This document shows positions 1 through 64,000 of a stretch of DNA of 64,000 nt, one piece after another. Every line of letters begins with the position of its first letter. Positions within the stretch are counted from its first letter, which is position 1. Position numbers and translations under genes: made by a program. This DNA comes from Halichondria panicea (taxonomy: Eukaryota > Porifera > Demospongiae > Suberitida > Halichondriidae): assembly GCF_963675165.1 (NCBI RefSeq), contig NC_087389.1, positions 5,876,621 through 5,940,620 on the forward strand, in the 5' to 3' direction. The notes under the pieces are model-generated. The model was given only the letters and a program-made list of their open reading frames with translations, was not told the origin of the DNA and searched no databases.

Positions 1-1109
1 GCTTACTCGTCCTATAAGCAAAGAGAATAGCGGGCAAGTGGTAGTCCCAGTCGGTCTGTGAGTCATTCACATATTTGAGTAGTGCTGTTTGAAGTGTTTG
101 ATTGAAACGTTCAGTTAGCCCGTTGGTTTGTGGGTGGTAAGCTGAAGTGACCCTGTGCTCTGTTCCAGTGAATCGAAAAAGCTCTGTGTTGACCTGATTA
201 ACAAACTCACGGCCTTGGTCCGATATCAGCACCTCACAAAACCCAAACCTGCGTGCATGTATAACCATAATCATTAAATACGTGTTATTATAATTATGTG
301 TAGAGATGCATGTGATTACAATTTCACACACATGCATAGCTTACCGACAAAACAAGTTGTACAGGAACATTGCCACTCCAAATGCAGTTTTGTCAGGGAG
401 TGGGGCTGCTTCAGCCCATTTGCTAAAATAATCGACCAATGTTACCACATATTTGCTGCCATTGGGTGTAATCGGCAAAGGTCCTATCAAGTCTATGCCA
501 ACCTATAAAGTGAATTACATAATTATAATTAATATATGATTGTGCTCAAAACAAATAATTATTATGCAATGCCATAAAAATTATAGTGTACATATACCTG
601 ATGCCAGACTTTGGGTTGTACAGATATCGGATGGAGTTTGGCATTTGTCTTTACAAATGCTGGGTTCATTCTCTGGCACTGGCTGCAGTTCTTTACATAC
701 TCTCGAATCTCCTCCACCATCGACTTCCAGTAGAATCTAGAACATATCTTGTCTATAGTTCTATCTCTTCCAAAGTGGCCACCAGCTGTTCCTGCATGCA
801 TCAATAGATTACAAGCATACATACATGCTCTATTACCTACTATTATCATTTTACCAAAGCCATAATAATTATTATACCTGCATGGCAATCTTCGAGGATT
901 CTTGATTTCTCCTCATTGCTGCGCACACATATCCTCCAGTCAGCTGCATCAGCAGCTTTGGTGTGCTTCTTGTAATATAGGCTACCATTTTCAAACTTAA
1001 AGTTCTGCCTGCATTTTCTTCTAAAGTTTGCCTTCTCTGTTTTGCTGTTAATAGTAGGAGGGTATTCTCCTTTTCGTAAATAGTTTTCAATCTCTTGTAA
1101 ATTCTCCAT
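1..1109 (-). CDS. Intron-bearing Ty3/Gypsy-type integrase gene (partial, runs off the left edge)
   Basis: Four exons on the minus strand read in one frame: 1109-878, 791-598, 502-345 and 248-1, with GT-AG introns of 86, 95 and 96 bp and matching phases. Visible are an H2C2 zinc-binding module split over exons 1 and 2 (His-Ala-Gly...Gly-His-Phe, then Cys-Ser-Gln-Cys at about 670) and a DDE integrase core: the first Asp in GIDLIGPLP (exon 3), the second in SDQGREF (exon 4), and the Glu in TERFNQTL. The second Asp and the Glu are separated by 35 residues, the DD35E spacing. About 277 codons are open without a stop. An in-frame TGA just upstream supports the ATG at 1109. I see no reverse transcriptase or RNase H upstream. 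A retroelement that moved through RNA should have lost introns, so this resembles a host-captured integrase (GIN1-like) more than an active element; an old element with acquired introns is the alternative. Confidence 0.8.
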
Positions 1110-1540
1110 TTCTTGCTGCCTTCTTCAAATGACATGACTGTGAACGATCACTGGTTTTATACCATAGATCTAGCTGTCACTTGCTGTCAACTACAGGATA
1201 GAACAATTAACCTTGCAACTCTGCTCTTCACACATTTATAGGTCTACATTCCAGCTGTCACTTGCTGTCTACTACAGGATGAACACTTGCTTCATTGCTA
1301 CCTTGCATGCTACTACTAACCTTGCTCTTCATCCTGCATGGCTCTTCATTCTCTACTATATGTCTATGAGGAGTGCATGAATGTACTCTTGCTACTATAT
1401 ACTTACATTGATGGCAACATTGGCGGAACAAACATGCGCATAGGGGAGTCATTTATTCCTGGGGGAGTCACCCACACCTTAGGCAGGAATGACCGGGGAG
1501 TCACTCCCACCGGGGAGTCATTTATTCCTCTGACACCGGT
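1110..1540. repeat. Non-coding stretch with two imperfect direct repeats
   Basis: No gene seen. The motif AGCTGTCACTTGCTGTC occurs at about 1171 and 1254, each followed by CTACAGGAT. A second repeat, GGGGAGTCATTTATTCCT, occurs at about 1443 and 1514. It may include the promoter of the integrase gene, but I see no clear promoter element. Confidence 0.5.
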
Positions 1541-1990
1541 ATAAAAACATACGCTATAAATTTATAAATTATAGACTATAGCTAAAGAGGTATCATGGAC
1601 ATGCATATAATTTATAATCACTTCAAGTTCTAATTCTCTGTCTAATTTACTGGCTTACCAACTGGTCTCAGTGGCTCAGAATAAATTTTTCAGGGCTTGT
1701 TGTTTATGTAAGGGAATTCCCCAACCTGGATAGGTGGGGCTCATCTGACAAATATTTGTAGAGTCTATACCATTATACTTCATTTGCTCTTTTTAATTCA
1801 GGACAGTAATACAATTAATTGTGACATGAAACACAGTAAAGGGGTAGAAACAAATAAAGTGTGGAAATTATGTTCAGTAAAAACGAGTTCAGCTAAAAAT
1901 GAAGATAATGTGTAGCAGCTGTACAGACTCTGACCAACTTCTTTGAGGAGGGCAGCTGGGTACTTTGTGAAGTGCACTGTTGGCAGAATA
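1541..1990. repeat. Dispersed non-coding blocks shared with half B
   Basis: Bases 1541-1740 match 49100-49310 almost base for base (through a common run from GGTATAAAAACATAC to the AAGGGAATTCCCC motif). Bases 1785-1990 match 50823-51050, and the last part also matches 18635-18750. A short segment about 60-90 bp long, reading CAGACTCTGACCAACTTC, is open in more than one frame and could be a decayed exon. I cannot assign it. Confidence 0.7.
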
Positions 1991-2185
1991 TCATCCTGTG
2001 TGTGTGTGTGTGGGGGGGGGGCGCAGTCATAGTGTGTGTGTGTGAGGGGGTGCAGTCAAAGTGTGTGTGTGTGGGGGGTGCAGTCATAGTGTGTGTGTGT
2101 GGGGGGGGGGTGCAGTCAAAGTGTGTGTGGGGGGGGTGAAGTCAGAGTGTGTGTGTGTGTGTGTGTGGGTGGGGGGGGGCAGTCA

Positions 2186-2245
<60 letters not shown>

Positions 2246-2295
2246 AGTCAAGTGTGTGTGGGGGGGGGGTGCAGTCATAGTGTGTGTGTGCGTGC

Positions 2296-2336
<41 letters not shown>

Positions 2337-2405
2337 GTGTGGGGGGTGCAGTCATAGTGTGTGTGTGTGTGTGTGTGTGGGGGGGTGTGCAGTCATAGTG
2401 TGTGT
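1990..2405. repeat. GT microsatellite / minisatellite
   Basis: Runs of (GT)n and G tracts are punctuated by the motif GTGCAGTCATAG at irregular spacing. The same composite repeat lies beside the eIF4E3 3' end in the other two places that sequence occurs (35230-35340 and 53130-53470). Open frames across it encode only Cys-Val or His-Thr runs and are not genes. Confidence 0.95.
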
Positions 2406-2974
2406 ATAGGTACACTAGTTATAATTCAAGCACAGACATGTTGCAGTAGTTGAACATCTTTCAGCAGCCATAACTTTAGTACCGTGACCCCATTTTCAAA
2501 AATTTGATGATTTTCGAAAGCTTAGAAAGAGACCTTTCAAATGATGTATTTCAATCCAATATTTAGATGTGGCCATAATTCAACTTTGAACCATGGGCTA
2601 TTATTACATGGTATCGTGCCAAAATTGTCATCTCCCAAATATCTGGTACCATTTTAAAGGTCTTTTTCGTAAGCTTTGGGAAAATCATAAAATTGGATCC
2701 ACGGAATTCAAGTTATGGCGACTGAACAAGTCCACTAACCAATTGATTAAACGGGGGACATGTACATGTAGTACATACCTGCACATTAATTTATACTATT
2801 CACTCACTCTAACACTTCTTGGGGGGTGGCTGTTCGATAGTCAATGGTATTATGGTCCTCCCCTTTATCTGCCGCCTCATGACCTCTGTCCTTTGACCCT
2901 CGCGACCTCTTCTTAGCAGCAAGATCTGGGGGTACAGGGGGACGATTGGAGGATCGTTAGGGGTAGTGGGTGGT
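2406..2974 (-). other. 3' flank / probable 3' UTR of eIF4E3 copy A
   Basis: This sequence follows the predicted eIF4E3 stop. It is present three times in the window (here, 35340-36221 with an insertion, and 53475-54010). A proline-rich frame can be read at 2809-2994, but the spliced eIF4E3 frame meets a TGA before it, and the frame differs between copies, so I treat it as untranslated. Confidence 0.55.
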
Positions 2975-5900
2975 TCAGGGGGCGCCTTCCGCACAGGTAC
3001 TTGACCCCTGCTGGGGGGAGGGGGTTGATAATTAGCACAAGAATAATAAGAAGCACTAACAAGCTACGTACATGTAGCTAGCTGCTAGTAATAATTGTTT
3101 TTGGCTGCCACGTGCAGAAATGCTAGAGTCAATTGCGTCGTAACAAGAGTACAGTAGAGTACAGTATGCTTGGCATAATAATTAAAAGTCATAACTTGAG
3201 TTGGTGAAATCCATTTAATAAAACATGCGCTCTCTTTATGTCCTACATGTATCACATGGTGTAATAAATCTACCACCTTTTTATCTGGTGGAAGGGACCT
3301 GGCTCTAGCCTTGGTCAAATTACCCAGTTGGGTACAAAACTATCTCTGAGATAATCATCTCATGTTATATTTCTTAGAGCTACAAAAGCTAATAACGAGC
3401 CTGTACCTGAATGAGATGTAGTCCTGGGTGGTTGAGGAAGGTGACGACTCTCTTACTGTCCTCCTTGGACACGCTACTTGATAATCTGGACCTATAGAGG
3501 AGGATACAGGCACTGAGGCATAAATATAGAACCTTTTTGCAGTGCCTTACTGGGAAACCTATAGAACTACATTACATAAGCACAAATCAACAGTACGTGC
3601 ACTTGCAACAGAGATTTGCAGAGCAAAACCACAATTACATTGTTAAATAATTTCGGCCATTTCTACAAAAAAAAGAGACAGAACCTAGTCTACCAAAAAG
3701 GGTAAGTTGGGTCGTCGCCCGGTTTCCGTGAAACTTTGTTTCACAGAAACCGGGCGACACCCCAACTTGTATGTACTTGAGAAGGAGTATGATGACTTCA
3801 AAATTTAGGGATATTATTAACTGATTTGTAAAGAAAGTCCCCAAGAAGGAATCGAACCCACGCCTTATCTATCATCTAATCTACTAAGCCACCACCCTAA
3901 CCACTAAGCCACACCTATTCTGTCCCTAGTTATTACACCTCTTAGTCATCACATGTTGTGCTCCTCAACACAGGAAATGGGTGTAGTCTGAAACCACCTC
4001 CCAGAGAGAGACTTGAGAATTATCTTTGCCCAGTGATGCTTCTTTATTGGAACTCTTATGTACCTCATTCTCCCCTCCCCGGCCCCACCAGCACGGCTAG
4101 CAGGGGTCAAAGTGCACCACACACTCACACCTGTACAGCAGAAACAAAAGTACAGTACATCGATCAGCTCTGAAACTAGAGCTCAGATCACGAATCTGAA
4201 TTCTGAAAGCTCTCGTTCAGATGGTATGCTCAAAACACAAATTTGTAACAGGCTATTTTCATAAAGACTATGGCCATGGCATAACAAGCCCACACAATTC
4301 TTCTGAAATAGACTCTTTGCTTTTAGAAATAATGTTATCTCAGTCTTCAAACAGCTCCACCACACAGAGCTCATCTTAACATCCTTCATTTCTAGGGTAC
4401 TATAATCCGTCTCTGTAACTAGAGTTCTGATGGTCTAAATTGAAAGGGTTTTCTGTTAACACATCATCAAAAGGCCTCTTCCTAAGCAGATACTGAAATT
4501 AACGTTATTGTACCAACGCACCCTTCCAACAACTCCACCCCAGAGCTGATCTCCTCAGTGTTGATAAAGTTGAGGACCATTTCCTGTCCAACAGAACAGT
4601 AGCTCTTTGAGAGGACAGGCATGTCTTCATTCCAGATCTGTACGATTTCTTGATCGAACCCTCTTATCTTCACACTCACACCACACACACAGTCACCACC
4701 GCCCACACACTCTGAGAACTGCTCACCCACAGCAGCCAACAACAGCTCCTGCCATACCTTGGTCTGAGGGGGCGGGGGATTATGACATGATTATGATTGT
4801 GATTTCAAATGTAAACATTTTTCAGTGCTTGTATCTAAGCACACCATTGGAAAGTAATTCTGAGCTATCAGGGTTTCATACAGAGGGGGGGGGGGGCTGG
4901 GATCGCCCCCAGCCAAAACCCCCCCTAGAACTTTGACTGATGTAATAGCAAAATGTAAAATATCATGATTTGAAACACACGAAAAGCCCAAATTGCACCT
5001 CAGACGTAAAATCATTTTGTAAAATTTTACGATGATCATTTCGTAAAAAAAGGAACAACATCAACGTTTCCCCCTCCCAGCTAACAATCCTGTATGAAAC
5101 CCAGGGTCTATTGAATGCAGCAAATTGGACAATATGAACACAAATTACGGTCTCTCAAAGATAGCTACCAAAAGACTGAAATTTGAAAAACAGTGTAAGG
5201 CTATCATAACATAGCCGTTGCTTATCACAGAACTTGTATACTATAATCATGGCGCCTCACTGTGTGCATCTTTCTGACTTTGAATGACCACAATCCACCA
5301 TGAGCATTATCAGAGTCCTCCCAAATAGGTCTCCTATTCTCATTCCTCATAAGATGGTAGCTCTCTCTCTCGCCCAACTGCTCTATGGGACGAATATTGT
5401 TGACCACACCCCAAAATGCCTGTTGGTGGGTAGGGGGCGATGTATTGATATTATAATGAACGTGATGGACATCACCTTGATGGTCTTGACTGTACACAAA
5501 GGTTTTAGATTCTCAAAGAAATCTTTGGCAGTTGCTCCTCTTCGTGTACTGTATGAATAATGAGAACATTCACAATATAATTATAATAACACGCACACAC
5601 CATATTATAGTACAGGGGCACAGCACAAAATACACTATAGAGTACAACACTAGTAGTAGATACAGCATGGGACAGAGGGCCAGTTGCCTGTATGACTATT
5701 GCATAAAACACGAGGATTCCCATGCTACATCTGTTTTATATCACGATGACCCCGTACCAAATCATGCCTCGAGGCTATGCGTAATATAACAGGGAAGGGA
5801 GTGTATGACTTGACTGCACCTTGTTACCTGGACACAGCACAACGCCGGATACTTTACAAGGAGGGGGACAGCACAAACACAGAACTGGCATAACTAGCTA

Positions 5901-6127
5901 CACACACACAATGGCCACCGCCAGATATATAACTACACCATTTTGTCCCCCTCTCAACTATCCAGTTTCTACACACACACACACGTACGTACACACACTC
6001 ACGCGTCATGCCAAAACGTCCACGGTGAGTTAAGGAGATAATTATCAGGGTCACCCCCACTAGGCTCATTCACAGCCACGGCATCTTCCCTTGCCTTCCT
6101 TGATAGCCTGGGAGAGCTGGTCCGCAT
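2975..6127 (-). CDS. EIF4E3: Eukaryotic translation initiation factor 4E, class 3 (copy A)
   Basis: Cap-binding translation factor of the eIF4E family, acting in the cytoplasm. Exons, minus strand: 6127-6003, 5548-5476, 5419-5261, 4763-4522, 3491-3407 and 3010-2975, all joining in frame; the second intron is only 56 bp. Motifs in order: NSPWTFWHD, a GATAKDFFENLK stretch, AFWGVVNNI, RRPIWEDSDN with GGLW, then VWQELLLAAVGEQF. The second cap-stacking Trp of classical eIF4E is kept (RPIWED), while the region that should carry the first one has no Trp, which is characteristic of class 3. The product ends in a short tail closing with GAP. The start is uncertain: copy B begins with AAGATGGCT upstream, but here that ATG is destroyed and an in-frame TAG lies upstream, so I use the next Met (MRTSSP). 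This copy otherwise looks intact. Downstream neighbour of the Roc/COR gene on the same strand. Confidence 0.85.
3704..3768. repeat. Inverted repeat in an eIF4E3 intron
   Basis: Arms of about 30 bp (AAGTTGGGTCGTCGCCCGGT... and its near-exact reverse complement) enclose a very short loop. In copy B (about 36770-36818) most of the stem has been lost, leaving only the outer arms, as expected for a hairpin prone to deletion. Confidence 0.85.
3838..3915 (-). repeat. tRNA-derived SINE head
   Basis: Read on the minus strand there is an A-box-like TGGCTTAGTGG, a second partly repeated copy of it, and a perfect B box GGTTCGATTCC. The element lacks a convincing cloverleaf, so this is a SINE-type relic rather than a functional tRNA. 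A shorter copy sits at 36890-36950 in half B. Confidence 0.65.
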
Positions 6128-6443
6128 CTCTTCACCACCTTGCCCTGTTCTTAGAGTGTCTTCTGCCACTGTATATACCGTACCGTCAGCTAGCTAGCCT
6201 CTCACCTCTTGTATATAGGGAAACAAGTGGGCGAAACTAGCAATGTATGTACAGTACATGTAATGAGGACCCTTTCCTAGCTTAACAAACAGTTTGTTCC
6301 TTGGACGACCTTTACCATTATTCTTGCACACTGGACCAATTTTTGCAATGCAATTTTTTGGAGGAATTCACACAAATAGCACAAATCAAGGAAATAAATT
6401 AAATTGACTAAAACAGTACAAGTATGACATGCACAATAATGAG
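6128..6443. other. Intergenic gap between the Roc/COR gene and eIF4E3 copy A
   Basis: It holds the decayed upstream part of eIF4E3 exon 1. Compared with 38600-38660 in half B, an insertion and small changes replace the AAGATGGCT start context. The rest is AT-rich with no other gene. Confidence 0.6.
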
Positions 6444-9400
6444 TTAGGTTCTACTGCACATCACAGCTTCAGGTTTTCTGTGTATGAAATAATTGCATAA
6501 TGATACTGAAACGCGATGACAGCATGATTCACTTACCTAGCTGCTGACTGACAAATGTAAGTGGCCAATTCTTCCATTCTCATATCCAGTACAATGTCCA
6601 CTAGTGCTCGGTACGTGGCTGCACCTGGATTATGCTGTCTCCACACCTTTAGAGTATGAAACATTGCTGTTTGCATGTCATTCAGAAACAAAGCGTATTT
6701 AACATCTTTCTGTTCAGCAGGGCTCAGCCCCAACATAGCAGGGTAGGTCTCCACATTGTCAAAGTGATCTGCCAGGTCCCACATGTCTGTCTCTTCAATT
6801 TCAGTGTCAAGTTGAGAGTCGGTCACTTTTGTACGCTCCTTCAATTCCTCAATGGTCACAGTCCTCAGTCCACCAGCTCCTGGGAGAAGGAAAGGAGTGT
6901 GGTTAATGTGCATACAATATTTATTATGTTTTACATATAGACATGAAATTCCTATGGCTGTACAGAACACTACCTTGTATTGGGTACTAATTTTAGCGAA
7001 TTTGTAATTAACGCTAAATTAAGTCCCCACTAATAATAAACGCATTTAGTTCTTTTTTTTCAAACTCTTGCTTGTACATCTTTTGACAAATATTGTGCTA
7101 ATGAATTTGCTATAAATCTGCCAAAATGAGTACCCTAAAAACTGAAAACGTTCAAATTACTACTGTCTATAAATAAGGTATATAATTATATACAATGACT
7201 GCACATACCTGAGGGAATGGTGTGTGGATATGAAGTGAGGACATCTTGTGAGGTATCTCCTTCAGTGACATCAGCAGCTGTGTCTAATATTGAGATACAG
7301 TATTCAGCTGTATCTACACAACAACTACGTATATATTAATGACAACATGCAAAACAGCGTAAAACCATTACGTTGTAGTCAATAATGTTCCACATCATAA
7401 TAGAGGTACTTTATAATGATTGTACATACGCTGTATGTACTTACTAGAGTATTGCTGCTGATCACATTTTCTCTCAGTACAAGTACCTCCCGTAGCAGAC
7501 GATGGTTTTCCTAATTATGAGTAAAAATATCAATAAGTATAAGTATACTGAATTTTGAAGTGTTAATTGATAGAAGAAAAGCCCAATGCATGTGTCTCAC
7601 TGTCCAGTACCTAGTTACTACTGATACGTGGTGAAGTGAAAAAAATGCACAAACACTGAAAATATAGTTACCTGTGATGCTATCAGCCAAATTGATGAGA
7701 TCCACAGTGGGCCTTTTGAGAGCGTCTGACAGGAGACTCCATGTTACATGTTGTGTACTCAGGAGCTTGGCCAACATTTCACGCAAGGATGATACATTAT
7801 CTTCACAACACTTGATATTGATCTTGGTGAGAACAGGATAAGTTAGACCTAGAGCCAATCCCAGATCGAACCAGTGAGGGCTGGCACTTTCATGTAGTTT
7901 CTCGTAAACATGTTGTAGATCGTTGATTGTCAAAGCCTGTACAAAAACAACAATCATGCAACAGGGTTTCATTTGGTGGGGATTGCCTCCTCGGAAATAC
8001 ATTCTAGAGGAAACTCAATGGGAATACAATTGAGGGGTTCTGGTGAACAATATTCTTAACAGGGCAGATATAGTAATGAATTCCTGGGGTCACGAACCCT
8101 CTAGATATATACATATCATCAACACCCTAATATCATGCACGTGCACCATTTGCTCCCCTTGCCAAAATGTCAGGAGGATAAGTAGATACAAGATTTAGAG
8201 TACTGCCTACCTTGTGCACGTTCAGCAGGTGAGGACATTTCCCCGCGATTAGAATGATGTCACTCTCAGGGATTTCTTGATTGAGTTGTTGGTCCCTCAC
8301 TCCAGTCTTCTTACACACATCTTCCATTACTGTAACAGAGGACAATTTACCGGAAGCGAAGAAAGAAAAATATAACAAAGAAACAAGTAAAAATAATTAT
8401 TGGGCCAAAAGTAAAAGTATTCTTTATAAACAACAGAAAAAACTTAATTACAGCAACCATTGGAGATATTTTAGGACACAATAAACTGTTAAGTCTGAGT
8501 TGGTGCTACAATTACATCAACTACACAGTATCAACTACACAGGCACTGACTTATACACGAGGATTAACATGATCAGGCACAGGACAAATTAATGATCATA
8601 ACCTGTCGACCAAACGGCACTTTCTTACTGGTATGTTGATGTGGATCACTCGTTGTATTGACCACATGTTCCATTGCAGGAGACAATTTGTCTGAGGAGG
8701 GAAATGTTATAATACAAAAGTGATTACAAAACAAAGCTTACCAGAAATAATGTGCTGATCATGATCATGTACTTCCGTGCACACATCTTCCATTACAGAA
8801 TTACCTGAGGAAAAGCAGACACAGCAGTTACGCTCATGTGGTACGTTTGTCAATTAACATGCTCACTCAAACAAGGCTGTTGATCACTCATTCCAGATCC
8901 AGTGCTACTAACAACATTGGCCAGAGTCCCACATTGATTGACTGAAAACAACAAGAATTACTATAAATTGACATCATGCACATTGAACCCTGAACCCTCA
9001 TACATATACAGGTATATTATACACGTACGCTGTATGTACTTACTAGAGTATTGCTGCTGATCACTCTTTCTCTCAGTCTTCGTACAAGTACCTCCCGTAG
9101 CAGACGATGGTTTTCCTAATAGAAGAATTTGAGGAGAAACAAAATAATACTTATCCACCGGAAACTTTCTTACTGGTATATTGATCACTCATTCTACACA
9201 CAGGTTCCATTACAGGGGACGATGGACCTGAGGGGGATAATACAATGATACGAAAATACTTTGTTATACTAATGTAGTACACAAAATAATAAAAGCTGCA
9301 AATATTTACGTATAGTGCTACATAACTACCAGAGTATTGCAGCTGATGTCTCTTTCTTTCAGTGTTAACATCTGAGGAGCCTTCACCAGGGAAACAAAGA

Positions 9401-11898
9401 TAAACTTCTAAATAGTATATAGTTGCAATTTACCGGAAGGTAACAGATTTTCAGAATCAGTAATTTAGTAAGTCCTAAAGTGATGTATATGCCAATGCAT
9501 GTACTTACCAGATTGTGGCTGCTGATCACTCTTTCTCTCAGTACAAGTACCTCCCGCGTACGTAGCAGACAATGGTTTTCCTAATTATGAGTAAATAAAT
9601 TAACTTTTAATTATACAAAAAACTACTGTACTCACCAGAACCTTCGCTACTGTCCAGCCAGATTTTATGTTCATCACTGAGCTCTCCCCACACACGTGTC
9701 TGAAGGGAGCACTTCCAAAACTTACAGCCACTCCGTTCGATCACATCAGCAAGATGTAATTTGCCAGTGCTCTTCTTGCATGGGCAAAAGATGGCTGTCT
9801 TGGGTGTGTCGTTGTTGTAATGCAACACTGCACAGGACAATTTAATGCTGTGCAAAATTTCGTTTCGAATCATAGGGCATACTTCATTGCGAAGAGAAAC
9901 AGGGATGTCGATATACACTTCCATATATGAGAAGGAGTCGATCAGAGTCACGGTACACGGGAGATCGGAGATTTCATACTGGATACAATTTTTAGCAAAA
10001 ATGCTTGTTTCGCCAGAAGGGAGCAAAACTTTCCAGCCCACCCTCTTGATCATGTCCACAACTAGACAGCAAAAGACTCCAGAGCGAATACACCCACTAC
10101 GAAAGTAGACAGCAAGGGGCGCTATTGTGAACGACGAACGAATTTTGTCTAACTCAGCAGGTGGGATAGATGTGAGTAGAGATGGCATGAAGAACTCGGC
10201 TTGGTGGGTAGTGGCCTCCACTAGTGCAATGGGAGCAATCACGAGAAGCTCTTTCATGATCAACAGCATGTCTTCTGGAGAAAAGATACCTTCAACGTAA
10301 TGCTTCTTGAAAGGTCGTAGGAACTCTAAACTGACTATGCCTTTGTCTCGAAATCTCTTCCACTTGGCCTCAGTCCCTCTTGTGCTTAGAGTAGAGGATG
10401 ATTTGACTTCAGGAGTCCTCAGAGAGATGGCGTACTGTGAGAGCTCAGTGATCTTGTCTAGTGGAATCTGGGCATCCACAAACACTGTGTTGGGGAGAAT
10501 GGAGGGATAGTAGTGCGCTATACACACGTTGTCAAAGAAGACCAGAGCAGCTTCAAGATCTTGGAGCACGTAATGAAATCGAGTGGCTAATCGGAGACAT
10601 TCTTGCTTGCTCAGTACACCTCGCTCGAGAGTGGCAGATAAACTCTGGAGAAGTGAATCCAAGAAGGACCACCAGATGGGCATTTTGACTTGTAGCGGAA
10701 TAGAGCATTCAACAGCACTTCTAATCCTATCGGCAGTGGCCAGTGAATCGTCATCTCGGCTGATCGTGTTGAGACCAAAAATCAGATTGTTCAACGCAAG
10801 ATCGTTGTACACCAATAGCTTCTTGATATCGGGTGGCAGCATGTCGAGAATCTCTTGATTCCTCTTGATAAGAGTATCCAAGCTCTTGAGCTGATCTAAG
10901 AACGTGCCCACAAAGATCATCTTTGGCTTCTTGTCTTGTGAGGTATGGGACTCAATGGATCGAATGAGACTCTGAAGTGTCTCCTCGAGGGTCATGTGAG
11001 ATGCATGAGGACTACCAACAAGCTGCCCATCCTTGTAGTACTCGTCAGAAGGGAAACTGGAGAGTTCGTCAATCAAACGTAGGACTATCAACGCCACTGA
11101 AATGTGCTTGATGAAGAGAGGGCTGATGTCGTGGAATTGCGGCTGACCGCCGCAGTCGGTAACGTACACCCAGTTGGAATCAAACAGTTCTCCTTCTTGC
11201 TGGTCACTGCTCGACAGTTTGCGAGTTCTCTGTGTGGCTGGCTTCAGCTCTTCTGCCACACCACTCACTACACTCGCTATCACTTCATCGATGGCTTCGT
11301 CCAAAAATCTTGCAGAGCCAGAAAGTTCATCGGAATCGTTCGATGGGCTGGATTTGGAACCAGATTTTGTCTTGGTTGTGGTCATCCTCTTGGGAATCCT
11401 TAATGCCGTGATCATCTTTTTCAAGCTCTTGGCAATTCTTGATGCCGTGGATTGATCGGTGCTTCTTTCAACTAAACGATCGGTACTTTTTCCAACTAGG
11501 TGATCGGTGCTTTCTTTTGGTAGCTTGGCGATGATTTGAGCTAGTAGATTGAGCAGCTTTGACTGAGACATCTCTTCCCAGCCTCTTCCAGTTGTTTTGA
11601 ATTTTGCATTGGACACGGGGCGAATGCGTACTGGCTTTTCCATACAAGGAGTGCTGTCACGCTGTAGTGGAGGGGGCTTGTCAGTTAGCAGGTGCTTGAG
11701 GTTGGTCTTCCCTGTTCCCGCCGGTCCAAACACGAGCATGTTGACAATGTTGACCAAGACGTGTCCGTGCTTCATCGCCTCATCAAACAACCGCTTTGAT
11801 TCTAAACGTGCTAGATGTGCTAGATGTGCTATAGATGTATGTGTATGTGTGTATGTGGTGTTAGAAATGTTATCTATTATGACAAGATGGACTACCAT
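6444..11898 (-). CDS. Roc/COR-type GTPase with C-terminal Death domains
   Basis: Predicted intracellular signalling GTPase with Death-fold effector domains. Fifteen exons join in frame: 11898-9636, then 9580-9509, 9371-9330, 9227-9174, 9115-9044, 8941-8867, 8804-8742, 8691-8629, 8329-8211, 7936-7672, 7510-7445, 7283-7209, 6879-6537 and 6477-6444 (stop TAA), 3606 nt, 1201 aa. Head: P-loop GPAGTGKT (58-65), G3-like TDCGGQ (247-252), G4-like VGTFLD (330-335), then a region resembling COR up to about 754. Residues 755-901 are a Ser/Thr/Gln-rich linker from seven small exons; about 902-941 is half a Death-like module; 942-1029 a Death domain; 1077-1190 a second Death-like domain with the core Trp (LKVWRQ). 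The ATG at 11898 gives one open exon, but a splice acceptor at 11802 (TTTAG) is shared with the decayed duplicate behind it, so an unseen first exon is possible. Recognition is by motif, not by search. Confidence 0.8.
8629..9580 (-). other. Ladder of seven symmetric linker exons in the Roc/COR-Death gene
   Basis: Exon lengths are 72, 42, 54, 72, 75, 63 and 63 bp, all multiples of three and all phase 1-1, each with an AG acceptor and a GTAAG-like donor. They fall into repeat families: GKPSSATGGTCTKTERKSDQQ-type, SPxMExVxxxxSDQxxTS-type and NSVMEDVCTEVHDHDQ-type, so they arose by exon duplication. Related single copies lie at 7445-7510, 41736-41807, 43452-43514, 23871-23945 and 58771-58850. Any subset can be skipped without breaking frame, so linker length could vary by alternative splicing. 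Confidence 0.8.
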
Positions 11899-11918
11899 AA
11901 AAATTGGATTATCAGCGC

Positions 11919-12560
11919 TTATTCGATTATAAGAGTACGTTTATTTAAGCGCATGCTCAACTGCAGGTTTTTTGTTTGAATTGAAGCGCTTTTCTTAAGT
12001 AATTCTCCTTCTTGCTGATCACTGCTCGACAGTTGGTCAGTTTCCTGTGTGGCTGGCTTCAGCTCTTCTGCCATACCACTCACTACACTCGCTATCACTT
12101 CATCGATGGCTTTGTTCAACTTTCTTGAAAGTGCATCAGAATCGTTGTTTGACGGGCACGAATTTGAATCAAAAATACGCTCAACGGAATCAGAAATTGG
12201 CTCGGCTGTGGTCATCTTCTTCAAGCTCTCAGCAATCTTTGATGCTTTCTTTTGGTAGCTTTGCAATGATTTGAGCTAGTATAGCTTGCACAGCTTTGAT
12301 TGAGACATCTCTTCCCAGCCTCTTCCTTTGAATTTTGCGTTGGACACTGGTCGAATGCGTACTGGCTTTTCCATACAAGGAGTGCTGTCGCTGTAGTGGA
12401 GGGGGCTTGTCAGTTAGCAGGTGATTGAGGTTGGTCTTCCCTGTTTCCGCCGGTCCAAACACGAGCATGTTGACAATGTTGACCAAGAGGTGTCCGTGCT
12501 TCATCCCCTCATCAAACAACCGCTTCGATTCTAAACAGGATGTGTAAATGTAACTAACTA
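11919..12560 (-). pseudogene. Decayed partial duplicate of the Roc/COR head
   Basis: Repeats the first about 230 residues of the neighbouring head exon, including its acceptor (TTTAG before AATCGAAGCGG). The P-loop reads GPAETGKT instead of GPAGTGKT. A 1-nt deletion after LLTDKPPPLQR shifts the frame, another break follows near 12265, and the copy stops before the G3 region. The flanking ATGGTAGTCCATCTTGTC segment is also duplicated but is closed by a stop here. It is a tandem duplication that never contained the full head or has lost the rest. Confidence 0.85.
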
Positions 12561-15213
12561 TATGCAATACTTCAGAGCTAGGTGACAAGATGGACTACCA
12601 TAGAAACTGGATTATTAGCGCATGCGCTCATGCATGGGGTCAATAGCAGAGCTCTATAATGCAGTCATATTCTAGCCCCACCCAGTAACCAGATATCTCT
12701 GTGACGAGTAATGTTTCGAGGCAAGCTAACTCGATCTATATCATAATTAATATTATGTTACAGTTTATTTTACAGTTCATTTCACATAAATTCATAATTA
12801 TTATAAAAACAATTATATTGACCATGCAAGAACTTGGAACAAAAGGACGTCTCACATTCTCTCAGCATGATCAGACAAGGTAACAGCATGCCCAGAGAGT
12901 CCTTCCAGATACATGGATATCACCAGCTATAATTATAGCTACCATGCACTGTACAAGCTAGCTCATAGAAATCAATTTAAAATGTTCATCAAATAATTAT
13001 TATTATCTTTCGCATGCCGTGTAAACGTAGCGGGTCATTTTCGTGGGGGAAAAATCCGTTCAACTCGAACAGGTGATGTTTGTGATCTTGAGTGAAAATG
13101 TTCATTGCCTGCACTGCATTGCATGCGTTCCAGTAAACCACGCCTAGGTCAGCTTTCCCACGAAAATGATAACGAATATCTTACCCCACAAAAATTATCT
13201 GCTATATGGTAGTCTGTCAATTGGCTTGGCATAATCAACCCTACAGGTTAGGTAGTCCATTGGTTTGGATATAGCCTCAACAAAACAAGTTATTAGTGTT
13301 TCAGATTTTGATGTTAAAGTCCCCCACAGGCCTCAGGGTTAAATGTATTGACATTCTGCGCAACCAAGACAGTGTGAAAACACAATACAATAACAGTACT
13401 TGTGATCACACATACATGTTGTATTGTAAACAAAATTACATCAAATCATACGTAACTTGGTGCATGTACAATAGAGTACATTGAGTGTGGAAGGCAACTA
13501 GGTAGCTCTAGTTATACAATAGAAAAGCATTTAATGGAAGGACCGGCATCGATCTGCTACAAACAATGGATACAGCAGCTGTACGTACATAAACCTTTAA
13601 AGCTTGCTAAGTGAGTGACCCACCAATGACAGGGAATGTGGCTGATCATTACAGGAATGTGCTATGAATGAATTAACATGATGATGTCACTAAGTACACA
13701 GTACAACGTTACCAACCCAATCACTCAATCACAGTGACTGTACATGTATGTGTGCATATTGATGCAATGTCTGATAAACAGTATCCATAATTAATTATAA
13801 CACATGTACCACAGTGTGTGGAATATAGTCAAAGGAACAATGCTCTAGCTTGATCAAACCAGGACCACATGGAAGGGAGTAAGCAACTAATACACACCAT
13901 ATAAATACATGTCAGGTATGTCAAACACACTTGTAGTAATGTAATTTGTGTGTGTTGACCAAGGCTAGGCAGGCTAATCATAGATTAAGTCTACGCATGT
14001 GCTTGTGCAATTAATTCATGATTTGAGTGGTTGCATACAAACCTTATTAAGGTAATGAAAGAGGTGAAGCCAACAGTTTAATAAGAGCGGGATTACCAAC
14101 ATTGAAACATTGAGACAGCTCGCAACAGCTGTACGTACACACTACATGTATACAGTAGAGGACAAATTAAAGTTTATGATGCGTTTGTTAACCCGAGGCA
14201 CTCCACAGGCTATAGTAGTCAATCTGTGTGTCTGTGGATATGAGTCTATACTCACCCGGATGTGATAGCACTGTATTGGTACCATGGATAGCCTCAACAC
14301 AACAAGGTTTTATAATATTAAAGGTTAAAGCTTTGTTGTCGAGCAAAAGCTAAAAAGCATGAACTGCACTGCAAGTTGTCCTAGATGTACACGTGACTTT
14401 GACTCGAGGCTGTAAACGTATAGACCTCAAACTAACACCGAGGGTTTGCACTTCAGTTTGATTTTGTTGCACAAACAAAATAATTGTTTTTGTGCATGTG
14501 CGCTCAAGCTTGCAATATATAGGTACTGAGAGCAAAAACATTTTAACTTTCCTCGTAAATAATTGGAAAATGCAGAGCGGGATTACAAACATTGTACAAT
14601 GGATTTTGTACGTACAGTCTACTAATAACTATAGTCACGGTAGAGGACAAATTAACGTTTCTGTTCTGTTTGCATATAATTATAGTCTCTGCATTTGTGC
14701 TGATTCTGTTGCAAAAGCCAGTGGGAAATGCAGTAGCTAGGAAGGTACTGAGAGCGAGCGGAAAACATTTGAACGCCCAAGCACAGGAAGCCACACCCAC
14801 TTTCCTGCGCATGACAGGTGTGGTCACTAAACGTACAAAAGCTCAATCTGAATACCTAGTGCTGCTCACTGCTTATGAATAGCTCCACTTTAGCTTATAC
14901 TATAAGGCCTAGAGGGGTGCTCATCTCATAGCTGGATAAGCAAAACAATTGTTTTTGTGCATGTGCAATCAAGCTTGCAATATCAAACCACTAATCATAT
15001 TCATAGTAATTAAGGCTGATAATGTAAACACAGTAATCACTAAACTATGCACAGGTGGTACAGTCAAATTCCTCAGTCACCAAATATTCCAGTTATATGG
15101 TACTATATGCGAACGAAACAGAAACTTTAATTTGGCAAGTTGCTACAGGTACGAGTGATTGCAACTATGAGCATCAACACTCACTGTACTATAAAGTTCC
15201 TTGCTCCCCTCAC
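12561..15213. other. Non-coding interval without a supported gene
   Basis: AT-rich sequence with local duplications. The segment CAATTGTTTTTGTGCATGTG with its flanks occurs at about 14480 and 14945, and GTAGAGGACAAATTAA at about 14156 and 14641. An inverted pair TCATTTTCGTGGG / CCCACGAAAATGA (13036 and 13159) suggests a MITE remnant. The open frame ending at 14882 (plus) has no splice context or conservation I can point to. Confidence 0.6.
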
Positions 15214-15765
15214 CTTCCTTTCTCCGCCTCTCCTCTGGTCTTCCTCGTATCTCAGCAATCTTATTCTCACTGTTATGTATGAACCCCTCACGCCTTTGTA
15301 TCTCTGAGACACACTTCTTGATCTTCCCCTCCACCTCCTCCAGCTCTCCCTGCAGTTGTCTCCGGTCCTGGTCAGTGATGTCACCAGACAGTCTCTGTTG
15401 GAGGGCAGCTCTTCTCTGGGGGAGTAAAGAATATATATACGACTGAATGAACATTCCACCAAATAGAACATGCAGCTGATACAAATCACTACTGCACGTT
15501 ATAAGGTTAACAAATTGCGTGCAATCCACATAACAAAATATAAAGGTCAGCAACCACTAACCTATTCAATCAGTAAAAGTGGACTTATAAAACATACACA
15601 AAGGTAGACAAAAAGCAACCATTCATCATACAATGGACAGTACATGTACACACATTGTCGTTCTGCTAGACTACGTGTACCACTCTAACCACGAGAGTAG
15701 TAAGTGCAACTGTCAACACTCACCGTCTTTTGACTCTTGAGTTTACTCTCATTAATAGCATTCCT
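15214..15765 (-). CDS. Coiled-coil exons of an unidentified gene (partial)
   Basis: Two exons, 15765-15724 and 15415-15214, join in phase 0 with clean acceptor and donor sites. The 81 residues are strongly charged with heptad-like spacing (RNAINESKLKSQKT then RRAALQQRLSGDITDQ..., ...GELEEVEGKIKKCVSEIQ...), so a coiled coil is likely. I do not recognise the family. The upstream (higher-coordinate) side is occupied by the unusual ladder of minimal splice units; downstream exons are not evident. Confidence that this is coding is moderate, as the long exon has no stop and good splice sites. Confidence 0.5.
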
Positions 15766-15929
15766 CTGGACAAGGTGAACAAGACAAGAGTGATTAGACT
15801 GTGTGTTTATGGTCACACATTATGAGTTGTCTATAGGTGTCGCTACGAGGGTCAGGTAAGGATATGAGACTATTACAAACTGAATGCACATGAGGTGTAC
15901 GGTATGTTTGCCAACATTGTTTGACTCAC

Positions 15930-18140
15930 TCTCTATTGTTCCAGATATTCAGTAACCATGGAAATGTATGGAGAGAAAAGAATATAATCACAAACCTGTA
16001 CACTATGATGTCAATAATTTATATTACACGGCATGTTCTCATACGTACAAATCAAACATTACTGACACAAGTACAGTCACAAGTCAGTGCAGTGTCCCGC
16101 TCACCTTCTGTTTAGTCCAATGAGACACCAGCGTAAGACACACATGGAAACAGAGAGAGGGGGATGATGGTAGGAGCAGTGAGTGCATTCATACATGTCT
16201 GTATACTGTAACTTACATTCTGTTGTTCCAGTAATCATTAGCAGTAGTCACATTAACAAGCAGTAGGACACGGACATGTAGAGAAATGAACATGTTCAAA
16301 TACACGAATGCATTCACACACGTATACATCAATTATTGCAAGTACACGTCTGTACAGCATGAAACTATCAAGAGCAGTACCAATCCTAAATAAAGCCACA
16401 CAATTTCTGCCTTCATGCAGTAGTACATGTACACAAGTCAGTCTAGTTTGCCATTAAATATATAATGCTCAGCTAGCGCACACTGACAATAATAAACTCA
16501 CAGTCTGTTGTTGAGTAACAGTCCACAGAGGGTACATGTGAGAAGAGAGGGATATGAACACACTGGTAGTAAATCAGTACACACACTGGCTAGTACACAC
16601 ACAGGTACTTAGTACTAGCAATGGCAGATAATGGAAGGGTCAGTGGGTGGGTCAGTGAAAGGGACGGTAAACGGTACAACAAGCATCTTACATGTACAAC
16701 TTTGATACGTATGATTTTGTTTGTCGTACAATACAACACACGCACTCCATGAGACACACACACAATCACAACATACCTCAATGGTACTCTGAGAGACATC
16801 AAATGGTACATGTGAGGGAGAGATTTAATCTTAACACACATACAAGACATCAGATCAGTTGAACGCTGGTGTGTATGGGACTGACTACACATAGCAACAA
16901 GTGGAATACATCTAGACCTGGCACATTAAAGCTCTTGGGAACAATCTTGAGAAACCAAGAACTTAATTAGTTGGGGAATTTACATGTACACAATGTACAC
17001 AATGCATGTACATGTGTGGTATTTCTAAATTGTGCGTAAAAATAATTGGACTATGAATAGTACAAGGTTACTGTTCGGAAATTTACCTACATGCAGATTT
17101 AGGAAAGTTAGTCAGTACAAACATTTTGGGCAAGTTTGGAGCATGTGTAATGTGCCCTGGCCTACACCTGGGGTAACCACAAACTGGGAGGCTGATATCG
17201 TCCTCGTAGCCGTGGTCTACCCTATACGAGGGAGAGGGTCAGCTCTAGAGGACAAGGGACACACTAGTCATGCTAGGTAACCAGTACATCCGTACACATT
17301 GCAGCTGAACCATTTTAGTGTATGGACATTGAGTACCCGTAAGAAGCTCACCTTCTACAGTAGTCCAAATCAGTGTGAGGTCCAACATAGGAATGAGTGT
17401 GTGCATGGGAAGAGACAAACACGATAATGTACCAACTTAGATGCATATTCTATGAACCAACAAAAGTATTAAAAGTACAACCTAAATTAAATTAAATTAA
17501 ATAAGTTTTGTAGTTGGCAATATGCAAATTGAGAGATAAAGACATTTTATGATTTCCTACAATTAGTGTAGGAGTTCCTATAGTAACCATTAAAATAAGT
17601 GTACACGTGCAAACACAACTTACATGCTGTTGATCCAGAGAGGGAGAGTCCACAGGGCAAACACGTGGGAAGATAGTAAATGAATGATTACGAGATTGAA
17701 TGTGATCATACTAAATATTTCCCTATATAACACTATGGCACTGCACACACACAAGAGTAATAATGGGGAAGTAGAAACATCACAGAATATGCAACAGGCA
17801 CTAAATACTCTGACAACACACACCAACTTACAATCTGTTGTTTCAGAGGGTCAGTCAAAGGTGAGGTGGAGATGCATGAAATGGAAGGAAGAGAACATTA
17901 GTGCAGTGATAAAGCCAAACATGCAGACTGAAACACTTGATTAACCATGCATACTTTCAGGGAATACTATACGAGTAGATCTACTGGTCTCAATTAAGGA
18001 ATAGTATCACATTCAGTTATCCGTATGTGCTCTTCTTTACACTGTCTACCTCCTAACAACAAGTGCTCAGAGCACAAGCATGTCAGCTTGGTAGAATGTG
18101 ATTGCACACAACGTACCTCAATGTTCCACTGTTGTCCATC
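15930..18140 (-). other. Array of nine minimal splice-site units
   Basis: On the minus strand, near 15935, 16100, 16215, 16500, 17355, 17625 and 17830, a pyrimidine-rich tract is followed by YAG, exactly three bases, then GTRAG (for example CAACAG-AAT-GTAAGT, CAACAG-ACT-GTGAGT, CAACAG-CAT-GTAAGT, CAACAG-ATT-GTAAGT, AACAG-AAG-GTGAGC). Near 16780 and 18117 the unit is YAG, 12 bases ending ATTGAG, then GTAYG. The flanks also share a Y-rich CTCTYCACATGTACC-like tract. The units are imperfect copies of one another at 115-575 bp spacing. They could be micro-exons, recursive-splicing sites or a degraded repeat. Confidence 0.6.
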
Positions 18141-18159
18141 CAGAGAGAGTGGTACATGT

Positions 18160-18744
18160 GGAGAGAACAACAACATGAGATAAAACACCTCACACTGACA
18201 GGGTAGAGTGTAGGCACTATACTGTGATGAATGAATGATGCCAAGTGTGTTTATGGGTGGTCAACAAGTACATCTAGGCACTAGGAGAATGAACTGATCA
18301 TTGAATATCTATCTATCATGTGAATATCATACCCTATCCCAATCATCGGGAGTGAGTCCGTCCATCAACTGTGGGGAACTAGCAGCATTCAGTGTTGTAG
18401 ATTCAGCCATTTTCAACCTCAAATTAGTTCTTTGTTGTTCAAGGGCTAGTTCAAAGATGGGCGTAGCTTGTAGGTTAAATGAGGGAATTCCCCACAGCAG
18501 CCAATTATGTAAGGGAATTCCCAGCAAGGAATTTGCTGAAATTTCATGCACATTAAAATTGTAGACCACAGTCAATAATTGTATCAAATGATCACTTGAG
18601 GACAACACAATGAATGAGGTATAATTATACAAAAACAAAGTGTGTAAATTATGTTCAGTTCAAGTCCTGGAAGCAGCTGTCACAGACTCTGACCAACTTC
18701 TTTGAGGAGGGCAGCTGGGTGCTTTGTGAAGTGCAGAATATCAT

Positions 18745-18780
<36 letters not shown>

Positions 18781-19130
18781 GGGGGGATCCATTAATTAAT
18801 TAATGTCTGAACATACGTAACAGTACATACATGACTGTACATGTAGACACGGCTTATAATAATCATCTGTTGGAATCTACAGGTAGGCAGTGGTATCCAT
18901 TAGTATGTGTTACTGAGGTATGCACTAGAATAGCCGAGCGTATATAGACTAACAGGGAATTAGTATCTGTGAGGTATGCAACGGAATAATAGCCCATACA
19001 CTGCATGTAGCAAACAGCCTTATTCTATACACTACTGCAATTACCAGCTAATTAAAAGCAGAACAGGGAGTTAGATACGTGTGCAATCCTGTACAATGAT
19101 AGCGTTCTATTAGAGAAACATGGTCGAATA
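18160..19130. repeat. Non-coding interval with segment shared with 50.8-51.2 kb
   Basis: No gene seen. Bases 18635-18760 match 1860-1990 and 50895-51055; 18795-18940 match 51100-51240. A (GT)n tract lies at 18748-18780. The AAGGGAATTCCC motif occurs twice at about 18483 and 18511. Confidence 0.65.
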
Positions 19131-19163
19131 AGCACACGCCCACACACTCACACGCCCACTCAC

Positions 19164-19989
19164 CCACACAGATGTTCTCCTCCATCCTGTAGCTACTCTT
19201 ACACTCATCACAGCCCTCGCTCCAGAGCAGCTCAGCTGACAAGAGACGCTGTGTGTGTGTGTGTGTGTGTGTGTGAGTGTTAGCTAGTACCAGCCAATCA
19301 AGTCATAGCCTTCTATTAGAGAAACATGGTCGAATAAGAACATGCCCACACACTCACACGCCCACTCACCCACGCAGATGTTCTCCTCCATCCTGTAGCC
19401 ACTCTTACACTCATCACAGCCCTCGCTCCAGAGCAGCTCAGCTGACAAGAGACGCTGTGTGTGTGTGTGTGTGTGTGTCCTAAAATCCTTATCATTACCA
19501 CAAAATCATCATAGAATGTTGCTATTCTAACAACATCCTGAGCAATGATGGCTTCCAGAAGTTGTATGGTACTTTTTGAGGGCTAATACTTTCTGGCTAA
19601 TCTGTGAGATAAAATTAGACCCTCGACAATTCCCCGCTATAAGGTGGTATCAATGGTAGATGCTCTTATCTACTCTTGGTGGTATGGAAACTCATATACA
19701 AATTATGGTGGGGATTTGAAGTAGAGTATGGGGTGGGACTAGCTTGCATATACCAGCAGATATACCTGTATAGCTACTAATCTGTCCACTGCATGTATGG
19801 AAAGCAGTGTGAAGGCTGAACAGCATGCAAGTCTCAGCATAAAGTGTTAATTGGTAGATCCCTACTGTTCTACATGGTCGAATAAGCACACGCCCACACA
19901 CTCACACGCCCACTCACCCACGCAGATGTTCTCCTCCATCCTGTAGCCACTCTTACACTCATCACAGCCCTCGCTCCAGAGCAGCTCAG
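19164..19989 (-). pseudogene. Three tandem copies of a CRELD-like cysteine-motif exon
   Basis: Near-identical 72-bp exon-like units at 19235-19164, 19441-19370 and 19989-19918, each with an AG acceptor (CAGCTGAGCTG) and donor (GTGTGGGTGAGT), phase 1-1. The frame reads ELLWSEGCDECKS(S/G)YRMEEN, the CxxCxxGY pattern of furin-like repeats in CRELD proteins. They lie on the minus strand 3' of the CRELD N-terminal exons at 22.5-23.1 kb and may be part of that locus, but no connecting exons (EGF modules) are seen between, so I call the set relic. Copies two and three belong to a larger direct duplication. Confidence 0.5.
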
Positions 19990-20420
19990 CTGACAAGAGA
20001 CTGTGTGTGTGTCCTAAAATCCTTATCATTACCACAAAATCACTATACAATGTTGCTATTCTAACAACATCCTGAGCAATGATGGCTTCCAGAACTTGTA
20101 TGGTACTTTTTGAGAGCTAATATTTTCTGGCTAATCTGTGAGATAAAATTAGACCCTCAACAATTACCCGCTATAAGGTGGTATCAATGGTAGATGCTCT
20201 TATCTACTCTTGGTGGTATGGAAACTCACATACAAATTAATTATGGTAAGGATTTGAAGTGGAGAATGGGCTGGGACTAGCTTGCATATACCAGCAGATA
20301 TACCTGTATAGCTACTAATCTGTCCACTGCATGTATGGAAAGCAGTGTGAAGGCTGAACAGCATGCAAGTCTCAGCATAAAGCGTTAATTGGTAGATCCC
20401 CACTGTTCTATGAGTTCCCA
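19336..20420. repeat. Tandem duplication of about 540 bp
   Basis: Bases 19336-19865 and 19866-20420 repeat each other: a CRELD-like exon, then a GT tract of different length, then the run starting CCTAAAATCCTTATCATTAC and ending near TTGGTAGATCCC. Divergence is small, so the duplication is fairly recent. Confidence 0.85.
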
Positions 20421-20566
20421 TAGTCTAGTTCTAGAAGCCATCATTGCTCTTCTTATTTATAACTATACTACATGCATGTACATGTATTTATACTATTTGC
20501 ATAGCAACATTGTATGGTGGTTTGTGGTAATGCAGTGAATGATTTAGCAAGGTCTGTGCTAACATA

Positions 20567-21071
20567 GGGATTGGAAACGGAAGTAGCGTCACGTGACATT
20601 TTACATTGAATTTGCAGCATGGCACCAGAGAGCCTTTGATGTCAATCCGTGTTACGGTTGCTCAACACGCGGGAAACAATGTTTCATGAATTATGATCAC
20701 TACAAGATATTCAGAGCCTCCCTAAAACGTCATTCTCATGCCCACTAATGATGAGCATAAGTTGGAAAAGAAAAATACAATTTTGACTTTGTGAAGATAG
20801 CTAGAGGTACAAAATGTTCTTCGTCACGCTATGAAATCTTTATGTACCTAGAATGTTTCTAATATAGCTAAGACTGTGCAACTCATCGGTGTACTGTGTC
20901 CCACCCCATATGGTCTCAAGTGTCAGTTGGAAGTGCAAGTTTTAGTACAAATGTAGTAGCAGACAGTCGAAGGTACTATCTAGCCTAGATTTTACTAACG
21001 TTAGATACACAGCCTCGATTACACCCCGGCGTAATGCGGATATAATTCGGGGAACTTCCGTTTCCAATCCC
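20567..21071. mobile_element. Terminal-inverted-repeat element, about 505 bp
   Basis: Starts GGGATTGGAAACGGAAGT and ends with the reverse complement ACTTCCGTTTCCAATCCC, an 18-bp perfect inverted repeat. No transposase frame inside, so it is non-autonomous. I could not find a convincing target-site duplication. No counterpart was found in half B. Confidence 0.75.
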
Positions 21072-21102
21072 TCTCCCTATTCAATCTATAGTAGCACTCA
21101 CT

Positions 21103-21187
21103 GTACCTGTAGTCCTGCCTGCAGCTGTTGGGTCTGTCCTGCCAGACAAGAACTCTCTTGTATCAGCTCCTGTCTTCCTCACTATCC
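21103..21187 (-). other. Exon-like segment duplicated in half B
   Basis: Minus-strand segment with AG at the start (TCACAG) and a GTAC donor-like end; one frame reads RKTGADTREFLSGRTDPTAA. The copy at 51950-52025 preserves the frame (GADTRELLSGRTDPTAAG). Conservation of frame between copies hints at coding, but the family is not recognised. It is followed by a GT-rich minisatellite (21190-21290). Confidence 0.3.
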
Positions 21188-21339
21188 TGTGAGGGTGTGT
21201 GAGGTATGTGTTGAGTGTGAGGGTGTGTGGAGTGTGTGTGGGGGTGTAGGGTGTGTGGAGTGTGTGGGGTGTGGAGTGTGTGAAGGTTACCAATTATATG
21301 ACAGATTTTCATCAACAATTCAAGGACTAGTAAAAAACA

Positions 21340-21810
21340 AAAATTAAGAGGGAGGTTTTAGATGGTATAGTTGGTTATTTTCGAGGTTTTCGAGGATTGA
21401 CCCAGAAACAGGCAGGCTGGTAAAAAAATTAAACGAAAAGGGACATCGAGTTTTTAGATAGTTTCTGCACATAGAGAATGTGTTAGGCTTTCCCGAACAT
21501 GTTGTGGTAACAACAGTAGTTGTTGGGTTAACAAAAGGGACCATGAAACTTGTAGCTTCCAAAACAGGGAAGCTAAAGCTGCACCAAATAGCAGTGTGTG
21601 CTGACTGGAGGTCACAGGTCAAGTGCACCAAATTGAGTTGATTAAAGTATCAAGTCTCCAATGGATACGATAGATACATGTACAATGGAGACACAAGACT
21701 AACAACCAAAAGAGTCTGTTTTTACCCAGCGTATACGTTACATTAGAGACAAGTTGTCCTAGGAACAAGCAATGCAATAGCAACCTATAACTAGGTATAC
21801 ACACACGCAT
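21340..21810. repeat. Non-coding block present several times in half B
   Basis: Bases 21340-21565 match 54500-54770 and, interrupted by an insertion, 52470-52800. Bases 21585-21795 match 51285-51495. The order differs between A and B, so half B was rearranged after duplication. No gene seen. Confidence 0.75.
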
Positions 21811-22200
21811 GAACAGCTAGTAGGACAATACGCACAATTAGCGAGTGCTACAACAATACACAAACAAACAAACTAACAACAACACATTGCTACCAATCAG
21901 CACACACTCACACTCATCAATACCATATAGCTATTTCAAAGGGATACAAAATGAATCTTTTGATCGTGAAAATGCATAATTCAAGTTATGAGCACTCAAA
22001 GTTAGCTATCAAAACGCAAAGCTTCTAATCAGAAAAATCACAAGCTACAAAGGAAGTCAGCCCTTTCTAGTAACCACGCTTCCTGTGTTAACTTACCATC
22101 GAGGTTAGTTGAGCACAACGACTACTTTAGATCATCATAGCCCTCCTCCTTATGTCTCCTGTGTGCAGGGACACTACATTAGTCACACCAACTACAACCC

Positions 22201-22298
22201 CAGAGGAGGATCGTCAGGGTCAAAAGGTCTAGTCTTAATCCTAAAACTGCTTCTGGGGACTTTCCACTCAGCTATTGACCCTGACAATCCTCCTCTGC
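22201..22298. repeat. Foldback segment
   Basis: Arms CAGAGGAGGATCGTCAGGGT and, 60 bp on, its near reverse complement ending in TCCTCCTCTG. The same palindrome occurs at 57093-57190 in half B, so it predates the duplication. Confidence 0.7.
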
Positions 22299-22481
22299 TC
22301 CAACCGCATGTGCAAATTCAACAGTCTCTTGTACAACACTTAGTATAAGTCACTTAATTCAACACCAGTTTAACAACTTCCTTTCTCAAATTCAGGCGTT
22401 ATTTTAACAACTTTACACACACAGTCAGAGTCACATATTCAACACAACCGTTGTATTACTGGCTGTTGTAAATGAACTCAC

Positions 22482-23134
22482 AGCTTGAAGCACCATCTCT
22501 CAATATCCTCCTCATAATTCTCCAGCAGTCGATGGCACTGCATTGAAACACACACAGCTTTATACATACATTGCAGGCACTCGTGTATGTATGTATGTCA
22601 CTATATAACTCCCTAACAACCAATGAGGAGCATGGATACATAGTGACAGAGCTTACACACATTTTTATACATTGCAGGCACTCGTGTATGTACGTATGTC
22701 ACTATATAACTCCCTAGCAACCAATGAGGAGCATGGATACATAGTGACAGAGCTTACATCATAATCTGAATGTTTACAAACATCGTCCAGCATCTCGATC
22801 AATCGAACCTCACTGCAAGAAAATAAAATCAACTTTTTAAGAGTGTTAGTGCAATTAGATGGAGGCTACCTGTTAGCGTAGGAGCCGAGTTTCTCCTGCT
22901 CCTAATTCGTGTCCCCACCAGCAAAGTTTGACTTGGCCGTGTCGTCCATCCTCTGGGGGGAGGGGCAGCGTATGAATTACCCCATACACCTCAACACATT
23001 TTAATAGATGTTCACACTCACTTTGTTGAAGGCTTGGACAAAATCTTTGCATACTTTACATGATGGTTTGACAGCCAGAGAGTAGCTGCCAGGAGGAGGA
23101 CAATGAGTACCAAGGATCTGTCGAGTGTATTCAT
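22482..23134 (-). pseudogene. CRELD-like gene N-terminal exons, copy A (broken)
   Basis: Exons, minus strand: 23134-23022 (start ATG, hydrophobic signal-peptide-like MNTLDRSLVLIVLLL, then CKVCKDFVQAFNK), 22952-22870 (MDDTAKSNFAGGDTN), 22812-22758 (VRLIEMLDDVCKHSDYD) and about 22541-22482 (CHRLLENYEEDIERW). The order and motifs match the N-terminal domain of CRELD, an ER-resident or secreted cysteine-rich EGF protein. Two lesions: a 1-nt loss between the signal peptide and the Cys motif, relative to copy B, shifts the frame; and the Trp codon after GDTN reads TAG. The intron after exon 3 contains a tandem duplicate of about 100 bp (22560-22660, 22665-22760). Confidence 0.7.
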
Positions 23135-23399
23135 ACCCTTAAGCTGGCGTAGCTGTGATAGTCACTCAACTCAGTTTAGAATGTAGAAAATGTGAAGATT
23201 GGTACGGGTCGTTTCACCCACCTGAATATTATAGCCTCGATCCCAGGCCGCACTTCCTATGCATGGGGCCAGTGATGATGAAGGTACTCCAAACATGTGT
23301 TCAGTCTCTTGACTATAGAATCAATTGCAAGGCCAGGTCTTAGTGATTAATCGTGTGAGCGTTGCTATAGTGTTCATAATAATGATTGCGCATGCTCTT

Positions 23400-23945
23400 T
23401 TCACATTCCATCACAATAATTATAAGCAGACACATAAAACAGCATCAATAAAACAAAACGTTAAAGTAATTATTTCAGTTTTGTTCAGTTCTGCAATGAA
23501 TCTACAAATGTGTGTAGCAGTGTCTCCTCTTTGCTACACTCTCAATGCATGAGCCACTCCAGTTTGATTGCCTTCGTACTTTCTCTTTCGAGTAGCATCG
23601 CTTTTTTCAGCAGTAGTGAGTTCGAGTCTTCCAAGCATGCTGGGTGTCATCTCAGCTACACAGTAGATGTCACTGTTGGGGATTTCTTGATCGAGCTGCT
23701 GATCAGTCACTCCAGTCTTCCTGCACACATCTTCATTACAGAGGATGATTGCAATTTACATGAAGTTCAAAATCACTTTAAAGTCCTCCAAAAATCGTAA
23801 TTGACTATTTATTGAGCAATGTATATAGCGCTATGTACTTACTATGATCATACACGTACGCTGTATGTACTTACCAGAGTATTGCTGCTGATCACTCCTT
23901 CTCTCAGTCATTGTACAAGTTACCTCCCGTAAGCAGAGGATCGTT
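23400..23945 (-). pseudogene. Dead Death-domain exon plus linker exon, copy A
   Basis: The exon at about 23735-23470 begins VMEDVCRKTGVTDQQLDQEI, homologous to the Death-like exons of the Roc/COR and NLR genes. An extra T in a T run (near 23603) breaks the frame after LTTAEK, a few residues are missing before MTP, and the codon for the core Trp (after HALRV) is TAG. The linker exon at 23945-23871 carries two 1-nt insertions. No head region lies upstream, so this is an isolated relic of a third family member. Confidence 0.75.
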
Positions 23946-23959
23946 TTCCTAATTATGGG

Positions 23960-25000
23960 TAAGCAAGTACGTACATGACATTGTAAGTACTTGTAATTGC
24001 TGTACAAGTACTTGTATAGTTTACTCATAATTTGAATCTCATATCTGCACAGCAGGTCAGGTTAAACAGCTAGCCACCACACCTATTTGCAAAGCACCAT
24101 AATGCATATAATTATGTATGACCTGCATAATTATAGCTTCAACAAAAATTATACAACTAGCTTCATAATTCCCAGCTCCTGAACCTCCATAAACATGCAG
24201 GACAAAGTTTATAGGCCTCTGAAGTGTTCTCTTCTAAGTATGAACTCCCCCCTGTGTTGCTACACCTAGCTTGAGGCATTATAATTAAGTTACTACCCAC
24301 AGGCACTTGACTCAAGAGGTTGGTATAGTAGGTTGGTACACAATCATTATTGTAAGGAATGAGCAATATAACTTGGTATAGCACGTACACTATATATGCA
24401 GACTACAACTTGATCTACTCAAGAAGTGAAAAAGCAGTACTGTAACATACATAGCTATAGCAATCAAGCAATAACTTGATAGGAAATTTAGGTGGTAGCA
24501 ATTCCACCATACACAAAACCAAGAGTTCATTAGGAAGAGTATGCAACTCCACTTAAAACTGTAGTATAGGCGTTTCTTCCAACCTACGTCACAACCACCT
24601 AATGAACCTCTTGGCAAAACTAACTTAGGAGCTAGACAATAATTATGTACCACTATAGCGTGTACAGTACTTGCATGTACTATTGATGTGCTTGCAGTCA
24701 GTGCTCTAACAAGGTCATCAGTTATCATCAAATCTTACTCTACAGCCCACCCTAATCCTATACGTGTACAGTGCTTTTCAAGTAGGCATGCACAGACATG
24801 TTCAACCCATCAACAAAAACTTGGAAAGACAATCACCCATTAAATGTGGATTCTGAAATAGCACCTTCTATATAAATCTTACAGGACATTCCCTATTATA
24901 ACTTATGCTAGTACCAGCACAGCACCCACTGAAATATCATTTATAGGCTCCCTGTACCGTATTGTTGTCATGGTGAGTATATGGCCATGATGATTGCTGG
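23960..25000. other. Interval without a recognised gene, conserved in half B
   Basis: Matches 58860-59880 base for base with scattered differences. No frame with splice context stands out. A possible minus-strand exon at about 25215-25170 (SDNQCTELKKKLALCKSL, donor GTGCTC) is conserved at 60110-60060 but is short and unassigned. Confidence 0.5.
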
Positions 25001-25269
25001 CCCCATTCAGATCGTTACTATACGTACATGTACGTGGTGACCCTCAAGCTGTAATGTCCAAGTACTTGCAAATCTGCAGAGGAACAAACAAAATCATGAA
25101 TAGGCCTAGTAGGTTTAGCAAGAAAAATTGAGCACAAGTATAGTGATGACACGAGAACAAAGAGCACCTGAGTGACTTGCAGAGAGCCAGCTTCTTCTTC
25201 AGTTCTGTGCATTGATTGTCTGATTGCAGATAGCAGGATGGAAACATACATTATTCTGTGTACAGCGGC

Positions 25270-26960
25270 ACACCCACAAAATGATTGTGAGCGTATTTCA
25301 ATATTATTATGAAAAGAAGTGGCAGTACTGAGGAATTGGTGTGCCCACGATGTTATATACAGCCTGGAGCTCCCGTGATCATAAGAAGCGCAAAATTAAA
25401 CTTAGCACGCAGTCTAAGTTGATTTATAGCTATTTTATGTCATGTGCATGCGTACGAAATTGTGTCGCTATGATAAAGCTTGTATTTCATTCCATACAGA
25501 CGAAGTTTACATGGAAAGATCCAATTGATACCAAGGATCATTCCTTTTGAACCGCCATGCAGTCTTCATAAAGCACTTGAAGGAAGTTCATAGTAAGTTT
25601 TGACTTTCATGGCAGATATTATAATGCCATTTCCATTACGCCGACTAATTGCATGGCTGCAAGCGTTGCACTGCTGGCGTATATGCGTAGACAACATTTT
25701 GAATTTCCCGCTTGCCATTTTTCTTTTTGCAAAGAGTCACGTGATGGTTGCTATAGCTAGATACAACGACAAATCCAGTTAATTTCAAGACATTGTATGT
25801 AAGCAAGCTTAGAGTGGTCAGGCCAACTTATGTCTAGGTATCAAGGCTAACTATTTTAATTACAAAATTTAAATTGACGATCATTACCAGGAAACCTGGC
25901 TACATGTATAGAATCTCGAACATAATATACAATTTTTGCCATTCCATCTTTTACTAATAATGTATTTTCTCCCAGGCATTTCTGGATGCTTGTAAGACTG
26001 GTAATGTGGGTGTGGTTCTGGAGCTCATAATTTCAACATAATCACGACCATTACCTATGATGTCAGTAACGACTGCATGCAGTTGGGATCCATGTAAAGC
26101 CGTATTTGCTAAGTTTGTTATGCTTGACAGTCCACTCCTTTAATTGTATGTGGTTAAGGACTGATCAACTTCCGAGCCTTTTTTTATCCGTGATCTTTTT
26201 ATCTATGATTCTTCAATTTACAGACGCCCTCGTACCCAGCCCCAACATAAAGTTTGTTGAAAATCAACTCCGAAACTTAGACTATGCAATTTGGCTACGA
26301 TCTACCAAATATCCCACGGACATAGAAGATCAAGGAGGTACGGACTTAGGCACGGCCGCGGGTTCGGGAGGGCAGGGACATAATTATAACAACAGTAGAG
26401 CGGCTTCTCGAAACTAACGTAAGTTTATTACAGACATGATCGATTATTCATCGCTATATAACATTTTTTTTACTCATGTTAACGATTATTTATCACAATA
26501 TTTTATTTTCTTGCAGAGGGAGCTACTACGAGTAATACGAGAGGTAGTAAGTTTGGTCCCGTGCATACCTCCACGGCTTTCCACCAACATAAACTCTTTA
26601 AGAGACTACTCGTATTATAGTGGATCGATGGCAACAAACACCCCGACAACGACTACTACCAATAAGCCACTAGCTATGTGCGATGCTATTACTACTGATA
26701 AATCTACGACACACACCATCAAGGATCGGCCCACTCCCCAAAGTACAAGGCAAGATTACCAGATTGAGCAGAAGAACTAAATCCAAACTCGTCAGGGAGC
26801 CCCATGCATACTACAACATTATAAAATTAAACATCAAACAACTAAAAATCAAAAAATCAAGCAACAAACACAAACATGAAAATTACGGGAGGGCAGGCAA
26901 TTACTATCAAAATCTTTTTTGGGGGGAATCTTTTTTTCCTTCTTTTTGCCTAGGCTTTTG
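25270..26960 (+). other. Conserved plus-strand block with several short exon-like frames, copy A
   Basis: Short frames conserved with 60190-62055: (i) a segment from an ATG near 25309 reading MKRSGSTEELVCPRCYIQPG, which in copy B ends at a GTAAGT donor but here reads ATAAG; (ii) its next exon from about 25500 (TKFTWKDPIDTKDHSF), which has a TGA here where B has CGA; (iii) 25609-25782, a 57-aa frame with hydrophobic stretches; (iv) 25976-26040 after CCCAG, AFLDACKTGNVGVVLELI, like the start of an ankyrin repeat; (v) 26222-26417 after TTTACAG, DALVPSPNIKFVENQLRNLD ending in a Gly/Ser/Asn-rich tail; (vi) from 26517 after TTGCAG. I cannot join these into one protein. It may be a gene family member or a repeat with coding remnants. 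Confidence 0.35.
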
Positions 26961-27004
26961 AGGGGACCTCAAAATAATAATAAAGTTCAAACCAGCTACA
27001 CCAG

Positions 27005-27400
27005 TTCAACGACAATGTTCAATCCACAATAGTCACAAGACATCTCAGGTTTCCAGGACATAAAGACCAGTTAACACATCTCAGAGATACAAGAGGACAA
27101 TAAGACCATCATGCAGCTAACAACGCTCATAAGAGGTTTCCAGGACAACAATACCGTTAACACATCTCAGAAGTTTCCAGGACAACAAAGACCGTTTAAT
27201 AACACATCTCAGAGGTTTCCAGGACAACAAGACCGTTAACACATCTCAGAGGTTTCCAGGACAATAAGACCGTTAACACATCTCAGAGGTTACCAGGACA
27301 ACAAAGACCGTTTAATAACACATCTCAGAGGTTATACCAGGACAACAATACGGTTACACATCTCAGAGGTAGTTTTCAGTACAAGCACTATTATCAAATC
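27005..27400. repeat. Minisatellite, about 40-bp unit
   Basis: Units of the type GGTTTCCAGGACAACAAGAC followed by CGTTAACACATCTCAGA repeat about eight times with small indels. The counterpart in half B (62130-62310) has fewer units, so the array changed in length since duplication. Confidence 0.9.
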
Positions 27401-27502
27401 ATTTTACTTTAATGGCAGACCACACTACTATAACTTAAAATAGTAAAAAATGGGTAGTGACCCCATAATACTATAATTAGAATATGCACATGGCAATTGA
27501 GA

Positions 27503-27985
27503 TGGTGAGATGCTGAGTCAGCTAGTAGATGTTGCCGTGCTCACGAGTTCAAGTTGTCTTCGTTTCAATCATCAGGGGAGGTGACCCAGTATTAGGTGTT
27601 GCCGTGCTCACGAGTTCAAGTTGTCTTCGTTTCAATCATCAGGGGAGGTGACCCAGTAGGTGTTGCCGTGCTCACGAGTTCAAGTTGTCTTCGCTTCAAT
27701 CATCAGGGGAGGTGACCCAGTATTAGGTGTTGCCGTGCTCACGAGTTCAAGTTGTCTTCGCTTCAATCATCAGGGGAGGTGACCCAGTATTAGGTGTTGC
27801 CGTGCTCACGAGTTCAAGTTGTCTTCGCTTCAATCATCAGGGGAGGTGACCCAGTATTAGGTGTTGCCGTGCTCACGAGTTCAAGTTGTCTTCGCTTCAA
27901 TCATCAGGGGAGGTGACCCAGTATTAGGTGTTGCCGTGCTCACGAGTTCAAGTTGTCTTCGCTTCAATCATCAGGGGAGGTGATT
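27503..27985. repeat. Minisatellite of 63-67-bp units with a tRNA-like first unit
   Basis: Seven copies of a unit containing GTTGCCGTGCTCACGAGTTC and TCTTCGCTTCAATCATCAGG, nearly identical. The first copy is preceded by TGAGTCAGCTAGTAGATG, which resembles a tRNA A box, and CGAGTTCAAGT resembles a weak B box, so the array may have grown from half a tRNA-derived SINE. The half-B array (62460-62870) has six copies and mostly an extra CTA. Confidence 0.9.
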
Positions 27986-28365
27986 TAAAATTATGTTTAT
28001 CCAGCGAAATGATCGACATATCCATATTGTGGTGGTGTCAAAGATTTGAGACTATTAGTGACGATCGAGACATCAGGAGATAGCGAAAATTAAGCCCCTC
28101 GAAATTTTTCCCTATACGGTAGGCTTCTGCTTTACATCAAAGAGCGATCGAGGTCCGGTGGTAAGTTGTGTGTACTTTCACTAGCATCAAGTTCATAAAA
28201 TGTCCCAGTATAGCGTTGAGAAGTATTAGTGGCCATAGGTGGGAGGGGTCAGGGCTGCAATTGAGATTTATCCCACATGCACTGAATGATATAGCGGAGG
28301 TCTTACATCTGGAGGAGGCTTTTGCAACATCGTAAGGAGAGGGAAATTACATAATTATAGTCATA

Positions 28366-28785
28366 TCAGTTGAAAGTTGAAATTTGAGATGAATCCGGTA
28401 GTTTCTGGCCTGACATCAGTTGAGCGATAGCATCGAAGAATGTCACCCAAGGAGAGTATGAGAGATGGAATGATATCACAAATGTGGAGCATAACATAAT
28501 TATGACGAGGGGGGTGAAAGTAATCATGACTGTACAACGAATGCTGTAGTTTGCCTTAGTTAACATGAGAGATAGAAATAGCTCTAGGTTTTGCATGCTA
28601 ATTATAAGGATGATCAAAAATAATGTGGAAGACAATGTGACATCAGGGATAAAGTCATGACAACACAAAGTGTTAGAGACAAAAATTAACAACGAGCTTG
28701 AAATGATATGGTCTATCACCGAATTACAAACTGATAATGTGGGTGAGTTAACGACAGTTAATGCATGTAATGATGTGTAGACCAC
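28366..28785 (-). other. Open frame of 139 codons with hydrophobic segments, low support
   Basis: Open minus-strand frame with three or four hydrophobic stretches (for example LIFVSNTLCC, LFLIILIIS, FTPLVIIMLC), starting at a GTG rather than ATG. The half-B copy (63290-63740) has indels that break the frame. This argues against a conserved protein, although one functional copy is possible. Confidence 0.2.
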
Positions 28786-29069
28786 ATTGGAATTAGTATC
28801 AAAATAATAATAATAATAATAATAACAATATTATAGCACATGGCCTGCCTTATTTTTAGGGAGAAATTGAAGATTCCATTTTATATCTCTCCACGATCCC
28901 GAGAAACAACCAGTCCAAGAGACAGCTAAATTTAAGCAACCAGTCTAAGCTCGGCAATAAAAAGCACCTATCGTATAACAGAGTACGTTACATCTATTCC
29001 AGTCAGTGTAATCAACTTCCCGTCAAACGATATTCCGCAATAAAAAGTACCCATAACCTAATACTTACA

Positions 29070-29550
29070 AGCACAATCCATACGTAGGAATAGAGAGATC
29101 CACCAAAGAAACTGCACAACCTATGTATTCCATCGAAATAATTTATAATTAAACTTAAAATTGGTCCCCTTCTAATTATGAATATTAATATTTAGCCTGC
29201 CCTGAAATCAAACAACTTACAAACATCAATTGTCCCTCCCACAAGCACTGCTGTATATGTCCTTTGCGCGTATTCTTAGCGTGATATTCTTAGCGTGTAT
29301 TATTCCGATATTTTTTTAAGTACAATCCGTACGTAGCAATGGAGATCCACCAAAGAAACTGAACAACCTATGTATTCCCTATACAATCGAAATAAACTTA
29401 AAATTGGTCCACTCCTAATTATGAACATTAACAAAAGCTTGCCCTCAAATCAAACAACTCACGAACATCAATTGTCCCTCCCATAAGCACTGCTGTATAA
29501 TTATGTCCTTTGCGCGTATTCTTAGCGTGTACTATATTATTATAATATAA
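29070..29550. repeat. Tandem duplication of about 240 bp
   Basis: Bases 29070-29305 and 29315-29545 repeat each other (both run from ACAATCC-TACGTAG through CATCAATTGTCCCTCCCA to TTTGCGCGTATTCTTAGCGT). No gene seen. Confidence 0.85.
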
Positions 29551-29553
29551 CAC

Positions 29554-29783
29554 CCTGACAGCGATGTTTCCCCGGGGTGTTGAGACAGTAGGTACCCCAG
29601 ATGGAGTCATCTTCTCTACACTCATCAATATCTGGTGGGCCAGGGTGAGTCACACTGTGTACTAGTACAAGCCAGTCTCCTCACCTGTACAAGATCCCTC
29701 CACCTCCTCATATCACAGGGCACACTCCTTACAGCTGTCAGCCCCCAGACCACCACACTCTGTCAGGCATGCCCTATCACACA
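29554..29783 (-). pseudogene. CRELD-like furin/EGF exons (broken)
   Basis: Exon 29783-29685 reads CDRACLTECGGLGADSCKEC then AL-stop-YEEVEGSCT, and joins in phase to exon 29631-29554, DIDECREDDSIWGTYCLNTP followed by GKHRCQG, a calcium-binding EGF module. The cysteine spacing matches the C-terminal half of CRELD. The TGA replaces the Gly expected in CxxCxxGY. The fragment lies upstream of CRELD copy A on the same strand, so it belongs to another, 5'-lying copy of a tandem CRELD family. Confidence 0.65.
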
Positions 29784-30312
29784 CTGCATGGATGCATGTG
29801 CGTGGGTGTGCGTGGGTGTGTGTGTGGGGAGATGGTGAAAGTACATGTCACTGTGGGTCACATGTAAATTATGACATTATTATGTTGAAGAGCTTACGGT
29901 TGAGTCATGTGACCACCACCTTAGGGTCCCGCCCACACCACAAGATCTGGTGCATGAGTGAGAGTTTGAAATAAAAGTATCGCCATGGCACAAAAAGTTA
30001 AGGGTTAGCTAATTTAAGGGGCTCTCCCTGCAAGTGCAGAAAATTACCGTTCGATTAGTTAATGCTTAACTACATTTTCTGGTGAGCATATACAGTCAGT
30101 GGAGATAGTCCGACCATAGGGAGAATACACGGATGACTGCAAACATGTTATTAGCGGAAATTCTAAGACTTTAACTATGGAAAGTGAACTGTTTATTGAA
30201 GTGTGTCTGCTAATTTCATGTGCTTCTATTGAGTTGGGACTTCCCCTGATTATAATGCCTGATTATAAGAGGTGTCTTTATTTCAAGGGTGGTCAGTGTA
30301 GCCACACCCCCT

Positions 30313-30600
30313 CACCTGTAATGGCGTGCTGTATCTTCCTCTTCCTCTCTAGGATGCTCCTCTCCTGGTCCTCCACTGACTTGTGATAGAGCTACTCACC
30401 ACACAGCCTCGACCTCATCTGACAACACACCTGAACGTCGAACAGGGGACAATGGCAATTTGATTATGTTGGATTAAATAAATGCTGTACTAGTGCTGCT
30501 CATAGACCACACTTACAGGGTAGACTCTCTTTAAGCCTGCAATCAATATCCTAGCTGTCTCCAGCTCTTCATCCTTCATTGATTCTTGCTTCTTTTGTTT
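30313..30600 (-). pseudogene. Coiled-coil exon relics, unidentified gene
   Basis: Exon 30600-30517 (84 bp, acceptor GATCAG, donor GTAAGT) reads KQKKQESMKDEELETARILI and ends LKRVYP. A second segment (about 30415-30313, donor GTGAGG) reads LYHKSVEDQERSILERKRKI with an in-frame TAG just before it. Charged and probably helical; family unknown. The stop suggests a relic, but a splice site between the TAG and the rest would rescue it. Confidence 0.35.
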
Positions 30601-30641
30601 CTGATCCACGTGGCATATCGCATGATGCTAGCCAGCAAAAG

Positions 30642-30706
30642 TAGTGGGAGGGGAGGGGCTGGTGTTTTATTCTTCATTTCCAAACACCAGCCCCTCCCCT
30701 CCCACT
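30642..30706. repeat. GC-rich hairpin
   Basis: AGTGGGAGGGGAGGGGCTGG and its reverse complement, about 25 bp per arm, around a 15-bp loop. It may form a strong stem or a G-rich structure. Immediately followed by a second weaker inverted pair around AGATCTATTT. Confidence 0.8.
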
Positions 30707-30789
30707 AGAAAAGGCCTGTATAGATCTATTTCTCTGGATCTATTTAGGCCTTTCTGTGATCTACAATTGTTAATTGTCTCTCAAAAATG

Positions 30790-31280
30790 ATAGCTGCAAG
30801 AGAATGCAGTCTGCCGCCTTTATGCAGCTTTATGCAACTTATACTGCCTTTATGCAGCCTGTGCATACGCAGCCACTGCCTTTATGCAGCCGGGTGGACT
30901 GGCCATCCGCTTTGTTTTTACTTACGTATAATTATACGATCTCTTTTTTATTTCAAAAAAGGCGCCAGACATGAATAGAAGCAACATAAATTTATTGTAA
31001 GCAACATGATACTGCCTTGATGCAGTCTGTTGTGCCTTATATATGCAACCTGCTGCCTTGATTGCAGCCTGCTGCCTTATATGCAATTAACCTTCTGCCT
31101 TGATGCAGCCTGTTGCCTTGATGCAACCAAATTTATTGTAAGCAACATGATACTGCCTTGATGCAGTCTGTTGTGCCTTATATGCAACCTGCTGCCTTAT
31201 ATGCAATTAACCTTCTGCCTTGATGCAGCCTGTTGCCTTGATGCAACCTATACTGCCTTGATGCAGTCTGTTGCCTTTAT
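30790..31280. repeat. CTGCCTTGATGCAG minisatellite with higher-order repeat
   Basis: About twenty copies of a 14-20-bp unit of the type CTGCCTT(G/T)ATGCAGCCTG, itself a near palindrome. A longer unit beginning AAATTTATTGTAAGCAACAT is repeated at 30990 and 31130. Confidence 0.9.
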
Positions 31281-32640
31281 AATTAACTAGATAACTTATA
31301 AGACAACAGAAAATGTATTACACTTTAGTATAGCTGACTGTTAGTGATACACCATTATATCCATAGATACTGTAATTTATAGTATCTATGATTATATCTA
31401 TGGCAAAACTTCATTAATCCAAGTTTCCGGTAATCGCTATAATATACATGCATGTATATAGTTACACATAATGTTATTACAATAGTCACGCTTAGAAACA
31501 AATTTATGCAATGAATAAAGTAGCTATTATATGGAGCTAATAATCTGAGACCTGTAACAACACATTATTATAATAATTATTATTACCATACATGCACTTA
31601 AACTAGTTGAAGAAACTGTGTCACAGAGTTCAAAGCGTTCGTATCGAATTTTAGTGAGTTCCATTCTCTAATAAATATTATTCTTGGGAAACAAGAGTAA
31701 TCATTATAGTATATACCGTATATAGCGGGTATATTTCGATGGTATATATTTTCGCGGATGTGGCTTTAGAAAGGTTTTCGCGGATTTAATTTTCGTTGAA
31801 TAGCGCCTTTTTTGCAGCATGCATGATGAAATATTAAATTCGCGGTTATAAATGTTCGCGGTTCATGCCTAATCCGCGAAAACCACGAACATTTATACCG
31901 TCGAAATATACTGTGTTAGCATATCTGCATGTGATGATACTGGGCTCTCTGTATAATTATATAAAACCATGCAGTTTGTCTTTTTGCACTTTCCCTTATG
32001 TGCAGTGACCAATTCAAGATAGGTCTGCCGAAAAAATTATACCAAGGTATACTAACCAGTAGCTATTTGGTTGTTATTATCGTCGAGTGGAATAGCTGAT
32101 TCGAAAAACCATGCGCTTAACAGCATTTATAATTACCATTTTTTCAATCGCATAAAGATAATAATACAGTAGATCTATTATAGCACACAATTTTGGAGGA
32201 AATGTTTTTAACAACAATCATGGTCATGCAATCATTACCCAACCGAACTTTTAACAGTGAATGTGTTCGGCATGCACACTTTGATGCCTGGCATGGCATG
32301 CAGCAATGCAAAAATGCTCATTTATGATAATTATAATAATACAAAAAAAACCTATTGCTAATAATTATATAATTATGCTAGCTATATATAATTATAGTAG
32401 CTTTATTTTTTTTAAATTGACATCTCTACCGAGGCATCAGCAACCGTGGTGCTTTCATTATAAGTGATATATCCTACAACAATTCAATATTAAACAAACA
32501 TCTCTTTGGGAATAGCTATATTATGTCTCTTTAGTAATCATTTTTCAGATAGTTTCGTCAGTGCTGAAAAAGTTGTTAAAAAGTTGCTGAAGAGACGTGT
32601 GAAGAAAACGAGATCGCCTGATTGATACACTGCGCTTGAT
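31281..32640. other. AT-rich intergenic DNA with MITE remnants
   Basis: No gene seen. Contains the TA-flanked element at 31716-31912 and, at 32190-32470, a stretch related to the half-B insertion at 42333-42886 (shared AACAACAATCATGGTC and ACCGAGGCATCA). Confidence 0.6.
31716..31912. mobile_element. MITE, CCGTATATAGCGGG family
   Basis: Starts CCGTATATAGCGGGTATATT after TA. Its body matches, in inverse orientation, the element at 32829-33037 (TTCGCGGATT, AAATTCGCGGTTATAAATG). The right end is degenerate, so this copy is older. Confidence 0.75.
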
Positions 32641-32646
32641 TTGATC

Positions 32647-33310
32647 ATGATGTTTATCAAGATCAACACCATCTACTCGGCTATTGTTGGGATGACACAA
32701 TCCACTGATTTCTGCAGCAGCACTGAAGTTGCTGCAAGCTCAGTTTTCCTGTCCATCTGTGTTCTACTGGGAATTGCTAGCGAGTTAATCGATGCTTTGG
32801 ATACGAATTTAAAGAGCAGCAAAGAATACCGTATATATTATATATAGAGAGTATAATAATGTTCGTGGTTTTCGCGGATTAAGCATGAACCGCGAACATT
32901 TATAACCGCGAATTTAATATTTCATGCATGCATGCTGCAAAAAAGGCGCTATTCCACAAAAATTAAATCTGCGAAAACTTTTCTAAAGGCACATCCGCGA
33001 AAATTTATACCCTCGAAATATACCCGCTAATATACGGTATATCAATAAGTCATTCAATCAATTGGTAACTATCGGCATGATTCTTATTGTCACTATTTGC
33101 CTTCCCTTTTATTTACTGGCCGATAATTTCCAGCCTCTCGATTGTGCGTTCAGTTATGACACTATTGTTGCTAATGCGACCATCAGCACAACCACATGCA
33201 ACCGGACGGCCAACAGTGGAGTTAGACTGGGGTTTACCCTAACCGCACTTATTATCGTCCTCATCTTCTCCGGTGTTTATTTCTATCATGTTCGATTAGC
33301 TGAAAAATAA
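32647..33310 (+). pseudogene. Small three-pass membrane protein gene split by a MITE
   Basis: The first part (ATG at 32647 to GAATA at 32828) encodes a segment with a hydrophobic helix (SSVFLSICVLLGIASELI). The second part (33040-33310, TAA) encodes two more (LVTIGMILIVTICLPFYLLA and FTLTALIIVLIFSGVYFYHV) with two N-glycosylation sequons (NAT, NRT) in the loop between them. If the element at 32829-33037 and one TA are ignored, the codons join exactly in frame, giving about 150 aa. No splice signals fit the element as an intron. The family is not recognised. As it stands the frame ends inside the element. Confidence 0.65.
32829..33037. mobile_element. MITE, 209 bp, TA target duplication
   Basis: Begins CCGTATAT and ends ATATACGG, flanked by TA on both sides (32827-32828 and 33038-33039), as in Tc1/mariner-type insertions. 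The body carries repeated CGCGGATT / CGCGAA motifs. It interrupts the membrane-protein frame. Confidence 0.85.
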
Positions 33311-34546
33311 ATCGAAAAAAGCTGAAGAGTAATTACTGGAAAAGAAACAGTGGTGTAGAATTTTAAATTTTTCATTATAATTATCAAGTTGTATTGTCAT
33401 AATTATATCCTTTTTCTCAGAATTAACTATAATCAGGAGTAGCTATACATAAAGCTAATTAAACTTAATGATTCAAAGTTCCTAATATGTAGGTATGCAG
33501 TGAAAGTGATATAAGGTCTGAAGTGGTGTGGTCCATATTGTGCCCCACATTATCACTCCTAAAAGGGGTGGGGCTGGTCTTGCAGGTACAGTAGACTTTC
33601 GCTATTCCGGCTCTCTGGAGTAAGGCCACCTCGATATACCGGCCATTTGGCTTGGCAAGGAATGCTAGCTATATGTTTACTGCAAACAACTCACCCTGAA
33701 CTACGGCCACTCGCTATTCCGTTTACCGGCCAGTGCTGGCTGTCAGGTTTTCAACGTAATTTTATACGAATATTTCGGCCGGATATGACGTTTTGGGTGT
33801 GGTTTAGCAAATAAAATTGAGAACAGAATGATTCCTTATCCCTCGAGACAAGAACTGCAAAAGTAGTATTAGATTCGAGGTAAGGTCGTTAAGCCGCGGC
33901 TATTTCCTGAGCTGCAGCCACCTCGCTATTCCGGCCAAGCTGCGCTGCATGAGTGACCGAGAGTCTACTGTACACTGTTATAGGAATGCTATGAACTTTA
34001 CTTCCAACTTTAGGTATTGAAGAGTCTCACACTAGGCCCTCATAACATTATTTTTACCATTATTCTATTAATTCTCAGATCGAAAAATGTGCTTATTATT
34101 AAAAATCCAAAAATTAATGCGACATAATAATTATAACATAAACACAGCACACATGCAAAGCTAACTGACACATGTACACGACATTATTAATATAATCATG
34201 ATTCTCATAATATTGGTGATAATCCTTCAAGCCATGAAAAAATTGTTATGCAAAACTTAATGTAATGATCTTTACCAAAAATGGACATTGACGCTATTAA
34301 TTTATCTACACCTATAATGCTAAAAATTATTCCGAGCATAATTTATCAGGGCCTACATTACACACTGTGCATATGGCAAATGACACTATCATTAGTAACA
34401 TACAAATCTTGAGTATAAGCAATAAAAATAATGAACAGTTTGTGCTATGCTAATAATAATTTTTTTTTTCTGATGTGTTCCGAGCTTTCACCTTTGACCC
34501 TCAGCGAGTCCCCATCCAACTTGCCATGGTGACTATGGGACGGACT
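33311..34546. other. Intergenic DNA with one MITE
   Basis: No gene seen apart from the element at 33589-33970. The rest is AT-rich. Confidence 0.6.
33589..33970. mobile_element. Mariner/pogo-like MITE, 382 bp
   Basis: Begins CAGTAGACTTTCGCTATTCC and ends with the complement of CAGTAGACTCTCGGTCACTC, flanked by TA. Inside are repeated CGCTATTCCGGC and ACCTCG motifs. No transposase frame. Ends of the type CAGTAGACTCTCG are known from pogo/Tigger-like elements. Confidence 0.8.
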
Positions 34547-35229
34547 TTAACCTGGGCTTGATACTGATTTGATCTCTGTTGGGTTGTCATAGCGACTGTA
34601 GTCTGGAAACTCGGTAATAGTTTTAGAGAACTTGACTTTCGGAGCCGATCTCCTAGCGTCTCTACAGTGTGTGGGCGTGTGTGGGTGGGGGGTAATTTAT
34701 AAAGAACAGAAATAATGCTGCAACTAAAGTGACTGCTATAGTGTACATACACGATTGGTAATACACAGTGACACTAGCAAGTGTATGCAATGGCCGAGTG
34801 GTCTCCCAGTAAAGTGTAGGATAACTCACTCTGTGTGTCTCTGGCTCCTGGAGGACCTCTCACTCTTGCTATCAGCCTGGGCACAGAAATCAAACAATGT
34901 AGGTAGCTACTAAAGTCTATACTGTTGGCTACATTGAAACCTGTCTATACCCTACAAGTAGCGTCTATAATACAGCCAGGTTAATGGACCTCCAAACCTC
35001 TGCCCGGTGCATGGCCACTACCAAACAGGTATGATACAGTGCGTACGTAACTCTACTGTATTGCACACAAGCTACACACATGTACAGTGTCTCTCACCTC
35101 ATGTGACTTGCTGTAGAGGCGCTGTATGATAGGAGTGAGGGGGGAGAAGGTTCAGGTCATACCACCACCACATTTACGAGCCTCTCCATTAGCATTCATA
35201 CGCTGAGCTACTGACGTCTTATATGCTTC
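34547..35229 (-). pseudogene. C-terminal exons of an unidentified gene (copy A, broken)
   Basis: Exons 35229-35098, 34876-34830 and 34661-34547 (stop TAA) join in phase. The last two read ADSKSERSSRSQRHTEDARR then SAPKVKFSKTITEFPDYSRY and end SSPG. KVKF fits the RVxF docking motif for protein phosphatase 1. The first exon is homologous to 53123-52994 in half B (SVAQRMNANGEARKRGGG, FSPLTPIIQHLYSKSHE) but here has a 2-bp insertion and a TGA (35154-35152) for the Arg codon. The family is unknown to me. Confidence 0.45.
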
Positions 35230-35340
35230 CTGTGTGTGGTGGGAGGGTGTGTGTGTGTGGGAGGGTGTGTGTGTGTGTGGATGGGGGGGTATGCGTGTGA
35301 GTGTGTGGTGGGGGGGGGTGCAGTCATAGTGTGTGTATAG
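35230..35340. repeat. GT minisatellite next to eIF4E3 copy B
   Basis: Same composite GT / G-tract / GTGCAGTCATAG repeat as at 1990-2405, shorter here. Confidence 0.9.
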
Positions 35341-36221
35341 GTACCTAGTTATAATTCAAGCACAGACATGTTGCAGAAGTTGAACATCTTTCAGCAGCCA
35401 TAACTTTAGTACTGTGACCCCAATTTGATGATTTTCTGAAAGCTTAGAAAGAGACCTTTCAAATGATGTATTTCAATCCAATATTTAGATGTTGCCATAA
35501 TTCGACTTTGAACCATGGGCTATTATTACATGCAGGGTTTCATATAGTGGGGGGGGGGGCGGGAAGCTTCCCCCCCAAAAGAAAGGGGAGAGTTTGAGTA
35601 CTAGACCCAACACACGTCTTTTGCTAGAGGATGATTGTCTGTCTTACCACAAATCTATTCATTGCTTTTGGTACATGTGGTTTCTAGTGTTGTATACGGT
35701 GCACAATTACAACCAGCATACCAAGTTACATGGAGTTGCTAATAGGCACCAACAACAAGGGTGTGGTAACCAGAAGTTGGCGTGGCCTCCAAACTTTCAC
35801 GCTGGCGTGCGCGGTTTTCCCCCCCAAACTTAAAATCCTAGATGAAACTCTGACATGGTATCGTGCTAAATCTGACATCTCCCAAATATCTGGTACTATT
35901 TGAAAGGTTTTTTTCTAAGCTTTCAGAAAATTATAAAATTGGATCCACGGAATTCAAGTTATGGCAACTGAACGAGTCCACTAACCAATTGATTAAACGG
36001 GGGACATGTACATGTAGTACATACCTGCACATTAATTTATACTATTCACTCACTCTAACACTTCTTGGGGGGTGGCTGTTCGATAGTCAATGGTATTATG
36101 GTCCTCCCCTTTATCTGCCACCTCATGACCTCTGTCCTTTGACCCTTATGACCTCTTCTTAGCAGCAGGATCCGGGGGTACAGGGGAACGATTGGAGGAT
36201 CGTTTAGGGTTAGTGGGTGGT

Positions 36222-38639
36222 TCAGGGGGCGCCTTCCGCACATGTACTTGACCCCTGCTGGGGGGAGGGGGAAGGTTGATAATTCAAATTAAAAGTCGTA
36301 ATTTGAGTTGGTGAAATCCAAACATGCGCTCTCTTTATGTCCTACATGTATCACATGGTGTAATAAATCTACCACCTTAATCATCTTATGTTATATTTGT
36401 TAGAGCTACAAAGCTAATAACGAGGCTGTACCTGAATGAGATGTAGTCCTGGGTGGTTGAGGAAGGCGACGACTCTCTTACTGTCCTCCTTGGACACGCT
36501 ACTTGATAATCTGGACCTATAGAGGAGGATACAGGCACTGAGGCATAAATATAGAACCTTTTTGCAGTGCCTTACTGGGAAACCTATAGAACTACATTAC
36601 ATTAGCACAAATCATTAATTATTTTAATAGTACAATAATAGTATACAGTACGTACACTTGCAACAGAGATTTGCCGATCAAAACCACAATTACATTGTCA
36701 GCTATAAAGATTAAATAATTTCAGCCATTTCTACAAAAAAAGACAGAACCTAGTCTACCAAAAAGGGTAAGTTGGGTCGTTGCCCGTGAAACTTTGAACT
36801 GGGCGACGCCCCAACTTGTATGTACTTGAGAAGGAGTATAATGATTTCAAAATTTAGGGAAATTACTAACTGTTTTGTAAAAAAAGTCCCCAAGAGGGAA
36901 TCGAACCCATGCCTTATCTATCATCTAATCTACTAAGCCACCACCCTAACCTTCCAACAACTCCACCCCAGAGCTGATCTCCTCAGTGTTGATAAAGCTG
37001 AGGACCATTTCCAGTCCAACAAAACACGAGAGAATAGTGAAATCCTCGAGCTCTTTGAGAAGACAGGCATGTCTTCATTTCAGATCTGTACGATGTCTTG
37101 ATCGAACCCTCTTATCCTCACACTCAAACTTCACACACAGTCACCACCGCCCACACACTCTGAGAACTGCTCACCCACAGCAGCCAACAACAGCTCCTGC
37201 CATACCTTGGTCTGAGGGGGCGGGGGATTATGACATGATTATGATTGTGATTTCAAATGTAAAATACTTTTTTTAGTGCTTGTATCTAAGCACACCATTG
37301 GAAAATTAATTCTTAGCTACATGTATCAGGTTTCATACAGAGGGGGGGGCTGGGATTTCCCCCCCCCTTGAACTCTGAATGATGTCATAATAAAATGTAT
37401 ACTAGTAAAATGTCATGATTTGAAACACACGAAAAGCCCAAGTTGCACCTCAGATGATCATTTCGTAAAATCATTTCGTAAAATTTTACGATGATCATTT
37501 CGTAAAAAAAGGAACAACCTCCCTGAAATAAACGTTTCCCCCTCCCAGCTAAAAATCCTGTATGAAACCCTGGGCCTGTTGAATGGACAATATGAACACA
37601 AATTACGGGCTCTCAAAGATAGCTACCAAAACGACTGAAATTTGGAAAACAGTGTAAGGCTATCATAACATAGCCGTTGCTTATCACAGAACTTGTATAC
37701 TATAATCATGGCGCCTCACTGTGTGCATCTTTCTGACTTTGAATGACCACAATCCACCATGAGCATTATCAGAGTCCTCCCAAATAGGTCTCCTATTCTC
37801 ATTCCTCATAAGATGGTAGCTCTCTCTCTCGCCCAACTGGTCTATGGGACGAATATTGTTGACCACACCCCAAAATGCCTGTTGGTGGGTAGGGGGCGAT
37901 GTATTGATATTATAATGAACGTGATGGACATCACCTTGATGGTCTTGACTGTACACAAAGGTTTGAGATTCTCAAAGAAATCTTTGGCAGTTGCTCCTCT
38001 TCGTGTACTGTATGAATAATGAGAACATTCACAATATAATTATAATAACACGCACACACCATATTATAGTACAGGGGCACAGCACAAAATACACTATAGA
38101 GTACAACACTAGTAGTAGATACAGCATGGGACAGAGGGCCAGTTGCCTGTATGACTATTGCATAAAACACGAGGTTTCTCATGCTACATCTGTTTTATAT
38201 CACGATGACCCCGTACCAAATCATGCCTCGAGGCTATACGTAATATAACAGGGAAGGGAGTGTATGACTTGACTACACCTTGTTACCTGGACACAGCACA
38301 ACGATACTTTACAAGGAGGGGGACAGCACAAACACAGAACTGGCATAACTAGCTACACACACACAATGGCCACCACCAGATATATAACTACACCATTTTG
38401 TCCCCCTCTCAACTATCCAGTTTCTACACACACACACACGTACGTACACACACTCACGCATCATGCCAAAACGTCCACGGTGAGTTAAGGAGATAGTTAT
38501 CAGGGTCCCCCCCACTAGGCTCATTCACAGCCACGGCATCTTCCCTTGCCTTCCTTGATAGCCTGGGAGAGCTGGTCCGCATCTCTTCACCACCTTGCCC
38601 TGTTCTTAGAGTGTCTTCTGCCACTGTACCGTCAGCCAT
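36222..38639 (-). pseudogene. EIF4E3: eIF4E class 3, copy B (broken)
   Basis: Second copy of the eIF4E3 gene. Exon 1 (38639-38458) has the start context AAGATGGCT that copy A lacks and encodes MADGTVAEDTLRTGQGG. Exons 38007-37935 and 37878-37720 are intact and nearly identical to copy A. Exon 3 (from 37211) carries a 20-bp insertion near 37030 that shifts the frame after VFSKS. Its donor is lost: a deletion of about 620 bp relative to copy A fuses intron DNA (CCACCCTAAC) to the exon end. The last two exons (36516-36432, 36257-36222) are still present. Translation would stop early and lose the C-terminal third. Confidence 0.8.
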
Positions 38640-38865
38640 CTTGTAGGGAAACAAGTGGGAGAAACTAGCAAAACACAGATGTAGTTTATTAGACTAACGA
38701 CCTTTTCCTAGCTTAACAAACAGTTTGTTCCTTGGACGACCTTTACCATTATTCTTGCACACTAGGCCAAGCAATGGGCAATTTTTTAATGAATTCACAC
38801 AAATAGCACAAATCAAGGAAATAAATTGACTAAAACAGTACAAGTATGACATGCACAATAATGAG

Positions 38866-41800
38866 TTAGGTTCTATTGCACACCACAGGTTCAGGTTTTC
38901 TGTGTGTGAAATAATTGCATAATTATACTGAAACACGATGACAGCATGATTCACTTACCTAGCTGCTGACTGACAAATGTAAGTGGCCAATTTTTCCATT
39001 CTCATATCCAGTACGATGTCCACTAGTGCTCGGTACGTGGCTGCACCTGGATTATGCTGTCTCCACACCTTTAGAGTATGAAACATTGCTGTTTGCATGT
39101 CATTGAGAAACAAAGCATATTTAACATCTTTCTGTTCAGCAGGGCTCAGTCCCAGCATAGCAGGGTAGGTCTCCACATTGTCAAAGTGATCTGCCAGGTC
39201 CAACATGTCTGTCTCTTCAATTTCAGTATCAAGTTGAGAGTCGGTCACTTTTGTACGCTCCTTCAATTCCTCAATGGTCACAGTCCTCGGTCCACCAGCT
39301 CCTGGGAGAAGGAAAGGGGTGTGGTTAATGGGTGGAGTCTCTGATACAATATTTATTATGTTTTACATAATTATAGATATGAAATTCCTATAGCTGTACA
39401 GAACACTACCTTGTAACGGGTACTAATTTTAGCAAATTTGTAATTAACGCTAAATTAAGTCCCCACTAATAATAAACGCATTTAGTTCTTTTTTTCAAAC
39501 TCTTGCGTGTACATCTTTTGACAAATATTATGCTAATGAATTTGCTATAAATCTGCCAAAATGAGTACCCTAAAAACTGAAAACGTTTAAATTACTACTG
39601 TCTATAAATAAGATAATTATATATACAATGTATGCACATACCTGAGGGAATGGTGTGTGGATATGAAGTGAGGACATCTTGTGAGGTATCTCCTTCAGTG
39701 ACATCAGATGGTACAGCATCAGTCAGTACAGTAGAGGCTGTGTGTATTCATTAATAATATAACTGTCATTGTGAAAATACACTATACATCCTGCGTGCAA
39801 GTATATAGATTGCCGACAAAGATAGCAACACTCACCTGTTGTATGTTGGTCTGTTCTGTGTGTAGACTGCAGGGCTGTAGTACAAGTAGCCTCGTCACTA
39901 GCTGTGGGGTGGTGCTCTACTGGTGATGCCTGAGAGAAGCTCTGTTCATTGATGAGAGTGTCTGGATCAGTGACATCACTAGGAGTGTCCACTGTATCCA
40001 CAACCTCATCTATTGGGTGGTGTTCTACTGGTTCGTTAGTGGAATACCATGAATCAATGCTGTCATCATCATCATCATCATCGGAAGAGATCTACAATAA
40101 GATCACGATAAGTGTTAAAGAATGATATGACACAACACTCACTTGAGTATGCTCCTTCAATTCCTCAATGGTCACAGTCCTCGGTCCACCAGCTCCTGGG
40201 AGAAGGAAAGGGGTGTGGTTAATGGGGCGGAATCTCCGACAGTGAACAGACATTTAATATCCTAACTCTCTAAAAGTACACCCAGATATACAAATTCAAT
40301 TTGAATTAACAGAAGCATACTTTACATCATTATAATAATTATTGTATACTGTATAGCGCGAAATTTTCAAGGGGCTTAACCCTTTCCCCGTTGAAGCCGT
40401 CATATGACGGCCACTCTAGTGGTCATTTTCAAAAATTCGTTGTGCCCACTGTGTTGGAGCTATGCACACACTGTAGGTAGCAGCACATGCGCATTGAGCT
40501 GCTCTTTCACATGGTATCTTTAATATGCTGCCTTGAGGTACGCTTTGTACAGTAATGTCGAAAGAAAAGTGACCGTTTGATAATGTTTCAAGATCTTCGT
40601 AGTACAATCTCAGTGAGGTTCTAAAGTAGCTAGACAGTGAGAATATCGATGCTTATGGCCTTGTTGAGTGAGAGGACTGTGACTGGGATCATAGCTAGAT
40701 AAAAAGCTACCTCAAGCTAGAAAATATAGAGCCTGAAGGCCTGAGGAAGAAGCTCTTGCGATGGAACAACTTCTTGGATCTGGTAAGTCTAGAGTAGCAT
40801 CTGTAGTCTTGATAGCTTCAGTATAACTGTATTTAGGCTAGTTAGTACAGCAGTGGACATCATGAGCCACCATTGAACTTGTAAACCTGTGTGTAGGTGA
40901 AGAAAACATTTCCCGGGAAAAGGGCGTCTGCTGATACGACCTCGCAGAGAACTTTCTGCAGATCCTGATTGAACCATGTCACTGTGAGAACATTGAGAAC
41001 ACTTATTTAGTGTCTTTAGCCACTCTGTGCCTTCATACAATATTATTTGTGTACATAGTTGTGAATGTTTGTAAACAATTGCTAATTAGTGGGGGTGGTC
41101 AGTTGCTAGGTAACGAAGATGGTGTTAAGATACCTCTGGGGTCTGCGCTACCTGTAGGAAATAGTTACAAGTCATTTCAATGTATGGTTCATGACATACA
41201 AATTTTTAAAGAAAATTGTTATTTATTCTGTATTTTCTTGTTTTAATTAAAACGGGGAAAGGGTTAATTTTCGTTGATTTCGTGGGTTAGCAATCCTACA
41301 CGAAAATGAAGTCCACGAAAATTGTTTTTTAATTAGAATTATCTGCTATAACATGCAAAGATTTAAAGGCGTGGATTCCGGTAAGCAGCTATTTCCACGA
41401 ACATTGTGCAACGAAATGCTTTAAGATCTATAGGCTATTCCACGAAATATAAGTGCCTCAAAAATTTTGCGCTATATATACGGTACGTAATTCACACCTA
41501 CCTGAGGGATGGTGTGTGGATATGAAGTGAGGACATCTTGTGAGGTATCTCCTTCAGTGACATCAGCAGCTGTGTCTAATAATGAGATACAGTATTCAGT
41601 ATCTACGTTACAACTATACGTATATATTAATGACAACATGCATAACAGCGTGAAACCATCACGTTGTAGTCAATAATGTTCCACATAATAATAGAGCTAC
41701 ATATAATAATTTTACATACACTGTTCTGTACTTACCAGAGTATTGCTGCTGATCACTCTTTCTCTCAGTCTTCGTACAAGTACCTCCCGTAGCAGACGAT

Positions 41801-44800
41801 GGTTTTCCTAAAAATATAATTATGTATACTGAATTTTGAAGTGTTAATTGATAGAATTAAAAAAAGCCCAATGCATGTGTCTCACCGTCCAGTATCTAGT
41901 TACTACTGATACATGTGGTGAAGTGAAAAAAATGCACAAACACTGAAAATAGTTATATACCTGTGATGCTATCAGCCAATATGGTGAGCTTCACTGTGGG
42001 ATTATTGAGACCATCTGACAGGAGACTCCATGTTACATGTTGTGTACTCAGGAGCTTGGCCAACATTTCACGCAAGCATGACACATTATCTTCACAACAC
42101 TTGATATTGATGTTTGTGAGAATAGGATGAGTTAGACCTAGAGCCAATCCCAGATTGAACCAGTGAGGGCTGGCACTTTCATGTAGTTTCTCGTAAACAT
42201 GTTGTAGATCGTTGATTGTCAAAGCCTGTACAATAAACAGAGTTTCATTAATTTTGGTGAGGGTTGTCCCCTCGGAAATACCTTCTAGAGGAAACTCAAT
42301 GGGAATACAATTGAGGGGTTCTGTTGAACAATAGTTATGCCTCGGTGCGCATGCGCAAGAGAGGTATATACGGTAGTGTGTTTGTGTGTCTGTGTGTGTA
42401 GACTATTTCAGCTGCTCAAGGATCAATGAAGTGCAAGTAAGAGTTTCTATAGGCTTCTAGTCATGATTTCTTGGCTTGCAATGGTTGGATTTTGCAAAAT
42501 AAAGCTTCGTTCTCGAGTTATGCCTAGTTTTGTTTACTTGGAATGCCATTGCAGCCTGTTCAGAAGAGTCCGTAGCAAAAATTTTTCACCGAGTGTTGCT
42601 ACTCTACTTAGTAGTTAGCTCTGCACTAGAACGCTAGCTATATTGGTAGCTGCAAGAGTGAGAAGAGAGCTGCAAGGCTCTGCGACGTACTTGCCATCAG
42701 ATTTTAACTTTTGGCATCGATCGTTTTTAACAACAATCATGGTCGATCATTACCCACTATTTCCCGCATACACAACATTTTCATCATGATAAATTAATTA
42801 TAATCAATGTGTGTATAAAAGCTAGCTATAATTATGTTATGTAGCTTTGGCACCTCCACCGAGGCATCAACAACTGCGGTGCTTTCATCTTAACAGGGCA
42901 GATATAGTAATGAATTCCTGGGGTCACGAACCCTCTAGATATATACATATCATCAACACCCTAATATCATGCACGTGCACCATTTGCTCCCCTTGCCAAA
43001 ATGTCAGGAGGATAAGTAGATACAAGATTTAGAGTACTGCCTACCTTGTGCACGTTCAGCAGGTGAGGAAATTTCTCTGCGATTAGAACAATGTCACTCT
43101 CAGGGATTTCTTGATTGAGTTGTTGGTCCCTCACTCCAGTCTTCTTACACACATCTTCCATTACTGTAACAGAGGACAATTCACCTCAAGAAAAGAAAAA
43201 AGAAACAAGTAAAAAATATTGGGCCAAAAGTACAAGTATTATTCTTTATAAGCGACATAAAAAACTTACTCACAACAACCATTGGAGATATTTTAGGACA
43301 CAATAAACTGTTAAGTCTGAGTTGGTGCTACAATTACATCAACTACACAGTATCAACTACACAGGCACTGAATTATACACGGGGATTAACATGATCAGGC
43401 ACAGGACAAATTAATGATCATAACCTGTCGACCAAATGTGCACTTTATTACTGGTATGTTGATGTTGATCGCTCGTTGCATTGACCACATGTTCCATTGC
43501 AGGAGACAATTTGTCTGAGGAGGGAAATTTTATAATACAAAAGTCGTTACAAGTATATAATTATAGCTAGCTCTCCAAAGTATGCAGATCGAACCTCCGA
43601 CAGTGAACTTTTTAATTCTAACATACACCAAACAGGCTCTATAACTATGTTTATGATATACATGCATGCACTGTATAATCACGTAGATAATCCACACATA
43701 CGTGAGTGTGGATATGAAGTGAGGACATCTTGTGAGGTATCTCCTTCAGTGACATCAGATGGTACGGCATCAATCAGTACAGTAGAGGCTGTGTGTAAAC
43801 ATAAATAATTATGCCTACTGGCAGATGCTTTATGGAGCATGATATTATTTCCAGTACATGCATGAGTTGGTATATCGATCAAGATGTGGTAGCAATATCA
43901 CCCAAGTGGGTAATACATCACCATGTAACCACCGCCCTTGAACTTGCATCCCTTTGGAACCGGCTTTTGTGATTACCGAATGTAGTTTTACTAATAAGCA
44001 GGGAACATGGATAACTACGGCGAAATGATGTCATGCCCTGGCTCGTGCGTGAGTAATAACCTAAATCTATACGTATACAAAACACTGACAAAGATAGCAA
44101 TGCTCACCTGTTGTATGTTGGTCTGTTCCGTGTGTAGACTGCGCACGCAGGGCTGTAGTACAAGTAGCCTCGTCACTAGCTGTGGGGTGGTGCTCTACTG
44201 GTGATGCTTGAGAGAAGCTCTGTTCATTGATGAGAGTGTCTGGATCAGTGATATCACTAGGAGTGTCCACTGTATCCACAACCTCATAAACTATTCGGTT
44301 GTATTCCGCTGGTTTGTTAGCGGTTGACCATGAAAGGATGCTTTCAGAAACAGCTGAAGATATCTATAATGGATAAGATCACAGTAAAAAGTTAAAAATA
44401 ATGATGTATTGCAACACTCACCGTTTGAGCCTCATCAATCATCTTCGACAGTAGCGTATCCCAAAGAGAAGGGAAAGTACGATTCATCTAGGAAATTATG
44501 AGTATAGTTTTTAAGCATAAATCAAGAATTTACTGACCTCTTCATTTTGTGGAGGTAAACATGTTCTCTCCCACTCATTCAGCATTGCAGAATTCCTTGA
44601 TTCCCGTATGATCTGTGTATTAAGCTAGATAAATGCAACATAATCATGAACTGTAGAGTGAGTACCTTCAACTGTTCATTGCACATGAGCATCAACTCCT
44701 CGCTCACAGGATTATGACTGACATCAACACCGTCCTCCAGGTAACTGACATGGAACCCCTCCAGTCTAGGAAACAGCTCAGGTAGACACTCAGTGAGAGC

Positions 44801-47197
44801 TATCAATCCCTCATCATCAATGGAGTTGTTGTTGAGATACAACCTTTTTAAATTCTTACATATCACATTAGCGGACTTGAGATGGTGGATAAGCATTATG
44901 ATGTCAGCAGAGGTGAGAGAACAACCCAAGCAGTAAATATATTTAAGATATGGAAATGCTTGAAGAAACTTTGCCAGTAAGAGAGTTCCAGCAGTTCCAC
45001 TGAAATTGGAATCAAACAAGTAAATTGTTGTTAAACTGTTTGGGTTGATATTCAGCATCTCACAGATGACTGTGTATTGAGACTCCGAGTGAAATGAAGT
45101 GGTGAGATGGGTAGCTGATAATTCAATGTCAGTCAATCCTAACGAAATATTCTTAACAACTGAACATAATCCAGGTAAACCAAGATTATTATTAGAGAGG
45201 TATAAGTATTCCAGTTTAGCACAGTGAGAGGCAATCGACTGTAAGAGGGTGGTCAGCAGAGCTCCATTGACGTCAGCATCGTCAGTGAGGGTTTTGGTTA
45301 GCTCCAGTTTCGTCAGGTTGATAAGAGCACCAGACTGTACAGCTGTATCTAATAACTGTATGCCGGACACTCCGAGAGGGTTGTGAGATAAGTTCAGCCG
45401 TGTGAGGCTCGTACAAGATGTGTGCATGAATGAAGACATGACGTTAGTGAAGTTGTTATGCTCCAACAAGAGTACACGTAAAGCTGTAAAAGCAGCTGAG
45501 GCTCTCCTGAATAGATCAGCAACACCTTTGTCAGACAACTTAGTCTGCTCGAGGGATAATTGTCCGACTTGCAGTTTACCATTCGCATTGGAAAGTATGT
45601 CAGTTAGTTCCTTCAACAGTTTATCCTCGATTGCACAATGGGATATTATGATAACCATATCGTCACAATTTACAGCATGACGAAGAACATAAAACCCAGC
45701 TACATAGTCAAAAGACTTCGTAGTTGTCCTGAAATTATCGAGTAATAAATTTGTTCCATACAAATTACAAACTTTTGTGCAGAATCCAGAGTCTGAAGCT
45801 TCGAAAGCAGCATGCCATAAAACCAACTTATTAAACTTTTCAGCCAACACAAATTGATCCGTCAAACCATGATCCAAACTGATCACCTTATCGCTATGAC
45901 TACCATTGTACTTACTAGCAAGACCAAACATAAATCTCCACACCATGTCAAACCGGTCACTGTCAGCATTAGTCTCAACAACTTTCAGTTTCTCCTCATT
46001 GGGTAGAGTAGCAAGATGGAGGGCAGCCAAGAACTCCTGGATGGTCAGGTGAGCAAAGTGAAAAGACAGGCCATGACCAACAGGTAGAAGTGATCGTGCA
46101 GACTGCAACAGACCAAAGCACTGCAACTTGTCACCAACTTCAGGTAAGCGAGAGGACAATTCAGCTTCTGAGAAAACCAGCTGATCTAATAATAAACACT
46201 CGTAGGCAAACTCACACATCAACCAAAACGTGTTTTGTATATCATTCGGAATCTCGTCGAATCTATTTAGGCTAATCGGACAATCGGAGAATTTCTTTTT
46301 AACATTGCGAAGGATAATGCTAAGAACAATTTGAGTGTACAGCTCAGTTAGCGTACGAGGAAGCTCTTGGTCTAAAGTGTGCCACAAGTTACAAACAATG
46401 GCACAATTGAGGGGCACAGAACACACACTCTGAATGACTGGGTTGTTCTCAAGCTGCTCGATAAGAGAAGAAGCTTTCTCTGGGAATTGCTCAAACTCTG
46501 ATTCTATGTACTGCTTGATATTCTCCTCATTGAAACCAACTACCTCAACCAAACGGTTTACAGAAGGAAGGTCATGAAGAGGAGCTGAAGCAGAAGGTCG
46601 TGAGGTGAGGAGAACAGAAGCAAAAGGAAGAACATCACCAAAGAGAAGGTCATATAGAAATGAGGTTTCTAATTGATTGTCTTCACTAAGCTCGTCCCAG
46701 CCATCAGCTATGATGAGGACACTTTTTCCTTCTCTTTCTTCCAACTCTTCTACAACAGATTGGCGAATCCTCTCATTGGCATGAAGAAGTTTGAACAGCT
46801 CAGCGAGACTTGTGGCAGAGGACACTCGATTCTCTCTCAGTGGAAGCAACAGAACACAGTTGAATTGTGTCAGGATCTTGCCCTCTGCCCACCCTTCAGC
46901 AAGCATGGTACACAGTGTGGTTTTACCAATCCCAGCATTGCCTTCAACGATGAGCTTCTTGACTGGTTTCTTGCCTTCTTCGACTTTGAATAGGTTGCCA
47001 TGGAGAATTGGAGTACGCTTGACCTTATCATCAGGTGCACCATGTTGTGGCAAGCCGGCTCTAAATCCTTCTTCTTTTTCAGCCTCCACTAACTGCAAGT
47101 TGACGAGCTTGTCTCCTCTAACTGGTGGCCATTGCTTTTGACGATTCAAGAGTCTTTCTATGTATTTCTGGCGAATGCTAGTAATGAATTTATCCAT
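38866..47197 (-). CDS. NACHT-LRR receptor with C-terminal Death domains
   Basis: NLR-type sensor. Exon 1 (47197-44666, 844 codons from an ATG) has Walker A GNAGIGKTT (86-94), Walker B LIIADGWDEL (161-170), sensor-like LLTSRP (196-201), then about eight ribonuclease-inhibitor-type LRRs (for example LKRLYLNNNSIDDEGL, LEYLYLSNNNLGLPGL). Later exons: 44612-44538, 44487-44422, 44363-44108, 43788-43702, 43514-43452, 43163-43045, 42225-41961 (Death domain), 41807-41736, 41575-41502, 40195-40143, 40091-39836, 39737-39642, 39301-38959 (second Death-like domain) and 38899-38866 (TAA). All phases fit except 41575-41502, which is 74 bp against 75 in copy A. Skipping it gives 1438 aa. The 256-bp exon (VVDTVDTPSD...) is present twice. 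Sponge NLRs usually carry the Death-fold domain N-terminally; here it follows the LRRs. Two genes cannot be excluded. Confidence 0.75.
40349..41483. mobile_element. TA-flanked MITE with a nested insertion
   Basis: Left end CTGTATAGCGCGAAATTTTC after TA; right end GAAATTTT-like AAATTTTGCGCTATATATAC then GG and TA. The ends are imperfect inverted repeats. The body (CACGAAAATGAAGTCCACGA) is split by a TTAA-flanked element. It lies in an intron of the NLR gene and is absent from the matching intron of the Roc/COR gene. Confidence 0.7.
40380..41263. mobile_element. piggyBac-like non-autonomous element, 884 bp
   Basis: Begins CCCTTTCCCCGTT and ends AACGGGGAAAGGG, flanked on both sides by TTAA (40376-40379 and 41264-41267). 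TTAA duplication and CCC...GGG ends are the signature of piggyBac. The internal palindrome CCGTCATATGACGG lies near the left end. No transposase frame. Confidence 0.9.
42333..42886. mobile_element. Insertion of about 550 bp absent from half A
   Basis: The empty site is seen at about 8045 in half A. The insert starts near TTATGCCTCGGTGCGCATGC and ends with CACCGAGGCATCAACAACTG..., so ATGCCTCGGTG/CACCGAGGCAT form short inverted ends set in from the boundary. Related sequence at 32190-32470. No coding frame supported. Confidence 0.75.
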
Positions 47198-47381
47198 GTT
47201 TTGATCAATTTAGGAATTGTTCACAGCAAATACGAAATATTTGTATAGATTGGTTTTAACTAATTTCAAGAGCGTAGTCGGAAGTGACCTGAGATGATAA
47301 GCAGCAACAACCTAGCAGAGGATAGAAAATTGAGATTTTATTACCGTACTTTATCTGACACAGTGTAAGATATGTGCCACA
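47198..47381 (-). promoter_or_regulatory. Putative 5' flank of the NLR gene
   Basis: Sequence directly upstream of the ATG at 47197. I see no TATA box or clear initiator, so this is assigned by position only. Confidence 0.3.
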
Positions 47382-47520
47382 CCTACGAGGAGGATATACC
47401 ACACCTATGAGGAGGATGTGCCGCACCTACGAGGAGGATATACCGCACCTACGAGGAAGATATACCACACCCACGAGGAGGATATACGGGGTGCATATAA
47501 TTATATCCTCCTCGTATGTG
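47382..47520. repeat. Minisatellite of 24-25 bp ending in an inverted unit
   Basis: About five units of CACCTACGAGGAGGATATAC with minor changes, followed at 47503 by the unit in inverse orientation (ATCCTCCTCGTATGTGTAGT), so the array can fold back. Confidence 0.9.
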
Positions 47521-47716
47521 TAGTATATCTGCATACTTATACCATTATGACCAAAGCACTATAAAAGGACCTCCCCTTATAGCAACAATTCAATCCACGA
47601 CAAGTTTTTGTACATGCAAATGTTGGTTTGAAATCTGTGCATGCCCTGTGGTTGTATGTTTTATTTTATCTATAGCAGCATGTTGACCAATGAGAGGTGA
47701 CGTAAGTGAGGTATGA

Positions 47717-48075
47717 CAGTGGCGGATCCAGAGAAGGGTCCATGGGGTCCCTTGACCCCCCCTTTTGAAGTTAACTTTAGAAGGCTTAATGACAGCAGCT
47801 ATAGTTATTTATCAGTTTTTGTAGCTATTGTAATTTGATTCAATGATTGTACCTGTTGTTTTGATGTATCAACTGCCAAAGGAGTGTTCAGGTTAGCCTA
47901 GCGCCTAGGCAGCTAGCTAGCTCTTCTTACGCAAGTCTATTATGGGACTTCCCCTGGCTGAGTACGGGATTTTCCCTAGTCACGTGTGACCGGAAGTGGG
48001 TCTAACCCCAAAAAATTCACGCTGCGCGCTTGTTAGTTTGGAACCCCCCTTTCATTTTTCCTGGATCCGCCACTG
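47717..48075. mobile_element. TIR element, 359 bp (hAT-like ends)
   Basis: Begins CAGTGGCGGATCCAG and ends CTGGATCCGCCACTG. Flanks share TATGA (47712-47716 and 48076-48080); hAT elements usually duplicate 8 bp, so the class is uncertain. No transposase. Confidence 0.85.
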
Positions 48076-48080
48076 TATGA

Positions 48081-48984
48081 TTCGAATATTTCAGCGAACA
48101 CTCCGGTGCTTTAAACATATTCAGACATGAAAAGTTATAATCCAAGGAACATAGCCAACAAAAGTGCTGTAGTTGTTGGTGTACTATTCAGTCACACACT
48201 GTTCTATTAAACATAGCTAGCTTGCTTGCATATAGCTGCTTTCCCAGCCTCGTTGTCTCTAAAACAATGCTAGCTAGGATACCAACTATATAGGCCTGCA
48301 TGGTATTGATTTTTATCTGGGTGTGCATACATGGTTATAGGAACCAAAAAACAAAGGCAGAGAGATTTTGCAAAAACAACACCCTGCCGACAATGGCCGG
48401 CAGTGTTAGTCCTAGCTTGTACAAGGGGCAGTACTTGAGAGCATATACGAAGCTAAATTATTATACGGGTGAATAATTATGCAAAATGTGAAGAATCTCT
48501 GCATTTGTTTCCGGTTCCTGTCACGCCCAGATACAATCAATGTCAGGCCATATTTTTCAATATAACGGCTTGGGATCGAGGCTACTCGCATGCAGCTGCA
48601 TGCTTGTTCCGGACATCTCACGTGCGCTACATCCATGTATAAAGCAATTATACCGGGTTTTTGTACAGTATATCGTATATTTTGTATAGAAAAGCATCAT
48701 ACAAAGTTGAACATTAAAACTACAACTGCATGCAATAGGTTCAAAGTCACTATCCTGAACTGTACGAATAATATTTAAATAGTTATTCAGAACATTTGCA
48801 CCAACGAAAATTACTCGCTATACGATACAATAAAGTTATACCTCTATGGTTTAGATCACAGGTATCACAGTCATTAATTGTCTCTCTACTGAGCAAGGTT
48901 AATTGTAGAATGACAGCAAAGGACACATTCTGTACACAAGATTTGACATTTATATACATGCCTATAGTCTTGTGGAGTGGACCC
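48081..48984. other. Interval without a supported gene
   Basis: Contains a lone GGGATCGAGGCTAC fragment (48572) of the palindromic TAGCCTCGA family. Open frames are short and unsupported. Confidence 0.5.
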
Positions 48985-49042
48985 TAGCCTCGAGACCAGG
49001 CCGATTAAAATACATATTTTAATCGGCCTGGTCTCGAGGCTA
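48985..49042. mobile_element. Miniature palindrome, 58 bp, TAGCCTCGA family
   Basis: TAGCCTCGAGACCAGGCCGA... is almost exactly mirrored to ...TCGGCCTGGTCTCGAGGCTA. Flanks repeat GTGGACCC (8 bp; 48977-48984 and 49044-49051), a target-site duplication. Nearly the entire element is stem. Confidence 0.85.
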
Positions 49043-49099
49043 TGTGGACCCAGACCCAGAAAGAGGGATGTAACGTCTGGCTTGCAAGACTAATACATG

Positions 49100-49330
49100 C
49101 CGGTATAAAAACATACACTATAAATTTATAAATTATAGGCTATAGCTAAAGAGGTATCATGGACATGCATATAATTGATAATCACTTCAAGTTCTAATTC
49201 TCTGTCTAATTTACTGGCTTACCAACTGGTCTCAGTGCTAGTGGCTCAGAATAAACTTGTTCAGGGCTTGTTGTTTATGTAAGGGAATTCCCCAACCTGG
49301 ATAGGTGGGGCTCGTCTTCCACAATAAATA
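49100..49330. repeat. Copy of the 1541-1740 block
   Basis: Near-identical to 1541-1740. It ends in the AAGGGAATTCCCC motif and a short duplicated CCCAACCTGG-TAGGTGGGGC tract. Confidence 0.85.
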
Positions 49331-49372
49331 TTTGCCCAACCTGGTAGGTGGGGCTCAGAGGAGGTACGACAG

Positions 49373-49497
49373 TAGCCTCGATCCCAGGCCGATCCGTCTC
49401 TAATTGAACGCTAGGTCGCCTCGTGAACGCTAGGTCGCCTCCTCAAGGAGGCGACCTAGCGTTCAATTAGAGACGGATCGGCCTGGGATCGAGGCTA
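49373..49497. mobile_element. Long palindrome, 125 bp, TAGCCTCGA family, 9-bp target duplication
   Basis: Arms of more than 50 bp (TAGCCTCGATCCCAGGCCGA... to GAACGCTAGGTCGCCTC) are perfectly inverted. The loop carries an extra copy of the inner arm motif. Flanked by GTACGACAG at 49364-49372 and 49498-49506. A 9-bp duplication is typical of Mutator-like elements. Confidence 0.9.
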
Positions 49498-49568
49498 GTA
49501 CGACAGGAAGCGATGTATCACTGCTAAATTGACATTCTTTAAATAACGCGCACACTTGCCACAAACAA

Positions 49569-50633
49569 AATGTCTTCCCAGCAAAACGTAGACAGCGAGA
49601 TTGCTAGTCCTTTGTCAGTCTCTAGTCCCTTTAGAAATTGGACTTGACAGATTGATCACTATTTTGAAGATAGGAATAAAGTTTGCTTATATCATCCCGT
49701 CCTTCTCAGTGATCTATGTGGCAAATCGACAAGTTAGAATTCAGTTCCTTGATAAAGAAGACCAAGACAGTGCTAGTGACTCTCCTGTTGTAATGATGGA
49801 TGCCTTCATCAGAGCTGATCCCGAGCTAGACAAAATAGTACCTCCTCTCACTATTCAACTCAAAGATTACTGCTTCGTATCGGTAAGAATTCCGTCCACT
49901 ACATTAAACTGATATAGTACTAGTGATCATACAAACTATAATTATAGAGACGCATAATTATATGAAATTGTGTACATCATACATGTAGTTTATAGTACAA
50001 ATAATTATTCCGAATGTAGGTGTGTATGTCAAACACCTTGAATCTACACCAGATGGACTCTTCATTATCTGGGGATGGACAGAAGAGAGTATGGATGAGA
50101 AAAATGCCTCTGATGACGATCCAGCGTTGATGTCTGACAGTTTGTCAACAGAATCAGATAAAAGTGATGACGAGTGTGCAGTCTCAAAAGAAATTAGCTA
50201 CCGTTAATTTTAAGTGTGTTGGTGTCACTCGTGACCCTTTGTATCAAGAAACTTTGAAGCTAGCATTTGATATGTTGATCAACGAAAAAAAGAATGTTCC
50301 AGTGAGATTAAATCCCGAACCTAACAATCCGTATGATTCTCATGCAGTGGCATTTGAGTGTGAGATAATTGCTGGCTGTTGGAAGGTGTTTGGGTATGTA
50401 CCCAAGGAACTGTGTGATTTTGTATTGAGTGCTATCGACAAGGGGGACATTCTTAACGTTGAATTTTCATGGATTAAATATAAAATTATTCGAAGTACCA
50501 CTCTAGCTCTATCAGTATGTGCACTGCAACTTCTGTCAGATCTACTTCCATTCCCAGTTCTTCTGCGTTTAGCTCTGTTCATTGCACTGTTTATTTCAGA
50601 GGTTATTTGGGGTTAATCTCTCCAAGTGTGTTG
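49569..50633 (+). pseudogene. HIRAN-domain gene, frame broken
   Basis: The 3' part (50164-50616) reads NFKCVGVTRDPLYQ, VPVRLNPEPNNPYDSHAVAF and FGYVPKEL, the core of a HIRAN domain, a DNA-end-binding fold of Rad5/HLTF-type and smaller proteins. Upstream a start ATG (49570) opens MSSQQNVDSEIASPLSVSSP, but meets TGA after NWT. The acidic region PALMSDSLSTESDKSDDEC (about 50130-50190) is in a third frame. Only one clear intron (donor 49882, acceptor about 50019) is seen, and its phases do not fit either neighbour. I read this as a decayed gene; missed small introns are the alternative. Confidence 0.6.
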
Positions 50634-50822
50634 TTAGTAGAAGTACTTGCTTGGTACCAAATATCAACTGCTAATTGTGTACGTATTGAAGTAATACAAG
50701 AGCCAAATCCAATAATTATGTTTTCAATGTAAAAACAGAGCAACAAAACTAATTAAAATGGATCTCGTGACCGTGTCGCACCTCCTCTGGGTGGGGCTCG
50801 TTGGCTTCCATGCACAATGTTT

Positions 50823-51046
50823 CATTTGCTCTTTTTAATTCAGGACAGTACTACAATTAATTGTGACATTGAAACACAGTATATAAAGGGGTAGAAACAA
50901 ATAAAGTGTGGAAATTATGTTCAGTAAAAACGAGTTCAGCTAAAAATGAAGAAAATAATGTGTAGCAGCTGTCACAGACTCTGACCAACTTCTTTGAGGA
51001 GGGCAGCTGGGTGCTTTGTGAAGTGCACTGTTGGACAGAATATCAT

Positions 51047-51096
<50 letters not shown>

Positions 51097-51250
51097 GATC
51101 CATTAATTAATGAATGTCTGAACATACGTAACAGTACATACATGACTGTACATGTAGACACGGCTTATAATAATCATCTGTTAGAATCTACAGGTAGGCA
51201 GTGGTATCCAGTTACTGAGGTATGCACTAGAATAGCCGAGCGTATAATCT
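50823..51250. repeat. Shared block with a GT microsatellite
   Basis: 50823-51055 match 1785-1990; 50945-51240 match 18650-18940. (GT)n at 51049-51093. No gene. Confidence 0.8.
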
Positions 51251-51535
51251 GATATTACCCGATACACAAAACAAGGAACTTAAGCTGCACCAAATAGCAG
51301 TGTGTGCTGACAGGAGGTCAGAGGTCAAGTGTATACCCAAAGGCAAATAAAACCAAATCGAAAGTATCAAGTCTCCAATGGATACGATAGATACATGTAC
51401 AATGGAGACTCAAGGCTAACAACCAAAAGAGTCTGTTTTTACCGAGCGTATACGTTACATTAGAGACAAGTTGTCCTAGGAACAAGCAATGCAATAATGA
51501 GACAGACATTGTTTGCTATTGGCTGATAGTGAATA

Positions 51536-51923
51536 CCGTATATGCTTGATCAGGAGCCGCGGCTACTAAATGTTTCATTTTGCTGGAAGAGGAGGCTACA
51601 ATTCAAGAGAGGCCACTGTTCAAGAGCGGCGTTTATTAGCTCCAGATAATTTAGTTTGTCATCAAAAGTTGTTTTCACCTGCATAAACTTGAACTCTGCC
51701 ATGATAAAGTCTTTGTGAAGCACTAACAAGCTGTAGCAACGTACATGTAGCTAGCTGCTAGTAATAATTTTTGTTGGCTGCCACGTGCAGAAATGCTAGA
51801 GTCGAAGTTCACTGAGGCTACTATTTGAGAGCGGCTACTAAATGTTTCATTTTGCTAGCAAGGGAGGCTACTATTTGAGTGCGGGCCTTTATACAAGAGC
51901 GGCCTCTGATCGAGCATATACGG
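51536..51923. mobile_element. MITE, CCGTATATGCTTGATCAG family, 388 bp
   Basis: Starts CCGTATATGCTTGATCAGGA and ends with GAGCATATACGG, with TA on both sides. The body has repeated GAGGCTAC / GAGCGGC motifs and contains a shared segment (51720-51805) also found at 3055-3125 and 54325-54420. Confidence 0.85.
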
Positions 51924-52029
51924 TACCTAGTAGCACTCACTGTACCTGTAGTCGTGCCTGCAGCTGTTGGGTCTGTCCTGCCAGACAAGAGCTCTCTTGT
52001 ATCAGCTCCGGTCCTCATCACTATCCTGT

Positions 52030-52165
52030 GAGGGTGTGTGAGGTGTGTGTGGAGTGTGTGTGTGGGGGGGTGTGTGTGGAGTGTGAGGGTGTGTGTGTGT
52101 GTGGGGTGTGTGTGTGTAAGGAGTGTGTGTGGGGGTGTGGGGTGTGTGAAGGTTACAAATCATAA
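52030..52165. repeat. GT-rich minisatellite
   Basis: Irregular GTGTGTGG / GTGTGAGG tract, the counterpart of 21190-21290. Behind the exon-like segment 51950-52025. Confidence 0.85.
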
Positions 52166-52208
52166 GAAAGATTTTCAACAATAATTAATATTGATGGATC
52201 AGTAAAAA

Positions 52209-52461
52209 CAGGAGCCCATAAATAAGAGAAGGAGCGGCTGACTACGGGGATCACATCTCGTAAGTGGTTATGACCGCATTTCCATATATGCAGGGTCACT
52301 AAGTGGTTGAATCCCTACACGTGTTATACGCAATGCAGGGGTGCGGTTTGCAAGCACTTAGTCACTTCCATACAAGGAAGTGCGGTTTCACCGGCAATTA
52401 CGAGATGTGATCCCGAGTATACCTTGAAGTTAGCCGCTCCTTCTCTTATTTTGGGCTCCTG
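52209..52461. mobile_element. TIR element, 253 bp, 7-bp target duplication
   Basis: CAGGAGCCCATAAATAAGAG at the start and the near reverse complement CTTATTTTGGGCTCCTG at the end, flanked by GTAAAAA on both sides (52202-52208, 52462-52468). The homologous positions in half A (about 21330) and at 54490 lack it. Confidence 0.85.
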
Positions 52462-52876
52462 GTAAAAATAAGAGGGAGTTTTTAGATACCGTATAGCTGG
52501 TTATTTTAGAGGCAAGACATTTTCGAGGTTTTCGAGGATTGACCCAGAAACACAAACATTAAATGACTCGAAAATTGGTTTACATCCAGTATATTGAAAC
52601 CTCTCTACTGTAGGGGTGTGGACATTTGAACCTCTATCCTCAAAATGTTTTGTTTGAACAATTTAGTGTCTTGAAAATAACCCGCTATACGGTAGCTCTT
52701 AGAGAATTTGTTAGGCTTCCCCAAACCACACTGGTATGTAACTAATAAGCCTTATAAGGAAGTCACATGTAGTGGCTGAAAAAGGGACCCCATGAAACTT
52801 GTAGCTTGCCTGAGTGTGTGAAACAGGTGAGTGTTTGGTAGGCAATGCAGGAGAGTGTCAGTACTGAAGTGACTCA

Positions 52877-53123
52877 CTTGTTTAGTAGCGTCTTCTTGTC
52901 TTCTTGCAATGCATTGTTGATCCTGTTCAATTCTGAACAAACAAAAACAATATCACAACACATTACCATAGCAACCTGTACAGTGTCTCTCACCTCATGT
53001 GACTTGCTGTAGAGGTGCTGTATGATAGGAGTGAGGGGGGAGAAGGTTCGGGTCATACCACCACCACGTTTACGAGCCTCTCCATTAGCATTCATACGCT
53101 GAGCTACTGACGTCATCTGCTTC
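52877..53123 (-). CDS. Exons of an unidentified gene (copy B)
   Basis: Exon 53123-52994 (acceptor ACACAG, donor GTGAGA) reads KQMTSVAQRMNANGEARKRG and TFSPLTPIIQHLYSKSHE without a stop. It is the intact counterpart of the broken exon at 35229-35098. The next possible exon (about 52934-52881) differs from that of the other copy, so the gene is probably truncated or rearranged here too. Confidence 0.35.
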
Positions 53124-53129
53124 CTGTGT

Positions 53130-54075
53130 GTGGTGGGAGGGTGTGTGTGTGTGTGTGGGGGGGTGCAGTCATAGTGTGTGTGTGTGTGGTGGGAGGGTGT
53201 GTGTGTGGGGGGGTGCAGTCATAGTGTGTGTGTGTGGTGTGTGTGTGGGGGGTGCAGTCATAGTGTGTGTGTGGTGTGTGTGGGGGGGGTTGATAACAGT
53301 CAAATATTCGTGATGCACATACCTAGTTAGGGGTGGGGGGGGTGCAGTCATAGTGTGTGTGTGAGTGTGTGTGTGTGGGAGGGTGCAGTCATAGTGTGTG
53401 TGTGTGTGTGGGGGGGTGCAGTCATAGTGTGTGTGTGGGGGGGGGGGGGTGCAGTCATAGTGTGTGTATAGGTACACTAGATATAATTCAAGCACGGACA
53501 TGTTACAGTAGTTGAACATCTTTTAGCAGCCATACTTTAGTACCGTGACCCATGGCCAATTTCAAAAATTTTATGATTTTCTGAAAGCTTAGAAAGTGAC
53601 CTTTCACATGATGTATTTCTTTAGGTGTGGCCATAATTCAACTTTGAACCCTGGGCTATTATTACATGGTATCGTGCTAAAATTGTCATCTCCCAAATAT
53701 CTGGTACCATTTGAAAGGTCTTTTTCTAAGCTTTCGGAAAACCATAAAATTGGATCCACGGAATTCAAGTTATGGCGACTGAACGAGTCCACTAACCAAT
53801 TGATTAAACGGGGGACATGTACATGTAGCACATACCTGCACATTAATTTATACTATTCACTCACTCTAACACTTCTTGGGGGGTGGCTGTTCGATAGTCA
53901 ATGATATTATGGTCCTCCCCTTTATCTGCCGCCTCATGACCTCTGTCCTTTGACCTCTTTGCAGCAGGATCTGGGGGTACAGGGGGATAATTGGAGGATC
54001 GTTTAGGGGTAGTGGGTGGTTCAGGGGGCGCCTTCCACACAGGTACTTGACCCCTGCTGGGGGGAGGGAGTTGAT
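53130..54075 (-). pseudogene. Third, truncated copy of the eIF4E3 3' end with its GT minisatellite
   Basis: 53130-53470 is the GT / GTGCAGTCATAG repeat. 53475-54060 matches 2410-3010 and includes only the last eIF4E3 coding exon (from about 54057, CAGGGGTCAAGTACCTGTG to the TGA) plus 3' flank. No other eIF4E3 exon follows. Confidence 0.75.
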
Positions 54076-54144
54076 AATTCACTTTTGGCATCATTTGATA
54101 GGATATAAAGAGAGCTACAGAAAACTCTATTTATGACAATTACC

Positions 54145-54420
54145 GTATATGCTTGATCAGGAGCCGCGGCTACTAAATGTTTCATTTTGCTGGAAGAGGA
54201 GGCTACAATTCAAGAGAGGCCACGTACTGTTCAAGAGCGGCGTTTACTAGCTCCAAAATATTTAGTTTGTCATTAAATTGTTGTTTATAAACTTGAACTC
54301 TGCCATGAGAAAGTCTTTGTGAAGCACTAACAAGCTGCTACTTGTAGCTACGTACATGTAGCTAGCTGCTAGTAATAATTGTTTTTGGCTGCCACGTGCA
54401 GAAATACTAGAGTCAAAGTT
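54145..54420. mobile_element. Partial copy of the CCGTATATGCTTGATCAG MITE
   Basis: Matches 51536-51805 (with some loss) and lacks the right end, so it is truncated. The junction with the following 21340-type block is at about 54425. Confidence 0.75.
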
Positions 54421-54429
54421 CACTGTGGG

Positions 54430-54800
54430 GTTGTGAGGGTGCGAAGTTTACCAAGTACATGTATAAAAAATTATTTCATCAACAATTCATGGACTAGTAA
54501 AAAATAAAAATTAAGAGAGAGAGTTTTTAGATGGTATAGCTGGTTATTTTAGAGGCACAAACTTTTCGAGGTTTTCGAGGATTGACCCAGAAACAGGCAG
54601 GCTGGTAAAAAATTAAATGAAAAGGGACATCGAGTTTTTAGATAGTTTCTGCACATAGAGAATTTGTTAGACTTCCCCAAACTATGTTGTGGTAACTAAT
54701 AAGCCTTATAAGGAAGTAACAGTAGTTGTTGGGTTAACAAAAGGGATCCATGAAACTTGTAGCTTCTAAAACAGCTGCATTTCTAACATCTTTATTAGAT
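54430..54800. repeat. Copy of the 21300-21560 block
   Basis: Near-identical run from TTATTTCATCAACAATTCA to CATGAAACTTGTAGCTTC. No gene. Confidence 0.8.
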
Positions 54801-54917
54801 ACAATAGTACAGCACTCACTGATCTAAGCACATCATTAGATAGACCAATCAATTCAAGCCCAAGCGGGGCCCAAGCCAGGCCAAGCGCAATTCAAGAGTG
54901 GTGTTATGTAGACTCAC

Positions 54918-55618
54918 TGAGGCTTGTGACAGATCATCTGCTTCAAAGATGAGGTTCATACAGTTGCTCATTTGAATGATCTCCCCCGACATGAGACACA
55001 GCTTCTTGTTGTTATCCAGTACAGTGTTCATGGACTCCATCCACAGAGTGTCTATAGGACCATCAAACACCACCCACTTACGGTCATCACTTTGTGCAGG
55101 TGCAAACTCCCTACACACACAGATATAAGCACTGATCAACCACGCAATGATACGTACGTAGCTATCAAAATGGCTGTAAAAGCGCAAGGCTATTATATAC
55201 TTTGCTTTTGCTAAAATTGCCAGATTTCTACTAATCGCAAACTTACATCTACATGTAAGCACACCATTGGAAAGGTTGTTCTCAGAGCTAGCAATTAGAT
55301 TTGAAATTAGAGAATTTCAACAAAAATTACAGGCTACCAAAAACAGCTGAATTGTTGAAAAGCTATAGCCTTGTGCTTTTGTTACAATAGAGCGCAACTA
55401 TATATGCACACGCTTAGGCTCACCTGAATGTGTTGGCTACCACACCATCAGTCCACTCGTGTGACACAGGGTCAAACTGACCAAACAGTTGACCCTTAGT
55501 GACAGTCTTGGGGTTGATGACTCTATAACCTGTCTTGTTCTCTTCCATCTGTCCCCTCTCATTGAGTAGTGTGAGTGTGTCAGCTAGTACATGTAACACT
55601 AGGATCTTGGTCTTGCCT

Positions 55619-55654
<36 letters not shown>

Positions 55655-56441
55655 GGTAGATGAATAGCAATGGTATTGTATATAGGAGGGAGGTTGTTAA
55701 AACACTTTAAATTCCACTACAACATGACCTTAGAAAGTACAAGTGGCACTGGGGCTCTTAAAACGGCCATAACTTTAGTTGTAATTTCAAATTTTGGGGG
55801 ATTTTCAGAAAGCTATGATTTGTTTAAATCCAAGATTTGGTAGGGGAACAGTTAGATCGCAAAGATTATTTACCGGCAAAATATTCTAGCCATACGGTAG
55901 GCCTCTCCTAGCTTATAGTATACCATACCTTGGGTAGGTTGACGTCCATGATGGATCTGAGCAGTAACACGTCTTCATGTTCGTTAGGGTACTTCAGTTT
56001 CAGATGACCGGCTGCCACCAACACTGACTGGACTGCACGCATGCCTACAGTGTACAATAGTGAGTAGGTCGAGTATACAGTACAGTGGGTTGTACCCACC
56101 ATAGTCAGAATGGAGTTGGCTGGAGAGTTGCTCTCAACACAGTCCATAGGTCATGACAATCTTGACGGCCAGATTACGAGCATCCACAAAACCATAAGAG
56201 TAGAGAGAGATCTCTCCAATCATGGCATTGTCTGGCACCATCATGGCCACTGTACGAAACAACACCTACAGAGAGAAATATTGAAATGCATAGAGGCTAA
56301 ATAGAAAGTACTGATACTTACCTTTAGATTGTCTGGTAGATCAGAGTAGCCAGTTCATGGTAATTGCCGCAGGTTCAGAGTAGTGCCCTCAAATACAAAT
56401 GTCTTTAGATGAGTTTTCACTGCTCTCAAGATGGACAAAAT
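54918..56441 (-). pseudogene. Dynein heavy chain fragment, AAA1 end to AAA2 (broken)
   Basis: Minus-strand exons 56441-56322, 56265-56100, 56044-55929, 55616-55424 and 55110-54918. They read FVFEGT..., [38 protein letters not shown] with [15 protein letters not shown], then [20 protein letters not shown], and [20 protein letters not shown] with [12 protein letters not shown]. This is the canonical order of an axonemal-type dynein heavy chain from late AAA1 to the AAA2 Walker B. Lesions: exon 1 has an in-frame TGA and lacks the conserved segment before DLPDNLK; exon 2 has a TGA (56136-56134) for the Ser in LCSEQLS; about 50-60 residues, including most of the AAA2 P-loop, are missing between exons 3 and 4. 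Only this small part of a very large gene is present. Confidence 0.85.
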
Positions 56442-56490
56442 CTATAGAGTAATTATAGGGATTGTTGAACGGCCATAATAATTATGTTAT

Positions 56491-56606
56491 AGTTATAACA
56501 CGGGCACAAGGGATGTATGGAATATATTGCACTGAAGCACGAGGGCGTAAGCCCCGAGGGCTGAGTGCAATATATTCCATGCAGCCCGAGTGCCCGTGTT
56601 ATAACT
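56491..56606. mobile_element. Foldback element, 116 bp
   Basis: AGTTATAACACGGGCAC at the left and its reverse complement at the right, with a second inner inverted pair (GGAATATATTGCACT / AGTGCAATATATTCC). It sits just 5' of the dynein fragment on that gene's strand. Confidence 0.8.
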
Positions 56607-56804
56607 AGTTTATATCCCGAGGGCATAGCAACATAACACTGTCCTAGTAACACAATATAAACTGCACAAAAAAGACAGAGACAACTCTAGACACAGCTCC
56701 ATCTCTTCTCTCTGCTAGACGCCAGTATCTGCAGCGTATAAGATTGGCATGACCGACGAATGGCTTGACACAAAATTGTTGGAGTTCCAACGCTGAAATC
56801 TGCA

Positions 56805-56885
56805 AAACAGCCCCACCCCACTTCTGGTGCTGCAAAACAGCCCCGCCCCACTTACTGCTGCAAAGAAACAGCCCCACCCCACTAC
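56805..56885. repeat. Short minisatellite, GCAAAACAGCCCCACCCCAC
   Basis: Three units of about 30 bp, slightly diverged. Confidence 0.85.
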
Positions 56886-57357
56886 TCAGTGAATACATGT
56901 ATTAGCTGCTGGTACATGGTCTACGCTCGGCCTCATAACCAAGCCAATTGCAAGAAAGCTCGCTTCTACACTGCTGCAAAACAGCTCATGCCCCCAGCAA
57001 AAAGAGCACAACCACTGCTTTAGATCATCATAGCCCTCCTCCTTATGTCTCCTGTGTGCAGGGACACTACATTAGTCACACCAACTACAACACCAGAGGA
57101 GGATCGTCAGGGTCAAAAGGTCTAGTCTTAATCATAAAACTGCTTCTGGGAGACTTTCCACTCAGCTATTGACCCTGACAACCCTCCTCTGCTCCAACCG
57201 CATGTGCAAATTCAACAGTCTCCTGTACAGTATAAGTCAACACCAGTTTAACAACTTCCATTCTCAAATTCAAGCGTTATTTTAACAACTTTACACACAC
57301 AGGCAGAGTCACTTATTCAACACAACTGTTGTATTACTGGCTCTTGTAAATGTACTC

Positions 57358-57990
57358 ACAACTTGAACCACCATCTCTCAATCTCCTCCTCATAATTCTC
57401 CAGCAGTCGATGGCACTGCATTGAAACACACACAGCTTTATACATTGCAGGCACTCGTGTATGTACGTATGTCACTATATAACTCCCTAGCAACCAATGA
57501 GAGCATGGATACATAGTGACAGAGCTTACACACAGCTTTATACATTGCAGGCACTCGTGTATGTACGTATGTCACTATATAACTCCCTAGCAACCAATGA
57601 GGAGCATGGATACATAGTGACAGAGCTTACATCATAATCTGAATGTTCGTCCAGCATCTCGATCAATCGAACCTCACTGCAAGACAACTTTTTGAGAGTG
57701 TGAGTGCAATTAGACGGAGGCTACCTGTTAGCGTAGGAGGCGAGTTTCTCCTCCTCCCAATTCGTGTCCCCATCAGCAAAGTTTGACTTGGCTGTGTCGT
57801 CCATCCTCTGGGGGGAGGGGCAGCGTATGAATTACCCCATACACCTCAACACATTTTAATAGATGTTCACACTCACTTTGTTGAAGGCTTGGACAAAATC
57901 TTTGCATACTTTACATTATGGTTTGACAGCCAGAGAGTAGCTTGCCAGGAGGAGGACAATGAGTACCAATGATCTGTCGAGTGTATTCAT
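57358..57990 (-). pseudogene. CRELD-like gene N-terminal exons, copy B (broken)
   Basis: Exons about 57990-57876, 57807-57725, 57676-57631 and 57419-57358, homologous to copy A. Here the signal peptide and Cys motif are in one frame (LLLASYSLAVKP) and the second exon keeps its Trp (GDTNWEEEKLASYANR). However, the codon just before CKVC is TAA instead of TCA, and exon 3 lacks the CK residues present in A (MLDE...HSDYD region shortened). The gene is nonsense-mutated 25 codons after its start. The intron after exon 3 again shows two copies of the about 100-bp repeat (57435-57530, 57535-57630). Confidence 0.7.
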
Positions 57991-58379
57991 ACCCTTAAGC
58001 TGGCGTAGCTGTGATAGTCACTCAACTCAGTTTAGAATGTGGAAGATGTGAAGATTGGTACGGGTCGTTTCACCCACCTGAATATAATTTTTGTATAGCC
58101 TCGATCACAGGCCACACTTCCTATGCATGGGGCCAGGCCAGTGATGATGAAGCAATATGTGTTCAGTCTCTTGACTATAGAATCAATTGCAAGGCCAGGT
58201 CTTAGTGATTAATCGTGTGAGCGTTGCTATAGTGTTCATAATAATGATTGCGCATGCTCTTTTCACATACCATCACAATAATTATAAGCAGACACATAAA
58301 ACAGCATCAATAAAACAAAACGTTAAAGTAATTATTTCAGTTTTGTTCAGTTCTGCAATGAATCTACAAATGTGTGTAG

Positions 58380-58855
58380 CAGTGTCTCCTCTTTGCTACA
58401 CTCTCAATGCATGACCCACTCCTGTTTGATTGCCTTCGTACTTTCTCTTTCGAGTAGCATCGCTTTTTCAGCAGTAGTGAGTTCGAGTCTTTCAAGCAGG
58501 CCAGGTGTCATCTCAATGTGTTCAGCTACACAGTAGATGTCCTCAATGTGTTCAGCTACACAGTAGATGTCACTGTTGGGGATTTCTTGATCGAGCTGTT
58601 GATCAGTCACTCCAGTCTTCCTGCACACATCTTCCATTACAGAGGATGATTGCAATTTACATGAAGTTCAAAATCACTTTAAAGTCCTCCAAAAATCGTA
58701 ATTGACTATTTATTGAGCAATGTATATAACGCTATGTACTTACTATGATCATACACGTACGCTGTATGTACTTACCAGAGTATTGCTGCTGATCACTCCT
58801 TCTCTTAGTCTTTGTACAAGTTACCTCCCGTAAGCAGAGGATCGTTTTCCTAATT
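58380..58855 (-). pseudogene. Dead Death-domain exon plus linker exon, copy B
   Basis: Homologue of 23400-23945. The frame is kept longer (VMEDVCRKTGVTDQQLDQEI ... LERLELTTAEKAMLLERES), but it contains an in-frame 30-bp tandem duplication (DIYCVAEHIE twice) and the same TAG in place of the core Trp after HALRV. The linker exon (58850-58771) shares the frame breaks of copy A. Confidence 0.75.
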
Positions 58856-58859
58856 ATGG

Positions 58860-60060
58860 GTAAGCAAGTACGTACATGACATTGTAAGTACTTGTAATTG
58901 CTGTACAAGTACTTGTATAGTTTACTCATAATTTGAATCTCATATCTGCACAGCAGGTCAGGTTAAACAGCTAGCCACCATACCTATTTGCAAAGCACCA
59001 TAATGCATATAATTATGTATGACCTGCATAATTATAGCTTCAACAAAAATTATACAACTAGCTTCATAATTCCCAGCTCCTGAACCTATAAACATGCAGG
59101 ACAAAGTTTATAGGCCTCTGAAGTGTTCTCTTATAAGTATGAACTTCCCCTGTGTTGCTACACCTAGCTTGAGGCATATAATTAAGTTACTACCCACAGG
59201 CACTTGACTCAAGAGGTTGGTATAGTAGGTTGGTACGCAATAATTATTGTAAGGAATGAGCAATATAACTTGGTATAGCACGTACACTATATATGCAGAC
59301 TAGCAACTTGATCTACTCAAGAAGTGAACAAGCAGTACATGTATAGCTATAGCAATCAAGCAACAACTTGGTAGGAAATTTAGGTGGTAGCAAATCCATC
59401 ATACAAAACCAAGAGTTCATTAGGAAGAGTATGCAACTCCACTTAAAACTGTAGTAGGCGTTTCTTCCAACCTACGTCACAACCACCTAATGAACCTCTT
59501 GGCAAAACTAACTTAGGAGCTAGACAATAATTATGTACCACTATAGCGTGTACAGTACTTGCATGTACTATTGACATGCTTGCAGTCAGTGCTCTAACAA
59601 GGTCATCAGTTATCATCAAATCTTACTCTACAGTCCACCCTAATCTTATACGTGTACAGTACTTTTCAAGTAGGCATGCACAGACATGTTCGACCCATCA
59701 ACAAAAACTTGGAAAGACAATCACCCATTAAATGTGGATTCTGAAATAGCACCTTCTATATAAATCTTACAGGACATTCCCTATTATAACTTATGCTAGT
59801 ACCAGCACAGCACCCACTGAAATATCATTTATATAGGCTCCCTGTACCGTATTGTTGTCATGGTGAGCATATGGCCATGATGATTGCTGGCCCCATTCAG
59901 ATCGTTACTACGTACATGTACGCGGTGACCCTCAAGCTGTAATGTCCAAGTACTTGCAAATCTGCAGAGGAACAAAAAAAATCATGAATAGGCCTATAGT
60001 AGGTTTAGCAAGAAAAATTGAGCACAAGTGATGAAACGAGAACAAAGAGCACCTGAGTGA
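58860..60060. other. Copy of the 23960-25170 interval
   Basis: Nearly collinear with half A with small indels. No recognised gene. Confidence 0.55.
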
Positions 60061-60189
60061 CTTGCAGAGAGCCAGCTTCTTCTTCAGTTCTATGCATTGA
60101 TTGTCTGATTGCAGATACCAGGATGGAAACATACATTATTCTGTGTACAGCGGCACACCGACAAAATGATTGTGAGCGTATTTCAATAT

Positions 60190-62055
60190 AATTATGAAAA
60201 GAAGTGGCAGTACTGAGGAATTGGTGTGCCCACGATGTTATATACAGCCAGGAGCTCCCGTGATCGTAAGTATAGCGCAAAATTAAACTTAGCACGCAGT
60301 CTAAGTCGATTTATAGCTATTTTATGTCATGTGCATGCGTACGAAATAGTGTCGCTATGATAAAGCTTGTATTTCATTCCATACAGACGAAGTTTACATG
60401 GAAAGATCCAATTGATACCAAGGATCATTCCTTTCGAACCGCCATGCAGTCTTCATAAAGCACTTGAAGGAAGTTCATAGTAAGTTTTGACTTTCATGGC
60501 AGATATTATAATGCCATTTCCATTACGCCAACTAATTGCATGGCTGCAAGCGTTGCACTGCTGGCGTATATGCGTAGACAACATTTTGAATTTCCCGCTT
60601 GCCATTTTTCTTTCTGCAAAGAGTCACGTGATGGTAGCTATAGCTAGATATAACGACAAATCCAGTTAATTTCAAGACATTGTATGTAAGCAAGCTTAGA
60701 GTGGTCAGGCCAACTTATGTCTAGGTATCAAGGCTAACTATTTTAATTACAAAATTGAAATTGACGATCATTACCAGGAAACCTGGCTACATGTATAGAA
60801 TCTCGAATATATACAATTTTTGTCATTCCATCTTTTACTAATAATGTATTTTCTCCCAGACATTTCTGGATGCTTGTAAAACGGGTAATGTGGGTGTGGT
60901 TCTGGAGCTCATAATTTCAACAGTCTCAAGGCTAACTATTTTCATTAATCGATTACAAAATTGACGATCATTACCAAAAAACCTGGCTATATAGAATCTT
61001 GAACAGTATTATAACATGTACATACAATTTTTGTCATTGGGTGTTTACTAATAATGTATTTTCTCCCAGGCATTTCTGGATGCTTGTAAGACAGGTAATG
61101 TGGGTGTGGTTCTGGAGCTCATAATTTCAACATAATCACGACCATTACCTATGATGTCAGTAACGACTGCATGCAATTGGCATCCATGTAAAGCCGTATT
61201 TGCTAAGTTTGTTATGCTTGACAGCCCACTCCTTTAATTGTATGTGGTTAAGGACTGATCAACTTCCGAGCCTTTTTTTATCCGTGATCTTTTTATCTAT
61301 GATTCTTCAATTTACAGACGCCCTTGTACCCAGCCCCAACATAAAGTTTGTTGAAAATCAACTCCGAAACTTAGACTATGCAATTTGGCTACAATCTACC
61401 AAATATCCCACGGACATAGAAGATCAAGGAGGTACGGACTTAGGCACGGCCGCGGGTTCGGGAGGGCAGGGACATAATTATAACAACAGTAGAGCGGCTT
61501 CTCGAAACTAACGTAAGTTTATTACAGACATGATCGATTATTCATCGCTATATAACATTTTGTTACTCATGTTAACGATTATTTATCACAATATTTTATT
61601 TTCTTGCAGAGGGAGCTACTACGAGTAATACGAGAGGTAGTAAGTTTAGTCCCGTGCATACGTCCACGGCTTTCCACCAACATAAACTATAAACTCTTTA
61701 AGAGACTACTCGTATTATAGTGGATCGATGGCAACAAACACCCCGACAACGACTACTACCAATAAGCCACTAGCTATGTGCGATGCTATTACTACTGATA
61801 AATCTACGACACACACCATCAAGGATCGGCCCACTCCCCAAAGTACAAGGCAAGATTACCATTTTGAAGCAGAAGAACTAAATCCAAACTCGTCAGGGAG
61901 CCCCATACTACAACATTATAAAATTAAACATCAAACAACTAAAAATCAAGCAACAAACACAAACACGAAAATTACGGGAGGGCAGGCAATTACTATCAAA
62001 ATCTTTTTTTGGGGGAATCTTTTTTTTCCTTCTTTTTGCCTAGGCTTTTGAGGAG
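60190..62055 (+). other. Conserved plus-strand block, copy B
   Basis: Homologue of 25270-26960. Here the first short frame ends at an intact GTAAGT donor (60266) and the next exon (from about 60388) has CGA where copy A has TGA, so B is the better copy. The ankyrin-like segment (AFLDACKTGNVG-type) occurs twice (about 60860 and 61070), because about 200 bp is tandemly duplicated. The last frame (61728-62051, MATNTPTTTTTNKP...) is open for 107 codons, longer than in A. Function unknown. Confidence 0.4.
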
Positions 62056-62129
62056 ACCTCGAAATAATAATAAAGTTCAAACCAGCTACAGTTCAACGAC
62101 AATGTTCAATCCACAGTAGTCACAAGACA

Positions 62130-62310
62130 TCTCAGGTTTCCAGGACAAAAAGACCAGTTAACACATCTCAGAGATACAAGAGTACAATTAAGACCATGCA
62201 GCTATATAACAACGCTCATAAGAGGTTTCCAGGACAACAAAAACAGTTTAATAACACATCTGAGAGGTTACCAGGACAACAAGACCGTTAACACATCTCA
62301 GAGGTAGTTT
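62130..62310. repeat. Minisatellite, about 40-bp unit, copy B
   Basis: About four units of the TTTCCAGGACAACAA / AACACATCTCAGA type; shorter than the half-A array. Confidence 0.85.
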
Positions 62311-62454
62311 TCAGTACAAGCACTATTATCAAATCATTTTACTTTAATGGCAGACCACACTACTATAACTTAAAATAGTAAAAAATGGGTAGTGACCCCA
62401 TAATACTATAATTAGAATAATAATGCGCATGGCAATTGAGATGGTAAGATGCTG

Positions 62455-62875
62455 AGTCAGCTAGTAGATGTTGCCGTGCTCACGAGTTCAAGTTGTCTTC
62501 GCTTCAATCATCAGCTAGGGGAGGTGACACAGTATTTGGTGTTGCCGTGCTCACGAGTTCAAGCTGTCTTCGCTTCAATCATCAGCTAGGGGAGGTGACC
62601 CAGTATTAGGTGTTGCCGTGCTCACGAGTTCAAGTTGTCTTTGCTTCAATCATCAGCTAGGGGAGGTGACCCAGTATTAGGTGTTGCCGTGCTCACGAGT
62701 TCAAGTTGTCTTCGCTTCAATCATCAAGGGAGGTGACCCAGTAGGTGTTGCCGTGCTCACGAGTTCAAGTTGTCTTCGCTTTAATCATCAGGGGAGGTGA
62801 CCCAGTATTAGGTGTTGCCGTGCTCACGAGTTCAAGTTGTCTTCGCTTCAATCATCAGGCCGGGGAGGTGATTTA
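62455..62875. repeat. Minisatellite of 62-71-bp units, copy B
   Basis: Six copies of the GTTGCCGTGCTCACGAGTTC unit. The first three have the variant CATCAGCTAGGGGAGG, the later ones the half-A form, so variants spread within the array. Confidence 0.9.
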
Positions 62876-64000
62876 ATGTTCATTATGTTTATCCAGCGCA
62901 ATGATCGTCATATCCATATTATGGTGGTGTCAAAGATTTGAGACTTCCCACAGTATTTAGTGACAATCGAGACATCAGGAGATAGCGAAAATTAAGCCCC
63001 TCGAAAATTTTGCCCTATACGGTAGGCTTCTGCTGTACATCGGAGAGTGATCGAGGTCCGGTGGTAAGTTGTGTACATGTACTTCCACTAGCATCAAGTT
63101 AATAAAATGTCCCAGTATAGCGTTGAGAAGTATTAGTGGCCATAGGTGGGAGGGGTCAGGGCTGCAATGGAGATTTATCCCACGTGCACTGAATGATATA
63201 GCGGAGGTCTTACATCTGGAGGAGGCTTTTGCAACATCGTAAGGAGATAGCAATTAAATATAGTTGCAAGGGGAGTGCATGCCATATCAGTTGAAAGTTG
63301 GAGCGGCAAATTTGAGATGAATGTTACGGTCCGGTAGTTCTTGGCCTGACATCAATTGAGCGATAGCATCGGAGAATGTCACCCAAGGAGAGTATGAAAG
63401 ATGAAATGATATTACAAATGTCATAATTATGACGAGTGGGATGAAAGTAATCATGACTGTACAACGAATGCTGTGGTTTGCCTTATATAGCAAGATAAGT
63501 AGTTGACGTGAAGGATAGAAATAGCTCTATAGGTATTGCACGCAAATATCTAATTATAAGGATGAACAAATAAAGTGGAAGACAATGTGACATCAGGGAT
63601 AAAGTCATGACAACACAAAGTGTTAGAGACAAAAATTAACAACGAGCTTGAAATGATGTTGTCTATCACCGAATTACAAACTGATAATGTGGGTGAGTTA
63701 ACGACAGTTAATGATGTAATGATGTGTAGACCACATTGGAATTAGTATCAAAATAATAATAACAATAATAACAATATTATAGCACATGGCCTGCCTTTTT
63801 TTTAGGAAGAAATTGAAGATTCCATTTTATATATATCCACGATCCCAAAAACACCAGTCCAAGAGACAGCTAAATTTAAGCAACCAGTCTAAGCTCGGCA
63901 ATAAAAAGCATCTATCGTATAACAGAGTACGTTACATCTATTCCAGTGAGTGTAATCAACTTCCCGTCAAACAAAATATTCCGCAATAAAAAGCACGTAC
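62876..64000. other. Copy of 27985-29090, no supported gene
   Basis: Collinear with half A. Includes a MITE-end-like TTAAGCCCCTCGAAAATTTT...CCTATACGGTA (62993-63025; also at 28092-28125). The hydrophobic minus-strand frame seen at 28366-28785 is broken here. Confidence 0.55.

Follow-up and report, generated by a model that had tools for sequence, protein, structure and literature searches.

Roc-COR-type GTPase and NACHT-LRR genes in a Halichondria panicea gene cluster probably share a pool of C-terminal Death tails

Metazoan DAP kinase carries Roc-COR and Death domains in one protein. The sea-anemone protein NG3 combines kinase, Roc/COR, Death and TIR domains (PMC5094078) and, like DAP kinase, resembles the Roc-headed genes of the demosponge Halichondria panicea considered here in having Roc-COR and Death in one chain. 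The sponge genes differ, on the available descriptions, in forming a tandem family, in having a tail in common with NLRs, and in that no kinase domain was found (five Roc-headed proteins scanned, none matching at E<=0.1). In zebrafish, most NLR-B30.2 genes lie on a single chromosome arm, the tree of their C-terminal module departs from the NACHT groups and resembles that of another family (fintrim), and gene conversion and exon shuffling have been proposed (PMC4852459). The sponge cluster is similar, in that a C-terminal module is shared with another family and has a tree unlike the NACHT groups; however, the zebrafish genes share a recognition module (B30.2; PMC4852459), whereas the sponge genes share a Death-type tail, with a Roc-COR-type GTPase as partner, and their DNA is nearly identical in the introns and 3' flank as well.

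Sponge NACHT-LRR genes are expanded, with the expansion in H. panicea the largest relative to assembly span, according to a study of Dysidea avara that classes sponge NLRs by an N-terminal Death or CARD domain and lists COR among NLR-architecture domains in its Figure 2 legend (PMC12909245). By contrast, the Death modules described here are C-terminal and common with Roc-COR genes; the available part of that article yielded no tail sharing between NLR and Roc-COR genes. Brown algal ROCO genes, which are proposed immune receptors, have been reshaped by exon shuffling of same-phase exons (PMC11378527), there involving LRR exons within ROCO genes, whereas in the sponge it is tails that have been exchanged with NLRs. 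New Death/NACHT combinations occur in amphioxus, also a marine invertebrate, where architectures were compared across genomes; no recent same-locus tail exchange between head classes was found in the accessible portion of that work (PMC2575513). Likewise, the open-licence PMC literature searched, as far as its text was available, gave no description of a tail common to NLR and ROCO genes.

The window analysed here is a 64,000-nucleotide stretch of an H. panicea chromosome, labelled C13. An earlier note presented two of its genes, termed A (Roc-COR-type head) and B (NACHT-LRR head), as an exceptional pair. This uniqueness did not hold, as a sample of 294 kb taken from C13 contains 12 such genes, making the arrangement a feature of the cluster. 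All 12 are on the same strand, head first and tail second, and they combine three head types (4 ROCO, 3 ROCO2, 5 NLR) with three tail types, built from a half-Death exon (HALF), a Death-type exon (DEATH) and alternative ends (DLIKE, which is Death-like, or TAILB). HALF+DEATH+DLIKE occurs with ROCO, ROCO2 and NLR heads, HALF+DEATH+TAILB with ROCO and NLR heads, and DLIKE without the others with ROCO2 and NLR heads. Three of the five NLR genes lack HALF+DEATH; the other two, N_5615 and B, have both, with the former ending in TAILB and the latter in DLIKE, and ROCO genes also end in either. On a manual tally, all nine ROCO loci on contig 6998024 carry TAILB, versus DLIKE at four of eight on C13 (Fisher p 0.029). 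More distant Death-like copies are present on other contigs. The reading that we consider probable is that, in the C13 cluster, Roc-COR-type GTPase heads of two subfamilies and NACHT-LRR ATPase heads share a pool of C-terminal Death tails.

Gene A comprises 14 in-frame exons from 11775 to 6444 on the minus strand, with GT-AG junctions and a translation of 1163 aa. Its head exon (9636..11775) encodes a divergent Roc-COR-type GTPase, in a family that keeps the P-loop, DxGGQ and TxxD, and is followed by seven linkers (8629..9580; 72, 51, 54, 72, 75, 63 and 63 bp), each running phase 1 to phase 1. The tail then consists of the 119-bp HALF exon (8211..8329), which resembles the N-terminal part of a Death-like domain, the 265-bp DEATH exon (7672..7936), linkers of 66 bp (7445..7510) and 75 bp (7209..7283), the 343-bp DLIKE exon (6537..6879) and a 34-bp last exon containing the stop (6444..6477). 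The start probably lies further upstream, via a minus-strand exon at 15188..15415 found by tblastn. This exon is common to the sampled Roc-COR genes (matched at 7 of 7, and near 0 of 5 NLR genes), matches RefSeq N-termini at 66-80% identity and, judged by eye, may encode a putative coiled coil. Just upstream of the head, at 11997..12594 (minus strand), is a second, truncated and frame-broken Roc-head start. No RefSeq protein for gene A is present among the relatives listed, and transcription through its own head-tail junction is presumed.

Gene B, also on the minus strand and represented by RefSeq P0121 (isoform X5), begins with a head exon encoding NACHT (E 3.8e-25) and leucine-rich repeats (44666..47197), followed by NLR-specific linkers of 75, 66 and 256 bp (44108..44612). 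Its likeness to the NLR genes without HALF/DEATH stops within about 25 bp of the start of the next intron, and the NLR/Roc-tail junction is occupied by phase-1 linkers of 87 and 63 bp (43452..43788), both absent from RefSeq isoform X5. There follow the 119-bp half-Death exon (43045..43163), the 265-bp Death-type exon (41961..42225), a 72-bp linker (41736..41807) and a 74-bp linker (41502..41575), which is one base shorter than that of A and is included in isoform X5. Reading through this linker, B terminates after 1160 residues, the length of isoform X5, the early stop of which thus results from the frame shift; a model skipping the linker stays in frame up to the Death-like end (1438 aa). The remainder of the tail contains a truncated 53-bp Death-like exon (40143..40195), a second copy of the 256-bp NLR linker with a following 96-bp linker (39642..40091), the 343-bp Death-like exon (38959..39301) and the 34-bp last exon with the stop (38866..38899). 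An 892-bp insertion absent from A (40376..41267), with perfect 17-bp terminal inverted repeats starting TTAA, is presumably piggyBac-like. B is a mosaic, its head region being 90-93% identical to NLR genes and its 3' tail 98% identical to a ROCO2 gene.

The NACHT-LRR assignment of B is supported by PF05729 at 89.1 bits (cut-off 26.7) and, after NACHT, LRR_6 at 34.2 bits (cut-off 23.4). For A, the Roc/COR assignment rests on family evidence, since the head in the window itself scores under Pfam cut-offs. In an alignment of 27 family members, G27, G30, G32, K33, D217, G219, G220, Q221, T301 and D304 are invariant, residues that we take to be the P-loop, DxGGQ and T/N-x-x-D motifs of Ras-like GTPases. 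The family profile matches Ras-like GTPases (E 2.8e-4) and, with E values of 0.011 or worse, the Roc chains of LRRK2; PF08477 (Roc) is matched by 13 of 27 members at E<=0.01 (best 1.9e-5), the window copy not among them, and COR-A by one of 27 (E 2e-5).

The Death-type character of the tail modules likewise emerges from relatives. PF00531 (Death) is matched by 7 of 13 DLIKE copies at E<=0.1 (best 8.2e-5), and the DLIKE family member P0245 has a Death match of 26.2 bits (cut-off 22.6); the window copy matches only Mst1_SARAH (E 0.0012, below its cut-off), as do 8 of the 13 copies. The 265-bp exon has a Pfam Death match in one of ten copies (E 0.044), with the window copy below Pfam cut-offs, and a relative at C14:4989951, 49% identical, overlaps a Death match above cut-off (32.1 bits). 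HALF and TAILB together align over most of the Death-like domain encoded by a single exon (score 153, against at most 44 in 500 shuffles), which excludes HALF being a broken exon; HALF resembles the opening portion of a Death-like domain that has been split, its parts separated by the 265-bp exon. DEATH has no likeness to DLIKE above shuffles (27, mean 24.1; hhalign probability 0.1), and its score against a third tail type, TAILC (47, shuffle maximum 45), is a weak lead. PDB profile searches gave mostly de novo TIM barrels for the 265-bp exon, judged spurious, and no useful match for DLIKE. No Death domain was matched upstream of NACHT at E<=0.1 in P0121, P0128 or P0139; in the sponge NLR relatives the Death-type modules are C-terminal, not N-terminal as the NLRD class requires.

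That A and B have unrelated heads and homologous tails, as the earlier note proposed, is borne out: the heads have no relationship (best BLASTP E = 2.9), whereas the half, Death and Death-like exons are 93-97% identical at the DNA level, which excludes tails that are alike merely as Death domains. The reported equality of exon lengths and phases stands for the 119-, 265-, 343- and 34-bp exons (the first linker is 66 bp in A and 72 bp in B), but the linker reported as 75 bp has that length in A and measures 74 bp in B. This exon-for-exon agreement had been taken as direct evidence of modular exchange; it is not independent evidence, because the A and B tails are a recent segmental DNA copy, introns included. 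The copies, each tail plus 3' flank, lie at 4522..8729 and 36950..43552, the latter broken up by B-specific stretches, with blocks of the former 88-93% identical to portions of the latter. Identity is 91.5% over one block of 2.8 kb, and 88% and 93% in two others, far above chance; alignable intron parts are 91-100% and the 3' flank 95% identical. Exon divergence roughly equals intron divergence, excluding the agreement as proof of deep conservation.

Evidence for exchange comes instead from the wider set of genes. Four genes, 5664k (ROCO), 5827k (ROCO2), A (ROCO) and B (NLR), agree at 97-100% in the DLIKE exon and at 95-98% over 1.5 kb of 3' flank; 5580k (ROCO2) and 5643k (ROCO) have an identical DLIKE exon. 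Mean identity within and between head types is 85.2% and 84.8% for DLIKE, and 90.9% and 91.8% for DEATH. A single NLR tail clade is rejected with ten genomic DNA rows (p-AU 0.0008) and with 18 protein rows (p-AU 5.6e-6), the latter tree leaving out the chimeric models P0123 and P0020, whose tails come from neighbouring genes. As the NLR tails are not one clade and near-identical DLIKE exons lie behind all three head types, tails have probably been exchanged more than once. Together with single-chain RefSeq models and the 12 mixed genes, these trees uphold the claim of ROCO/NLR head-tail exchange. Tail kinship still follows the NLR head class to some degree: the NLR label changes 4 times on the 18-row tree (shuffled mean 6.2; 41 of 500 as low) and twice on the genomic tree (mean 3.4; 37 of 500), and the nearest DLIKE relative is in the same class for 8 of 10 genes (two head classes; shuffle fraction 0.084). 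That kinship ignores head class, as an earlier 20-row tree including P0123 and P0020 had suggested (p-AU 2.5e-7, label no more clustered than shuffled), is no longer supported. Because the NLR label clusters, Roc-NLR exchange involves fewer events than ROCO-ROCO2 exchange.

It may be that there were a few old head/tail joins, after which gene conversion kept the tails alike, so that the apparent exchange is largely homogenisation. The near-identity of DLIKE exons and flanks across genes, the partial clustering by NLR head and the domain-specific gene conversion seen in zebrafish NLR-B30.2 genes (PMC4852459) fit this proposal, which we regard as unlikely but deserving of weight. Gene conversion, however, requires a tail on both sides, and the architectures differ, in the three NLR genes without HALF+DEATH, in the TAILB and DLIKE ends of N_5615 and B, and in the two ends of ROCO genes; at least a few genuine head/tail joins are thus needed. 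Rather doubtful is the suggestion that the hybrids are recombination debris, i.e. decaying, non-functional genes. The frame breaks in the heads of two of the five sampled NLR genes, the shifted linker of B, the truncated head copy beside A, the lack of a listed RefSeq protein for A, and A/B exons diverged about as far as introns would all be expected of decay, but A is open across 14 exons, the NLR head and Death exon of B are open with exon skipping offering a route to the full tail, B belongs to a RefSeq cluster with 19 members, and for the hybrids P0019 and P0244 RefSeq gives full-length models, each mapping to its own locus.

Tail modules are present in 36 of 240 RefSeq proteins scanned, 26 with a Roc and 10 with an NLR head. 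HALF+DEATH occurs in the NLR protein P0121, as in most Roc proteins, and the DLIKE end in six of the ten NLR proteins (in one, P0123, drawn from a neighbouring gene) and four of the tail-bearing Roc proteins. RefSeq models are predictions, so that heads ending before tails, as separate adjoining genes, might be envisaged; this is very improbable, as each of the models P0121 (gene B), P0007, P0019, P0243 and P0244 continues from its head into the tail of the same locus, and linker phases preserve the reading frame. An assembly artefact, with repeats misjoined, would be favoured by the many tandem and segmental duplications in the region, but hardly accounts for twelve genes in several combinations on a single strand in head-then-tail order. 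Moreover, two contigs of a different assembly (105623 and 1390172 bases) each seem to hold Roc-head and NLR-head relatives, co-location being taken from equal base counts; we give misassembly scant credence.

A further, tentative possibility, to which we give rather low probability, is a combinatorial bank, in which tandem same-strand heads would be spliced via same-phase introns to their own or a downstream Death tail, so that one NLR head may be expressed with the tail of a Roc-COR gene. The RefSeq NLR isoform P0123 has exact exon matches running from an NLR head at 5617-5620 kb to a Roc-COR gene at 5583-5580 kb, of which it uses the linker, Death-like and last exons, omitting the head; P0020 passes over its own last Death-like exon and takes the copy of a downstream gene. 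Misplaced reads between near-identical exons could be the source of both models.

With respect to a shared pool of tails, tandem segmental duplication and non-allelic recombination would on more than one occasion have joined a pre-existing tail to a different head, the breakpoints lying in the phase-1 introns that separate the two modules. The heads may respond to different ligands or states, oligomerising once nucleotide is bound, and the tails may recruit the same Death-domain partners, coupling different sensors to one downstream response; shared Death signalling through common tails would most likely be their function. One tail then connects GTPase-type and ATPase-type switches, and the C-terminal position of Death modules in these sponge NLRs is the opposite of that in the described NLRD class. 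The sharing of one signalling output by several sensors is usually inferred from ancient domain arrangements; as the A/B joins are recent and the combinations lie side by side, the recombination step itself is here open to study. If splicing also mixes heads and tails across genes, the cluster would constitute a combinatorial intracellular receptor system in an early-branching animal.

Twelve genes that join a head to a Death-type tail, minus strand throughout, were found in four stretches of C13 (about 294 kb in total) picked for tails already found there: 4 have heads of the ROCO and 3 of the ROCO2 subfamily, both Roc-COR type, and 5 have NACHT-LRR (NLR) heads. ROCO heads are followed by a 119-bp half-Death exon (HALF), a 265-bp Death-type exon (DEATH) and a 343-bp Death-like exon (DLIKE) in three genes, including gene A, and by HALF, DEATH and an alternative end, TAILB, in one; ROCO2 heads by HALF, DEATH and DLIKE in two and by DLIKE in one; NLR heads by DLIKE in three (two with frame-broken heads), by HALF, DEATH and TAILB in one (N_5615), and by HALF, DEATH and DLIKE in one, gene B. 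An additional frame-broken DLIKE is located at 5607 kb, beyond these 12 genes. At least 150 places in the genome match each of the tail exons (150 scored, out of 688 and 497 candidates), and C3, C5, C6, C7 and other contigs carry numerous Death-like exons that share about 40-50% identity with it.

Gene A, in the window (C13:5876621-5940620 of a 131-Mb genome), forms a single open frame of 14 exons (11775 to 6444; 1163 aa), with every junction GT-AG, when started at the ATG used by two RefSeq relatives, P0006 and P0007; each of its seven linker exons, like its two tail linkers, begins and ends in phase 1. Further upstream, at 15415-15188, there is an N-terminal exon like that of the RefSeq relatives; in the sampled stretches it has matches at all 7 Roc-COR genes and near none of the 5 NLR genes; the gene start at 11898 given in the earlier note is therefore probably too short. 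A Pfam scan of the window copy of the head alone gave no match reaching the cut-off. The residues of the P-loop, DxGGQ and TxxD motifs do not vary among 27 aligned head relatives, of which 13 have a Pfam match to Roc and one a match to COR-A. A PDB search with the family profile hits Ras-like GTPases at E 2.8e-4. The head is provisionally called a divergent Roc-COR type. Immediately upstream of it is a truncated, frame-broken Roc head copy (11997-12594), possibly a leftover from an earlier exchange.

In the head of gene B both NACHT and LRR are above Pfam cut-offs, and the predicted RefSeq protein P0121 (isoform X5, in a cluster of 19 sequences) matches it with 100% identity over 97%; all P0121 exons place on the window, excepting the last seven residues, which are too short to seed. 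Spliced without two junction linkers, gene B can be read for 1160 residues before the first stop, which is also how long X5 is. Downstream of the Death exon and of the 72-bp linker, a 74-bp exon shifts the frame, and this is where X5 stops; without this exon the frame is retained to the Death-like end (1438 aa).

The DNA shared by genes A and B takes in both the tail and the 3' flank (4522-8729 versus parts of 36950-43552), with identities of 93.2% (Death), 95.8% (half), 97.4% (Death-like) and 91.2% (last exon) for exons, 91-100% for those intron parts that align, and 95.0% for the 3' flank. Conservation is not clearly higher in the exons than in the introns, and the tail copy is recent. Compared with A, the tail of B has an extra 892-bp insertion (40376-41267) whose 17-bp ends are perfect inverted repeats that begin with TTAA; we take it to resemble a piggyBac-type non-autonomous element. 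The B tail also contains a truncated Death-like exon together with another copy of the NLR linker. This last arrangement recurs in the tails of two Roc-COR genes, at 5664 kb and at 5756 kb, in their RefSeq models; Roc-COR tails therefore contain a piece of NLR linker.

A second duplicated block of about 7 kb (22111-29050 and 57004-63996; pieces 89-94% identical) has 67-71 bp unit tandem arrays at corresponding places (27526-27983 and 62465-62871). It may harbour another Death-tail gene pair, since tblastn found weak Death-type fragments within it, HALF/TAILB-like at ~23.5-23.7 kb and HALF-like at ~58.5-58.6 kb. On the plus strand, an open frame at 50131-50613 has a HIRAN domain over the Pfam cut-off (31.3 versus 24.7 bits).

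Tails are partly tied to heads. Mean identity is 85.2% for DLIKE between genes of the same head type versus 84.8% between different types, and 90.9% versus 91.8% for DEATH. When heads are sorted into three types, 3 of 10 genes have a DLIKE exon whose closest relative stands behind the same type of head, against a mean of 2.65 after shuffling; for DEATH the count is 0.5 of 8, against 2.28. When they are sorted into two classes, Roc and NLR, the DLIKE count is 8 of 10 (4.68 after shuffling; 0.084 of shuffles as high) and the DEATH count 5 of 8 (4.57; 0.288). A single NLR clade is rejected both by a DNA tree of ten genomic DLIKE exons (p-AU 0.0008), where the exon of B groups with two ROCO exons and one ROCO2 exon (support 100/100) and the remaining three NLR exons are placed away from it, and by an 18-row protein tree leaving out chimeric RefSeq models (p-AU 5.6e-6). 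The NLR label changes twice on the DNA tree (shuffled mean 3.4; 37/500 as low) and four times on the protein tree (6.2; 41/500), while ROCO and ROCO2 labels mix equally to shuffled ones. Tails have therefore moved freely between ROCO and ROCO2 heads; exchange across the Roc/NLR divide, which the earlier note had claimed, has been rarer.

The architectures imply that at least two kinds of Roc/NLR join would be needed, one giving the Death-like end common to NLR and C13 Roc genes, the other putting HALF and DEATH onto NLR genes, where they precede TAILB in N_5615 and DLIKE in B. By RefSeq lists only, with loci grouped by hand, TAILB is present in 9 of 9 ROCO loci on contig 6998024, whereas DLIKE replaces it in 4 of 8 on C13 (Fisher p 0.029), which suggests that TAILB is the older ROCO end, that DLIKE came from NLR genes and that HALF and DEATH went in the opposite direction. 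On C13, NLR genes are interleaved among ROCO loci. HALF and TAILB together align with most of the length of DLIKE, so that TAILB and DLIKE look like two versions of a single Death-like domain, split by the 265-bp exon in the TAILB version. In gene B, similarity to NLR genes without HALF/DEATH stops no more than about 25 bp from the intron that follows the NLR linker; Roc-COR tail similarity starts in a later intron. Head/tail joins are frame-safe because the introns around the linkers are phase 1, and non-allelic recombination within the duplicated region would be their simplest cause.

Tails may also be shared at the RNA level. Of the seven RefSeq proteins traced to sampled genes, five (P0007, P0019, P0121, P0243, P0244) stay within their own gene and two cross gene borders: P0123 places exactly on an NLR gene (5617-5620 kb) and then on exons of a Roc-COR gene (5583-5580 kb), omitting the head, HALF and DEATH exons of the latter, with the cross-gene junction between about 5617.2 and 5583.6 kb, and in P0020 the last Death-like exon is replaced by that of a downstream gene. 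Since near-identical exons allow read misplacement, cross-gene splicing of tails is a lead.

In the open-licence PMC literature, as far as its searchable text extends, no report of ROCO and NLR genes with a common tail was found. From the portions of the papers available, the nearest precedent is zebrafish NLR-B30.2, where a C-terminal module is uncoupled from NACHT groups (PMC4852459); sea-anemone NG3 joins Roc/COR to Death (PMC5094078), and in brown algae it is LRR exons that ROCO genes shuffle (PMC11378527). Passages of a Dysidea avara paper, which sorts NLRs by N-terminal domains, report that NLRs are most expanded, for the span of the assembly, in H. panicea (PMC12909245). As to function, it may be that the different heads oligomerise via nucleotide, so presenting Death domains to shared partners.
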